Source: Micractinium sp. NFX-FRZ
Lineage: Eukaryota > Chlorophyta > Trebouxiophyceae > Chlorellales > Chlorellaceae
Assembly (NCBI GenBank): GCA_029339195.1
Contig: JAPTJF010000001.1
Span: 248,001-312,000, forward strand
Direction: 5' to 3'
DNA: 64,000 bases
Shown here piece by piece: positions 1-64,000 of this stretch (its first letter is position 1; each line of letters starts with the position of its first letter). The notes beneath the pieces were generated by a model. That model saw only the letters and a program-made list of their open reading frames with translations, was not told the origin of the DNA and searched no databases. The translations under genes and the position numbers were made by a program.

Positions 1-37
1 TTCTTCATCCGCCTGATGCAGGAGCAGGACCCCCCAG

Positions 38-1334
38 ACCTGCGACACCGCAACAGAGCGCTACCCCAAGTTTTGGGAGGTGCCCGTGTGGGACATGGCC
101 CTGGGAGATGCCATCTTCACAATGGACTACGGTGGGTGGGTGCGCAGCTGGGGAGGGGGGGTGCCTGCTCGCCTCCCTGCCTGCTCGCGCTCGTCCCCTT
201 GTGTGCTTGCCGAAGTGCCCAGGGGGCCAGCCTGTCCGCACATCCGCCTGGTAGCTGCTGCGGGTTTTGGTTGCACGAACTCCCGCAGCCTCGACGGCCT
301 GAAGCCCGCCTGGTGGCAGGCTCCGCCCTCTCGCTCCATGCGGGCCGCTCTGCCCTCCTCTCCAGGGGCGCTGCGCTCTCCGTATGCAAACTTCATTCAC
401 ATTTCATGCATACTCTTACCAAGCAGGCCCCTCGCCACTCCCAGGCGCCACGCCCGGAACCTGGCCTAAAGCCACCCATGCCAATTTGCCCCCCACTCCC
501 GCCTGCTTGATCACACTTCTCCCTGCCAGAGATCGTGGCGCTCAGCCCCCCTCAAATAAATAATTTGCTCCCTGCAGGCAGCGAGTGCTGCCACTCTTGA
601 TGCAGACATGCGCAACCCCTCATACGGCCTTCCAGCGCAAGCTCTTATTGCTTGCTTGTGACACGCCCCCTGCTCCCCCTGCAGGCAACGAGGGCTACTA
701 TTTTGACGAAGCCATGTCGGAACCTGTGCAGGCAGACACATTCGAGCTGCTCAAATCCAACTTTGACGCCACCTACGCCGGCAACCGCGCCCCCTTCCCC
801 GTCTTTATCCATGTCACCACCATTTGGTACACCGACGGGCAGCGGCGCGCCGACGCAGTGGGCCGCTTCATGGGTGAGAGAGCGTTGGGGAGGCGGGCGG
901 GTGCACGTGTTGGGAGGTCAGGAGGTTGGCTGGCCTCGGTGTGCGGCTTGGGCGGAGCGCCAGTCGGTGCAAGGAGGGCTGCAGAGCAGGGTGTGGGCAC
1001 CTGCAGCCCCTGAGCTAGCTCCCTGCTTGCACCCTCCGCTTTGGCCAGCCGCCCCACCACGCTTTCATCCCCTCGCAACCACTGCCTGCCCCCCCCACTC
1101 CCACCGCACCCGCACAACACTCACCACACCACCACACACCGCCCAACCCCTACCCTGCGCTCCGCAGAGTACGCCCTCTCCCAGCCCAACGTGTATGCTG
1201 TCACCATGCGGCAGATGCTGGCCTGGCTCAAGAACCCCGTGCCCGCCTCCCAGCTCACCCCAGAGTGGCTGGGCTGCGGCAACCCGGGGGGCGCGCCCGG
1301 CGCTGGCGCAGTCAAGGCAGCTGAGGGGCCGTAG
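38..1334 (+). CDS. Chitin/polysaccharide deacetylase-like protein, C-terminal part (5' end outside window)
   Basis: Only the last three exons are in the window: 38-131, 685-873 and 1168-1334, stop TAG. The reading phases join (phase 1 at both introns). The translated part runs from a TCDTATERYPKFWEVPVWD-like stretch through HVTTIWYTDGQRRADAV to MRQMLAWLKNPVPASQLTPE. It aligns by eye to the C-terminal half of the complete paralogue at 4923-8515 (compare VYDLWEIPLWSVMD and LLAWMENPVPASRAD), which carries the carbohydrate-esterase-4 (NodB-type) motifs. The catalytic motifs of this copy lie upstream of the window. Unlike the paralogue it ends in a short Gly/Ala tail and lacks the Cys-rich C-terminus. 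Such enzymes remove acetyl groups from chitin-like polymers in the secretory pathway or wall. Family assignment rests on the paralogue; substrate is not determined. Confidence 0.75.
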
Positions 1335-2418
1335 TGAGCTCCCCACAGCACAAGTGGCACACACATCAGTTTTTCATCGCTGGGCCCCCGGCACTCCAAC
1401 ACACCATGCCTTCATCGAGTCCGTCCGCCGAATTCAATGATTCATTGATTGATTGCTTCCTGATCAGCCTGCACGGGCGCTTCTGCCCTCTTCAAACGTG
1501 CCATTCGGCACCCACCCTCCTCATCATCAAGGCACCCTCTGCACCACCCTTGGCCTGTCGCTTTGGCTGAGTTGAAGAAGCCTCAGGAGGCTTGCCTGCC
1601 CTGACCCCCCCGACACACGTCACCCCCACTCATCCGGCCACCTGGTAACGTTGCTTGAACATCTGGTGCCACATGGGTGGGCACATAGCATGGGCACATG
1701 GGCACATGGGCTGGCAATGCGGGCACTGGGGGAACAGTGACGGCTTGAGGTACGGGTGGGGCAGCATCAAAGCTCGTTCGTGGTCAGGACGCGCTGAGCA
1801 GCGGAGAGAAAGGGTGGCGCGGGGGCAGTGCCACTTTACGTCACCAGTGGTGACGTAAATGCAACGACAAGCGCCCACTGCCTGCCACACTTGGAAGCAG
1901 CTTCCATACGCACTCGGGTGTGCACAAGACAGCATGGGCAACCTATAGCAAAAGAACATGGGCTGCAGGATGGGCAGGCGCAGCTTGCTGGCCTGACCTG
2001 AGCCCTGACCATGCGGCAGAGCCACTGATCCTGAGCGGCGGCAGCAGGCGCAGCACGGTGCCCTTCTCTGATGCGTGAAACGCCACGCGGGGCTTCCACG
2101 ATCTCACCGCCATGCATGTGCACACCGTCGTGGCCTGCCTGCTCCGCGATGACGGCGGTGAAGCTCTTGAGCAGCTTGTGTACGCGGCGCAGTCCTCGAA
2201 GCACGATGCCTTGCCGAGCCTTCAGTTTGATGAGGGCCGGAGAAAGCTGCACAGCCTCCCAGAGAGCCGCTCCGCTGCCGCCCTGCTGAGGTGGGCAGGG
2301 CCGGTGGCGGCGCATGCGGACAGCGGCGGCAGGCGGCCTGTTGCACACTCCTTCGCCCCCTCGCTTTGTATTTATCAATCCTCAAGGCCTTCTGCTGCTG
2401 CTCCACAGCGGCTGAGCC
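1335..2418. other. Intergenic region / unresolved 5' part of next gene
   Basis: 3' flank of the deacetylase-like gene followed by the upstream region of the ankyrin-like gene. Between about 1836 and 2378 both strands are open (minus 1836-2378, plus 2112-2582) with similar third-position GC. I could not decide whether either is an exon. The plus-strand frame from 2112 could be an upstream exon of the next gene. A perfect palindrome sits at 1835-1859 (separate entry). Confidence 0.4.
1835..1859. promoter_or_regulatory. Perfect 25-bp palindrome with two TGACGT half-sites
   Basis: TTTACGTCACCA, one central G, then TGGTGACGTAAA: 12-bp arms with no mismatch. Each arm contains TGACGTAA/TTACGTCA, the core bound by bZIP (CREB/TGA-type) factors in plants and animals. 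It lies about 580 bp 5' of the first in-frame Met of the ankyrin-like gene. Symmetry is seen directly; a regulatory role is inferred. Confidence 0.4.
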
Positions 2419-4540
2419 ATGCCGCTCGGGTCTCCGCTACTCCCTGCCCCCCCCGCCCTTGCCTGCCCCTCCTGCAGCTGGCTGCGCCTGCCGGGGCCCT
2501 TGGTGGCAGCCCTGTCACAACACCTGGCCGTCCGGCATTGCCACCTTCCTTCGCCAACAAGCCAGGTGCCCTGGCCGTTTAAGGCGGTCAACCATGCCGC
2601 ACGGAAGCGCAACGTGGCGGCCCTGCTGCTAGCGCACCTGCGGCAGCACCCAGAGGCGGTGCACCCAACAGGCTACGGTGCCAGCCTGGACAGCCTGCTC
2701 CGTTCGGCAGCGCAGGTGGATGCAGTCGAGGAGCTGGCATTCCTGGCGGCAGCGGGAGCAGGGTGCATCTCGCGTGCCACCGCGCTACAGGTGCTGCTGG
2801 CAGCGGCCGCCGCCGGCAGCCAACAGGCGCTCGGTTTGGCGCTGCGGTGGGCAGACACGGGCGTCGGCGCCGCCGCATTACGCGGCAGCAGCAGCCCGCA
2901 GCAGCTGGCCCTGATGCAGCTGCTGGGTCCAGAGGTGCAGCCGGCAGCAGAGCGGCTGCTGGAGGCTGCAGCGGTTCATGAGCAGGGCACCGGTGTGCGG
3001 CTGCTGCTGCAGGCGGGCCACCGGGCCACCCACCGCACGCTGGCGGCGGCGGTGCGGGCAGCCAGCCCTGCAGTTGTCAGAGAGCTGCTGGCAGACGGGC
3101 CGGTCCCGGTGCCCACCGAGCTGGCGCTGCCCCCAGGGCAATCACTAGTGCTGGGGCACAACCACTACCCTGAGTACACCTGCCCAATCCTGACAGCACT
3201 GCAGACGCGGGCACGCCGGGTGAGTCTGCCCGCAGTGTCGGCCGACCTTCGCGGCCTGCCCGCCGGCCAGCCTGCCAGCCTGCCCGCCAGACCCGCCTGC
3301 CTTCTCTCCTCACCAGCTGCCTCACCTGCCTTCTCGCCCACCTGCCTTCTCGCCCACCTGCCTGCCTGCCTGCCTGCCTGCCCAACTGCCACCGCCAATC
3401 GCCCGTCTCCAGCCCCCTCAACCACCCCCCCCCGGCTCCCACCCTTGCCGCAGAGGGACCGGCCGATTGCAGGCCGTCTGATGCTGGTAGTTGAGCACCT
3501 GGTGGCGGCAGGCTACCGCCCCGCCGTCTACTCGCACGTGCTGGTCCGGCGGGAGCAGGCGGGGCAGCCAGACTTGGTGCAGCGGGTGGAGCGGTTTGAG
3601 CCGGCCGCAGAGGATGCCAGCCTGGACCTCCAGGGGTGCAACAGGCAAGCAATCTTGGTTCAGTGCTGTGCTATAGTGCTGTGCTGTAGTGCTGTGCTGC
3701 ATGCGGAGGCTGTACTGGCCGTGTGTATCCCGGCTCAAGCTGCCGGGACCAGCCTGGATGGGCGGGGCAGGCCAGACGAGGTGCAATTTGTTGGCGAGGT
3801 AGGGAGGGAGCATGGAGTGCCCTGTGCTCCTGCACTAGTGCACCAGGCCCACCCTGCGTAGTTGCCATGCTGCGGCGCCTGCTCAAGGCGTGCCAGGCAG
3901 GCGGGCATGCACTGCAGGACAGCCAACTGTGCAGGGTGTGCCTTTGACTCTGGCCACTTGTGCCCACCATCTCCCCGCCAGCCCCCTCCCGCGCCTGCGC
4001 CGTGCGCATTACCCTGCATGCCCTGCCTGTGCGTACTGTTGCACCCCCCCGCCGGGCGGCTGGGCTTCTCGACCCGAGTCACCTGGCTTGCTGTGCTGCT
4101 GTGCTGTGTCGTGCAGTGCTGGCATTGCCCCCACTCGCTCACTCACTTCCTTGCCCTTCTTGCCATGCCTGCCCCCTCTTGCGGCACACAGGTGGCTGTG
4201 GCAGGCAGTGCAGCGACCGGCATGGACCCCCGACACCCACCACCGCTTCCTGCCCGCCTTCAAAAAGGCCGTGCGCACAGTGCTTCTAGTGCAACGCAGC
4301 GGCAGCAGCAGCCGCAGCTGCGGCGGGGCCGATCTTGCTGCGGGGCTGCAGCCAGACGCAGCCCCAGCTGCCAAGCAGCTGCGCAGTGGCAGTGAGCAGC
4401 AGGAGCGGCGGGGCCAGCCAGCTGGCGGGGCGCCCCTCATGCTGGCACCGTTGCCATCAGACGTGTTGCACCGCATATTCAACCTAACGGCCTACCCTCT
4501 GTCCTGCTGGACGCCTGCCGGCAGGCCTGCTGGGGCGTAA
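2419..4540 (+). CDS. Ankyrin-like helical-repeat protein with F-box-like C-terminus (start uncertain)
   Basis: Three exons are well supported by phase: up to 3219, 3454-3644 and 4192-4540 (TAA). The first in-frame Met is at 2419, but an acceptor at 2565 or a further upstream exon is possible; from 2419 the product is 446 aa. The first exon encodes Ala/Leu-rich alpha-hairpins of ankyrin type (NHAARKRNVAALLLAHL, ERLLEAAAVHEQGTGVRLLL, LAAAVRAASPAVVRELLADG). The C-terminus has FLPAFKKAVRTVLLV and LPSDVLHRIFNLTAYPLSCW, an F-box/SOCS-box-like ending often seen after algal ankyrin repeats. The second intron needs a GC donor at 3645 (CAG|GCAAGC), the only site that keeps phase. A ubiquitin-ligase adaptor role is an inference from the C-terminus. 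Confidence 0.55.
3357..3380 (+). repeat. (CCTG)n microsatellite in intron
   Basis: About six CCTG units inside the pyrimidine-rich intron 3220-3453 of the ankyrin-like gene. Confidence 0.8.
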
Positions 4541-4922
4541 TGCCCCCTTGGCGGCCCGCCTCTTTCACCAGACGCGGTCATAAGCCTCCAGCATCCTTCA
4601 CTTGCTAGTGCCGCCTTTGATCGTAGATATCAATGTAGTTGGCATGCATCAAGCTGAAATATCAGGGTAAAGTCCAAACAGGGAGGGCTTGTACAGGGGT
4701 CCTATGCTGGATCCAAAGACTTTCCTCCCCGCCAATGCCAGCTCAGCCTGTCTGCGCGCAAACTGCGCAGACGCCACCAGACTGGAACCATTCTCGCGCC
4801 GCTTCATCTTACTGCGTAGACTACACCTCACGTCTGCCCGTTTCAGTCGCCGCGCGGTAGCCGACCACTGCGGTTGGCGCCCATCTTGCCGATCGGAGGT
4901 GCTGACGACCATCGGCCTCGCA

Positions 4923-7900
4923 ATGCAGCTTCGCGCAGCCCTGCTGGTAGTGCTGCTAGCGGCTTTGCAGGCGGCAGGTGCGCACGCCGCCGGGTCCCGC
5001 ATGACATGTTGGCTGGCGGCGGTTGACAGGCGGGTGTGACACAAGCGGCCTCCAGTGGCCCAGCCTCCCTTCAGAGCTCGGAATGCGCGCTCTGTGAGCA
5101 GAGCCGCCGGATGGAGCGCGGTTAGAGCGGTGGGTAGCAGCCGCTGCGGTGCGCCGGCTTCCTCCTACGCCGCACTCGCCATGCCACCTGTCGACACCTG
5201 CCGCACGCATCGGCCTCACACCATCCACCACCCTCTGCCCGCTTGCAGCCTTCCCATGCACCCCCAGCAACCTGGCAGCCTGCCCCAAGCCCCCTGGCTC
5301 GCTTGCCAGCACTGACCAGATCCCACAGTTCATCACCAGTAAGCACTGCTGCCGGGGTGGTTGGTAGCGCTGGGGCCGGTACTGCTGCAAGTGCGGCGGC
5401 GGCGGCGGTTGCTGCATTGGGTTTGTGTTGCCCAAGCTGCTGCTGCTGCCACTTCGGGGTGCATCTGGCTGCCATGTTGTTGCTTCTCTGCTATAAAAAA
5501 AACAAGTTCCCCCAGACTGAGCAACCCTGTCGCCCATCCCACTTCTCGCTGCCACAAACTGCTGTATGCGCCCATCGCAGCACCCTCCCTTTGCAGCTGC
5601 TGCCATCCTGCTCACGGCCTGGTCCTCTACCGCCTTCACTTATCACAATTCCATGCACCCCACCACCTCGCCGTTGTGCAGTTACGTGGGACGATGCCAT
5701 TACCAGCCCTGCCTACAATCTCATCCAGGCAATCGTGGGCGGGTTGAAGCAGCGCAACGGGTGCCCCGTCCCCTCCACTTTCTTCGTCACCGCAACCAGT
5801 GAGGGGGGCAGGGCCACGCGGGGGGGAACAGTCGCTGGGTGTGTGCTGCTGCTGCCTGCCGTGCGGTGCTCCTTGCTTGATTGACGTACACATGGACATG
5901 CATGGGCCCAATCCAGCTCATCTGTCAAGGGCTTGCGTCACCGCCATGGCCCCCCTCTGCAGACACCATTGCGGCAGCGGTGCAAGCTCTGTATTTGGGA
6001 TCAAACGAGGTACAGTGCACCGCGCCCCGGCGTGCTTGCAGCTGTAGGGCACGCTGCCAGTACGACCTGCCCTGATGATCGCAGCCATTTGAGCTCAGTT
6101 ATGACATGCACAACCCTTATGCAAGCTCAGCCCCTGTGGAATTCACGCATCTTGCAGCTCACCCCCAGTGCCTTCCTGTGCCTCCCTCCCTCCATGCCCC
6201 TCACAGATCGCCACCCACACCCTCACTCACGTCAGCTACCCCTCTGCCGAAGAGATTGTGGGTGCGCGCGACTGGCTGGTCAACAACACAGGCATCCCCG
6301 TTGAGAAGATCAACGGGTTCAGGTGGGGAGGGCTCCCGTCCTCTGCTGCCTGCAAGTGCCCTGCCACGTGCCACCCCGCTCCTGTAGACACGATTCTACA
6401 CCCAGCACAGCACAGCAGTTCCCTCACCCAGCCCCCTGCTCCCTGCCCCGCCGTGCCATGCCTGCAGGGCTCCCTTCCTGCTGCACAACGCCGACATGCG
6501 GGCAGCGCTGGCGGAGGCCGGCTTCAAGTACGACTCCAGCATGCCCGACATCGTGCCCTCCCAGGTTTCGCCCGAAGTGGGCCAGCGCACCTGGCCCTAC
6601 AAAATGGACGGAGGCATCCCACAAAACTGCTCCACTGGTGCGTGAATATTGGCTGGCCTGCGTGAGCGTACGTGCTAAGTGTGCCTGCCTCCCTCTCTGT
6701 CTGGTTGCATCTGCTTGTGGTGCACGACCTGCGTGCTCCAGCCCACGTCTGCCTGCCTGGCTGCATGCATGCCCTTGCTTGCTTCTCTCTCTGCTTGCAG
6801 GCAGCTGCAGCCCCAGCGGGGTCGCACGACCTTCAGATGTCCTCCAACTTACGTCTGCCTCCTTTCCTCTTCGGCTGTGCCTTCCTGCAGGCAGCTGCAG
6901 CCCCAGTGAGGTGTACGACCTGTGCTCTCCAGCCCGTGTCTGCTTCCCTGCCTGGCTGACCTTGCTTGCATCTCTCTGCTTGCAGGCAGCTGCAGCCCCA
7001 GCGAGGTGTACGACCTGTGGGAGATCCCGCTGTGGTCGGTGATGGACACAGCGCTGAGGCCCATTGCCAGCATGGACCCGCCTGGCAACGCGTACGACAA
7101 CTACAAGCGGGAGGTGAGGGGGCAGGGGCACGAAATACGTGTGACAAGTACAAGCGCGAGGTGGTTGTTGGGGGGTGGCTGGGAAGCAGGCAGGCAATTC
7201 GGCATGGCATGACAAGGACAAGCCTGCTGTTTCCAGGGGATGAGGAAACAGCAGGAATGTGGGCGTGAGGTAGGGTTGCATTGCAAGTTGCAGGGCACAG
7301 CAACACATGGCCTCACTGCAACTTAATGCTTCAACCCCTACAAGTTACTGACGGTGGCTCCTCATCTCCCCGCCTCCCCGCCTGCAGCTGGAGTGGCGCC
7401 TGGCCGGCAACCGTGCCCCCCTGGGCCTCTTCTTCCACGCAGGTGTGACCTGAGAGCGGGGACCACGCGGGCTGCCAAGCTCACCGACGGAACGGCAGCT
7501 GCTTAGTGGATGGCAGCAGCAGCTGCCTTTGTGCCCCCACAGTGCATGACCTCCCGGCCTCAACGCCTCATGTGCATACGGCTCCCCCGCCCGCTCACCT
7601 CGCCCCCCATGCCTGCCTGATCTCCGCCTGACCCTGCCGGCCCTGCCCTCTCCCTGCTCCCCGCAGGCCTCCAATCCGACGCCACCCGGGTGAAGGAACT
7701 GCGCCAGTTCATCGAGTATGCTGCCGCCCTGCCCGACGTGGTGAGTCCCCGCCCACCGTGTGTGTGTGTGCATGTGCGCGTGGTGTCACAGCAAGCCCAC
7801 CCACCCATGTCGGCTGCCCCATCACAAGCCCCCACTCCATGCACTTGCCCTCACATCGCCCGTCCACATCCCAGCGGCCGCTGTAATCGCAGTGTTGCGT

Positions 7901-8515
7901 GACCGATCCTCAGCATCGCACCATGCCCCTGCCCACCGACACCGCCATCCATGCCTGTCCCTTCCCTGGAACTGCAGTGGTTTGTGACCAACCAGCAGCT
8001 GCTGGCCTGGATGGAGAACCCGGTGCCCGCCAGCCGGGCAGACACGTTCATGAAGTGCGACCGCCCCACCGACATCGACCCGGAAGTGGGCAACGTGTGC
8101 GAGACATTCATTGGGTAAGTTGGGGAGAACACACGCAGAGGCACGCCCAGGAAAGGGCAGCTCTCGTGTGATAGGTGGTGGGGCGGGCAGGGAGGGACAG
8201 GCGGGAGGGCGGTGGATGTGACCATGCGCACAGAAGCGGGCATCCCATGCTGGCAGGGGGTGCAGGTGAGCAGGGAGGTAGAAGAGCAGCTGGCCAACAC
8301 AGGCACGGGAGTCGATGCATAAGATCTGTACCCCCTCCTTGCCTCCCAAACCTCACCTCCATCGCCTCCTCCCTCCCCGCCTGCCTGCCTGCAGCGACTG
8401 CAAGTTTGGCAGCTACGACCAGGAGCTGTGCCGGTGCAAGTGCATGGGCGAGGGGGTACCCGGAGGGTACTGCCCTGACTCCACCACCGGAGAGTGCACC
8501 GCCACGTGCTCGTGA
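4923..8515 (+). CDS. Secreted chitin deacetylase-like protein (CE4/NodB) with Cys-rich tail
   Basis: Eleven exons: 4923-4977, 5249-5338, 5682-5798, 5963-6009, 6207-6322, 6468-6637, 6986-7113, 7388-7442, 7667-7740, 7978-8114, 8395-8515. All phases close, giving 369 aa. A signal peptide (MQLRAALLVVLLAALQAAG) precedes CTPSNLAACPKPPGSL. CE4 motifs are visible: ITWDD (motif 1 Asp pair), HTLTH (metal-binding HxxxH, motif 2) and GFRAPFLLHN (motif 3). The last two exons encode GDCKFGSYDQELCRCKCMGE plus further Cys, an EGF/chitin-binding-like disulphide module. Expected role: deacetylation of chitin-like or other N-acetylated wall polysaccharide outside the cell. It is a tandem paralogue of the gene ending at 1334. 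Substrate is not shown by sequence. Confidence 0.85.
6713..6930 (+). repeat. Tandem copies of an exon 5' junction inside intron
   Basis: The true exon start at 6986 (TTGCAG|GCAGCTGCAGCCCC...GTGTACGACCTG) is preceded in the same intron by copies beginning at 6801 and 6891, spaced 90 and 95 bp. Each has its own AG acceptor and part of the exon. A further degenerate copy lies near 6717. Flanking pyrimidine-rich intron sequence is duplicated too. Confidence 0.85.
7142..7165 (+). repeat. Copy of an exon 3' junction in the downstream intron
   Basis: The exon end at 7095-7118 (GACAACTACAAGCGGGAG|GTGAG) is repeated as GACAAGTACAAGCGCGAG followed by GTGG, about 46 bp downstream. Confidence 0.7.
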
Positions 8516-9322
8516 GAGAGAGGGCTAGAGAGGCCCGCCCTGCGCTCCCCCAGTGTGCATGGGGGTGGCAGCGGCCCGCCACAGAAGCTGAGAAAGCTTG
8601 TCCACTAGTCGTGTGCTACCTCCAACCGCTTCCTCTCCCGTCGACTCAAGTTCCCGCTTGCCCCGTCAGTTCCCATGCTGCTCCTCTTGCTCACTTTTCA
8701 TCTAATATGCTCATCTGTGATCTCTACTACTCCCATTTCGTGTGTGTGCGCCCCTCTGATTGACCATGGTAACATGGTCCTAGTGAAACCTTTGTGTGAC
8801 ATCTTCGCAGTGCCACAGACGCGGAAGAGCAGGGAGGAGAGCGGGGTGCCCGCTGCCTGTATGCAAGTTCCCCCGTGTATGCTGTCTGGCGGCTGCATCA
8901 GTGCCACAACTGGTGCAGGGTTTCGAGGTTTTCAGGTTAGGTAGGGTCAATGAAACATATATGTACGTAAGCAAGTCAAGCTGAAAGAAACGAGGCCAAT
9001 GGGGGAGTTGAAAAACTGAAGGGCAGGATGGCCGGCTGGAAAGGGGCAGCAGGGACAGGGGACGAAGCAAGAATAGGAAGGCTAATAGCAGCTGCGGAAC
9101 ATAAGCAAGCAGAGAAAATGGTCACAGCAGGCAGAGCGCCTGCAGCGTGGGGCGACTGAAGCCTTGGTCGCGGCCGTTAGGGGCAGGCAGACTGTGCGCA
9201 CGCACGCACAAGGGAGGGCCCCGGCGGGTGGCAAGTCCAGCGGGCAGGGGGCACAATGGCGCGCACACGCAGCCAGCCAGCCCTGCTTCAGCCCAGCAGC
9301 AAGCGGGGCAGGCCTGCTTCAA
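8516..9322. other. Convergent intergenic region
   Basis: Between the 3' ends of the deacetylase-like gene (+) and the MiaB gene (-). It holds 3' UTRs and no supported coding frame or RNA gene. Confidence 0.6.
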
Positions 9323-12300
9323 TCAGTCCAGCATCTTGCCATACAGGGTGTAGGCATGCACCCGGTCGACGGTCACATCCACCAGCTGACCCTTGAGCTT
9401 GGCCCCATCCCCCGGGAAGTAGAGCAGCTTGTTGTGCCGCGTGCGCCCCCTCGCCTGCGGGACAGGGCAGGGCAGGGAGGGCAGGGGAGGGCGGCGGCAG
9501 AGGGTGAGAGGGGTGCGCGAGTGCGTGTGTGAGGCAGGAAGGTGAGGCGGGCAGCGCAGGAGGAAGGCGGAGCAGGGGTGGGCGGGGCAGGGGAGCGGGG
9601 CGGGCGGGCAAGTAGGATGCCATCCAGGCAGGGAGCGGCAGGCGCCCTGTGTGAGTTTGGTTGTTGCAACTGCCCACACCTGCAACGTGCGGCAGCAGCA
9701 TGCACCCGGCTGCCAGCGTGCCCAGGCAGCAGCAGGACCTGCCGCTGCTATCACCGACCTGCTCAGGATCACGCGGGTTGGGGCCCTCCACCAATACCTG
9801 CATAGCACAGCATGCACAGCACGCACAGCGCAGGTCAGCAGGCGTAGAGCAGCGGCCCATGACCACAATTCAAGGCAAGCAGAGCAGCCCCGAACAAATA
9901 GAAAGCAGGCCGATCCTAGCAGGCCGCACGACGCGTGCTCACTCGCTCGCTTGCCCTGCGCCCTCAAGCAGCTGAGGAGGCAGGCCAGGAGGGGCGGCGG
10001 CCCCCTCCACCATGCACCCAGCACCCAGCACTTTCCATTCACACAAGTAATGCACCCTACAAAGCAGTCCCACCCCTGCCTGGCCCCACCTGCAGGTCCC
10101 GCCCCAGGAAGCGCTGCGCCCCCCTTCCCCATGCAGCCCAGCACCCAGCACTGTTCACCCTATGTAACCTAACACCCAACTCCTGCCACCCCTGCCCGAC
10201 CCCACCTGCAGGTCGCGCCCCAGGAAGCGCTGCGCCCGCTCCTCCATACGCAGCTTAATTCACTCTCACACCAAGGTAATCCCTCACAAAGCCCTCCCAC
10301 CCCTGCCCCCACCTGCAGGTCGCGCCCCAGGAAGCGCTGCGCCCGCTCCTCCGCCACCCTGTTGACCACAGCGTTCAGCCGGTTCAGGCGGTCGGCCTTG
10401 ATCAGGTCCGCCACCTGGTTCTCCCAGACAGCGGCGGGGGTGCCGGGGCGCGGCGAGTAGGCGGCTGCAGGCAGGGGTTGTTGGGGGGTCGGTTGGTGGG
10501 GGGCGCGGGGTGATAAGTGACACGCGCCTGGCAGGATTCTTGTTCCGCGCCCAACCCTGAAACAGCCTTTCACCTCATGCTAGTGCCCACCCGACCAGGC
10601 CTGTCCTCCCCCACAACCGCCCCCAGCTGTCGCCCGGTCAAACCTGCCCAACAGCTGGTCAAACCTGACCAGTTCAAACCCGACCTCCTCCACCAGCGCC
10701 ACTGCCCGCTACGCCCCCATCGCCAGCACCCACACACGCCCGGCAAACCTCCTGTGCCCGACAGCTGGCCAACCCACCCACCCACCCCACCTGTGTTGAC
10801 CCGGTCAAACCCGACCTCCTCCACCAGCGCCACCGTCCGCTCAAACTGCTCCTCCGTCTCCCCGGGGAAGCCCACAATGGCGTCGCCGCTGACGCTGGCG
10901 TCGGGCATGTAGCGCCGGATGGAGTTGATGATTTCGCGGTACCGCTCGTGTGTGTAGCCTGCCCAGGGGGAGGGTCAGGTTCAAAAGGTTGGGGGTGTGT
11001 GGCTTTGGGGCACAAGGTTAACACCCTTGCCCTGAGTCTGGGGCGTGGAGGCACACCCACTACATGTGAGGGCACCGCCTTGGCCGCAGCATGGCGGCGC
11101 CGCCTCACCGCTGCTGCCCTGCCTCGCCCTGCAAAAGCTGCCGCTCAGCTGCACTGGCCGAATCGACCCACCCCCGCCACTGCCCGCCCGCCCACCCACC
11201 CACCGCGCTTCATCTCCCTCAGAATGTCGTTGTCCCCCGACTGGAAGGGGATATGGAAGAACTCGCACAGCTTGTCCAGCTCAGAGCACGCCCTGCAGCG
11301 GTGACATGGGACCATCACACGTGACGTGACGTGGATGACCACAGGGACGTGGAATGATGCACGAGGGTGAGGTTGGTGCCGGGCAGGTGGGGATCAGCAC
11401 GAAGATGCCGGTGCAGGGGATCCGTGGTGTTGAAGTGGAGGTGCAGGGGGTGCCAGGCTGCATGGGGAAGTAAGCACGCAGGCAGTGTGGCACCAACCAA
11501 CCCCAGCCATGCCCTCTCCTGCAAGCCACAACCGCACAACCATGCTCCCTCACTTGATGAGGCGCTCCGTGAAGTAGCGCGGGTGCGAGGTGGCAAAGCG
11601 GATGCGCTCGATGCCTGCAGAGGGTGCATGTGCCAGCAAGGACCCGCAGAAAGGTGAGTGGGCGCAGTCTGGGCCCGAGTGCACCTGACACGCTGCAGCG
11701 CACACGGCACCTGGTGGTGACAGATTGAAGCGCACACGGCAACATCCCAAGACGTCCCCCCGCTTGCAAGCCCGCCCCGCCAGCTCAGCGCCCCTCCTCT
11801 GCCCGCGCTCAGCACGCTGGCCCCGCTGCTGACCTGGCACGTCGTGCACGTGGTGCAGCAGGTCGGTGAAGGTCCAGGCGCGGCGCCCCGAGTTGTCGGG
11901 CGCAAATCCGGGCAGGTCACGGCCATAGGCATCCACGTTCTGCCCCAGCAGCGTCACCTGCAGGTGGCGGGCAAGGACAGCAGGAGTCTGGGCGAGAAAA
12001 GGATGGGAGGGACGCAAGCCGAAAAGGTTGCGGCCGAAAAGGTTGTGGCCATAGGCATCCGCGGGTTCTCGCCCCAGCAGCGTCACCTGCGGGTGGCGAG
12101 AGAGGACTTGCGCGCGGGGAGCAGGCAGATAGTAAGGGGAGGCGGAAGCCGGCAAGAGGGGGCACCACCTCAATCCTTCCAAACCCGGCACCATGGCCAC
12201 CAACTTGTGCCCACCCACGTGCCCCAACAACAGCAACATCCCAGCCCGGCAGCTGGCAGGTCCACAAGGCTGTGAGGGAAGCGGCGACCCACCTCCTTGT

Positions 12301-14787
12301 ACCCCGCCTCCCCCAGCGACAGCATCTCCCGCCGGATCGCCTCGGGCGTGCGGCTCTGCTCGTAGCCGCGGGTGAAGGGCACGATGCAGTACGTGCACTG
12401 CAGGCAGGCAGGGCAGGCAGGACAGAGGGGGGCCAGGCATGATGGTGAGATGCCAGAGCGGGGAAGGTGCGGACCGATTTGGCAGGGCAGGGTGTGCAGG
12501 GAGAGGCCTGCAGGGAGAGGGGGGACACCAGCGGCATACCGGGCAGGTGAAGGGAAATGCATGCTTGGTGACTGCTGGGTCGCCCCCCAGGGCACACTTT
12601 GTTTACTGTAACAGCACCCACCTTCTCGTTGCAGCCGTGGATGACGTTGACCCAAGCGGTGATGTCCGAGTCGCGGCGGGCGGTGGTGATGTCCTCCTCA
12701 ATCTCTACGTGGTCCACAGCCACCACCTGCAGGGGGGTGTGACGCAGACTGCTGGTGAAGCGCCCTGCTTTGGAGGATCCATTCAAGGCAAGGGGCCTTT
12801 CGGAGCAGTGGTTGCAGGCGCAACAGCCACCACCTGCTTCAGAGGCGGGTTGAGTGGTGTGTGGAGGCGAGTGAGGTGGGAGGCTGTTTGGGGTGGGTGC
12901 CGTGAGGTGCACCGAGCAGTCAGCAGCAATGCATGGATCGGCAGGTACTGCGACGTGGCAGTGCAATGCAGAGCCACCCGGCATGGCGGAGGGTGCGGCG
13001 GCGGCGCCGCGTCAGAGGTCGGTCAGGGGGATTTCTAGGCCCCGCGGAGTGCATATCAGTCACCGTGACAATCAGTGCCCAGTGCGTGTCGTCACCCCTC
13101 TGGCTTGCCGCCCGGCATGCACAGCATGCATGGGTGTGTGCGTGCGTGCAGGTGCAAAAGAGGCAGCGCATGAAGCAAAAACAGGCAGCGGCACAGCGAT
13201 GCTCGCGGCACAGCTGGATGCACGCACACTGGAGATAAGGTGACGTGGCTGGTGGGGTCACGAGCGTCCAGCACACCATGGCACAGGAGGAGGGCGGCGA
13301 GCTGCCTCACAGCAGCAGCAACTCTCGAATCACGAGCTTGGCTGTGCCTGCCCCTTCCCAAGCCAACCGCGCCCGCCCTGCCCGGTTGCACTGATGAAGC
13401 TGCCCGCCAGCCTACCTGGTTGCCCTGCTCCACTTGCTCCAGCAGGTCTCCAATCCTGATAAGGGGCACGGGGGCAGGTGGTGTGGTGTTGGGTGGTTAG
13501 GAAGAGGAGCAGGCACCTGCTGTAGCTTGCCTCAAGCTTCCCATGTTGCCTGGCATGGCATGGCGGCGCACTGCTTACACCAACGCAGGGCAGAGGGCAG
13601 CAGTCCTGGGCACCGTGGCAGCGGCACTCAGCTCCGCCCGGCACCGCACCATTTGCTAGCTGCCCGCGCCGTGCAGAAAATGCGGCAGCGCTGGGGGCAG
13701 CGACGGCAGCCGCTGTGCTCTGGCAGCAGGGGCTGCACACACAGCCGCGGCACGCCCCCTCTTCCCCACCGACGACGGACGTGGGCCCACACCACCCCGA
13801 CCTCTCGGCGCTCTCCGCCTGGCCACGTTCACTGCAGGCAGCCACCCACCCCACCCACGACCCTGCCAGCGCAACCCAGCAGCATGCCGGGCTCGCACCG
13901 CACCTGTTGGCGTGGTGCGGCCCCATGACCAAGTCCACCTCTGGCACGCGGCGCAGCAGCGTCTGCCCCTCCTGCGCCGCCACGCAGCCGGCCACCACGA
14001 TCTTCAGGTCGCCCATGTGCTGCCGCTTGCGCTTGGCCTGCCGCCCCAGCGCCGAGTACAGCTTGAACTCTGCCTTCTCCCGGATGCTGCAGGTGTTGTA
14101 GATGAGCACATCGGCCTGCCCCGGCTCCTCCACGCAGGCATAGCCCAGCGACTCCAGGCTGCCCGCCATGCGCTCGCTGTCGGCGCTGTTCATCTGGCAG
14201 CCAAAGGTGATGATGTGGTACTTCTTGCCGGTGGCGTTCTCGGGCACGGGGCGCCCGCTCATCACCTGGCCTGCGGGCGGAGCGAGCAGGGGAGGGCGGG
14301 GAGAGGAGGGAGCGAGCGTGCGGCGTGGGTGAATGCATGGTTGGGTAGGTGGGTGGAGAGCGGGGAAGCAGACACACGGCGCGGCACGGTCTGGTGCAGG
14401 GACTGCCTGGTATTTGTGCCAATCACCGCTGCTCAATGCACATTTTGCAGCAAGATGAAGCACACATGCATGCAGCGATCAGCAGAGAGCAAACAGTGGC
14501 GCTTTTGCAGCCAGTGCCGCCGCCGCCGCCAGTGCCGCCCACACCCTGCCACCGTGCTCACCTTGTGCGCCGCAAAACAATGACTCCTCGTCCTCATTCT
14601 GATCAATGGGCGGCGGCACCAGCTGCTCCAGGGCCGCAGAGGCCTGGACCGGGCGGCTGGCAGCGGCTGCAGCCCTCCTGCCCCTGCCCCGAGGGAGCCA
14701 CGAGGGCGCGCTCCATCCACGCCCACTGGTGGAGCATGGGCTCGCTGCTGCAGCAGAATAAGCCGCAGCGCGCGACGCCAGAAGCAT
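9323..14787 (-). CDS. miaB-like: Organelle-type tRNA methylthiotransferase (MiaB/CDK5RAP1 family)
   Basis: Twelve exons on the minus strand: 14787-14562, 14270-13904, 13455-13416, 12726-12622, 12397-12293, 11957-11834, 11614-11554, 11292-11204, 10958-10791, 10464-10313, 9797-9759, 9454-9323. Phases close for 535 aa. The first exon encodes an Ala/Ser/Arg-rich leader ([19 protein letters not shown]), suggesting plastid or mitochondrial import. The UPF0004 domain has Cys in [17 protein letters not shown] and GCVAAQEG. The radical-SAM motif CNEKCTYC (CxxxCxxC) spans an exon junction. [23 protein letters not shown] and a C-terminal TRAM-like region ([20 protein letters not shown]) follow. The family converts i6A37 to ms2i6A37 in tRNA using two 4Fe-4S clusters. 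It is divergent from the helicase gene at 15059. Several introns carry junction relics. Confidence 0.93.
10090..10245 (-). repeat. Two copies of the exon-10 3' junction in the downstream intron
   Basis: The exon end encoding RFLGRDLQ plus donor (10313-10355) recurs at 10206-10245 and 10090-10120, spaced about 107 and 116 bp. Both copies keep the CTGCAG|GTGGGG-type donor context (as read on the minus strand). Confidence 0.85.
10672..10710 (-). repeat. Copy of the exon-9 3' end in intron
   Basis: 27 nt identical to the exon segment at about 10807-10833 (encoding [10 protein letters not shown]) recurs at 10676-10702, 131 bp further into the intron. Confidence 0.85.
12047..12100 (-). repeat. Copy of the exon-6 5' junction in the upstream intron
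   Basis: The exon start encoding [12 protein letters not shown] (11921-11957) recurs with its acceptor about 126 bp away. The copy would read [18 protein letters not shown]. Next to it is a 15-bp tandem repeat (GCCGAAAAGGTTG units). Confidence 0.85.
12816..12838 (-). repeat. Short copy of the exon-4 acceptor junction
   Basis: The exon start CAG|GTGGTGGCTGTGG (12726 side) recurs as CAGGTGGTGGCTGTTG about 100 bp upstream in the intron. Confidence 0.6.
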
Positions 14788-15058
14788 GGCCACAGGTGCT
14801 TGTCCCCTCAGCGCCAGCAAAAGGTGTGCAGCCCTGTGCAACAACCTGGGTAGCCGTTCACTGCGTGTCGGGCATGAATGCACCTGGATTGGAGCCTCCA
14901 AACCCTCCTGCCTCGCTGGACATCTGCCAGGCTGGCCGGCGCGCCAAGGGCGCCGCCAGGCCCTGTCTCGTCCTCTTTACCCACTGTCGCCCTCAGCACG
15001 TTCAGTGGCACCTGCACACACGGTGCAGCCCCTGCGTGCTCTTGAGTGGCCCAGAAAA
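14788..15058. promoter_or_regulatory. Divergent promoter region, MiaB-like / DEAD-box helicase
   Basis: Only 271 bp separate the two opposing start codons, so both 5' UTRs and promoters must share this segment. No clear TATA box was seen. Both products act on RNA (organelle tRNA modification; nucleolar RNA), which makes co-expression possible. Confidence 0.5.
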
Positions 15059-18000
15059 ATGACGACAGCAGTGGAGGTCAAGGCTGTGAAGCGCAGCAAG
15101 AAGTCGGAGGGGGAGCCCGTGAAGAAGGAGAAGAAGGAGAAGAAGCGCAAGTCGGCAGAGGAGGCTGCAGGTGCGCATGCATGTGGTGGCTGGCAGCCAA
15201 GAGTGGCGGCGCAACGTTTTCCGGGCCAGCCCCGATTCTAAACACCCGGCGCCTCTCCCATATTGCAGAGACGCCGGTGGTGCCCGAGAAGAAGGTCAAG
15301 AAGAGCAAGAAGGAGAAGAGCGGGAGCGACAGCGAGGGCGCCGAGGGCGCCGCCGCCGGCGCCGCCGCTGCCGCCGCCGAGCCCGCCGCCGCCCCCGCCA
15401 ACCCCTTGGCCCTCGACAACTTTGCGCTCTCCGAGCCCGTCAAGTCGCTGCTGCGCGCCAAGGGCATCCAGAGCCTGTTTGACATCCAGGCGCAGTGCCT
15501 GACCCCGCTGCTGGGCGGCAAGGACTTGGTGGGCCGCGCCCGCACCGGCTGCGGCAAGACCCTCGCTTTCGTGCTCCCCATCATTGAGCGCCTCGCCACG
15601 GGCGGCAATGCCACCTCCAAGCGCGCCTACGGCCGCCCGCCCTCGGTGGTGGTCCTGGCGCCCACTCGCGAGCTGGCAAAGCAGGTTGGTGGGCCGGGGG
15701 TTGCGGTGCGGGCGGGGCGGGTGGGCGTATGGTTGGGTGGCGGCTGCCTGCAGCTGGGACCGACGGCACTGGCTGCTTTGGTGCTTCTGTGCAGGCATAC
15801 ACAGGCATCTGGATGCATCTGCCTGTAGAAGGCCTTCAACTTGATGCAACACTTGCTGCACACTCTCAAGGCGGTGGCCTCAAAGCCCATCCGAACTGTC
15901 TTCACCCTGCCGCCCCCCACATCTCATGCACCCTAAACCCTCCTCAACCTGTTCCTTTCTCCTCTCTTCCGCTCAGGTGGCCAACGACTTTGAGTACTAC
16001 GCCAAGGCCTTCAATCTGGCCAGCGTCTGCCTCTACGGTGGCACGCAGTACTCTCCCCAAGAGGGAGTCCTGCGCCGGGGCGTGGACGTGGTCATCGGCA
16101 CGCCGGGGCGCGTGAAGGACCACCTGGAGCGCGGCACGCTCGACCTGAGGTGCGTCAGCCGTGCGGGCCTTGTGGTACCGCAGGCAAACATGGGTGCTGG
16201 TGGTCGGGGAAGCGTGCAGGGCTGGTGGGCGGGGGATGTGAGTTGGAAGGCGTCGTCGCATGGAGCACGCCTGGTGCAAGCTCGACCTGAGGTGGCGCCA
16301 GCCTCGCCTTGTGCACTTGGGAAGCCTGGGCGCCGGTGGGTTGGGATGTGTGTGTGCATCAGGCGGAGTTCGACTCCATGCTGGGTGTATGCAACCAGGC
16401 GAGGTTTTATGCATGCCGCTTCCCCGCTTCCAACTCTGTCTCCAGCTTGCCCCCCTCCATTCCCGCCCCCTCTTGGCCTGCCCGCCTGCAGCCAGCTCAA
16501 GCGCCACACTCATGTGCGCTTCCCTGCTAACCCTCTAACTGCCCAGCTTGCCCCTCCTCACCCCCCCCGCCCGCCCGCCTGCAGCAAGCTCAAGTTCCGT
16601 GTGCTGGACGAGTGCGACGAGATGCTCAACATGGGGTTTGTGGAAGACGTGGAGAAGATCCTGAATGCCGGCGTGGACGTGGAGTCGGTGCAGACGCTGC
16701 TCTTCTCCGCCACGCTGCCCGTGTGGGTCAAGGAAATCACAAAGCGCTTCCTCAAGCCCGGCTTCAGCACAGTGGACCTGGTGGGCTCAGACAAGATGAA
16801 GGTGAGGGGGGCGGGTGTTTCATGTGTGGTTGTTGCCTTTGTTAGTTTGAGGGGTGCTGGGAGGCTGGGGCCTGGTGGGCACCGACAAGATGAAGGTGAG
16901 GGGGTGTCTGAACCGCTCGATTCGCTAAAGTCTGCCTGTGTGCAAGGTGCTCTATTCGCTTCCATCTGCCTGCAAGTGGCTGGGGGCTGTAGCCGAAAGA
17001 TGATGGGGGGTTGGGGCTATGCGGAGCTGCTGCTGCTGGTGGGGAGCGTGACTGCCGTGGCAGCAGCAGCAGCAGTGGCAGGGAGCCCAAGGTGGGCACT
17101 TGAGGGGTTGTTGGGTGCGGCAGCCTGTGCTGTGCACTGCCCAGCATGCCCGGCTCTGCCCCCGACCCTACCTCTCCCTTCCCCTCTCCCCTCCCCCCCA
17201 GGCCTCCACCAGCGTGCGCCACTTGCTGCTGCCGTGCCACTGGAGCCAGCGCAACCAGCTGGTGCCCGACCTGGTCAAGTGCTACGGTGAGACCAGGGAG
17301 AGCAGCGGGCACGCAACGCCGGCTGGCTTGGACGGTTGATGGGGTGGGATGGCGAGCTGTTGCCCAGCTGGATGGCAGAGGGTTATGCAGGCTGGCTGGC
17401 GCACTGAGCAGTGCAGGGCGCCGGCCCGGGCGAACCCTCGTCCTGCTGTGCGCTCTCTGAACCTCCATCACCTGCCCTCCATCGCCCCATCACCCCACAC
17501 AGTCGTTGCATCCCCCTCCTCATGTACCGTGCCCTCACCCACCCACCCACCCGCCCCACCCCGCAGGCTGCTGCGGCCGCACCATTGTGTTCACTGAGAC
17601 CAAGAACGACGCCAATGAGCTGGCGGGGGCGCTGAGCGAGGTCAACGGCGCGCGGCCGCTGCACGGAGACATCCCGCAGGCGCAGCGCGAGGTGGGGATG
17701 GGCGGGTGGCGCTGGGAGGGGCGCACGCGCTGCTTGGGATGGCTGCGCAGAGCGGGTCTGGTTTACGCCTAGGGGGGTGGTGCGTGAGCGCACAGCGCAG
17801 CATAGCGCTTGCGTGTGCAGCGCGTGCCTCCCGCCTGCCTCAACATCGTGCCTCTCCTCTCCCTCTGCTCCCCTCACCCTGCCCGCACAGGTCACCCTGG
17901 CCGGCTTCCGCAGCGGCAAGTTCAACGTGCTGGTGGCCACAGACGTGGCCGCCCGCGGGCTGGACATCAACGGGGTGGAGCTGGTCATCCAGCTGGAGCC

Positions 18001-20633
18001 GCCGAAGGACCCAGAGGTGGGCTTCTTTTTTACATGTTGCAGAGTAGATGCAGTTCTTTATGGGGGGGGGTGAGTGGGGTGTCAGTGGAAGGGGGAGCTG
18101 GTGATTCAGCTGGAGCTGCGCAAGGACCCCGAGGTGCGGTGTCATTGGGATGGTGCAGTGCAGTGCAGTGCAATGCAGGTGTACTGCCATGTGTGGGGGG
18201 ACGCGGGGTGTCAGTGGTGGGGAGGGGAGGGGATTCAGCTGGAGCCACTGAAGGACCCCGAGGCGGGCTTCATTGCAGGAATTGCAGTGCAGGTGCACTG
18301 CCACTTGCGAGAAGCGGGTTTGTCAGTGGAGGGGAGGGCGGGTCGCACCACTTGGCACCTATAGGGACCCAGAGGGGACGCAGCTGGTGTGACGTCGCAT
18401 GCATGCAATTTGTTCTGCAATCTTCGTAGAAGGGAGAAGCTGGCGCCAAAGGCTGCGCGGCTCGTAACCCCTCCACCGCCTGCTTGCCGCCCCTCCCCCC
18501 TCCCCGCCTGCCGCCGCAGACGTACATCCACCGCAGCGGGCGGACGGGGCGCGCGGGCAGCACAGGCATCAGCCTCACCCTGGTGGACCGCAAGAAGGAG
18601 GGGCTCATCCCCTACATCCAGGTGCGCTGAGCTGGCGGTGGGGGGCTGAGCTGGCAACAGAGGGTTTGAGGGTGCAGGGTTTGAGGCGGCAGGCAGTGGA
18701 GCTGGCGGCACTGCTGCGCTGCCGCGTTGACGCTGCCGCGATGGCACTGTCGGCGTGGGGCTAGCAACAATTGCGTGGTGGCCGGCCACCTGCCTGCCTG
18801 GAACCTTCGGTGCACAACACGCCTGCTGGCCCACCCGCCTGCCTGCCCGCCTGCCTGCCTTTTCCACCATCGAACACCAACTGACCCGGCACCCCTCGCT
18901 CTCTGCCCTCCCTGCCCCCTCTGCCCTCCCCTCCCCCCCCTCCCCCCGCAGACCAAGGCTGGCCTCAAGTTTGAGCGTGTGGGCGCCCCCCAGCCCAGCG
19001 ACATGGCCACGGTGGCTGGCGAGCGCGCTCTGGAGGCGGTGGTTGCAGTGGATGCCTCGGTGCTGCCCTTCTTCCGCCAGGCGGCCGCCAAGCTGCTGGA
19101 GGTGGGTGGGGAGGGGCAGGTGGAGGGGTGGGGGAGGAGGAGGGGTGGAGGGGCGCGGTGGGCAAGGGGCAGTGCTGTGCCCACTCCTCTTCACGCAGCC
19201 CCCACCGGCGGTAACACCCTCTCTACTGTCGCTCCCGCCCCTGCCCCTTCATCTCGCCCCTCTCCTCCCCTCCTCTCCCCCGCTGCAGACGGTGGGCAGC
19301 GCTGAGGACGCGCTGGCCATGGCCCTGGCCAAGATCACGGGGCACGTGGAGCTGCGCGCCCGCTCCCTGCTCACCGCACACGACGACCATCAGACCCTGC
19401 AGTTCATCAGCCCATGGCCCGTGGACAAGCCCGGCCAGGTGGGGCGCTGGGCGCTGGGCACACACACGCTTGCTTGCTTGCATGCGCGGATGGGCGGGTG
19501 GGGCTGCGCACACACAGCACGCTTGCATGCACGGATGGGCGGGTGTGGAGTGGCGGCGGGCGTGCGCTGTCCACACACCTCCGCACGACGGAAGCACGCT
19601 GCTGGGCACATCCCTCGCCCTCCAACTCCTGGTTTCAACCGCCTCCCTTCCCCCTCTTCTTTCTCCCATCCGCCCCCTCACGGGTCCCCCTCCCTCTCAC
19701 TTCTCACACACCCCTCTCCCCTCTTCACCCCCGCCAGGTGTTTGGCTTCCTGCGCATGCATAGGTTGACCGCCTCCCGCCTCTCTCCCCCTCTCACCCCT
19801 CCTCACGCTCCCCCCCGACACACACAGGTGTTTGGCTTCCTGCGCAAGCACATCCACGAGGAGGAGACGCTGAACGAGGTGAAGCGCATGACGCTGACGG
19901 CAGACGGACAGGGGGCCGTGTTTGACGTCCCCACCGCCCTGGCAAAGGTGCGCCCGCGCCTCCTGGTAGTCCTGCGCTTCGTGTTGGGGGGTTCAGGGCT
20001 GTGACCCTCCTGCTGTGGGCGGGCTGGGAGAGCAGGGCTGGGCGGTGAGGAGCGCCGGGCTGGGGTGAGCTTGGGCGGGAGACGAGCGTGCGGCTCAAAG
20101 CGCACGAGTCCGTAGCGGCGCGCGGTGCTCACCTGCACCGCGCCCGACCCTGTCACAGGGCGCCCGCCCTCCTCATCTGCCTGCTTGTCAACTCATCAAG
20201 CCCGCCACCCACTCCCGACCCCACCTGCTCACCCTCCTTTGCCTGCTGCCCCATACCCTGCACTTGCCTCCCCGCTCAGCCCCACCCCTGCCCCTCTCCG
20301 CCTCCCAACCCGCTCCCCCCCCGTCCCGGCCTGCAGGAGTTCCTCACAAAGTGCGGCAAGCATGAGGCGGCGCGCGACGTGGCGCACCTGGTGGCAGCCA
20401 CCACCCTGCCCGAGCTCAAGGAGCGGGAGCAGCAGTACGGCAGCGGCGGCGGCTACGGCGCCAGCCCAGGCGGCAACGGCTTCCAGCGCGGCGGCTACAG
20501 CGGCGGGCGCGGCGGCGGCGGCTACGGCGGCCGCGGCGGCAGCAGCGGGTTTGGCGGGCGCGGCGGCAGCAGCGGGCGGGGCGGAGGGTTTGGCGGGCGG
20601 GGCGGCGGCCGCGGCGGGTTCAACCGGTACTAG
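15059..20633 (+). CDS. Nucleolar DEAD-box RNA helicase with GUCT domain (DDX21/plant RH7 type)
   Basis: Twelve exons: 15059-15170, 15269-15684, 15977-16149, 16585-16801, 17202-17286, 17567-17691, 17891-18016, 18520-18621, 18952-19101, 19289-19438, 19828-19947, 20337-20633. Phases close for 690 aa. The N-terminus is Lys-rich ([19 protein letters not shown]), then Ala-rich. Core motifs: ARTGCGKT (I, about 128-135), APTRELA (Ia), GTPGR (Ib), DECD (II, in place of DEAD), SAT (III), [11 protein letters not shown] (V) and [10 protein letters not shown] (VI). The GUCT domain follows ([11 protein letters not shown]...[15 protein letters not shown]), then a GGR/RGG tail ending FNRY. The family unwinds rRNA precursors and snoRNA duplexes in the nucleolus. 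Introns after exons 4 and 7 and before exon 11 contain junction relics. Confidence 0.95.
16868..16902 (+). repeat. Copy of the exon-4 3' junction in intron
   Basis: CTGGTGGGC..CGACAAGATGAAG|GTGAGG repeats the exon end CTGGTGGGCTCAGACAAGATGAAG|GTGAGG (near 16778-16807), about 90 bp downstream, with an intact donor. Confidence 0.85.
18080..18375 (+). repeat. Three degenerating copies of the exon-7 3' junction
   Basis: The exon end encoding [15 protein letters not shown] (to 18016) recurs at about 18095-18140 (would read [14 protein letters not shown], followed by GTGCGG), 18225-18275 ([10 protein letters not shown], donor lost) and 18325-18375 (most decayed). Period is roughly 110-130 bp. Similarity falls with distance from the true exon. 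Confidence 0.85.
19459..19560 (+). repeat. Intronic tandem duplication
   Basis: Two direct copies of a segment running from CACACAC..GCTTGC to GCGGATGGGCGGGTG, about 50 bp each, in the intron after helicase exon 10. Confidence 0.7.
19729..19763 (+). repeat. Copy of the exon-11 5' junction in the upstream intron
   Basis: CAG|GTGTTTGGCTTCCTGCGC at 19735-19755 duplicates the true start of exon 11 at 19828, 90 bp away. Using it would soon reach a stop (ATGCATAGG). Confidence 0.85.
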
Positions 20634-21827
20634 ATGGCCGGCCCTGCCCCTGCCTTAGCCGTGCTCTCCCACCCACCCCACCCCTGACTGCGCATGACCC
20701 TGTTTCATTGGTTTGTGTACTGCGCGCGCACTGCCCCCTCCTCCCGCCCCCTGGCCACCCTTCTCCCGGCGGCGATCCCATCTGCTGTCCCCTCCCTTCT
20801 TGATTTGTCCCTCCAATCCCCTTCCCTCTCCCCCCTGTCTACTGACACTGTGACACCTCACTGCTCGGCGCTCGCTAGCTGGGCATTTGTTACATTTGGT
20901 TCCTGAGCAAAGCGCTCGTTTCAGAGCGTCAGGAGTGCCTCCCTTTTTGTGTGCGGGGGCCAAAGGGTTGCGTGATGTGGGGAGCTGTGCAGCGGACGTG
21001 CTGCCACAAGCAGCCGCCCGCGAGCGCGGGCTGGGGAGCAGGAGGGGCATTGGGGGGTTTCCGACAACAGCAAATGGCAGACAGGGCGGGAGACAGGAGG
21101 CTACATCAGGTCAGGAGTACAGCATAGGAGGGTGGCAGGGTGGAGGGTGCGGTGGGATCCTCTACGATGAAGGGCCTTGCTGGCTGCATCTGGGCTGGAA
21201 GCAGTGCCTGGCGGTGTGGGGGGACGAAGGAAAAATTGCAGGGGGTGGGTGGATGGAGTGGGGTGTGACACAGTCAGGTGGGCGTGCAGTTGAGGAGGGG
21301 GGCGCACAGATGTGGGGTGTGAGGGGGAACAAGCAAGTTACAAGGCCGTGGGCTGCGGCACCGCGTTCGTTCACTAGTCGGTCGCTGGTAGCTGGCTCCA
21401 CGGGGAAGAAAGGAAGAGCGAGAAAGGAGGAAAGTGTGGGGCATGTGGGGAGGCCGGTCGAGGTGTTGGTCGGGCCGCGCCCGGCAAACAAAATGGGTTT
21501 GAAGGCGGCGGTTGAGGGGGGAGGGCAGAGCAGGGGAGGGCAGCGGGCCTGGGGGTCAGGAAACCGCATCTCCAGTCAAAGGTCAGAAGAGGTCAAAGGG
21601 GGGTTTGAGGGGGCGAAGAGGGCAGCCAGGCGGCACGCAGGGGACGCCGCCCCGCGCTGCCGGGGTGGGCTACGGACCCCTGGATTGCTAGGCTAGGATT
21701 GGTACTAGGGTACTAGCGTTCTGTCTGTTCTTGTCTAGTGCGGTGTAAAGGCAGGTCGGGCATGGAGGTTCGTTAGGTCCAGTGGGGGGCATCGTGCCGT
21801 GGGCGTGCGTCGGCCCGGCAGGCGGGC
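20634..21827. other. Convergent intergenic region
   Basis: Between the 3' ends of the helicase (+) and PLATZ (-) genes. The first part is pyrimidine-rich and the second purine-rich on the plus strand. The plus-strand open frame at 20887-21696 is low-complexity Gly/Glu-rich with no domain. No RNA gene seen. Confidence 0.55.
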
Positions 21828-23803
21828 CTAGCTCATGTGGCTGCGTGCCGGCGGGGCGCCCTTTCGCCGCTTGCCGCGGCTGCTGCCGCCCTCGCTGCCG
21901 CTGCTGCAGCGCGTAGCGTGCGAGACGTCCAGGGTGTGGGCGGGCAGCGCCGAGGCAGCGGCAACAGCCCGCGCAAAGGGCAGCGGCCGCTTGAGGCCCG
22001 CCGCAGGCAGCCTGCTGGTGCCGCCGGGGGGCTGCTGACGCGCCGAGGGCGGCACGGTGAACATGATTTCTGCCGCTGAGGCCGCGGCCACCGTGACGGC
22101 GCCCAGGCCGCCGCCGCCGTGCTGCACGCCACCGTCGCGCGCGGTGACGGCGCTCTTGGGCGTGATGGGTGCAAACCCAAACTCCACGTCCACCTTGCAG
22201 CGCAGCGAGCAGTAAATGCAGTCGTGGCGCAGCGGCTTCTGGCAGCCCAGGCAGCTGTGGTCAAAGGCGGGGCACTTTTGCTCCTTCTCCACGTTCTGCA
22301 CCAGGGGCGGGGGAGGAGGGGGCACAAGACAGCGGGCAGGGATGGCGGGGTGAGTGTTGGAATAGTGGGGTGTGTGCTAGGGCAGACGGCGCGGCACGGC
22401 TCCAGAAAGCAGGCACTGCAATGCCACTCAATCGGGGCTGCCTGCAACCCCAGGTCTGCACCACTTACATCCCACCCGACTCCCTTGGCCAGCCTCTGCC
22501 CCGCGCGCCGCCCCAGCCAGCCAGCACCCACCTTGGGGTGGATAAGCACCGCGCGGCGCGAGTTGATGCAGTAGGCCTGCACCCCGGTGACGTCGTATAG
22601 CGGCTGGATGTCGTCCACATGCACGCACGTCTGGTACCTGCGGTGTAGCGGGCGACGACATGGCACCAGGCGGCATGCGGGATGGGGTGAGAGAGTGGGG
22701 CAGAAGGGGCGGGGGCGGAAGGGGCGGGCCAGAAGGCCAGAACAGACGGCAAGCAAGAGCGCATGGCAGGCTGGAGCTGGGGTGGCCCTCCCTCTCCCAC
22801 CAAACCACTCTAGCCCACCCAACACATCCTCCCACCGGCAGCCGCCCTGCTGCACTCACATGTACTTGCGTATCTGGAAGACGCGGCCGGAGCAGGACGC
22901 GTTGTGGCCCGGCAGGCACAGCTTGCACATGCCCGCGCCGTGCACGTGCGAGCAGTCGAGGCAGTACTGGTTGTTCTCGTTGCGCTTGATGGTGCCGTTG
23001 CGCACCGTGCCGGGGTGGCAGCGGCAGCCGTGGTGCTCAAACAGGGAGACGGTGAAGAGGCCAGACAGCCAGGGGTCGATTCCGGCAGCAGAGCCGGCGC
23101 GCGGCACGGCAGGTGCGCTGAACATGCGGCCCGGGGCCACCAGGCCCAGCAGCGGGTCAGCCAGCATGGCTGCTGCAGACTGCTGCTGCGCAAAAGCGGC
23201 CGCCGCTGCTGCCGAGGGCGCAAAGATAGCGGCAGGCAGAGCTGCCGCTGCCGGCGGCCGGCTGTCCACCACGCCACAGCTGCCGCCGGGTGCTGCTGCG
23301 TCGCTGTCCGAGCTGTCGGCTGGCTGCACCTGGCTTGCTTGGTCATGCTTGGCGCTGCAGGCAGGCGAGGGTAGGTCCAGGTGGAAGAGAGGGCGGCAGT
23401 TAGACGGAGGGCAGGAAGGGGGCAGTTACGGGGCAAGCGCACGGCGGCAGGGACAAGTGGGCAGCGGCAGCCGACCAGCCAGACCAGGTGCCGGCAGCTG
23501 CAGGCAGGCAAGGCACTCCAGCTCCCTGCTCACAGTGGGCTCTTGAGCACTGTGCGCTTCACCATGTCGGCCTCATCTGCCGAGGAGGTGGGTGTGTCGT
23601 GCTGCTGCACCTGCTGCAGCACCTGTAGCGGCGGCAGGGCGGGCAGGGCGCCGGCGTCAGGAGCTGCGGCGGCAGGTGGGTGGTTTGAATGGTGGGGCAC
23701 CCACGGCAGGACGGTTGGGCGGCGCCCAGCTCCGCGGCGCGCTCACCTGTGCGAAAAACGGCATAACGCCCGGGGGCAGCAGCCCAATTGTGCAGCCCTG
23801 CAT
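21828..23803 (-). CDS. PLATZ zinc-finger transcription-factor-like protein
   Basis: Five exons: 23803-23747, 23622-23534, 23354-22860, 22637-22532, 22295-21828 (TAG). Phases close for 404 aa. The PLATZ signature is clear: LFEHHGCRCHPGT, NQYCLDCSHVHGAGMCKLC, GHNASC, RVFQIRKYMYQTCVHVDDI, INSRRAVLIHP, then CPAFDHSCLGCQKPL and CIYCSLRCKVDVEFGF. PLATZ proteins are plant/algal zinc-dependent DNA-binding proteins associated with repression at A/T-rich DNA and RNA polymerase III functions. The N-terminus is Ala/Gln-rich. The C-terminus is Ala/Ser-rich and ends in a basic patch (SSRGKRRKGAPPARS), a likely nuclear signal. The 19-codon first exon (MQGCTIGLLPPGVMPFFAQ) is chosen because it joins in phase; its Met could be preceded by more coding sequence. 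Confidence 0.88.
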
Positions 23804-24561
23804 GATGCAAGGCCGTGGCGGGAGCGCGCCACACGGTTGGGGTGGGGGCCTGCAGGGGAGCAGCGACGGGCCAATTGGCCGTGAGACATGCCAATTGGCG
23901 CCGAAATGGGTGCGCCGGAGCGCCGGGGAGGCCGGGCGTGGCCTGCTGCCCGTGGCTGTCACTTGAGTTAGTTGCTGGGCGGAACCGCCAGGAGCTCCCG
24001 AGGGCGTTGCGGAGCCTGGATCGCTGCTCACACACCTTCGTAAGGCGGGCTGAGCGGGCCCAGACGCCGGCAGCTCCAAACTGCTGGGCGGGGGAGTGCC
24101 GCGTCCAACGGGAGGCTTAGCCTCACGCTGAGTGCTGCTCCGAGGTAGTGTCGGCCAGAGACTGGCTTGCTGGGGGCAGGGGAAGGCGACGAGGAGGAAG
24201 CCAGCAGCCTCGGTTTGAGCGAGGCGTCACCAACTGCAGGCGAGACACTGCACAGGTGAACCGCAGTTCTCGGGAATTGATGTGAAGTGGGAGTCAACTG
24301 CCTCGGGCGTTGCACCAAAGAGTGGGAACACCAGCGGCCAAAACATGCTGCCTCGTTGGCACCGCACGCCTTCGGGCTTGGGCTTCACCGCAGTCTTGCC
24401 AGTCGCGATCGCAACCTCTGCATGGTCTTCAAACCTCCTGGCTGGGCTGCACCACCCGCGAGCGAGGCAGTGCTTGTTGGGGTCGGTCGGCCTTTTGGAT
24501 GGTTTGAGTGTCGGGTTTGGGGCTGCTGCCTATGCCAGCTCTGTGAGAGTGTGGAAGTCGA
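23804..24561. promoter_or_regulatory. Divergent upstream region of PLATZ and FHA-parvulin genes
   Basis: About 0.75 kb between opposing genes; the downstream gene's start is not fixed. It includes direct CCAATTGG-type repeats near 23873 and 23890 (GGCCAATTGGCC, GCCAATTGGCG). No supported ORF or RNA gene was found. Confidence 0.4.
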
Positions 24562-26398
24562 ATGATCTACGGTGCCTGCAGCCCCATCGGGACACGGCAA
24601 GGTGTTGCGGCACCCCCCACGTGCCGCCGCCAGTTCCCGCCCCGGAGTGTACCAACCGCCACCTCACGCACCGTCCTTTGTGCACCCCCCTCCTGCCTGC
24701 AGCACAGCTCCGCTAGGCACCCCTTGTCCCAGCCCACGTGCGTGCTCGGCCGCGAGGCACCTGCCGCCGACGTCGTACTGCCCGACGCCAGCGTCAGCCG
24801 CCAGCACGCCGCATTTGTGTGGCATTCCGACGGCCGCCTCTTTGTGATTGACCTTGCTTCGGTGGGTCCGGTAGCTGAGGATGTTTTATGTGGGGCTGGA
24901 TGGTGCAGCGGCGCCGGCTGGGCGCTGTTACCCGGAGCCAGGTGTGTTGTGAACATGGGTGGGCAGACAGGCAGGGCAGACAGCTTGCTGTCGGCCGCCC
25001 GGCTGTGCTTGCCCAACGCGCTGCCCCCCCCCACAAACCTGACCCCCGGTGTCCCACCCTGCACCCCCCGCCCTCCCACGCAGCGCGAGGGCGTGACGGT
25101 CAACGGCCGCCGCATCCCTGCCAACAAGCCCACGCAGCTGTCGCACAGCGCGTCGCTGCGCTTTGGCCGCTCTCCCCAGCAGTTCACAGTTGAAATGGCA
25201 GGCAGCGGGGAGCCGGCGCAAGTGCGGGCCAGCCACCTGCTGGTCAAGCACGCCGGGTCGCGGCGCCCGTCCAGCTGGAAAGAAGCCCAGGTGACGCGCA
25301 GCCAGGAGGAGGCGCTACAGATGGTGCAGGCATTCAGGTGCGGGGCGGGGCGGCAGTCGGCAGGGCCTGGGTGGGTGCATTGGTTGTGGTGCGGTTGGAT
25401 GGGTGGAGGTGATGCGCAGGCGGCAGGAGGGGCAGAGGAGGGGCAGGCGTCTTATGTTATTGTGGATGCAGTTTTAGGGAAGAGGCGCTGCACATGGGAC
25501 AGGTGTTCAGGTGTGGTGCGGGTCGCAGCGTGGGGGGCGGGTGCTGGCCGATTGGCAAGTGGGTGCTTGTGAGTGTTGGTTGCGGCCTGGTGGGTTGACA
25601 GGTGGGTACCTGGCTGCTGTCCGTGTCCATGTGGATGCTTGCTTGTTTGGAGGACTCCGTGTTGGGTGGCTGGGGCACTGGGTGCTGGCAAAGGCAGCTG
25701 CCCGGCTTGGCAAGCAGGGCTGGGTGCACGGGGGGCCCCGGGTGCTTGTGCCTCAATTGTGCATCACTTTCAGGCATCCAGCTGTCGCCACACAGGCCCT
25801 GAGCAGCTGCGCTCCTCCGCTCTCCATCGCCCAACATCCCCCGGCAACCCAATGCCCCTTCCTGCTTGCAGGGAGCAGATTGTGGCCTCCGGAGATGTTG
25901 CCGGCACGTTTGCACACCTGGCCAGCACTGAGAGCCACTGCAGCAGCGCCCGCGCCGGCGGAGACCTTGGCTGGTTCGGGTGCGTGCGTTGCCCCCTGCT
26001 GCTGCCTCCTGCTGCCTCCTGCTGCCGGCTGCTTATGCCTGCTGCTGCCGGCTGCTTGCACCTGCCGTGGGGCCCGGCTGCTGGTCGCCCATCTTTGGCA
26101 GCCACACTGGTGCACTACTGCCTCACAGCTGCGCCCTGCTCCCATGCTCAGCCACCCAACCTGACACGCATGCCTCAGTGCTGTGGCCTCCTGGAGGTCA
26201 TGTGGATGTGAACATCGGCGCTCCTGGTTGCCACCCACCCCAAGCCCCCTCTGCTCATGCTCCCCGCCTTGCGTTACGTGCAGGCGCGGCCAGATGCAGC
26301 GCACGTTCGAGGAGGCAACCTATGCTTTGGAGGTTGGGGAGCTGAGCCCGCCCGTGTTCTCAGACTCTGGCGTGCACATCATCCTGCGCACTGGCTGA
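24562..26398 (+). CDS. FHA domain + parvulin (Pin1-type) peptidyl-prolyl isomerase (start uncertain)
   Basis: Supported exons: one ending 24861, then 25084-25337, 25872-25979 and 26284-26398 (TGA), all in phase. The 5' exon start is not fixed; the frame is open from 24562. The FHA core is visible: [28 protein letters not shown], then [25 protein letters not shown] (Gly-Arg, Ser-x-x-His and Asn-Gly landmarks). A complete parvulin domain follows: [51 protein letters not shown]. Expected role: cis-trans isomerisation of pSer/pThr-Pro bonds, with the FHA module supplying phosphothreonine binding where animal and fungal Pin1 use a WW domain. Plant Pin1At has neither. A similar FHA-parvulin layout is known from trypanosomes (Par42). 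Confidence 0.85.
25493..25524 (+). repeat. Degenerate copy of an exon 3' junction
   Basis: ATGGGACAGGTGTTCAG|GTGTGG echoes the exon end ATGGTGCAGGCATTCAG|GTGCGG (25321-25343), 174 bp downstream in the same intron. Confidence 0.65.
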
Positions 26399-26672
26399 GC
26401 AACCAAAGAGAAGCGGCGGCAGAAGCGGCGGCCCCTGGCGGCGGCACCTGGCGGCGGCACCTGGCGACGGCAGCGCCTTGGGCGCGGCCGTGAGGCAATC
26501 GCGCATGTTACCTTGACTGCCTGGCAGCATGGGTGTTGTGGATGCACCGCAGTATGTGAACATGGCATGCAGAAGTGAAGCATGGGGAATGGGCAGTGTA
26601 CCTCGCCGCCCGTCCTGCCCCGCCACAGCGGCATGTAGGGGCCCGCCCGACCAATTGTGGCACTCTCTCACC

Positions 26673-29600
26673 ATGGCGTCCGTCGTGCTCGCTGCCAGCG
26701 CCCCGGTTGTGGCCGCCCAGGCCCCGCAGCAGCGGGCCCAGGCCCCTAAGCTTGTGGCAGCCCGCCCCAGCGTCGCCCGGGTGAGTGAATGCGCGCGGCA
26801 TGCGGGCCCGACAGCCTTTCATTGCCACACAGGATGCTCACAAAGCGTTCCGCTTGGCTGCAGAGGGCGGTGGCGGCCCGTGTCGTGGCGCCCATCCGCC
26901 AGACTGTGCCTGAGAGCCCTAGCACTGGTAAGCTTCCGCTGGTGATGCTTAGCGGCATGGAGTGTGACGATGGCAAATAGAGCGCAGCGGCGGCCGCATG
27001 GCTGTGTGGCCTGGTTTCGGTGGCCCCCGCTGGGCGAGCACCCACAGGCTTCTGCACCCGCCTGCAGGTGCCGCCAGCCTGCCTGAGCTGATCACCAAGG
27101 AGGCGGTGCGCACCCTGGAGGTGCGTCCTGGCAGTGTGCCCACATCTGCCTGCCTGCCGCGCGCCGTCCGCCACTGCTGCCGCCGCCGCTGCTGCTGTCG
27201 GCTGCACCCTGCTGTGCTGCCTGTTTACTAGCAGATATTTCCAAGGCTGCGCCTGCAAAGCAGGCAACCCTGGCCCACATTGTTTCGCATCACCGGGTGG
27301 CCGCTCTGGCCACGCGTGCATTCCTGCACTTCCCCGTGGCAAGACTTCACCGTGGCAGACCGGCCAACCCCTGGCTCACGCCACTGTGCCTGCTGTGCCT
27401 GCTGTGCCCTGCAGTCCGAGCTGGACAACGGCGCCTCTGTGGCTGCCCTGCGCCGCTTCAACGACAACCTGCGCAACCTGCCCGCAGAGAGCTGGGGTGA
27501 GCAGGTTTTGTTTTCAGGGGGGGGGGGGCCAGAAAGTGCTCATGCGTGCAATGTCCCGTCAAAAGCTAAGCACGGCTTGTAGCAGGGCTGTCATGCATGG
27601 GTAAGGCAGCGCAACCTGCACGCCCAGCGGTATTTGATGGGATGTGCTTTGGTGACAGCCGGGCGCAGGGCGGAGAGCACGGGCAGGGCGCATGGGCAGC
27701 ACACACAGGTGGGCCAGCCAAGAGAGCAGTCGATCTTGGCGGCATGGCGTGCCAGCCGCACGGCACGCCCCAATGCTGCTGTTTCACTGCTGCTGCTTTC
27801 CTCCTGCGAAGTCCAAGCCACACACTGTGATTTTTGAGCTGGCAAACGCCCTGGAGCCTTGCCGCCGGCACTCACCCCACGCGCCACCCCACATTCCCCT
27901 CCTCCCCAGAGTCCAAGCTGCGCCCTGTGATGCACGAGCTGGCGTACAACCTGGAGTCGTTCAACCCCGCCTTCACTGCGGTGCTGCTCAAGGTGCAGCA
28001 GACGATTGGTGTCAGCGACTATGTGCGCCGCGACACCGCGCTCAAGAACCTCATCCAGCCGCTGGCGGGGGAGTACGGCATGCACAACAGCGAGGCGCAG
28101 GGTGGGTGCCTGCCTTTTTTGCGCTTTCGGTGCAGTGGGTGGTTGGGGTGGGGTGAGTTGAGAGTTGGTGTACTCCTGCCGCTGGCGGGGGAGTACGGCA
28201 TGCACAACAGCGAGGCCCAGGGTGAATGCATTCCCTCTCAAATTTGAGTTCTTTCCGTTGTGTGCAGCCCGCGTCCACCACAAGCCCCCAACTTTGCTCT
28301 GTTGCCCACGCTTAACAGGCACCCCTGCTCCCACTGCGCGCTCCTGTCCATTCTCTGAGTCATCACTCAATAGTCACCTCTTCTGCTGACGATCCACCCT
28401 GCAGCCCGCACCCACCGCAAGCTCTTCTCCATCTGCTCTGCTCTATCACCACGCGCAACAGGAACCCCTGCTCCTGTTTCCCTCACCCCCCTGCAGCCCG
28501 CACCCACCGCAAGCTCTTCTCCATCTGCTCTGCTCTATCACCACGCGCAACAGGAACCCCTGCTCCTGTTTCCCTCACCCCCCTGCAGCCCGCACCCACC
28601 GCGAGCTGTTCTCCATCTTCTACGCCGACCTGATGAAGGAGCCGCTGGAGGCGCTGCTGGCCGCCGCCCCCCGCCCCCCCGCCGCCGAGCTCTTCTTTGC
28701 GCAGATGATGCGCGACCTCAACGGAGCCGCCGCGGGCGCCATGCAGCAGGTCGGTGGGTGTGGTTGCTGAAGCGGTGACTATTGACTCATTTGCAGTTTG
28801 CGCTTGGGATGGAGGGCTGCTTGGGTCTGGTGCGTAGCGAGCATGTTCCACGGCAGCCGCTGCGCACGGTGGGTGGCGGTGGTTTGCATCCATCAATCGA
28901 CTGGGTAGACCTGGTTCAGGTGTGCTTGAAGCCGATCGCAAGGTGCACCTCCTGGTGCCGCATGCAGCGGGTGTGGCAGCAGAACATGTGGGTCTGGGGC
29001 GGGCGCGTGGGTGCGCCCATTGAAACTCACTGTTCTGTCTTGGATTGATCACATACCGACCGTTTCAGGCCTGCTACGCCATGGGCTACAACCTGGCCAT
29101 TGAGTACCTGGCGGATTACGAGAAGACGTGGATGCTGGACTCCTTCCGCCAGCTGGACGCGCGCGTGCTGGCGCCAGCGGGGCGCCCCCTCACCGAGTGG
29201 GTCTTCCTTGAGGTGCGCCGGTGGGGGGCGCAGAGAGGGGGAGGCACGGGAGGCTGGGTGTCAGAGAGAAGAGGGGTGGTGGGCGGGTAAGCGGGCGGCC
29301 TGGTAGGGGCTGACGAGGGTGGGCTCAACAGGCGCAGCAAGCGAAGCGAGCTAGGGCTGCAGGGCGGGCAAAAGACAGCTGGCAGTGATGGCTGCGGGGT
29401 GCTGCAGCGGCACAGGGTAGGTCTTCCCTCTGTGCAAGTCACCCGCGTGGAGCCCGCCGTTTCCCCCGCCCCCCACCCCCACCATTCCTTGCCTCGCACC
29501 GGCCCCACTCGCTGCTGGTCCGGTTGCTACCACTTCCGACCCCTGCCTGCCCTCCCCTCGCCCGCCTCTGTGTCCCCTGCTGCAGGTGCATGCCGAGGGA

Positions 29601-29747
29601 GAGGCCGAGCACGCGGCGATTGGGCACGATGCGGTGGTGTCGTTTGTGCCTGCGGCTGAGGAGCCTGTGCTGCGGCGGGCCATTCAGGATCACGACCGCG
29701 ACATGGCCGCCTTCTATAACCACCTGGCCGACCTGCTGGAGGCGTGA
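26673..29747 (+). CDS. Plastid-targeted all-helical protein of heme-oxygenase-like (HDO) fold, putative
   Basis: Eight exons: 26673-26780, 26864-26927, 27068-27120, 27415-27496, 27910-28101, 28589-28749, 29069-29212, 29586-29747. Phases close for 321 aa. The N-terminus (MASVVLAASAPVVAAQAPQQ, then Arg/Ala/Val-rich) is typical of a chloroplast transit peptide. The mature part is helical, with EYGMHNSEAQARTHRELFSI, YNLAIEYLADYEKTW and LEVHAEGEAEHAAIGHDAV. The last, HxxxExxH, resembles the C-terminal metal-ligand helix of heme-oxygenase-like diiron proteins (CADD/TENA/PqqC group). It lacks convincing HO-1 (HY1) landmarks, so I do not call it heme oxygenase. Reaction unknown. A TGTAA polyadenylation-like motif lies at 30189-30193. 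The gene carries the strongest junction duplications in the window. Confidence 0.75.
28171..28228 (+). repeat. Near-perfect copy of exon-5 3' end with donor
   Basis: A 38-nt identical block starts at 28059 (exon 5) and again at 28179, exactly 120 bp apart. It encodes PLAGEYGMHNSEA. The true donor is GGTGGG; the copy has GGTGAA. Confidence 0.92.
28261..28588 (+). repeat. Tandem array of exon-6 5' junctions (three extra acceptors)
   Basis: The true exon start at 28589 (CTGCAG|CCCGCACCCACCGC) is preceded by copies starting at 28497 and 28405, each exactly 92 bp apart, and a diverged copy at 28266 (GCAG|CCCGCGTCCACCACA). Each unit contains about 40 nt of exon-like sequence (ARTHRKLFSI-like) plus polypyrimidine tract and AG. 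The 28405 and 28497 units are nearly identical to each other. Confidence 0.93.
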
Positions 29748-30693
29748 AGCCGGCGTGAAGCTGCCGAGCTGGCGACGCTGACATGGCGCCAAGGCACGAC
29801 ATGGCCGCCTACTGCAGCCACCTGGCCGACCCTGCTGGAGGCGTGAGCCAGCTGGCGTGAGGCTGCTGAGCTGGCGGGCGGTTGTGATGCCAGCCTGACG
29901 CGCCATTGCTGACACACACAACAATGTGGGCAGCGCCGTGCGCGCGGCGCTCGTCGGCACAAGACAGCGGGAGCAAGCGCGCGGCTCTGTTGTTACTTGC
30001 TGCTGCTGCCTCTCCCTTCTGTAGCCCCCTACCACCACCACCTGTTACTTGCCACCCCTGCGTCTTTGCACCCCCCACCCCACCTACCAACCAGCCCTAT
30101 TCCTCTTCTTCTGGCAGCATGAGAGTTCTGGGTCCAGCGCACCATTACATGCGCGGCAGAGCTTTGCATAAGGCGCCACCTTCAGGGTTGTAACATTGCG
30201 GCACTGCTGAGTGCGCCTAGTTGATGTGTGTGGCTAAGCAATACAGGCATGAAAGGATTGGGGGCTGCTCACAAGGGCTGAGTATCGGAGGGGAAGCAGA
30301 GGCCAGACAGAGCACAGGAAGAGGCAAGCAGAGGCCAGGGCAGGGTGCTGGCACGAGTACTAGGTAATGAGCAGGCAGGCAGGCAGAGGACATTGTACCC
30401 GCTAGTATGGGCAGGGTGACGTGGCAGGGCAAGCCACACGCATGGCCATGGGGGGGACTGGGGGAAAATCTCAGCAGTGAACGAGGTAACAAGTGTGTGC
30501 AGTGCGGAGGGTGGCAACAAAAGAGGCTGGGCTGGGCTGGGTGTTGGGTGCAAAACTTTTTGGGCGAGGATTTCTTCTGGTCGGCTTGGGCTAGGAAGTC
30601 CAAACGTAGAGGAAATAGGGCACCACTCTCTGCTGCACCGGCTCCAACGGCCGGGGCGCATGCTGGCGCCTGCCGGCGCAGCGGGGGCGCGCG
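29748..30693. other. 3' UTR and intergenic region
   Basis: Contains the terminal-exon relic, a TGTAA motif at 30189-30193, then sequence without a supported gene. Confidence 0.5.
29796..29862 (+). repeat. Copy of the terminal coding segment in the 3' UTR
   Basis: The segment encoding DMAAFYNHLADLLEA plus stop (to 29747) recurs as CGACATGGCCGCCTACTGC...GAGGCGTGA about 100 bp downstream, with a 1-nt insertion (CGACCCTGCTGG). It lies after the stop codon, so it is not translated in this frame. Confidence 0.85.
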
Positions 30694-30942
30694 CTATGCT
30701 GCCGCGCGCGCAGGCTTGCTGCTGTCGAGCATGAAAGTGAACAGCAGGGCTTGCAGCATGACGCAGAGGATGAGCAGGAACCTCCAAGCCTGGAAGGAGG
30801 ATCGCTCTGTGGGTGGTATAGCGGGGTCAGCACCAGCGGCCAGTGGCAGTGGCGGCTGCCCACCGCTCGTGCCGGGCGCCCAGTCCACCTGCCTCGGCTG
30901 GGGCTCCCTAGTGGCGGCGGCAGGGCCCTGGGCTGGGTGCAT
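30694..30942 (-). CDS. Small hypothetical protein with C-terminal transmembrane anchor
   Basis: An 82-aa frame starting MHPAQGPAAATREPQPRQVD, Pro/Ala/Gly-rich, then SSFQAWRFLLILCVMLQALL and FTFML, a single hydrophobic helix close to the C-terminus (ending SSKPARAAA). This resembles a tail-anchored protein. The frame is open to 30972, and an acceptor at 30957 could bring an upstream exon. A minus-strand frame at 31128-31330 ending DYFWLSEWR next to a GTGAGC donor looked suitable but does not join in phase. No homologue recognised. Confidence 0.4.
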   Translation of the reverse strand: MHPAQGPAAATREPQPRQVDWAPGTSGGQPPLPLAAGADPAIPPTERSSFQAWRFLLILCVMLQALLFTFMLDSSKPARAAA

Positions 30943-32251
30943 CAGGTGGTGTAAGTCTGGGGGAAGGGGCACAGAAGGGGTGGTACAGGGGTGTCATTTG
31001 GGAGGGAAGGGGGGCACTGGCAGCCGCCGGCGGCAGGCTCGAGAGGTGGGGGATGCCAGCGGCAGCAGAGGCAGCGGGCTCCAGGGTGTGTAGGGTGGCA
31101 CCGGGGCCTAGCGCGTGGACGGCTCACCTCCATTCACTCAGCCAGAAGTAATCCAACGCCGTGGCGGGCAGGCGAGGGCGGCAAGGCCTGGCGGTGCGTA
31201 CGTCTACTCCGCAGAATAGCACTGCCTCAGCGCACTCCGTGGCGGCGCGGGCGTGAATGAATCTTAATTGCAGAATTTGATGGCATGACAAAGATGGCGT
31301 CTCGGGGGAAGCCACGATTGGAGCGCACACACGCTGGGCGTACTTCCACGCTGGCAGGCACCACTTAGGAGTGTCTCACCACCTCTCCCACCTCGACTTA
31401 GAATGGCTATACAGCTATAAAGTCTAGGGTGCTCAGGAAATCATCAAGAGCTGACGAAGGTTTTGGCAATTGGTAGTGGAAGAGCACACCTACATATACA
31501 GTTGATGTCGCGGTGCCGCCAGTGTCGCCGCCCCCTGGCAAAAGGGAGTTCCGAGCACACCCACACAGCCCTGCAGGCCTCTCTCCACACACGCACCCAA
31601 TAGGTTCCGGCCACCCTTCGTTTCAAGTGAGGCAACATGTGTTGTAAGCAACCCCTGGCACACTCCAGTTGCTGCCGCGCTTAACAGGCCCGCCCCGCGC
31701 TGCCTGCCAGGGCCCTGGCAAGGCTGCCCGCCCACCCGCCCACCCACCCGCCCTCCGAAGCAGTGGCCTGCACATTATATGACTGTCCATGGCACACGCG
31801 CCCTTGCACATCAACTGTGAGTGCGCACCGTGCGCCTGATACTCCTCGGAGTGAGCCACATGTTGTATAGGAGCGCCAAGTTGCAGCAAATTGGTGAGGC
31901 CACTTGCGGTCCTCGTGTGCCTCGACTGGAGGGCGCCAGGCAAAAGGTGAGGCTGCGGCATGCCGGAAGGGGCGGCAATTCGCAAAAAGATACTTGATTG
32001 AATTCAAAAGCCCTCGGCATCTGTGTGTGTATGCCAGCTGGCGGCCTGGAGGTATTGTGCTGGCGCCGCCACAACAAACAGGGCACGCATGCAAATAGAT
32101 GACACAGGAAAGGAGGCGCAGTTTTGAATCATTTTTTAAAATCCAGGCCAGGTGATAGAGAAGGCATGAATGGCACGCAAACGTGATGTGGGCAGGAATA
32201 GAATGGTGGCAAGTCAAATGGGGAAAACAAGAAGTGTGTCGCACAGGGGGG
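30943..32251. other. Long intergenic stretch
   Basis: Less GC-rich than its surroundings (for example 31380-31520 and 31980-32180). Apart from an unplaced minus-strand frame at 31124-31330, no gene, tRNA or transposon signature was seen. Confidence 0.45.
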
Positions 32252-34574
32252 CTACGACGGCGCTGTCGGGACCGCTGCAGGATCGGCTTGCTGCTCCCCT
32301 CTGCTGCCATTGCTGCCGCCTCTGTCTCCCGCTGCAACTGTGCCCGCTTCGTCATCCGCACCGCCCGACTCCAGCAGGCACAGCCGAGCTTGCACCTTGG
32401 CCTGCGGCAGCAGGCAGGCGGGCGGTCAACTGGGCACATGAGGGATGCTTGGCGCAGGGACACCTCACCGCACAACGTAGCGCAGCGCAGCACAGCACAG
32501 CACAGCAATCAGCGGCGCTCGCAGATGAAGCGGACCGGCAGGTTAGGCATTGAATAAACACGCCCGGCACACCTCCAGTGCAAAAAGATCCTCGTCCACC
32601 ACGCTCATGCCCCGCATCGCATCCGCCAGGCGGAACAGGTACCTGCGCTTTATGGGAATGGAAGGGCGACGGTGAGAGGGGTGCAGGGCGGCAAGAGGCA
32701 GCAGAGGGGGTGAGCGGAGCGCATGGCGGCGATGAGAGCAGCGGGAATGAGTGGAGTGGTGGGCGGCAGAGGCAGCAGAAGGAGAGGTGGGGGACGGAGT
32801 GGGCGGCAAGCTGAAGCAGGAGACACACGTCAGTAGGCAAAGCTGCAGCAGCGAGTGGCAGGCAGCAGCCAGGCAGTGGCGGCGACAGCAGCGGGGCGCA
32901 CTGAAAACTGGGTAACAGCAGGCAGCAGCGGGGCGCACTGAAAACTGGGTAACAGCAGGCAGCAGCCAGGCAGTGGCGGCGGCAGCAGCGGTGCGCACTC
33001 AAAGTTGGGTCCGGAGGGTCCCCGCGACGTGGCGATCTGGTGTGCAATCGCCTCCAGGGGTGCCGGGCCCAGGTAGTTTGGATTGGCGGACCTGCAGACA
33101 AACGTAGGAAGGCAACATGGTATGAAAGCCAGTGTGCAGCGGCCAGTTGTGTCAGGCTGGGCTGGCATGTGGGTCCGGCAAGGCGGGAGGACAGGCATGC
33201 ACATGTGCACGCATGGGTGCGCCCAGTGCACCCGTGCAGCACTGTGGCAACACCGCTGGGTGCGGCATCACGCAGCACACGGGTGCATACCCCCCCCAAC
33301 AGGCACTCACAACCTCTGCCCCACCCACTTGTTGTTGGTGGCGATGAATGTGAGTGCCGTCAGCGCCGGCACATCGGCAGCTGACTCACAAACAGTTCTG
33401 CCGCTGCTGCTGCCGTTGTTGCTGCCTCCGCCGCTGCCAAGGGTGCCTGGGGCAGAGATGGGGCAGTACACCTCCACCTGGGCCCGCAGGTCGTACTGCT
33501 TCTCCCGCCACTGCAGGCCAGGCAGGGGGCGGGCACGTGGGCGGGCGTGTGGAGAGGCCTTTGGGCTGTGTACTGAGCGCTGACAGGGCCAATGTTCCGT
33601 AGCAGCAAGAATGTACATGTGTGCTTCACATCATCTCTACACATGGACCCCACTTCCAATCAAAACCGGCAGCACCCACCTCGAGGTATTGCCAGGTGCG
33701 GCGCCGCTGCTCGGCATCGCCCGCCAGCCGGAACGCGGCGCCCCACTGCAGGCCGGCGGGCAGGCGGGCGGGCGCAGCAGCGGGAGCAGGTGCGCAGGTG
33801 AGGCCAGGCAGCGCAGGCCATGGCAGAACCGCAGTCGTGGCAGGCTTGGTCGGGTGCCAAAACCATTCACCATCAGTAATCAACACTCCCAAAGCGTGGG
33901 ACCCGGGTGCTGGCACCTGCCCTCTCAGCTCCCAAGCCCAGCAGGCCCCCCAGCAGGCAGGCACCCCAGGCACCCCAGGCACCCCACCTTACCGTGATGG
34001 CCCCCTCACACGGTTCGAGCGTGACGGTGCGCCCCGGCGCCTCGGGCACGCCGCGGTGGTCGGTGCTGCCCTGCCAGAAGACGCGCCTGCAGGTTGGGCG
34101 GAGCGGGCGGGGTGCGTTCATGGTGCGCGTTGGCAGCATGCTGAGGCAGGCAAGCCGCCCTTGCCAGCACCCACCAGCATCCGACTCTGCGCGTGCAGCC
34201 ACACGTTTTGCCAACCTGCGCCTTGCAAAGAAGGTGTAATGCTGAACCAAAAACCCGCCTCTCTAAAACTCACCTGCGCTCAGCTGTCCCATCCACACAG
34301 GCGCACACACGCCCAGCCGCCCGCTCCCGCTGAGCACCCCAGCCGCTCACCGGTAGCCTTTGATGTAGCAGGGGCGCACGAACTCTGCCACCTCAAACCC
34401 CGGGTGGGACACCAGGGAGCCAAAGCCAAAGATCCATTCAACACTGGTGTACTGCTCTGGGACTTCGGCGCTGCCGCTGCTCGCCAGGTGCGGCTGGCTG
34501 CCGGCGCGGTGGTGCCACGTGTCGGCGCTGTGGTGTTGCTGCTGCTCGTTGGGTGCCGCTGCAGGCACCGTCAT
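32252..34574 (-). CDS. ChaC-type gamma-glutamylcyclotransferase
   Basis: Seven exons: 34574-34351, 34086-33993, 33745-33680, 33510-33311, 33091-32999, 32642-32573, 32401-32252 (TAG). Phases close for 298 aa. Motifs in order: [15 protein letters not shown] (the substrate-binding YGSL loop, here FGSL), [56 protein letters not shown] (WREK supplies the likely catalytic Glu), [27 protein letters not shown]. ChaC enzymes cleave glutathione to 5-oxoproline and Cys-Gly in the cytosol. A Ser/Gly/Asn-rich insert follows [10 protein letters not shown], and the last exon adds a low-complexity tail. CCACAG just 5' of the first Met suggests an upstream, perhaps non-coding, exon. Confidence 0.92.
32887..32960 (-). 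repeat. Two copies of the exon-5 3' junction in intron
   Basis: The exon end CCCAACTTTGA|GTGCGCACCG (near 32990-33010) recurs twice as CCCAGTTTTCA|GTGCGCCCCG, spaced about 37 bp, with flanking CAGCAGGCAGCAGC. Donors are retained. Confidence 0.85.
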
Positions 34575-35195
34575 AGTGCCAGCTGTGGGCGGAGCAAAAG
34601 GAAGGGGAGGAGAGGGAAGATGTGAAGACGCCGGGGAGGGTGCACGAGCTCTGGGCGGCGGCGGCAGGCGGCGGCGGGAGTGGGCGGATAGCGGCGGCAC
34701 TAAAGCTGATGCCAGCAGTGCTCAGACATCGGCGACTGCACCAGGAGCAGCGCACCTGCGACCGGGCGACGAAGGGCGAAGCCTGGTCGCCAGCGAGTGT
34801 GCGGGCGAGCAGCTGCCAGCGAGCAGGCCATCGCCAACGCAAGAGGGACGGCGTAGGCAGATGGAGGGCACCAACTATGCACGCCAACTGCACACAGGTG
34901 GTTTGAGCTGGTGCCAGCAAGGACCGCCGGTCCGGCTGGGTGGCACGTGAGGCTCCTCACTCCCATCTCAGCCCCCTCAAGCTCAGAATCTTACAGCATC
35001 ACTGTATCCACTCAAAAGCTGGCAAAGAAAACAAATTTCATAACATTTCAAGGCCCCAGAGTGCTCATGTCGCAGAGAACAAGGGGGCTGGGGAGGGCAG
35101 TAGCCGCGCCAGAAGCGGGAAGCAGCGGCATGAGCTAGGAGTGGAGACACTCAGCCTGGGGTGTACGTATATGCCAGGCACATGCCAGCAGCCGG
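34575..35195. other. Intergenic region between two minus-strand genes
   Basis: Upstream region of the ChaC gene and 3' flank of the membrane-protein gene. A 5' exon of the ChaC gene may lie here; none could be fixed. Confidence 0.45.
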
Positions 35196-36616
35196 CTAGC
35201 TGGCGCCCACACGCGTCTGGCCGCCAGGGCTGCACCACACCACGCTGGCCTGCTGCTGCGGCGCTGTGCCACGGGTGCTTGCCTCCAGATCAATCGACAC
35301 CATGCCCTCAAACTTGCCATCCTCTGAGGTCACCTTGGCGCTGGGCAGCTGCACAGCAGGGGCGGCAGCCACAGCAGCCGCCTCCGCGGCCAGGGCGGCG
35401 GCGGCGGCACGCTTGGCGGCGCGGGCCTCGCGGGCCGCCGCCCAGCTCGCTCCCCAGCTGGCGCGGCGCTTGCGGCACATTGCAAAGGGGCAGATGAGCA
35501 CCAGCAGGGCGCCGAGGAGGGCTCCAATGGAGAAGCCAATGCCGCCGCCAATGGCGCCGGCCAGGATGACCACGGAGATGTAGACAGCAGCAAGAAAGAG
35601 CGCCACCACCAAGCCCAGCAGGAGGAGGAAGAGCATCAGGCAGCCCTCGCCGCCGCCACTGCTGCCGCTGCAGCCCCTGCCGCCGCCATCGCTGCAGCAG
35701 CCACTGCCGCCGCCGCCGCCAGAGTAGCCGCTCGAGCGGCCACTGGAGTAGCTGCCAGTGTGGGGGGTGCGTGCCGGCGGGGCGGGGGCGACGGTGGGTG
35801 CGCCGGCGGCCACCTCCAGATCGGACTGCCACGCCTCGATGCAGCCTGTTGTGAGGAGGGTGCCGCTCACCAGGCCAAGCAGGACGCCCAGGGCGCAGGC
35901 GCCGGCGCAGATGAGACCCGTGATGATCCTGCGGCGGTGGGGAGCAGGCGGTGGGCAGGGCCAGTGAGCAAGCGGCCTGGGGGTGAGGAGCGGTCTGCAG
36001 GGTCAGGGTCCCCAGAGGCCCAAACAGGCAGGGCTTGCAGGGGCCTCCCAGGAGTTTTTGCAGCTTGCACTGTCTGACCCACCAAAACTTGCGCCAAGGG
36101 AAGTGCCAGGGGGGGGCGCCAGGAGCAGTGCCGGCGGTGGCGTTGGCAGGGAGGGGCGAGAGCTCCGGCTCAGGGGTGGGTGCACTGTCTACAGGAGCCT
36201 CGCTGGTCGCAGGCAGGCTGTTTGCAGCAACGTCCAAGGGCAGCTGGGCCAGCTCAGTGTCGTGGCCAGTCGCGATGGTGGCGGGAGACGTGAGTGGGGC
36301 GTTGCCGGCAGTGGCGGCGGCGGCCAGTGGGTTGGACTTGGCGGTGGAGCCAGCGGGGGCGCCCATGGTGTTTGTGACGGTCTGCAGGCCATGGGGAGGC
36401 GTCACGTTCAGTCAGCCAGCGGCCAACGCCGTGCGAGGAGGCGCAGGCGCGCGGTGTCAGGTGCGAACAGGTCACCTGCGAAAGCGCCCGGCGATCGATG
36501 GGCACGCCTCCGCCCTTCATTGGGTCCAGGTGCGCGTCGGCAGCGGCTGCAACAAGGAGCAGCAGCAGGGCCACCGCTGCGGCAGCCGCTCCTGCCCGCT
36601 TCGGAGCCCCCAGCAT
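35196..36616 (-). CDS. Secretory-pathway membrane protein of unknown function
   Basis: Three exons: 36616-36476, 36381-36083, 35928-35196. Phases close for 390 aa. A signal peptide ([29 protein letters not shown] region) is followed by a Pro/Ala/Ser/Thr-rich stretch, probably extracytosolic. Then come a first helix (IITGLICAGACALGVLLGLV), a Ser/Gly/Cys-rich linker (YSGGGGGSGCCSDGGGRGCS), and a hydrophobic hairpin (LMLFLLLLGLVVALFLAAVY ... IGFSIGALLGALLVLICPF). It continues as a basic Ala/Arg-rich tail ([20 protein letters not shown]) and ends near GGQTRVGAS. No family recognised. Topology suggests a glycosylated lumenal N-terminus and three membrane spans with a cytosolic tail. Confidence 0.7.
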
Positions 36617-37327
36617 TGTGCGGGGATTTCAAAAGACGTGTTGAAGGCGCTTTAGAATGTAGACAGCAGCAGTCGAGGCGCCGAGACCCGCAATTGATAT
36701 GGCCAACCGCCGCCACCGCTCAATAGGCGCGGCATGCATAGCACAGCCCGGCTCACTTGCTAGTGGCCATTTCGCCCACTTCAGCTGGCTAATATTTAGA
36801 GCTACTGCATGCTACACTGAGTGTAGAGATTGTTCGGCGAGGCCTGGAGTGCATGTACCGACAGCACAGGTCATGCACCGAGACGGTGCGGCCCGTGTTG
36901 CATGTGGGCAGAACGGGCTCACGGCGCAGGGCACGGCAGGGAGGCCACCTGCTCTAACCAGGTGAAATAAACAGGCGGCGTGTTTATCACCTACAGCGGT
37001 ACACCTGCTAACACAGGAGCGTGCACACACGAATGTGTGCGCTGGGCCTTTGGGCGCCTTCGCGTCCCGCCACCGGCCGCCTGTGCAGCCAAGTGACTCA
37101 GCACCTCCCTGTAAACGGAGACCTCAAGAGCACCCGCTGTGGGTGCACAACAAACTCAGATGGGCATCTCAGCGGTGCTGCAAGCCCCATAGCGCCGCTG
37201 GAGACTTGCCCCGTCTCGCTAGTGACTCGCAGCCGCCCCCGACTGTTTCTGCGCTGTTGTTTGCTGTCGCACTGTTCCCTCAACTTGAACGCAGCGAGCC
37301 GCGGGACCTGAAGGGGCAGCAAAGAGC
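36617..37327. promoter_or_regulatory. Divergent region, membrane protein / P450
   Basis: 711 bp between opposing start codons. It contains a short inverted repeat near 37023-37041 (GCACACACGAATGTGTGC). No ORF is supported. Confidence 0.4.
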
Positions 37328-40300
37328 ATGGTTCTACTCCCATGGCTGCTCGTTTACGTGGGGCTCTGCACTTTGGTGAGCGCTTGCTGCCCCGTGGCAT
37401 GCTTTGTGCTGTGATCGCCGAAAGCAACGAAACAGTGGTGCCCGCTGCCGTGGCAGCGGTGGCGACGGATGTGTGGGCAGCGGCAGGCGGCGCGTAGCGG
37501 CAGCGGCACTCACGCTGCACCGCCCACGCCTCTTCCTGCCCCACAGGCCGCACTTGTGGTGTATGGCTTCCACCCGGTGAAGCGCTGGCGCTACCGCCAC
37601 ATCCCAGGTGGGCGGGCGCCCCACCATTGGCTGTCCATTGTTGGTCGCTCCTGCGATCCTCGTCGCATGCCCGCTCATCCCCCATGCACTCTCCCCACCC
37701 CAGCCCTTCCCTCCCCTCCCCTGCCATGACCCGACTCTCCCGCCCTGCAGGCCCGCCCTTCCGCTGGCTGGTGGGCCACCTGCCTGAGGTGCTCAGCATG
37801 GGCATGGAGAAGGCGCATGTGAGGCCCAGGCCACCCCTGCCCTTTCCCACGCAGCTTGTGCAGGGGGTGGGTGCGCTGTCATGATGACCAGTTTCCACAT
37901 GGCGGGTTTGCTGGCGTGGGCAATTATGTAGGCGATGTGTGCTGGCCGGCCAGATGACGGCTGGCTTGCTGGGTCAATAAGCGGCACGCAAGGCTGGGCA
38001 CAGCATGCGGCGCTCTCTGGCTCCTGGCTGGCATCGTTGCCAGCTGGCGGCCGCCCTTCTGACCGTGCCCACCGCTGTGTCGCCACCCAGGCCTACCTGC
38101 CCACCATCCCCTGCCTGCCGCCCTCCCCTCATGCCTGCTCGTCTTCCTGCGCAGGCGCACTTTGCCGAGCAGTATGGACCCGGCCCCTTCTGCTTCTGGA
38201 TGGGCGGCGTCCCTGTCGTGATGACAGATCACCCGGAGCTGGCACGGTGGGCAGCAAGGCAGCCGGCCTGCCCTGGAACTGCCTGCAACACAGCTGCGCT
38301 TGCAGTTGTCCACCCAACCTGCTCTCGTGTGCTGCACGCCCGTTCTCGGGTGCTGGCATGCCACGCAACAGCACAGCACCCAAAGAGCGAGCAGCATGCC
38401 ACAGCATGCAGCGGCGGCGGCGCTCGATCTGCCCCCAGCTAACGCATTGATGCCCTTGCTGACCCGCGTGCCCAACCACCCCGTCTGTTCCATTTCTGTG
38501 CCCCGCCGTGCAGCAAGGTGATGGCGCGCCCCACACGCCACAAGGTCTACTCCCTGCACCACGGCCTGGAGGAGCAGTCCGAGCGGTACAGCCTCGTGTT
38601 TGGCAACGGGGAGCTGTGGCGGGCGGCCCGCAACTCCTGGTCGCCCTTCTTCAGAAAGGTGGCCAGGGGGGAGGGTGGGGTGGGCTTGGTTGGCAGTAAG
38701 CGGCTTGCCTGCCTGTCTGACTGTCTGCTTGCCTGGCACTCTAACAAGCGACACTTGTGATAAACACATCACCGGGCTTCTCCTTCCAGTTGTGTCCTTG
38801 CAAACGTGGCATGTGTGTGTACCCCTACTGCAGGAGGGAGTAAGAGTAAACCAAGCTGCCCCTGCTGACCAGCTCGTGCGCGGGCCTCGCTCTTCTTCCA
38901 AAATTAGTTTTCTACACCACAGCATGCACGTCCCTCCTCTGCAGGAGAGCCTGGCCAAGCTGGCACCACTAATGGACGCTTCTGCGGGCCGCCTGGCGGA
39001 GCACCTGGGGGCGGCCGCGGACAGCGGGCGGGAGGTGGAGATCTGGCGGGAGCTGGGGCGGATGACGATGGACGTGGTGAGGGGCTGTGGGGTGAGGTGA
39101 TGAAGTGCAGAGTGGTTCTGGGTGCGGGCCGAACGAGCAAACAGGCAGTGCTGTTGGTTCTGGAGGAGACGGAGGGAGTGGCTCGCAGCGCCTGCGTGTC
39201 TGTGGGTCCGCACGGGATGAAGCAGGCGCGCCCAAGCTTGCCTTCCTGCGTGCCGCCCTCACAATGCTGCTCTCGCGTCCCCCTGCCCTTGTGCGCCCCG
39301 CCTGCAGGTCGGCACCACAGCCTTCGGGTGAGTAGGTGCTTGGTGGGAGAGGGCTTGACCGCAAAATGCAAGCACCTCCCACATGCCCCGCTGGCATCAG
39401 CTGCCACCTAAGGAGGCGGATCCCAGCCGCCAGCCGCCCCTGCCAACACCCCACATCTCCACCTCACCGCCCTCCCCATCTCACTCCAGCTCCCTCTCCC
39501 GCTCCTCTCCCCTCAGCCCTTTTCTGCTCTCTTATCTTCTGTGCAGCTTCAACCTTTGACAGACATCACACCGCACCCAACTGTGCTCCCTGCCCCGCCC
39601 CCCACCCCCCCAGCCGCTTCTCCCACCCGCCTGCGTCAGCGTCAGCTGCCAGCAAGCCACCCCCTGACGTTTTGAATCCCCCCCACCCTGCCTTTCTCCC
39701 TCTCTTGTCACAGGGTCAACTTTGACACCCTGGAGCGCAATAACGGCAGGCAGCAGGAGGAGGGAGGGCAGCGGGCGCCCGCCGCCACGGCGAAGGAGGG
39801 GCGGCTGCGCACCCCCGCCGACCGCCTCACTTGGGCGCTGCGCATCTTCTTCGAGGTGTTTGGTGAGCCTCACCTGTACCCCACGCTGCACCCCACTTAT
39901 GATCCCGCTCTCCGGTACCTGGAGTTGTTGAATGGACAGAGCCAAGTCCTCTTGCTTCAGTGTTTGCGAGCCAATGGCTGCCGGTATGCATACACTGTGC
40001 ATACTGCAGCGGATGCACAGCTTTTGCTCCAACTCCAAGACGCCAAGCGCCTCTTTTCCTTCACGCATTCGTAAGCCTCAGTAGCTTACATGTATTCAGC
40101 TCCTCATCTCCTCTTCCCGCTCCCCCCCGCTGCTTTCTCTTTCACCCTTTTGCCTGCCCCCGCCCTCTTTTGTTTTGCAGCCCTGGGCAACCCCCTCTTT
40201 GCCCTCTTCTTCCTGTTTCCCGAGCTGGAGCGCGCCATCAAATGGGCCGCCAATGCGCTGCCCACCCCAGCCTTCAAACAGGTGAGCGGGCGATTGAAGC

Positions 40301-42761
40301 GAGTGACAGTGCGCCCGCTGCACGCTGCGAGTGCCGTGCCAACCAGGCAGCGCTCGATGGAATCCAGTACGGCTGTGCTGTGCTGTGCTGTGCCGTGCTC
40401 TGGACTGCACCGCTTTGGTGCAGGCCTGGCCATATGATACCCATGCGAGAGGTTGGCCTTACAGCCTGCCTCTCCATCTCCCGGCCTGCCTGCCCTGGCA
40501 CCACCGGCCCCATGGGGCGGCTCCTGCCTTACTCGCACACATCTCCTGAATGCCGCACCTGGCATGCATCAAACATGCCCCCTTGACACACACACCTGTC
40601 TTGGTCCCCCCTCAGGAGCTGGCGTCCCGCCATGAGATGCGCAGCGTGGGTGTGGAGTTGGTGCAGCAGCACCTGGCGCACGGCGGCGCCAGCGCCAGCC
40701 CGCAGGGGCACTCAGCACGCGCAGCGCGCCCCGCTGTGGTTGACCCAGGCAGCTTCCTGGCGCTCATTGCACCCGCCATGGGGCGCCAGGTGGCGGGGGA
40801 GACGCTGGGAGAGCTGTGGGCGGCCAACCAGAGCTCGACTTTCATCATGGCAGGTGCGGCTTCTGGGGGGAACAGGGGCGGTACCCTGCCTGCCTGCCTC
40901 TGTGCCTGCTGGGGTGTCACAATTCTGCTGCCGCTGCCGCTGCTGCTGCCGCCACTGCCGCCGCTGGCGCTGCTGCTGCCGCCATTGCCGCCGCTGCCTC
41001 TGTTGCTGTCTCTGCTGCTGCCACTGCTGGCGGTGCTGTTGGTGCTACTGCCGCCACTGCTTCCACGGCTGCCACCGCCGCTGCTGGCGCGGCGCATTAG
41101 CCAGCCGTGCTGAAGGTTATACTGCCCGCCGCCACCCCATTTGCCCCACTGCCCCCCATGCAGGGTACGAGACCACCGCCAACCTGCTGTGCTTCGCCAT
41201 TCACCTGCTGGCATCACACCCGGGTATGCGCTGTTTGGGGCCCAGCTGGAGGCCTGAGCTGGCAGTGGATGGGGTCAGCAGCGGGGGATGGATGGAGCTG
41301 GAGGCGGGTTTTTGGCCGGTGCCGTGGGGTTTTCTGCACTGCGCCGTGCCGCGCAATGCATGCGGCCACATGTGCCCTAACTCCTGGCTAGGCCCGCCCA
41401 CCCGCCTGCCTGCCCGCCCGCCCGCCCGTCCGCCCGCCTATATCCCCAACTGTTGCAGAGCAGGAGGCGCGGCTGCTGGCGGAGGTCGACTCCTTTGACC
41501 CCTCCTCACACCTGGAGTCTGGGCCAGATGCCCTGGAGTCCTGCCTGCCCTTCACCTGGGCGGTAGTGAACGAGTCGCTGCGCCTCTTCCCGCCCGCCCC
41601 CATGGGCATACGGGAGGCCAAGGAGGGGATCACGCTGGGAGGGCTGGCAATACCGCCCGATGCGGCGCTGCAGGTGGGGCTGGGTGGGAACGGGGGCGGG
41701 TTGAAGGGGGCGGGAGCCTCGCCGTGAGGACCACAAGTCGCGCCCTTTGTTCCCTGCTCATACACATGCCCGCCCACTCTGCCGCACCTCTTCTACCCTG
41801 CGCTGCCCCCCCATGCACCTCCTGCCAGGTCTCAATCTACTCGATGCACCGCAGCAAGCGGTGGTGGCGCGACCCTCTGGCCTTCAAGCCCGACCGCTTC
41901 CTGCCCGGCACACCCGAGGCTGCAGAGGTGCGCGCATGTTAAGGTTGGGTGTGTTTGGGTGGATGGGGCTGGCAGGGCATTGTTTTCTTGGATATTGGTT
42001 GTTGTGTTGGCGAGTTGCATGCCAGCAGGGCAGCACCGTGTGCTCCTCTGCAGAGGCAGCAACGGGCCAGACTAATATTTGCCCCCTTGACACGCATTGT
42101 GGCGACCCCTGTTTTTGCGCCCGCCCGCAGGTTGTGCCCGGCGCCTTCATGCCCTTTGGAGACGGCGCCCGCAAGTCAGTGGGACAGGGCGGGTCTGTGG
42201 TTGTGCGGCCTGCACAAGAGCGGCTGCCTGTCCTGCCCATCGCTGCCTCGCATGCAGCATCGACATCAGCAACTAGCCCCGCCCTGCCCAGCATTACTGG
42301 TAGCTAGGATGTAGCAAGGATGCTTCTGTTCAGGGCTTGCCCTGTGGACTGCTCTCCGCCCTTCGCCAAACCCTGCCAGTGGCGCTTTCCTCCCAACCCC
42401 TGCCGCTCTCCACATTCTGTGTCGCCCTGCCCTCCCAGATGCATCGGCTGGCGGTTTGCCCTGATGGAGGCCGCCCTGTCGCTGGCCAAGCTGTACCGGC
42501 AGGTGAGGGGCGGGGTGCGTGGCAACCCTTCAACTGGCAGACAGTCGCCTTTTCGCTTCGTGCTGATTGTCGCTGCGTTCGACATGCGTCAGCGGGCACG
42601 CGGTCTGGCTCACCTAACTGCACGACCCACCGATGCCCCGCCTCTCCGCTGTGCAGTACACCTTCAGCCTCCTGCCGGGCCAGGTGCCGCTCAAGACCAA
42701 GACGCTGCTGACAATGGGGCCAGAAAACGGGGTGCATGTGACGGTGCACCGCCGCGGCTAG
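37328..42761 (+). CDS. Cytochrome P450 (tandem copy A)
   Basis: Sixteen exons: 37328-37375, 37547-37607, 37751-37818, 38155-38246, 38514-38658, 38945-39076, 39308-39327, 39714-39862, 40181-40281, 40616-40853, 41164-41223, 41459-41673, 41829-41927, 42131-42174, 42439-42502, 42657-42761. Phases close for 546 aa. An N-terminal membrane anchor (MVLLPWLLVYVGLCTLAALV) precedes the hinge IPGPPFRWLVGHLP. I-helix AGYETTAN, K-helix NESLR (ExxR), DRF, and heme loop FGDGARKCIG (Cys ligand) are all intact, so the enzyme should be active. The MTMDVVGTTAFGVNFDTLE region recalls CYP3-clan/CYP711-like enzymes, but the family is not assignable by eye. Exon 7 is only 20 nt. Substrate unknown. Confidence 0.94.
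40926..41095 (+). repeat. Imperfect (CTG/CCG) triplet array in intron
   Basis: About 170 bp of CTG, CCG and CCA triplets, with no stop in at least two frames (Leu/Pro-like or Ala-like translations), inside the intron between P450 A exons 10 and 11. It is absent from the matching intron of copy B. Confidence 0.85.
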
Positions 42762-43311
42762 GCGCTGGCGCTCACTGGCGCTACAAGGGTCCTGCTGCGT
42801 GCAACCGGGAGGGGCCCATTTGGCGCTACTCACGCCATCAAGCAGCAGCTGTACAGGCAGTACGGGTTGTGTGCAGCTGCATGTAGGGGCGCCTTTCCTA
42901 AACGCGCTTTGGCATGCAGGTGAGACGTCGCAGGCTGTGCCTTCTGAACCGGCAACCTGCCGCCTTCATGGGCAGTAACCCTCCCCGTCTGCCAGCTCAG
43001 TTGCCGCAGGCTCGGCTTCGCCTTGCTCATGCACATATTCTTACCATGTCGCTGTACATTACGTTCACATCACGACAGCAAGGTGGCACATTGTTTTCTG
43101 CTGTTTGCTGTCTGTACATACATAGACAACGCAACGTGCGGAAGCAGGAGATGGAAAGGCACGCACATGGCTTGGGTAAAATGCAGCACCAGCGCAAGCA
43201 GAACCGGGCTACGTGTCACCGAATGGCCGCGCATGTCACCGGGCTATGGCATTCACTGTGGCTGACGTGCCAGCGTTGTGGTACCGGAATGATGCAGCGT
43301 GAGGAGCCTGC
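42762..43311. other. Convergent intergenic region
   Basis: 3' flanks of P450 A (+) and the small secreted protein (-). No coding frame is supported. Confidence 0.5.
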
Positions 43312-44002
43312 CTAGCCGGGTGCGGCTTTGGCACGGCAGAAAGAGGGGCAGAACTTGCAGGGATCATAGAGGGGCGGCACACTGGGCTTCCGAGAGGGAT
43401 CACACGTCTTGCAGGTGCCGCAGAGGTCCCTTATCGGCTTGGGAGGGCTTGGCGGGGGCTGCATCCCGCGCACCTGAAGCAACGGAAAGTAGGTACCAAC
43501 TGTAAGTACCCAAACGGAAGTCGTGAGCTGAAGAAAGCAGCAGTAAGTGAAGCCAGCCAGGGGCACCTGCCAACTACCAACCCTGCCTGCCCACCTTGCA
43601 ATCCTCAAGCGACCCAGCCGCTGGCCAAATGCAGGCCAGTCCTGGCAGCGGCAGGCCCGGCACGCCGGTCTGTGCGAGGCGCCTGCATAAAAGCACGTTC
43701 CAAGCCATGGTGGGGTTGCAATGGGTGGCGGTGCCAGATGGATGAGGGGGGTGACGACAGCCTGCAGACCCACAAGGACAGCTTGGTAAGCATGGGCCGC
43801 CCCGCCTCGGGGGTGCCCCGCGGGCCCCGCCCCGCCCCTCCCCCCCCGCACCGCCCTGCCCAGCCCCGCCCTGCGGGCCGCCCCACCCCGCTCACCTTAG
43901 GCGCCGTGCCGCAATGGGTGGCTGGGCCTCGTTAAGCCCTGTGGCGGTGCCTGCCAGCGCAAGCAGCGCCAGCAGGGCGCAGATGTGCGGTTTGGCAGCC
44001 AT
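43312..44002 (-). CDS. Small secreted Cys-rich protein
   Basis: Three exons: 44002-43896, 43682-43595, 43473-43312 (TAG). Phases close for 118 aa. A clear signal peptide (KPHICALLALLALAGTATG) is followed by a basic stretch (IAARRLRRLAQTG) and a Pro-rich region. Eight cysteines lie in the mature part: GLACIW, LEDCK, DLCGTCKTCDP and DPCKFCPSFC. The even number and paired spacing suggest disulphides in a secreted polypeptide. RRLRR could be a processing site. It lies between the two P450 copies on the opposite strand, so the segment between the P450 duplicates is occupied. No family recognised. Confidence 0.72.
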
Positions 44003-44648
44003 GCCCTGGATCGATGGAGAAACAGCATTGTGCCGTGAAGCGTGGGAGGGAGGGCAGAAGGCACCCCGGGGTGTGGTGAGCAACCTTCAGAACCCAACGT
44101 TCCTGCAGCTGCCTGGAGTGCATTTGCCCCATGTGTGTTATTAAAACACACCCATACATAACTGACGGGCAAGCGTCCCAGTTTTGAATGCGTGAAGTAC
44201 AATTTGCTGCACTCACACTTCATCAGGCAGATGCGGGGCCGGCACGCGAATCGTGTCACCGTGCACGGGTGCAATGCAGACGGCCACTTGGGCTGAACTC
44301 TTGGAGTTGCCTGGCATGGCAGGATGTTGGAAAGAGCATACCAGCACATGTAAACCTTTTTATTTGTAGCAGCGTGGCACCTGCCCCACGCTTGCGGGGC
44401 CGCTTAAGCTTTCATCAGAGCCGGCGCGGCGCCAGGTCAGCGCCGTCGACGGGCTGCCCACCCCCCACTGCGCCGCACACAAGCTGTCGGCGATCAGAAT
44501 TCAAGTCGCAGCAGCGCTAGCACACATTGCTAGCGCTGGCAGATCCTGTCGCCCGCTTTTGACCGTCCGCCGAATGACTGCCTCGGTTGTCGCTGCGCTC
44601 TTGCGCTAAACAATTTTGCGGCCCGAGATCTCGAAATAGACGGAACTT
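44003..44648. promoter_or_regulatory. Divergent region, secreted Cys-rich protein / P450 copy B
   Basis: 646 bp between opposing start codons. It contains the 10-bp palindrome CGAGATCTCG shortly 5' of the P450 start. No ORF is supported. Confidence 0.4.
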
Positions 44649-47600
44649 ATGGCACTGATGCTGCCGCTTCTCTACATCGCTCTGGGCGCCCTGGTGAGCG
44701 TCAATTCGGCTTTAGCGACAGTGCTTGCACACAGCGAGAGCTTGAACAACCTTGGAACTATGTCCAGTATATGTGGGGCGAAGGCCCGCCACAGAGCGGC
44801 CGTGGCGGCAGCGGGGCCGGCGGCAGACGGGTGTTGTGTGGTCGCCCCCACCAGCAGGGGCGCTGCCCACTGTCAGCGGCTATTACACTCCCATTTTGCC
44901 CATACCGCACATACCTTTCATTGTTCCCCCACCAGGCCGCATTTGTGGTGTATGGGTTCCACCCGTTGAAGCGCTGGCGCTACCGCCACATCCCAGGTGC
45001 TGCCTCGCTTCTGCCTCGCCACACGCTTGCAAGCGGCAATTGCCTCCCCAACGCACCCACCTCCACGCTCAACATACAGACACCAGCACGCCCCTCCTGC
45101 ATCACATCCTGTTGAGCTTCCATCCTGCCCACCACCCATCTCCCCCCCCCCTGCAGGCCCGCCCTTCCGCTGGCTGGTGGGCCACCTTCCCGAAGTCCTT
45201 GCAGAGGGAGCTGACGAGGCACACGTGAGGCCTCAGCTACTCACACCTGATTAGCCTTCTGGGGAAAGAAGCGTGCCTTGCTTGGCAGGCCTAGGCCAGC
45301 TGGGCAGGCGGCTGGCTGCAATGGCTGGTATCCGATGTGTGTGGTAGTGCAGCGGCTACCGCCTTCTGCACCAGCACCCATCCTTCCTCCCAAGCAGCTG
45401 GTCTGCCTCTCTTCCCGTCCATTTGCCCACCCGTCCGCCCACCTGCCCTCCTGCCCACCCGCCCGCCCACCTGCCCGTCGATCCGACGGTGCAGGCGCGC
45501 TGGGCCCAGCAGTATGGGCCCGGTCCCTTCTGCTTCTGGATGGGAGGCGTGCCTGTAGTCCAGACTGACAACCCTGAGCTGGCACGGTGGGTTCCAGGGT
45601 GGTGCGGTCACCTGGGAACAGGCAGACTCCCCGCCAGGCGGCATTTGACGGCAGCACTTGGGTGCATCCATCCCTGCCCGCCCCCTCATGGGCCTCATTG
45701 CCCACGCCCCCTGCCAGGCAGTGCCATAGTTGTGATGCCGCCTCCCATCTCTGCTGCAGCCTGTCCTGCTGGCCTGCCCCTCTCCATTCATGGCAGATGC
45801 TGCATGCAACACCCCACACGCAACAAACTCGACTCCCTCGCCCGCCCCGCTGCCATCTCGTGGCACACCCCACCCGTCCCAAACTCTACTCCCTTCCCCG
45901 CCCCGCTGCCACCTTGTTCGAACACATGCCCAATACCAAACTGTGCGCAGCAAGGTGCTGGCGCAGCCCAACCGCCCCAAGTTCTACACCCTGCACCGTG
46001 GTGTGGAGGAGCAGTTTGAGCACCACAACCTGACCTTCGTCAATGGAGAGCTGTGGAAGGTGTCCCGCAACGCCTGGTCCCCATTCTTTAGAAAGGTGCG
46101 CTGTTGGGTGCGTGGGAGGGATGTCTTGGCTTGTACAATTCAAGAACTGGGCACGGTCTGCGAGTGGGGATGGTGTCTGGCCGCCCCTCTGCTCAGAGGT
46201 GAGAAGAAAGAGGCTCAGCGCAGTGCCCACCCAACCTATTTGCACATGCACCCGCCACTTGGCACCCTCTTTTGTGTGCCTGCCTGCTTGCTTGAGTGCA
46301 GGAGAGCCTGGCCAAGCTGGCACCGCTGATGAGCGCCTCTGCCGGTCGCCTGGCGGAGCACCTCGGGGTGGCTGCGGACAAGGGGCAGGAGGTGGAGATT
46401 CGGGGGGAGCTGGGCAAGATGACGATGGACGTGGTGAGGGGTGTGGGGTGAGGGGGGCGGTTGGGAGGAGGCGGAAGGTTGAGTTTGAGTGGAGAGGGTC
46501 GGGGTTGAGGGAGCGTGCCCGAGCTGTGTGGCTGTCATGAGCAAAAGAGCAGCGATGTCCGGGCTAGGCTGGGCTGACGGAGGGCGTACATCAAGTGTGG
46601 ACATTGCATCAGGTGTCATGAGGTGACCCGATGGGCATGATGTGTTCACCCGAGGGCAGCAGCGGAAGGCAGCACAGCGCAACCTCCCCATGCTCGCTCT
46701 GCCTCCAGGCCCCCACCCTTGGCTCACCCTGCCGCTACTCACCGCCTTATGCATGCTGCCCTCCTGCGCCCCGCCGCCTCTGCAGGTCGGCACCACGGCC
46801 TTCGGGTGAGGCGCAGCCTCGTGTCAGATCAGGGAGGGTGCGGGCCTTGCGATGGGCTGCTCCTCAAGCCCACAAGCCTAAAGTAGCAGCTGGCTGTGAA
46901 CCTCATTTGGTACTGCTGCCGCCCATATCCGGCTCCCGCGCAGCTTCCCTGCTACCCTCCCTCATTGCTGGCCCTGCACCGCTGCCGGACTGGCCACCCA
47001 CCCACCCACCCCTCTGCCCGCCCCGCCCCTGCCTGCCCACCACCTCGCTCCCCCCTCCTCCGGCCCTACATCTTCAGGCGCTAGCTAACACTTGGAACTC
47101 CCCTCTGCTACAGGGGGGAAGCAAGCAGCCTCCCCCTGCTCCCTCCCCCCTCCGGCAGTGTTAACTTTGACACCCTACAGCGCGCGCAGGAGGCAGGGCA
47201 GCAGGCACCCGCCTCCCTCAAGGAAGCCCGGGTGCAGGCCCCCGCCGACCGACTCCACTGGGCGCTGCGAGTCCTGTTCGAGGGCATTGGTGAGTGTGAA
47301 TTGGGCTTGAAGCAGGCAGGTCTTGGAAGACGCCCGGTGTCCAAGGGGATGGGTGCAAATGGCAGGGCAGCATGTTTCGTGGGAGGTTAGTGGGCAAAGG
47401 TGCCGGGTTGCCTTTGTTTTGGCCCTGCCCATCACACCTCCTCCTCGTCCTCATCCCCACTGACCACTCCGTGCTTCCTGCCCTGCTTCTGTCCCACACC
47501 TGAATACGCCCCCTCCAACCTGCCAGGAAGCTGCAGCTGCCGGGTGGGACAACCCACAGCTGCGCTGCCTTGTTCTGCCTCCTCCTTTCGAGCGTGCCTT

Positions 47601-50193
47601 TCCCAACTGCCCAGCCACCCCTCCCTCCTCCCTCCCTCCCACCCTCGCCTGTTCCCTCCCTGGCATCAATTGACGTGCAGCACTGACCAACCCCATCTAC
47701 GGCCTCTTCTTCCTCTTTCCCGAGCTGGAGCGTGCCGTCAAGTGGGCCGCCAACGCGCTGCCCACCCCAGCCTTCCAACAGGTGAGCAAAGTGTGTGTGC
47801 GATTTCAGTGAGGCGTGTGGGTGCGTCACGTACCGTGCATGCCATGAAGCGCTGCCGGTTCGCAGAGGGCACTATAACCGTGCACTTGCCTGCCCGCCTG
47901 CCAGCCCTCGGCCGCCTTCTCTCAAGCCTCTCCCCCACCCACCGCCCCCCACCCACAATACCCACCCCACCCGCCACACAACTTCACCTCACACAAGCAC
48001 CCCCTCCATGCCTCCCTCCCTCCCTCCCTCCTTTCTTCAGGAGCTTGCCGCCCGAGCAGAGCTGAGGCACGTGGGTGTGGATCTAGTGAAGCAGCACCTG
48101 GCCCACTCCGCCCTGCTGGCCAAGCCCGCTGACGCTGCGCACTCAGCACGCGCAGCGCGCCCCGCTGTGGTCGACCCCGGCAGCTTCCTGGCGCTCATCG
48201 CCCCCACCATGGGCAAGGAGGTGGCGGGGGAGACGCTGGGAGAGGTGTGGGCGGCCGGCCAGGGCGCCACTTTCATCATTACTGGTGCGCATGCAAGCGA
48301 GTGCCTCCCGGCCTCCCTGCTGCCCACCTGCCCTCCTGCCCGCCCTGTCAGTATCATCGTCTTTGTGCACCGCTCGACTTGCCTTGAATTACCCAAAAAT
48401 GCTTACAAAACGCAGGCTTGTGACCATCAATCGTCCCTGTATCCCTGTGCCACACTGCCGCGGCGCCGCAAGTGTTTGCCATTGGTGCTGCCTACAGCTG
48501 CCACCGCTGCTCTTCTGGACCAACCTGAACCCTGCCACTTCTTCTTCTGCCCCCCATGCAGGGTACGAGTCCACCGCCAACCTGCTGTGCTTCGCCATCT
48601 ACCTGCTGGCATCACACCCGGGTGGGGCTGGGCAGGGCAGGGGCGAAGGGCTGGGTGGAATTGTGAGGTTGGGATGCCCGCCGCTTGCATGCACCCACGT
48701 GCTGCCTGACCAGGCAATGCACGCCCCTGCTTGCCTTGCCCCCCTCCCCTGTGCCTGCCTGTCCCCCGTGCAGAGCAGGAGGCGCGGCTGCTGGCCGAGG
48801 CCGACTCCTTTGGCCCCTCCTCCTCCCTCCCCGAGGGAATGGGCCCCGAAGTTGTGGAGTCGCGCCTGCCCTTCACCTGGGCGGTGGTGCACGAGGCGCT
48901 GCGCATCCTGCCGCCGTCCCCCATACACATCCGGGAGGCCAAGGAGGGGATGGTGCTGGGAGGGCTGCGCATGCCGGCCAACGCCCAGCTGCAGGTGCGG
49001 GTGGCCTGGACAATGGGAGCTGGTGCAGTGGCCGACACAGGCCGGTGCAGTGCCAGCCAACGTTCAGCTTGCCCGCCCCAGTGAGCACCCCGCCCTGCCC
49101 TGGCCAACCCGTCCCTTTCCCCCTTGCTGCCAGGTCACTGTCAACTGCATGCGCCGCACAAGCTTCCTCCTACACATGCCCACATGCCCACCCCACCCGT
49201 CTCTGCCCCACCCGTGCCTCTGCCCACATGCACCCCCTCCCAGGTCAACGTCAGCTCTATGCACCGCAGCGAGCGGTGGTGGCGCGACCCCCTGGCCTTC
49301 AAGCCAGAGCGCTTCATCCCCGGCACACCCGAGGCTGCAGAGGTGGGTGCGGGGTGGAGCAGGGCGGGGTGGAGTGGAGTGGGGCGCTGCTGGAGGGGCG
49401 GCACGGCCCGCTGGCCAAGTGGGAGGTGCAGCGCCAGCAAGGCAGGGCTGCGGTGTTGATGCGGTGCAGCTCTGGGGACAAGAGGAAGAAATAACTGCGC
49501 TTGCCTCAGTCTTCCCCCTGTAGTCGCCTGCTCGTCCCTGAAAACATGATTGCTGGCATCACCCAGCGCCTGCAGACCACCCCCGGCGCCTTCCTGCCGT
49601 TCGGCGACGGCGCCCGCAAGTCAGTGGGGGCGGGCTGTGGGGAGGAGGACGGGACCTGCACCTGAAAAAGTGACAATCACGGCTACAGTGCAGCAGCACA
49701 CCTGACATGCTACCTGCCACCTTTGCTGACTCGGCTTTCTCTCCTTCCCCCATGCCCATCCTTGAAACAATGACAGGTGCATTGGCTACAAATTTGCTCT
49801 GATGGAGGCCACCCTCTCGCTGGCCAAGCTGTACCGGCAGGTGAGGGGCTGGGTGGGCACTTGCAAGATGATGGGGGTGCCTGGACCCCTATCCGTGTGG
49901 CCACTGGAGCAGCGGCAGTGGCCGCCTGCCTGCCTTTAAAGCCTGCCAGCCTGCCTGAGTGCCCATGTGTATGCCCAGTCCTGCGGCTGACTGCGGTGTT
50001 GTGTTGTTGCTGGCTATCGGATCAAGCCACGAGGCAAGCCAGGCCCTCATTGTCCCCCACACTTGCCCGCCCGTGTTGTGCTGTGCAGTACACCTTCCGC
50101 CTGCTTCCGGGCCAGATTCCGCTCAAGACCAAGACCGTGTTGACTATGGGCCCAGCAGATGGGGTGCGGGTGACTGTGCACCGCCGCAGCTAG
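44649..50193 (+). CDS. Cytochrome P450 (tandem copy B)
   Basis: Sixteen exons with the same intron positions and phases as copy A: 44649-44693, 44936-44996, 45157-45224, 45495-45586, 45951-46095, 46302-46433, 46786-46805, 47159-47289, 47681-47781, 48041-48284, 48562-48621, 48774-48994, 49244-49342, 49576-49619, 49777-49840, 50089-50193. Total 543 aa. Motifs: hinge IPGPPFRWLVGHLPEVL, I-helix TGYESTAN, K-helix HEALR, PERF, heme loop FGDGARKCIGYKF. Differences from copy A fall in predicted substrate-contact stretches (IHIREAKEGM versus MGIREAKEGI; IPPDAAL versus MPANAQL), so the two may differ in substrate. Exon 14 starts at 49576 by analogy with copy A; an upstream AG at 49523 would break phase. 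Confidence 0.94.
49130..49157 (+). repeat. Copy of the exon-13 5' junction in the upstream intron
   Basis: CCAG|GTCACTGTCAACTGCATGCG CCGC echoes the exon start CCAG|GTCAACGTCAGCTCTATGCA CCGC at 49244, about 110 bp away. Confidence 0.7.
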
Positions 50194-50841
50194 CCCCACT
50201 CGTAGGCATCGTGTGGGGCAAATCGTTTTTCGGCGCCTGCGCTTCGCGCTGTAGAAGCGGCAGCTATTGTACACTGGCAGGGTCGCGCACAGGTGTGCAC
50301 TATTATTGGGTGCCCCGCTTGAGGTGCTATAGTAGGCAGTTATGTGCAGCACAGCCTGAGTTTGAGGCAGCACAGTGTGATCACGCAGCACACTGCTGGT
50401 TCGGTGGTGTGTGTCTGCCTCTTTGGGCCACACAGGGGCCCCTCTGCCGGATCGTTGTACTGCACGTGTACTTCCGTTGCATTTCCCACTGACGTGAACG
50501 TTTCCAACTCAGTATGCTTTCATGACACCTCTTCATTATGACCGTCCGTGTGAATCAAAGTGACGTCACTACCTATCGATAATCGATTAGAGTTGATGAA
50601 GTAGTAACTGATTTGGCGCTCACTCAGATCGACTGCCTGTAGCCACTGACGCCCTGGCCCCCAGGTTGAGTTGCAGCCGCTGCCGGCGCAAGAAGGTTGC
50701 CCACTAATGGCTCTACATGATGTGTGCGCATTGCTTAGGAAACACTTTTGCAGCATGTGATTGCAGTGAGTTCGGATGTGGATTATGATAGGCCAGATAT
50801 GCCCCTGCCCATTGCCCCTGCTGAGGCTGCTCTGCTCCCCC
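50194..50841. other. Convergent intergenic region
   Basis: 3' flanks of P450 B (+) and the HMG-box gene (-). It contains ATCGAT repeated within TATCGATAATCGATTA near 50576. No gene seen. Confidence 0.5.
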
Positions 50842-53800
50842 TCAGGCCTCGATGCCCCCCTGACGCGCCTTGGTGCCCGGAGTGATGACCAGCCCCTTGG
50901 CCGCCTGGGCGGGCCAGCCAACGGCGGCAGCGGCCTCCTGGCTGGGCGCCACCTCTGCCTCTGCACCGGCCGCCGCCGCCTCCAGCTCCTGCACCCGCTC
51001 CTGCAGCGCCACGCTGCGCTGGCGCTCAGCCATGAGCAGGCGCTGCAGGCGGCGGGAACGACGGGAAAAGGCGCAAGGGAGAAGTGGTGAGGAAAGTGCA
51101 TGCGAGCGGGAGCAGCAGCGGTTGGCAGTCACAGGCGGCGCAGAGGGGCTGACAGCAGCCGGAACAGGGGTGCAAGGAAGCAGCGCCGCAAGACAGGGGA
51201 GTGAGCTGTCGCCCCAGTCACCTGGAAGACGCGGCACGTGGCCAGCAGTGGGACCTTCATGGTGGCGTCGTCCTTGGCGGCCCGGTTCAGCTCGTAGGTG
51301 GGGTTGCGCATGCGCCCCAGGAAGTCGCAGCTGCAGGCCGTGGGGGTGGGGGCGAGGAAGAGAAATACAGCTATAAGGTTGCCAATTGGACAGGGGCGTC
51401 GGGGGGGGGTCCATGGAACAGCAGCAGGCAGCGGTACAACACCTGTGCCTGCACAGGTCGGCACTTGCGAGACAGCGAGGTGCAGAAACACACAAACCAG
51501 ATATCGTCGCATTCCATCGCTCAAGGCCTGCCCCTTGTGCTCACCCTCAACCCGCAGCCCCCCACCCCACCACCCACCTCTCAAGCAGCGACCCCTCCGC
51601 CAGGTCCTCAGGCAGCACCAGCTCGCCTCCCTCTGAAGAAGGCGTAAGAGGGGGCAGATTGGTACTAGGAACCATTGGCAGGGCGAGAGTGAAGATGGGG
51701 GAACCAGGCAGTGTGGCGTCAGGCAGCAGCCGGGTAGGCACCCAGGCCACAACGCCAAGCGTGGGCATCACCAGTAGCCAACCCTTCCACCCCTGACCCT
51801 CACTGCCTACACACAACCCAACACCCTGCACTGCCTCCTGCTCACCTGCTGTCAAACACGCTAGTACTCCTACAGCAGTGCGACACCTCTCCACCCCTCC
51901 CTGTTCGCCCTCCCCCACCCCGCTCACCCGTGTTGTCAAACACCTCCCGGCTGAAGGCCTTCCTGAAGCGCTCATACTCCTCCAGCAGCGCCAGGCCCAC
52001 GGGGCAGGGGCGGCCGTCGGCGTCGCACGCGCCGCCCAGTCGCTGCGCCTTGACGCGCGCCGCCTCCACCTGTGGGGAGGAGGGTGAGGGGGAGATAAGA
52101 AGGGGTGCGGTGTGAGGAGTTGGGAGGCACACAGCAGATCCGGCTAGCAGCAAGGGCTGGGAAGGCAAGTGGGTCAAAAACAAATTGAGCAGAATGGGAG
52201 GGTATGGAAGGAGGCCACCAGAGCCAGCAGAGCACCAGATTCTCCAGCCCAACACATCATCTCCCGACACCCCACCCCACCCTATGCTGCCACTCACCAG
52301 CCCATATCCGGCCAGCCCAAGGCCGCGCCGCAGCACCACATACTTGCCGGTGCTGGTCTGGCTCAGGATGCACTCGGCGGGGTGCGCGTCCCAGTCGCAG
52401 TTCTGCGGGGGCAACGAGGGGTGGGGTGGTAGGCGGGGTGAGTGGAGGCGGGCAGGAGGGATGGCCAGGCAGGAAGCTGGGCAGGCTGAGAACAGCCACT
52501 TTGGGGATATGTTTGAGCGGCCTCAATAACCCTCGGCTTGCAGGGCAGCAGTCCAGCTGAGCCACCAGCAGGCACATCACACCTCTGCACCTCACCCCAC
52601 CCTCCAGCACTCCACGAGCGACCCCCCCCCCACCCCACCCACCAGGCGCTCCGCCTCATCATCCCCCTCGTCCTCTTCCCCGCCCTGCTGCGCCTCCTCC
52701 CCAGCGATCTCCTCCTCCTCCTCGGCAGCAGCAGCTGCAGCGGCCTTGGCCTTCTTGCCGCCTGCTGGACAGGACAGAACGCAGGCGATGTGAGCTTGCG
52801 TGTCTCACATGAAACATAAGTGCACCACAAGGCCTGCCCTTCCATCCAATCTCAACTGCTCTGCCCACACCTGCTTTCTGCATCAAGCACCCCACCCCAG
52901 CCCACTCACCCTTGGCACGCTTGGCGCTGGGGCCGCCGGCGCCAGCAGGGCGGGCGCGCTTCTTGGTGGGTGCGGCCTCGTCACCCTCCTCGCTGCCCGC
53001 CGCCTTGGCCGCCGCCTTGAGCTCCTGCCAGGGAGTGGAGGGGCGAGGAAGAGGGGCAGGTCGGCCAGGGCAGAAAGAAGTGTGGCAACTTGGCATAGGG
53101 GCCGGCAAGCAAACGAGCTCTCAGGGCAGGCCTGCGGCAGAAGGCAAACAGCGGGAGATGCCCCGCCCCTGTGCCCCCCACCGTTTGCCCACCCCTCCCT
53201 CCCTCCCCTCCCACACCCCCTGCTGCTCCCCACCTTGGCCTGCGCCTCAAAGGGCGACTTGTCCTCGGGGGTGGCCTCCTTCCAAAGGGTGGACACCGCC
53301 TTCATCAGCTCGGGCAGGCCCGCCTGTGGGTGTGGGGCAGGAGGGTGAGGGAGAAGGTGGTCGGGTGCAGCAGTTGATGCAGCAGCAGCAGCAGCAGCAG
53401 GGGGCAGCAATGCAGGTTGTGGGTTGCGGAGGCATGCGGTTTCAGCAGCTGCTGCTGCTTGCTTGCGGGGAGGGGGACCAGGGCGGGCAAGCCGCGCTGG
53501 AAGGGCAGGCACCCCCGTCCCAGCACCCATCCACCCATCCACCACCACACCTGTGCACCCCACCCCGGCACCCACCTTGGGGTCCTCAGCCCGCACCCCC
53601 GGCAGGCGGTCGGTGCAGAAGAGCTGGTAGGCGGTGGGCGTGCGCTTCACCTTGGGCTTGCCCGCCGCAGCCGCCGCGGCCACCGCCTCCTTGCCACCCG
53701 CCGCCTCCACCTCCGCCGCGTAGCGCTCCTTGTCAGCGGCAACTGCCGCCTGCAGGGGCAAGGTTGTGAGGCACCAGGAGGTGGGGAAGCAAAATCTGAA

Positions 53801-56233
53801 CAAAGACGGCTCAGCGAGAGGCGTAGGCAGGAGGCGCGGTGCACCTTTGCATGTGAGCTGCCTGCCCCAGCACTGCCCTGGTGCTTGCAAGCCCTGTCTT
53901 CTGCCCCCACCCAACATGTTGTGTACACCCACCTCGTAGGGTGCCATGTCCTCGGGCGTCAGCGCCTTGTACAGGTCAGCCACCTTGGCAGTGAGGGCGG
54001 CGTTGCTCAGCTCAGGGTGGTCGGCTGCGGGGGAGAACAAGGTGAGGTGAGGAATGGGCAGGGGAGGCACACGTTGACAGGTTAGTTAGGGGCAGCAGGA
54101 TGGGGAGCGCTCGCAAGTGCAGCATGCAGGCGACCACCCCGCCAACCTGTCTCCACCCTGCTGCTGCTGCCTTGCGCACCCCAGCTGCCCAAGCCGCATG
54201 CACCTTGCCGCACCCTCACCCTTGATCTGCGCCCGGTTGGCCTGCATGAAGTGCATGTAGGCGTTGAGCGGGCGCTTGGGCCCCTTGGCAGCCGGCGCTG
54301 CTGCTGCTGCGCCGCCCTCGCCGCTGCCGCCGGCGGCTGCCTTGGCCGTCTTGGGCTTGGGGGCCGTCTTGGGCTTGGCTGCCGCTGCCACCTTGGGTGC
54401 TGCCGCCGCCGCGGGCTTGGGCTTGGGCAGGGCGGGCTGCTTCTTGGTGGGGGCTGGGGCGGGTGGCGCGTCGGCAGCGCCCTCCTCCTCCTCCTCAGCG
54501 CCTGTGGGACGGAAGGGCAAAGCCCACGGTCAGAGTGCTGGTACCAGTGTGGCGGGTCTCAGCGCGAGCTGCTATCTTGCACGAGGCAGCAGGCGCTTTC
54601 AGTGAGCCCCAGGCAGGGCCCGGGCTTGCACCCACAGTGCTGCAGGAAGCACCCAACCCACTTGCAAGCCCACTTTCGGTGCATAGAGCGCAAGGCAGCA
54701 CCCACCTGCGGGCTCTGCATTCTCCTTGTCCAGCTCAGCAGCCGGCGCCCCCTCCTGCTGCATGGGCGCGGCGGCCACGGCGGGCGACTTGCTGGCGGGC
54801 GGGGCGGGGCGGGCCTGCGGGGCACGGGAGGGCGCAGAACGCTGGAATGAGGACGAAAATGGGCGGAAGAGAGAGGTAGCACGGGCAGGCAGCAGCGTTT
54901 GTCTGCGGCCAAGACAGTGCACTAGATCCCCCAGAGAGTAAGTAGCAGCACCTAGCACCCGGAACCCTGCAGCCCCTGCTCCCTCACCTTGATGACCTTC
55001 TTGACCGCCGGCGGTGCGGGCTTGGGGGCCGGGACGGGCTTGGGAGCCGCGGCGGGCTTGGGAGCCGCGGCACCAGAGGCGGGTGCTGCCGTCGCCAGGG
55101 GCTGTGCCTTCTTCACAACCTGCAGGGGGCACCAGGTGGCAGGCATGGACGAGGGGTCGGCAAAGTGGAGTGTTGAAAAGCAGGTGCAGTTGGAGAAGAA
55201 CATTGGGCAGGGCACGCATTGCCCAAAGGCTGCAAGCGCGGCTCGAGAGGGGAGAGGCAGGGGACAGAGTGCAGGCAGCACCCACCAGGCCGCCCTTGCG
55301 CTTGCCCAGCTGTGGCTTGCTTGCGCCGCCGCTCGCGGCTGCAGGCTCGGCGGCGGGTGCTGCCGCCTCCTCCTCGGCAGCAGCGGCAGGCTCCTCTGCG
55401 GCAGCGGGCTCCTCCTCCTCAGCGGCGTCGGCGGCTGGCTCCTCATCCACCGTCTGCTCCTCGCCAGCGAGCTCGTCGGCAGCAGGATCTTCAGAGGCAG
55501 GCTCCTCAGCAGCAGGGGACTCCTCAGCTGGGGCGGCGTCCGCCTGCTCGGCCGGCAGCGCCTCCTCCTCGTCGCCGTCCTGCCAGGATATAGACAGCAG
55601 TAAGGTGCAGTGTCAGTGGGGAGGCGAGGCGGGTGCGTTGCGTGCACAGGGCGGCGGGCAGCACCCACGTGGGTGCTGACGCGGGCGCCCTCCAGTCCCC
55701 GTACCTCGGCGCCCAGGGCGGCCAGCGCCGCCTCAATGTCCTCGTCCACAGCAGCAATGTCCTCCTGCAGGGTGTTGAGGCAAGGAGAAGAGGTGAAGGA
55801 AGGGCGGGCGGCTGCGCAACCCGGGCTGCAACCTGCAAGCGCCGCGCGCGGGTGTGCCGTCGCTGCCGCTCACCTGCGTCGCCGGCTGCGTCGCCTGCAG
55901 CGCCACCTCCTCCTCCTCCTCCTGCAGGCATTGTTTGGCACAGGCAGCACTGGTGAGCACAGGCAGGCAAGCAGCCAAGCAGCCAAGCGGCATGTCAAAC
56001 GAGGGCCTTGCCTGCAGCTGCGCCTCCAGCGCGGCCAGCTCCATGTCCACGGCGTCCTGGGGCTGCGACATTGCGCCTTCTTGCTGCGGGAGGGGCAGGG
56101 GAGGGGCTGTCAGGGGCTGGGGGGGCTGGGCGCTGGCTGGCGGCTGGCGGCGCAGGCCTCTCCTCACCTTGGCTGCGACGATGCGGGAGCTGCTGACCCC
56201 TGTAAGTATGCCTGCACGCTTCACGACGGGCAT
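50842..56233 (-). CDS. Two-HMG-box chromatin protein with acidic N-terminus and unassigned C-terminal domain
   Basis: Eighteen exons: 56233-56168, 56083-56012, 55921-55874, 55764-55705, 55579-55286, 55119-54988, 54841-54706, 54498-54220, 54024-53933, 53749-53576, 53323-53234, 53024-52910, 52761-52643, 52402-52298, 52069-51928, 51632-51578, 51330-51222, 51042-50842. Phases close for 762 aa. The N-terminus is Glu/Ala-rich, followed by Lys/Pro/Ala repeats. HMG box 1 starts GPKRPLNAYMHFMQANRAQI (about 337-410); box 2 starts KVKRTPTAYQLFCTD (about 427-490). A basic nuclear-signal-like stretch (TKKRARPAG...SAKRAK) and an acidic Glu/Asp patch follow. The last 200 residues (NCDWDAHPAECILSQTSTGK ... 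FLGRMRNPTYELNRAAKDD, then a coiled coil MAERQRSVALQERVQELE) match nothing I know. The second intron uses a GC donor (CAG|GCAAGG). Likely a nuclear DNA-architectural protein. Confidence 0.88.
53380..53400 (+). repeat. (AGC)7 microsatellite in intron
   Basis: Seven AGC units in an intron of the HMG-box gene. Confidence 0.85.
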
Positions 56234-56760
56234 TAGGCTTCAAAAATAGCGGGAGGAGGCGGCAGAAGCAGGGGAATTTCAGAGCGGAACTTCAAGTTGA
56301 AGCCCAGCATGAAAGCATGCCGCTGGGGATGAATGCAAGCATGCAGGCACTCTCCGCGCCACTGCAACCTGTTGCCCATCATTTGAGCCTTCTGTTGCAT
56401 CACAAGGACGCCGGCCAGGCCTCGAGGGGCTTGCGACATGGGGGTGAGTCCCGCCGCCTATTTTTCGCTTTCTATGCACGCTTGACGGCCTGGGATCGTG
56501 ATCTGGCGTGTTGACATCAATGTTCCACTGTCCAATATGGCCGGGGAGGCTTGGTCCGCTGATCTCGAAAGTCTCGGGGCGCCTCCTCCTCGCCGCGGTT
56601 ACCGGCACCAGCATTGAGGGCTGGATGGAGCGTCTACGGTGTCTCGAGCCGAGCAGGCGGCCGGGTGATGACCGCCGCTGCACGTTGCCCTACCCACCCC
56701 TCGCCGCCGCCGCCACCGCCCCCGCTCCAGCACATTCCTCTCGCCCGCCCGACCCTGCAG
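56234..56760. promoter_or_regulatory. Divergent region, HMG-box gene / Lifeguard-BI-1 gene, including unplaced first exon
   Basis: The first coding exon of the BI-1-like gene must lie here. Candidates are a frame starting at 56537 (MAGEAWSADLESLGAPPPRR) and one at 56520 (MFHCPIWPGRLG). Only the second gives a phase-0 GT donor (56599-56600), but the first looks more like a BI-1 N-terminus. Left open. Confidence 0.4.
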
Positions 56761-59200
56761 ATTTGGAACGCTGACAGTGGCAGCCAGGATGTCGAGTCTG
56801 GGCTGCTGTATCCCGGGGCAGACAGCCTGGACAATGCCCTGCGGTGGGGGTTTGTGCGCAAGGTGAGAAGCGAGGCGCGGCCGTTCCCACGCTTTGTTTG
56901 GTACGTGGTGCCTCGGAGGTCGCCTCTCCCTCCTCCCTATTTCATCCTAGCCCTCCTCCTTTTCTTCACCTCCGTCACCAGCTTCAGGCGCCCATCCCGC
57001 CTGCTCTGCTCCTAGCGCGCTCACCACTCGCCCCCTTCCCTCCCTCCTTCTCCACCCTCCCCCTCCCTCTCCACCCTGCAGGTGTACGGCATCATCGCTC
57101 TACAACTGGTCATGACCGCCATCGTGGCCGCCGTGGTGGCTACCAACGCATCGGTACAGCACTTCCTGTTTGCAAACTGGGGCCTCCATGTGGCGCTCAT
57201 GCTGCTGTCCATTCTGGGCCTCATCCCGCTCTACATCTACCGGCAGAAGCACCCACTCAACCTGGTGCTGCTGGGCTGCTGGACGCCCATGTTCTCAGGT
57301 GCGGCGGTGTGTGTGTGTAGGCGGGCAGGCTATGGGAGGGGACAGCAGCACCCGCTCGCAACCTGGTGCTTCTGGGTTGCTGGATGCACATGTTGAGGGT
57401 CGGTCATACTGGGCGGGATTGTGGGCACTCAGAGAGAGGCCAGAACCTTGTGACCACCCCTCCCCGCACCCCCTCACCCCTGAACTGCTCCTTTTCATGC
57501 AGTCGCCATGGGGGCGGCCCGTACCGGCTACCAGCCCTCCCCTCTCCTCCCTCCTCGCCAACTCCCCCTTCCTTCCACAAACCCACCGTCTCCTCTCTCC
57601 TCTCTCCACTCCTGCCCTGCAGTGACCGTGGGCATGGCCTGCGCCTACTACCAGCCCGCCATCGTGCTGGAGGCACTGGTCATCACAGCAGCCGTGGTCC
57701 TGGGCCTCACAGCATACGCCTTCCACGCCACCAAGCGGGGCGTCGACTTCAGGTGGGGGTGCTGGGTTCACGAGGGCGGGGCGGGGTGGGGTGTCCAGGC
57801 TTTGGCGGGCGGGCCATCCAGGGAGGGAGGGTGGGTGGGGGAGGGCGGCGGGCACCCATGCGTTGCTGTGCACATAGGTGAGAGGCGGGCCAGAAGAGCG
57901 GTTGTGGTTGACCCGACCTGGCAGGCGCAGCGCTTCCAGCGCATGGGTTGCCCCGCACGCCCCGCACAGCCCTCCCTCCACACACTCACGCTGGCCCTCC
58001 ACCCGCCCACGCAGCCCACCTCTCTGTCACATCTCCCCTCCCCTCCCCTCCTGCTCCTCCGCCCTTCCCATGCCTTGAACCCCTCGCCCACTCTTCCCCC
58101 TCCACGGCTGTGACCCCCCCCCCCCCCCCCCCCCGCAGCTTCATGGGCCCCATGCTGTCGGGCTGCCTCATGGCCCTCATCGTGTGGAGCCTGGTGCAGA
58201 TGTTCTGGCCGCCCGGCCCCGTGGGCAGCACCATCTTCTCGCTGCTGGGGGCCATGCTGTTCAGGTGGGCGGGGTGGGGCCCTGGGCGTGCGGGATCCGG
58301 GGACAGGCAGCACATGCGGCACCGCCCTTGCCCGGCGCCTGGGGCTGCACCTGCGTTGCCTGCCTGCTCGCCCACGTATGTCTGCCTGCCAGGTTGGCCG
58401 TGCCGCACGACACCCCCTGCTGCGGCTCCCTGCCACAACACCTTTACCGTGGACCCCCTGCCAGGCATCCCTGCCATGCCCAAGGGCCCCAACCTTGTTC
58501 CCTTCCCTGCAACTGCCAGCACCTCTCACCCGCTCTCTACTGACCCCTGGGCACCCCACCTTCCCTCCCTGCAGCGCCTACCTCGTGTTTGACACCCAGC
58601 TGCTCATCCAGCGCTACGGTGCGATTGGTGCTGCACGGAGCAAGGAGCCAGCTGCTCCCTGCCTGGCTGGCTGCTCCACCTGGCAGCTTTGGAGATGCAT
58701 CGGCCTGCTGCCCTCCGTGACGAGCACGCTGGCCAGCTTCCTTGCGACTGCTCTCTTCCCCCTGCCCTGCCACTCCCCTGCCCTGCAGACCTGGATGACT
58801 ACATCTGGGCCTCCCTCAACATCTACCTGGGTGAGTGCAGCGCGTGCTGACCTCAGCAGGGACCTGTAACAGCCCTTGCCCCTGCCCTGCCCTGCTGGAA
58901 GCAACGCCTCCTGCTGGCGCCCCACCCCACCTGCTGCCTCGGCACCTTGATCCCCCTGACCTGCTCCACCCCGTCTGCCCTGGCCGCCCTGCCTGCGCTG
59001 CTCTGCCTGCCGCACTGCTCTGCCGGGGGGATGCTCCAGCCTGCAGCCTGCCCAACCCCGCCCTCCCAAGCGGCGCCCTCCCGTCCAACCCCTCCTTTCC
59101 TCTCCCACCCACCCACCCCTCCCTCCTCCTCCCACCCACAGATGTGATCAACCTCTTCATGTACATCCTGCGCGCCCTGGGGCAGAGCCAGAGAGACTAG
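56761..59200 (+). CDS. Bax inhibitor-1 / Lifeguard (TMBIM) family membrane protein, first exon unresolved
   Basis: Seven supported exons: 56761-56862, 57082-57298, 57623-57752, 58139-58264, 58575-58618, 58789-58830, 59142-59200 (TAG), 239 aa in phase. Family landmarks: ESGLLYPGADSLDNALRWGF VRKVYGI, then about seven hydrophobic helices (GIIALQLVMTAIVAAVVAT; ALMLLSILGLIPLYIY; ITAAVVLGLTAYAFHATK; MLSGCLMALIVWSLVQMF). The conserved end is AYLVFDTQLLIQRYDLDDYI, ASLNIYLDVINLFMYILRAL. The paired Asp residues in the last segments are those linked to pH-dependent Ca2+ leak in this family. Expected location: Golgi/ER membrane, with a role in Ca2+ homeostasis and stress-induced cell-death control. A TGTAA motif lies at 59535-59539. 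Confidence 0.92.
57347..57400 (+). repeat. Copy of an exon 3' junction in the downstream intron
   Basis: CACCCGCTCGCAACCTGGTG ... TTGCTGGATGCACATGTT repeats the exon end encoding HPLNLVLLGCWTPMF (57250-57298), about 100 bp downstream. The donor is lost (GAGGGT). Confidence 0.85.
58114..58134 (+). repeat. Run of 21 C immediately before a splice acceptor
   Basis: An uninterrupted C21 followed by GCAG|C forms the polypyrimidine tract of the fourth resolved BI-1 exon (58139). Confidence 0.9.
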
Positions 59201-60013
59201 GGGCGGCACAGCCTAGCCACGCCTGCTGCAGCTGCAAGACTTCCTGCCGCACCGGCAGCAGCAGCCCCTGCCCCAGTGCCCGTACCTGCCTGCGTGGCGC
59301 CCCAAGTCCGCACCCCTTGTGTACCCCCTCCCCTGTACCCCCTCTGCCTCCCGTTTTGCTACCAACCTCCTCCTGTACCCGCCCCCTCCCCCTGCCTGTT
59401 GCCTTGAATTCTAGTATGTTGGTCGGGCCTGTTACAGTGTTTTGCGGGATGGTGTATCCCTTGTCTTCTGTTGCTAAGCCCTTCTGGGCAGCCTTGCTGC
59501 AATCGGCAATGAGCCGGGACGTAAGGCGTGGGTGTGTAACGCACGGAGAGCGTGTGAGGGGGTAACAGCGCAAGGGGAGAGCGCGTGCTCACGAAAGGAG
59601 GAGGGTGCTGGGGCAAAGAAGAAAACAGTCAGGAGGATGCGGCGTGCTGCTAAACGTGGTGTGGTCTCTCCAGCAGGCAAGCCAGTGCCCCCACAGGGGG
59701 CGAGGGGGACAGGTGGAGGCTAGTGGGAGAGGGAGCAAGGAACAAGCAAAGGGAGGACGGGGAGAGGAGAAAGAGAAAGCACAGAATAAGAGCAGGGAGA
59801 ATTGGGAGGAGGGAGGTGGGGGAGCGGGGGGGGAGTAGTGTGCAAAAATACAGCGCGGGGAACGAGGCGCGGAGGGGGAAGAGGAGCGCGGCGCGCCGCC
59901 GCCGCCGCCGCTGCCGGCGCGCACCGGCACCAACTGCGGCGGCGAACCTCCTCCCCCCTGCAAACGTTTGCTTTGCTTGCAAACGTCAGCGTGGGTGCAC
60001 TTTGGCCTGCGCT
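59201..60013. other. Convergent intergenic region
   Basis: 3' flanks of the BI-1-like (+) and fibrillarin (-) genes. 59720-59830 is purine-rich on the plus strand. No gene supported. Confidence 0.5.
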
Positions 60014-63008
60014 CTACTGCTCCTTCTTCTTGGCGGCGCGGTACACGCCCACAACCACAGCGTGGTCGCGCTCATACGGCTCCAGCGTGACCTGCGAGGG
60101 GAGGGGAGGGGAGGGGAGGGGAGCGGGGAAGGAGGACAGGAGAGGAGTGTGGGTGTACGATCAATGATCAGATGCAGTGGGTGGGCGGGGTGCAGTGGGG
60201 TGCAAGGGAAGAAAAAAAGCTAGTGCGCATAGCGGTGGTCAGATGCGGCGATGTGGGTGGGATGGGGTTGGGTGGGCTGCGGTGTGGCGGTGCCGTGCGG
60301 GGTGCACAGGACTTCGACACAGGGTGCAGCCAGGATAGGTAGTTCCAAAGTGCAGGTTTTTTGTGGCGCTGAAAGGGGCTGTCAGAGTCATGGAAGAAGG
60401 GTCATGTTGCGGAGCCGCCGCGGGGCGCGGGGCACCCCCGCAAGGGGGGCCCGCGCCCGCTCACGGGGCAGGCATCCCGGATCGGTAAAGTGTCGTCACT
60501 CAGCCCAGAGGGGTTGGGGTGCAGATGGTGGTGTGCAGCGTGGTAAAAGGGCAGCAGCCGTGCAAGCAGACCCTCACATGCAAACATGTTGCCCCTGCCT
60601 GCCTGCCGCGCCCAGATGCCGGCCGCAATATGAATACATACACGCCTGCTCCCTGGGTTTCGGTTGCTGCCCCGACAGCTTCTCGACCCCTCACTCCTGA
60701 GCAGCCCAAAGAATAGGAAGAAAGAAGCGCGCACCTGCTCCTTGGGTTTGAGTTGCTGCTCCTGCAGCTTCTTGACCTCGCGCGCAAACACGGCCTCGGG
60801 GGGCGCCGTCGAGTCGATGCACGACGCCTTGATGGAGATCACAAAGTTGCCGCCGTTCTTCAGGAAGTACTGGGAGTTGAGGCCCACAATGCGGGCCTGG
60901 CGCGGGAGAGGGGAGAGGGGGGAAGCGGCGGGAGGGGGAGGAGCGGCGGCATGAAGGATAGGAAGTAGACATGAGCAGGTAGCTTGTACTATGTGAGCGA
61001 GCGAGGCTGGAGGGAGTACAAGAAGCGGGGCGCATCCCGTCGGGGTGTGCAGCATGCATGCGCGGGTACAGACTCACCACACCCTAGGCCCCCGACACTT
61101 GTAACAGTGTGCAAGAAGCAGGCACCTCCCCCTCTGCCCCTCTGGTCGGGCTGCGCCACGTCAGCAGACACGGCGTCCACCATGGTGTTGACCCACAAAA
61201 CCCTAGCGCTCTCACACCCTTGTGCTAGCTTTGGCACTAGCGGCACCGTTGCGTGACACCCCTCTCAGCCCCACCTGGTCGGGCTGCGCCACATCAGCAA
61301 ACACGACGTCCACCATGGGCACGAGCATGCGATACTTCTGGGGGTGCCGCGCATCCTCGATGATGGGGATCACGTTGGGGCGCTTCTTGGCCATGTTGAC
61401 CAGGTCGCGGCCGCTGCACGGGGGTGGGCGGGCGTTGGGATGATGCACGGACAAGGTGAGGAGGGAGCGAGGAGGGAGCAAGGGTGAGGGGTCCAGCAAG
61501 CACGGCGGCTCCCTCTGCCCAGCACTGGGCGATCTCCGGCAAGCCCGTCTCGAGTCTGTGAGGGCAAGCACCCCCTGGCAGCTCGGCCCGCCCAGCCGCC
61601 AGCCCACCCCCTGGCAGCTGACTGGTTTCATCTGCGGTGCACCCTGCCAGCACACCATGCCACCAGCAGTGTAAAGAGTAGGGCCGGGTTAACACCAAGG
61701 AGGCCAGTGCGGCACACCTGCGGTGGGAGAACTCGACTGCGTAGACAGAGCCCTCGGGGCCCACCACATCAGAGACGTGGCTCACAGACGTGCCAGACGC
61801 GCCGCCCAGGTACAGCACCTGCCGCAGGGGAGGAGCAGAGAGAAACAGACGGAGCACGGTGGTCGGAGCGGGCGGGCGCGCGGGCGGGCAGGCGGAGGGG
61901 ACAGGGCTGGGCGGGCGCCCAAGCCAGTGTGCGTGCGCTGCACTGGAAGCACACGCACACTCCCCCTTCAACTTTGTGATTGCATCACACTGCGCCCACC
62001 TTGGCGCCGGGCTTGATGTGGATGTTGTCCACTCCTGCCAGCACCGCCGCCGCAATCTTGGAGCGGAACGGGTTCCACACGCGGTACTCAATCTTCTCGC
62101 CGCCCTCCTGCAGTGGGGACATGGGGCATGGGGCGGGGGTGGCGGTGAGCAGGTTGGCGGCAAGGGTTGATTGCGTAGATGCGAGCAGGAGGCAGGCGGG
62201 CTAGGCACAGAAGAAGATGAGCATGGTCAGCCGCATGCACCGTGCTGCCCCCTACGCCACCCACCACACCACGAACCCATCGCCCCAAACCCTGCTGTCC
62301 CACCTGCTCCACAGAGATGCGCTTCTCGCCATACACGCTCTCGCCGGGTGCCATGTTGCGGGTCACCAGAGCGTCCTCCTTGCCACGAGCGATGAAGATG
62401 CCAGCGTGGCGGTGACCCTCCACAACCGTCTTGGCGCCGCCCTTCATGCCGCCGCGACCACCCCGGCCGCCACCGCGCCCGCCCCGACCGCCATCGCGGC
62501 CGCCGCGGCCCCGGCCGCCACCCCGGCCGCCGCCGCCAAAGCGACCGCCGCCACGGCCGCCGCCGAACTTCTCGACACCGCCACGGCCACCGCCACCGAA
62601 GCGGCCTGCAGCATAGCAACCGGGCGGGTCAGGCGGGAAGGGTCACTGGGATGTGGCGGCGCTGGAATTGGGCTGCCAATAGCAAACTGAAGGTGCAGCA
62701 GGGAGAGGGCTGTTGCCTGCCGGCTCAGCACCCCCAAAGCGGCCGACCCCTCGGCAGGCGCGACTGGCGGCAGCCTCTGGCAGGGGCCCCACCCCGATGT
62801 GGCGCAGTTCCCGCCGTGCAGGGAGGGACACGACATGCCCCTGCGCCCTGTCGAACAGGCCATAGGCTCCGCCGCTGCCTCCCCGCAGACTGCATGCCCG
62901 TGCAGCATATGCATGCAGCTGCAGCGGCCTCTGCTCACCTCCACCGCGGCCGCCGCCGCCCCGGCCACCTCCGCGGCCACCCCGGCCACCGTCGCGACCG
63001 CCGAACAT
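60014..63008 (-). CDS. FBL-like: Fibrillarin, rRNA 2'-O-methyltransferase of box C/D snoRNPs
   Basis: Seven exons: 63008-62939, 62605-62304, 62107-62000, 61818-61718, 61413-61275, 60896-60735, 60091-60014 (TAG). Phases close for 319 aa. The N-terminal Gly/Arg-rich GAR domain ([20 protein letters not shown] onward) is split by intron 1. It is followed by [53 protein letters not shown], the SAM-binding loop [64 protein letters not shown] and [15 protein letters not shown]. These are the canonical fibrillarin blocks, including the catalytic Lys/Asp positions. It acts in the nucleolus, like the GUCT helicase at 15059. Confidence 0.97.
60644..60693 (-). repeat. Copy of the exon-6 3' junction in intron
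   Basis: CTGCTCCCTGGGTTTCGGTT GCTGC (plus strand) repeats the exon end CTGCTCCTTGGGTTTGAGTT GCTGC at 60735-60785, which encodes [13 protein letters not shown], about 90 bp away. Confidence 0.85.
61142..61190 (-). repeat. Copy of the exon-5 3' end in intron
   Basis: CTGGTCGGGCTGCGCCACGT CAGCAGACACGGCGTCCACC matches exon sequence 61275-61323 (encoding [14 protein letters not shown]) with only a few substitutions, 133 bp away. The copy would read [14 protein letters not shown] and then lacks a proper donor. Confidence 0.9.
62727..62752 (-). repeat. Possible copy of the exon-2 5' end in intron 1
   Basis: A minus-strand stretch reading GRFGG next to GTCGGCCGCTTTGGGGG resembles the true exon-2 start CAG|GCCGCTTCGGTGGCGG at 62605. 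Confidence 0.4.
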
Positions 63009-63381
63009 CGCTGTCTGAGTTGGGGGCTGCCGGAGAGTGCTGTGTGCGGGAAGCAAGATGCACTCGGGAGACGAGTCGCTAAAGTGTCGACAGCGGTGAT
63101 GCAGTGCACTGCCGATGCAAGGTGGGGGGGAGCGTGAAGGCGGCTGCGCCTTCATGCCACCCAGCAAAGCACAGCACGCCACGGGGCAACTCGGACGCCT
63201 TTCCTCAGTTTCTGCCTTGGGGCTGGGTCTCTGGCGAGCGGACAAGAATTTACATGAAAAGGGCCGGGCGGGGAGCGTGCGGGAGGCGAGGCATGGAGGT
63301 GCTGGCCGCTGGCCGCCGCCACGCTGCTTCGCCGCTCCAGCCAGGCTGCTGCTGCTGCTGCTGCTGTGCAGGGGGTGCCGC
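63009..63381. promoter_or_regulatory. Fibrillarin upstream region
   Basis: 373 bp between the fibrillarin start and the 3' end of the next minus-strand gene (same orientation), so it holds a short promoter/5' UTR and the neighbour's 3' UTR. Confidence 0.4.
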
Positions 63382-63862
63382 TCACTGGGAGGTGGACACC
63401 TTCTCCGTGTGCGGCTCCAGCGGCTTGACAAACCTGCCGGGGGCCAGGCGGTGTCGGGTGGCGCGTCAGTAACGGGGGGACATGCGCAACAGCGGCACCT
63501 CGCTACACGGAGCTGCAGGCTGGGCGATGCCCACGCCACTGCCACCCGCCGCTTCCTGCCTCTCACCTGCCTCCCGCAGGATACATCCCTGCAGTCATCG
63601 TCACCACAATTGGAAATGCAGCCCTAGCCCCAGCCAGCCCCATCCCATCGTCATCACCCTCAGCCGCACCCCAACTTTACCCGTGTGCCGCTGCACGCGA
63701 GCCTTGCAGACCGGCTTGCCCATCCCGCCCGCCCCACGCTGTTACACATTGTGTATTGCTGCCTGCCCACCTTGCGCCGCGGGACCCGTCCATGAGGTCG
63801 TCGTCGCCCCAGTTGACGTACTGCTCCTTGGTCTTGGGGAAGGCGCGGGTGGAGCCCTCAAC
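63382..63862 (-). CDS. C-terminal end of an unknown protein (5' part outside or unresolved)
   Basis: Two phase-consistent exons, 63862-63771 and 63433-63382 (TGA). They encode VEGSTRAFPKTKEQYVNWGD, DDLMDGSRGAR and FVKPLEPHTEKVSTSQ-stop. Upstream exons were not resolved before the window ends. The sequence is hydrophilic, with an acidic WGDDDLMDGS patch. I do not recognise the family. Confidence 0.55.
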
Positions 63863-64000
63863 CTGCGGCGGCAGCGGAAGAGCAGAGCGGCAGCAACGAG
63901 TGCACGGGAGGCGGCGGGTGAAACTCTGGAGCCCAGACAGTGTGCAGGGGGAGGCCGCTGCCCCTGCACATGGCACTGCCACATCACCACTGGTGTGCCG

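Follow-up and report, generated by a model that had tools for sequence, protein, structure and literature searches.

The closest described event lies in the RdRp gene of potato, where a tandem duplication over an intron–exon boundary gave rise to a new spliced intron (PMC4974935). The potato unit joins the 3′ side of an intron to the 5′ side of an exon, as do the acceptor-side events of the alga considered here, Micractinium sp. NFX-FRZ. It concerns one gene and a new intron, whereas in the alga about one intron in nine is affected, donors, acceptors and stop codons are all involved and no new intron is shown. Natural insertions of 10-1000 bp in rice are described, in PMC7407515, which cites Vaughn and Bennetzen 2014, as tandem, partially tandem or derived from within 200 bp, and are ascribed to patch-mediated break repair. 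They are local tandem or near-source insertions like the relics of the alga, but they are polymorphic, whereas the latter are fixed, decayed and known from one assembly. The Rogers model, as outlined in PMC4974935, PMC3443670 and PMC2891723, explains intron gain by tandem duplication of an AGGT-containing exon. In that model, as in the alga, a short tandem duplication brings duplicated splice-like sites; in the alga, however, pre-existing introns were lengthened, and the signature of a duplication-born intron is absent outside arrays. Introners are also a recurrent gain of sequence in introns, but they share sequence between genes (PMC9860276), whereas each relic of the alga matches its own exon.

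Our search of the open-access literature, limited in scope and thus not establishing absence from print, returned no report of such exon-end relics in Chlorella-type algae. The available portions of two Chlorella genome papers give intron lengths and do not mention them. What is new here is the density and spread of boundary-crossing duplications.

The starting point was a window of 64,000 nucleotides (C1:248001-312000; 65.5% G+C) from an assembly of 66.07 Mb in 838 contigs. With two 100-kb stretches (C2 and C5) and a held-out 50-kb stretch (C20), the material examined amounts to 314 kb of 66 Mb, all from this one assembly. Gene models came from a simple HMM trained on the window, C2 and C5, ab initio and without RNA evidence, and C20 was analysed without retraining. 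The training pass yielded 62 genes, 564 exons and 507 introns, with the splice consensus CAG/GTGAG at donors and TGCAG/G at acceptors. Direct repeats were scanned within 600 nt at an ungapped score of at least 18, low complexity being removed. Gapped self-alignment covered 494 introns with 80-nt exon flanks at any offset, each event being counted once per intron and type, and the main count covered 580 introns at offsets of 75-200 nt and a score of at least 20.

In the main count, 66 of the 580 introns repeat the end of their neighbouring exon in direct orientation, at offsets of 75-200 nt and mostly of 80-150 nt: 16/126 in the window, 22/185 in C2, 19/183 in C5 and 9/86 in the held-out C20. 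The copies comprise 45 on the donor and 26 on the acceptor side (p 0.03), numbers that recur in the any-offset set by coincidence, since the two sets differ; the donor surplus could result from a filter that disfavours misleading splice signals. A further 16 introns have matches classed as "other", including copies that the gene finder had called exons. Relic-bearing introns are thus about one in nine, and the pattern is real and striking; it is probably not the product of a special splice-site process. An earlier sequence-only reading of the window had announced some 20 loci at both donors and acceptors, and both points hold: about 20 edges are affected, in the genes that it named. Its blocks of 25-60 nt do span junctions, with an exon part that is mostly the last or first 10-60 nt adjoining the junction, and the copies are local as it said, although offsets fall mostly at 80-150 nt and not over 30-180 bp.

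All ten window proteins submitted to Pfam matched, with one match short of the curated cut-off, and the affected genes include Polysacc_deac_1, MiaB-type radical SAM, DEAD helicase, parvulin, ChaC, P450, Bax1-I and fibrillarin proteins. Most of the nine unrelated genes first proposed are therefore backed by Pfam; the weak points are the "HDO" gene, whose haem-oxygenase-like fold is matched only below the cut-off, and the ChaC case (junction 32999), which is weak and of low complexity. In the CDA-like gene (plus strand, Polysacc_deac_1), the first ~34 nt of the HMM-modelled exon 6986..7113 are copied upstream in an array. The relic at 6886..6924 (junction 6891, offset 95) is 97% identical over 39 nt, and the gene finder called a 15-nt exon there; an older relic at 6791..6834, with its junction at 6801, keeps an exon part identical to the true exon at 30/33 positions. 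The end of the gene at 1-1334, whose model has three internal stops and is truncated at the window edge, resembles by eye the end of this downstream polysaccharide-deacetylase gene (4923-8515).

The MiaB gene (minus strand, HMM model and Pfam) has the end of its exon 10313-10464 at the true donor, 10307..10352. This end recurs at 10200..10245 (offset 107, 100% over 46 nt, the intron part being homologous too) and again at 10079..10121 (offset 223, 95% over 43 nt). The same gene bears a donor-side relic of exon 10791-10958 at 10666..10710 (offset 131, 91% over 45 nt) and an acceptor-side relic of exon 11834-11957 at 12071..12107 (offset 129, 89% over 37 nt). In the helicase gene (plus strand), the exon starting at 16585 has an acceptor-side relic at 16476..16501 (offset 93, 92% over 26 nt), with an intron part homologous by the generic null and an exon part too short for the position-matched test. 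The exon ending at 16801 has a donor-side relic without intron homology at 16868..16904 (offset 94, 92% over 37 nt). Two donor-side relics follow the exon ending at 18016, one at 18091..18136 (offset 117, 85% over 46 nt, intron part homologous) and one at 18233..18274 (offset 246, 86% over 42 nt), and the exon starting at 19828 is preceded by an acceptor-side relic at 19735..19760 (offset 90, 96% over 26 nt).

Next to each other, at 24900-29747 on the plus strand, lie the parvulin and HDO-like genes. The first has a donor-side relic of its exon ending at 25337 at 25478..25525 (offset 173, 79% over 48 nt). In the second, the exon ending at 28101, whose true join is conserved in relatives, is followed by a donor-side relic without intron homology at 28174..28224 (offset 120, 96% over 51 nt). 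Two acceptor-side units of 92 nt at 28394..28577 precede exon 28589; they share 99% identity with each other, and over 44 nt they match the start of the true exon at 91%. The end of this HMM-modelled gene across its stop codon (29699..29774, the stop ending at 29747) is copied into the 3′ UTR at 29797..29876 (offset 98, 86%, score 53), a case of the first description that involves a stop codon in place of a splice junction. Identity of the HDO-like protein is 84% to a Micractinium protein and 97% to the sequence of another relative (P0001), which places the source among Chlorella-clade green algae. As a query it also matched P0003 (Chlorella ohadii, 401 aa) and P0037 (467 aa), both of which include rotamase domains, as would follow from a fusion of genes or from gene models run together.

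The two P450 paralogs stand side by side (37328-42761 and 44649-50193) with a similar exon structure and are natural outgroups for dating intron changes. Exon 49244 of P450 B (plus strand) has an acceptor-side relic at approximately 49134..49158 (offset about 103-110), and the paralogous P450 A intron has none. The BI-1 exon ending at 57298 (plus strand) is followed by a donor-side relic at 57359..57394 (offset 101, 89% over 36 nt). Fibrillarin (minus strand) has donor-side relics of exon 60735-60896 at 60645..60688 (offset 89, 84% over 44 nt) and of exon 61275-61413 at 61142..61185 (offset 133, 93% over 44 nt), the intron part of the latter being "mixed", that is, partly homologous.

The reading that we prefer, with a probability of about 0.65, is that the relics are local tandem duplications, with units mostly of 80-150 bp, which happened to lie across the limits of coding sequence; selection and visibility would have acted on them as filters. 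Duplication would strike a gene more or less anywhere, and selection would remove the events lying wholly inside exons. Events over donors, acceptors and stop codons would be tolerated, since they leave a working original site and a copy that splicing removes or that escapes translation; events over start codons would add an upstream start and would mostly be lost. A tandem duplication that carries exon material into an intron necessarily takes the junction along, so that the copied blocks would hug junctions. Intron-derived sequence would diverge faster, since both of its copies are free and it is richer in low-complexity sequence; old events would therefore keep only their exon half visible and interior events would fade. 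We infer random placement, this selective filter and a cause at the DNA level, such as the repair of staggered nicks or breaks.

Edges other than splice junctions are consistent with such a filter. The 3′ flank holds a copy of the stop-codon edge in 4/50 genes at any offset (one of them, C5 33859, at offset 44 in a weak gene) and in 3/50 at offsets of 75-200, a rate not different from that of donors (45/580) or acceptors (26/580). No spanning duplication was found at 51 start-codon edges; the stop–start contrast, which rests on small numbers, has p 0.06, or 0.12 within the offset window of 75-200. The held-out C20 gave 0/11 stop edges and 1/12 start edges, the latter inside a satellite array under a doubtful gene. 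This satellite-like array (C20 about 146990-147630) has a 47/93-nt period, extends into the doubtful gene model and holds the sole start-edge match.

Intron interiors also hold duplications with offsets of 75-200, in 17/580 introns, several of them of low complexity, and duplications of like offset occur between genes. In every stretch, the repeats inside introns belong for the most part to minisatellites with short periods of 20-60 nt in several copies, and differ clearly in size from the 80-150-nt edge duplications. The junction-to-interior ratio is 66:17 (3.9:1), and 9:4 in the held-out C20. A simulation of duplication geometry and detection, in which the decay rate of intron-derived sequence was varied, gave 0.82:1 under equal decay, which rejects uniform neutral tandem duplication with equal decay, and 1.27, 1.80 and 2.20:1 when introns decayed 2, 3 and 4 times faster. 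Against the 3- and 4-fold simulations the observed 66:17 has binomial p 0.004 and 0.03; the held-out 9:4 alone fits them. Junction copies thus exceed the most favourable simulation by up to about two-fold, and the true excess would be higher since some interior matches are of low complexity.

This excess argues for a bias at the junctions themselves, in formation or in retention, which might come about by way of chromatin, of exon-edge breaks coupled to transcription, or of a spare splice site that is of help. Junctions would then be hot spots, or keepers, of short duplications, with exon ends and their splice sites copied into the adjoining intron, preferably 80-150 nt away, several-fold more often than interiors. 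The narrowness of the copied blocks points the same way. Among 118 introns of at least 330 nt, shared 8-mers with the last or first 40 exon nt number 217 versus 10 at donors and 123 versus 8.8 at acceptors, and exon sequence 41-80 nt from the junction is hardly copied (donors 23 versus 8.3, a small excess; acceptors 8 versus 7.7, none). An exon part that seldom exceeds about 60 nt is not what uniform placement would give; the preferred reading accounts neither for this limit nor for the clustering of units at 80-150 bp. Against a junction bias stand the similar rate at stop-codon edges, the held-out ratio that suits an unbiased simulation and the neutral drift of the relics. We consider such a bias possible but unlikely, and junctions as true hot spots or keepers are a comparably doubtful proposition. 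The idea put forward from the window is accordingly borne out in part: short tandem duplication over exon edges is supported, and a process directed at splice junctions is unsupported or doubtful. Junction copies do outnumber interior ones by 66:17, and duplications away from junctions exist in fewer introns.

A second question is whether whole units were duplicated, intron half included. The intron half was homologous at p<0.05 in 22/47 events by a generic null, in an analysis from which 11/57 exon–intron pairs had been dropped (most of them belonging to a minisatellite at C5 175 kb or to blocks remote from a junction), and to which four copies miscalled as exons by the gene finder had been added manually, as they were to the identity profile of young relics. 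A position-matched null, with 9/64 events excluded for short parts, gave 15/55. Given their exon divergence, 10/55 relics fit a tandem unit, 14/55 are without the expected intron homology, 2 are mixed and 29 ambiguous. The intron half of the unit was thus duplicated too in a minority of relics, and a simple tandem duplication suits some relics well and others badly.

The relics without an intron half would suit a non-tandem templated insertion, in which break repair copies a nearby block of 25-60 nt into the intron without the intervening sequence. The exon part of these 14 relics is well kept, and young relics end sharply, their ungapped identity being down to background by some 10 nt from the junction. 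Non-tandem duplications from less than 200 bp of a break are also on record for rice in a review (PMC7407515). Such a mechanism gives no reason for blocks to hug junctions, however, and at least 10/55 relics are full tandem units. Nor are there inverted copies at exon edges (88 direct, 0 inverted; an inverted search yielded 2 interior pairs), so that inverted templated copies are rejected. Templated insertion is improbable as an explanation.

For local tandem duplication, the loss of the intron half has some support as faster decay, from five arrays and against an uncalibrated baseline. These arrays (MiaB, CDA, helicase, C5 80k and C5 5.5k) are decaying multi-copy series with a recognisable intron half, and bear out the decaying series noticed at the outset. 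In global alignments without a calibrated baseline, relic-versus-relic identity is 0.83-0.93 for the exon half and 0.70-0.84 for the intron half. Dust scores are 0.47 for exon ends versus 0.76 and 0.93 for intron flanks. Alignments covering less than three quarters of the unit number 41/71, a fraction that the simulation with 3-4-fold intron decay reproduces (0.51-0.63).

The copies decay like neutral sequence. Mismatches by codon position are 100/782, 114/789 and 142/794 (12.8, 14.4 and 17.9%), one-base indels are frequent (50/73 gaps) and offsets modulo 3 are flat (23/24/24). Splice dinucleotides are nevertheless retained in 32/45 donor and 20/26 acceptor relics (52/71 together), and many relic sites score like true sites. 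Potential decoy sites therefore exist at the level of the sequence, as the first description held, and one could take the relics for functional alternative exon ends or regulated decoys under selection. The near-even mismatches, the frameshifting indels, the offsets that are not multiples of three and the HDO-like proteins of four relatives, which have no insertion at the relic-bearing join, make this very improbable; alternative exons as such are rejected, the copy being under no coding constraint. Recursive splicing at an AG/GT in donor relics is not supported either: of the exons with donor events, 24/45 have a terminal AG, which is near the background given by the donor matrix.

Introns with a relic are longer, with a median of 376 nt versus 237 nt for those without any match, in keeping with the intron enlargement proposed from the window. 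The relic-free P450 A intron (41674-41828) measures 155 nt versus 249 nt in P450 B, that is, 94 nt less, and the relic-free intron of the CDA paralog has a predicted 241 nt versus 348 nt in the CDA-like gene.

Chance likeness of splice motifs or compositional bias, for which one might invoke the TGCAG/G and CAG/GTGAG common to splice sites, is refuted for practical purposes by the near-zero yield of every control: dinucleotide-shuffled introns (0 donor, 0.4 acceptor and 0.8 interior matches per set over 5 sets, versus 48, 29 and 22 real ones), three far-offset controls at the same threshold (0 versus 125 direct repeats within 600 nt) and intron-versus-other-intron alignments (8.8 expected versus 165 matches in 103 introns by gapped self-alignment). 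The regularity claimed by the sequence-only reading is therefore beyond chance, and shuffled introns, the comparison that it proposed, fail to reproduce it. Its exclusion of a transposon stands as well: cross-intron controls gave 0.2 donor and 0-0.2 acceptor matches, with no one element common to many introns. A repeated, partly self-complementary element at C2:190815-191260 (TGGAAAGAAC...GTTCTTTCCA), with several copies at spacings of 73, 256 and 329, resembles a small inverted-repeat element.

The creation of new introns, which the same reading had envisaged, is not supported. An intron born by duplication should carry a copy of the exon end at its far end, at an offset equal to the intron length. 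This signature, at a score of at least 18, appeared in 7/1152 comparisons against a null of 0; the predicted introns concerned all measure 80-91 nt and lie mostly between copies inside arrays. No clean duplication-born intron was found outside arrays in these 1152 comparisons.

The relics also have a bearing on annotation. The gene finder called them exons at several places in the window, and some will be called exons by ab initio gene finders. The exon half would provide a built-in clock, one copy being constrained and the other free, and the relics offer many natural test cases of which extra copies the spliceosome tolerates. Should junctions prove to be hot spots, decoy sites and additional intron length would be supplied continually. 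If about 11% of the introns of this compact algal genome are affected, tandem duplication would rank as a major source of both intron length and cryptic splice sites, and the first step of duplication-based intron gain could readily be tested in this alga.
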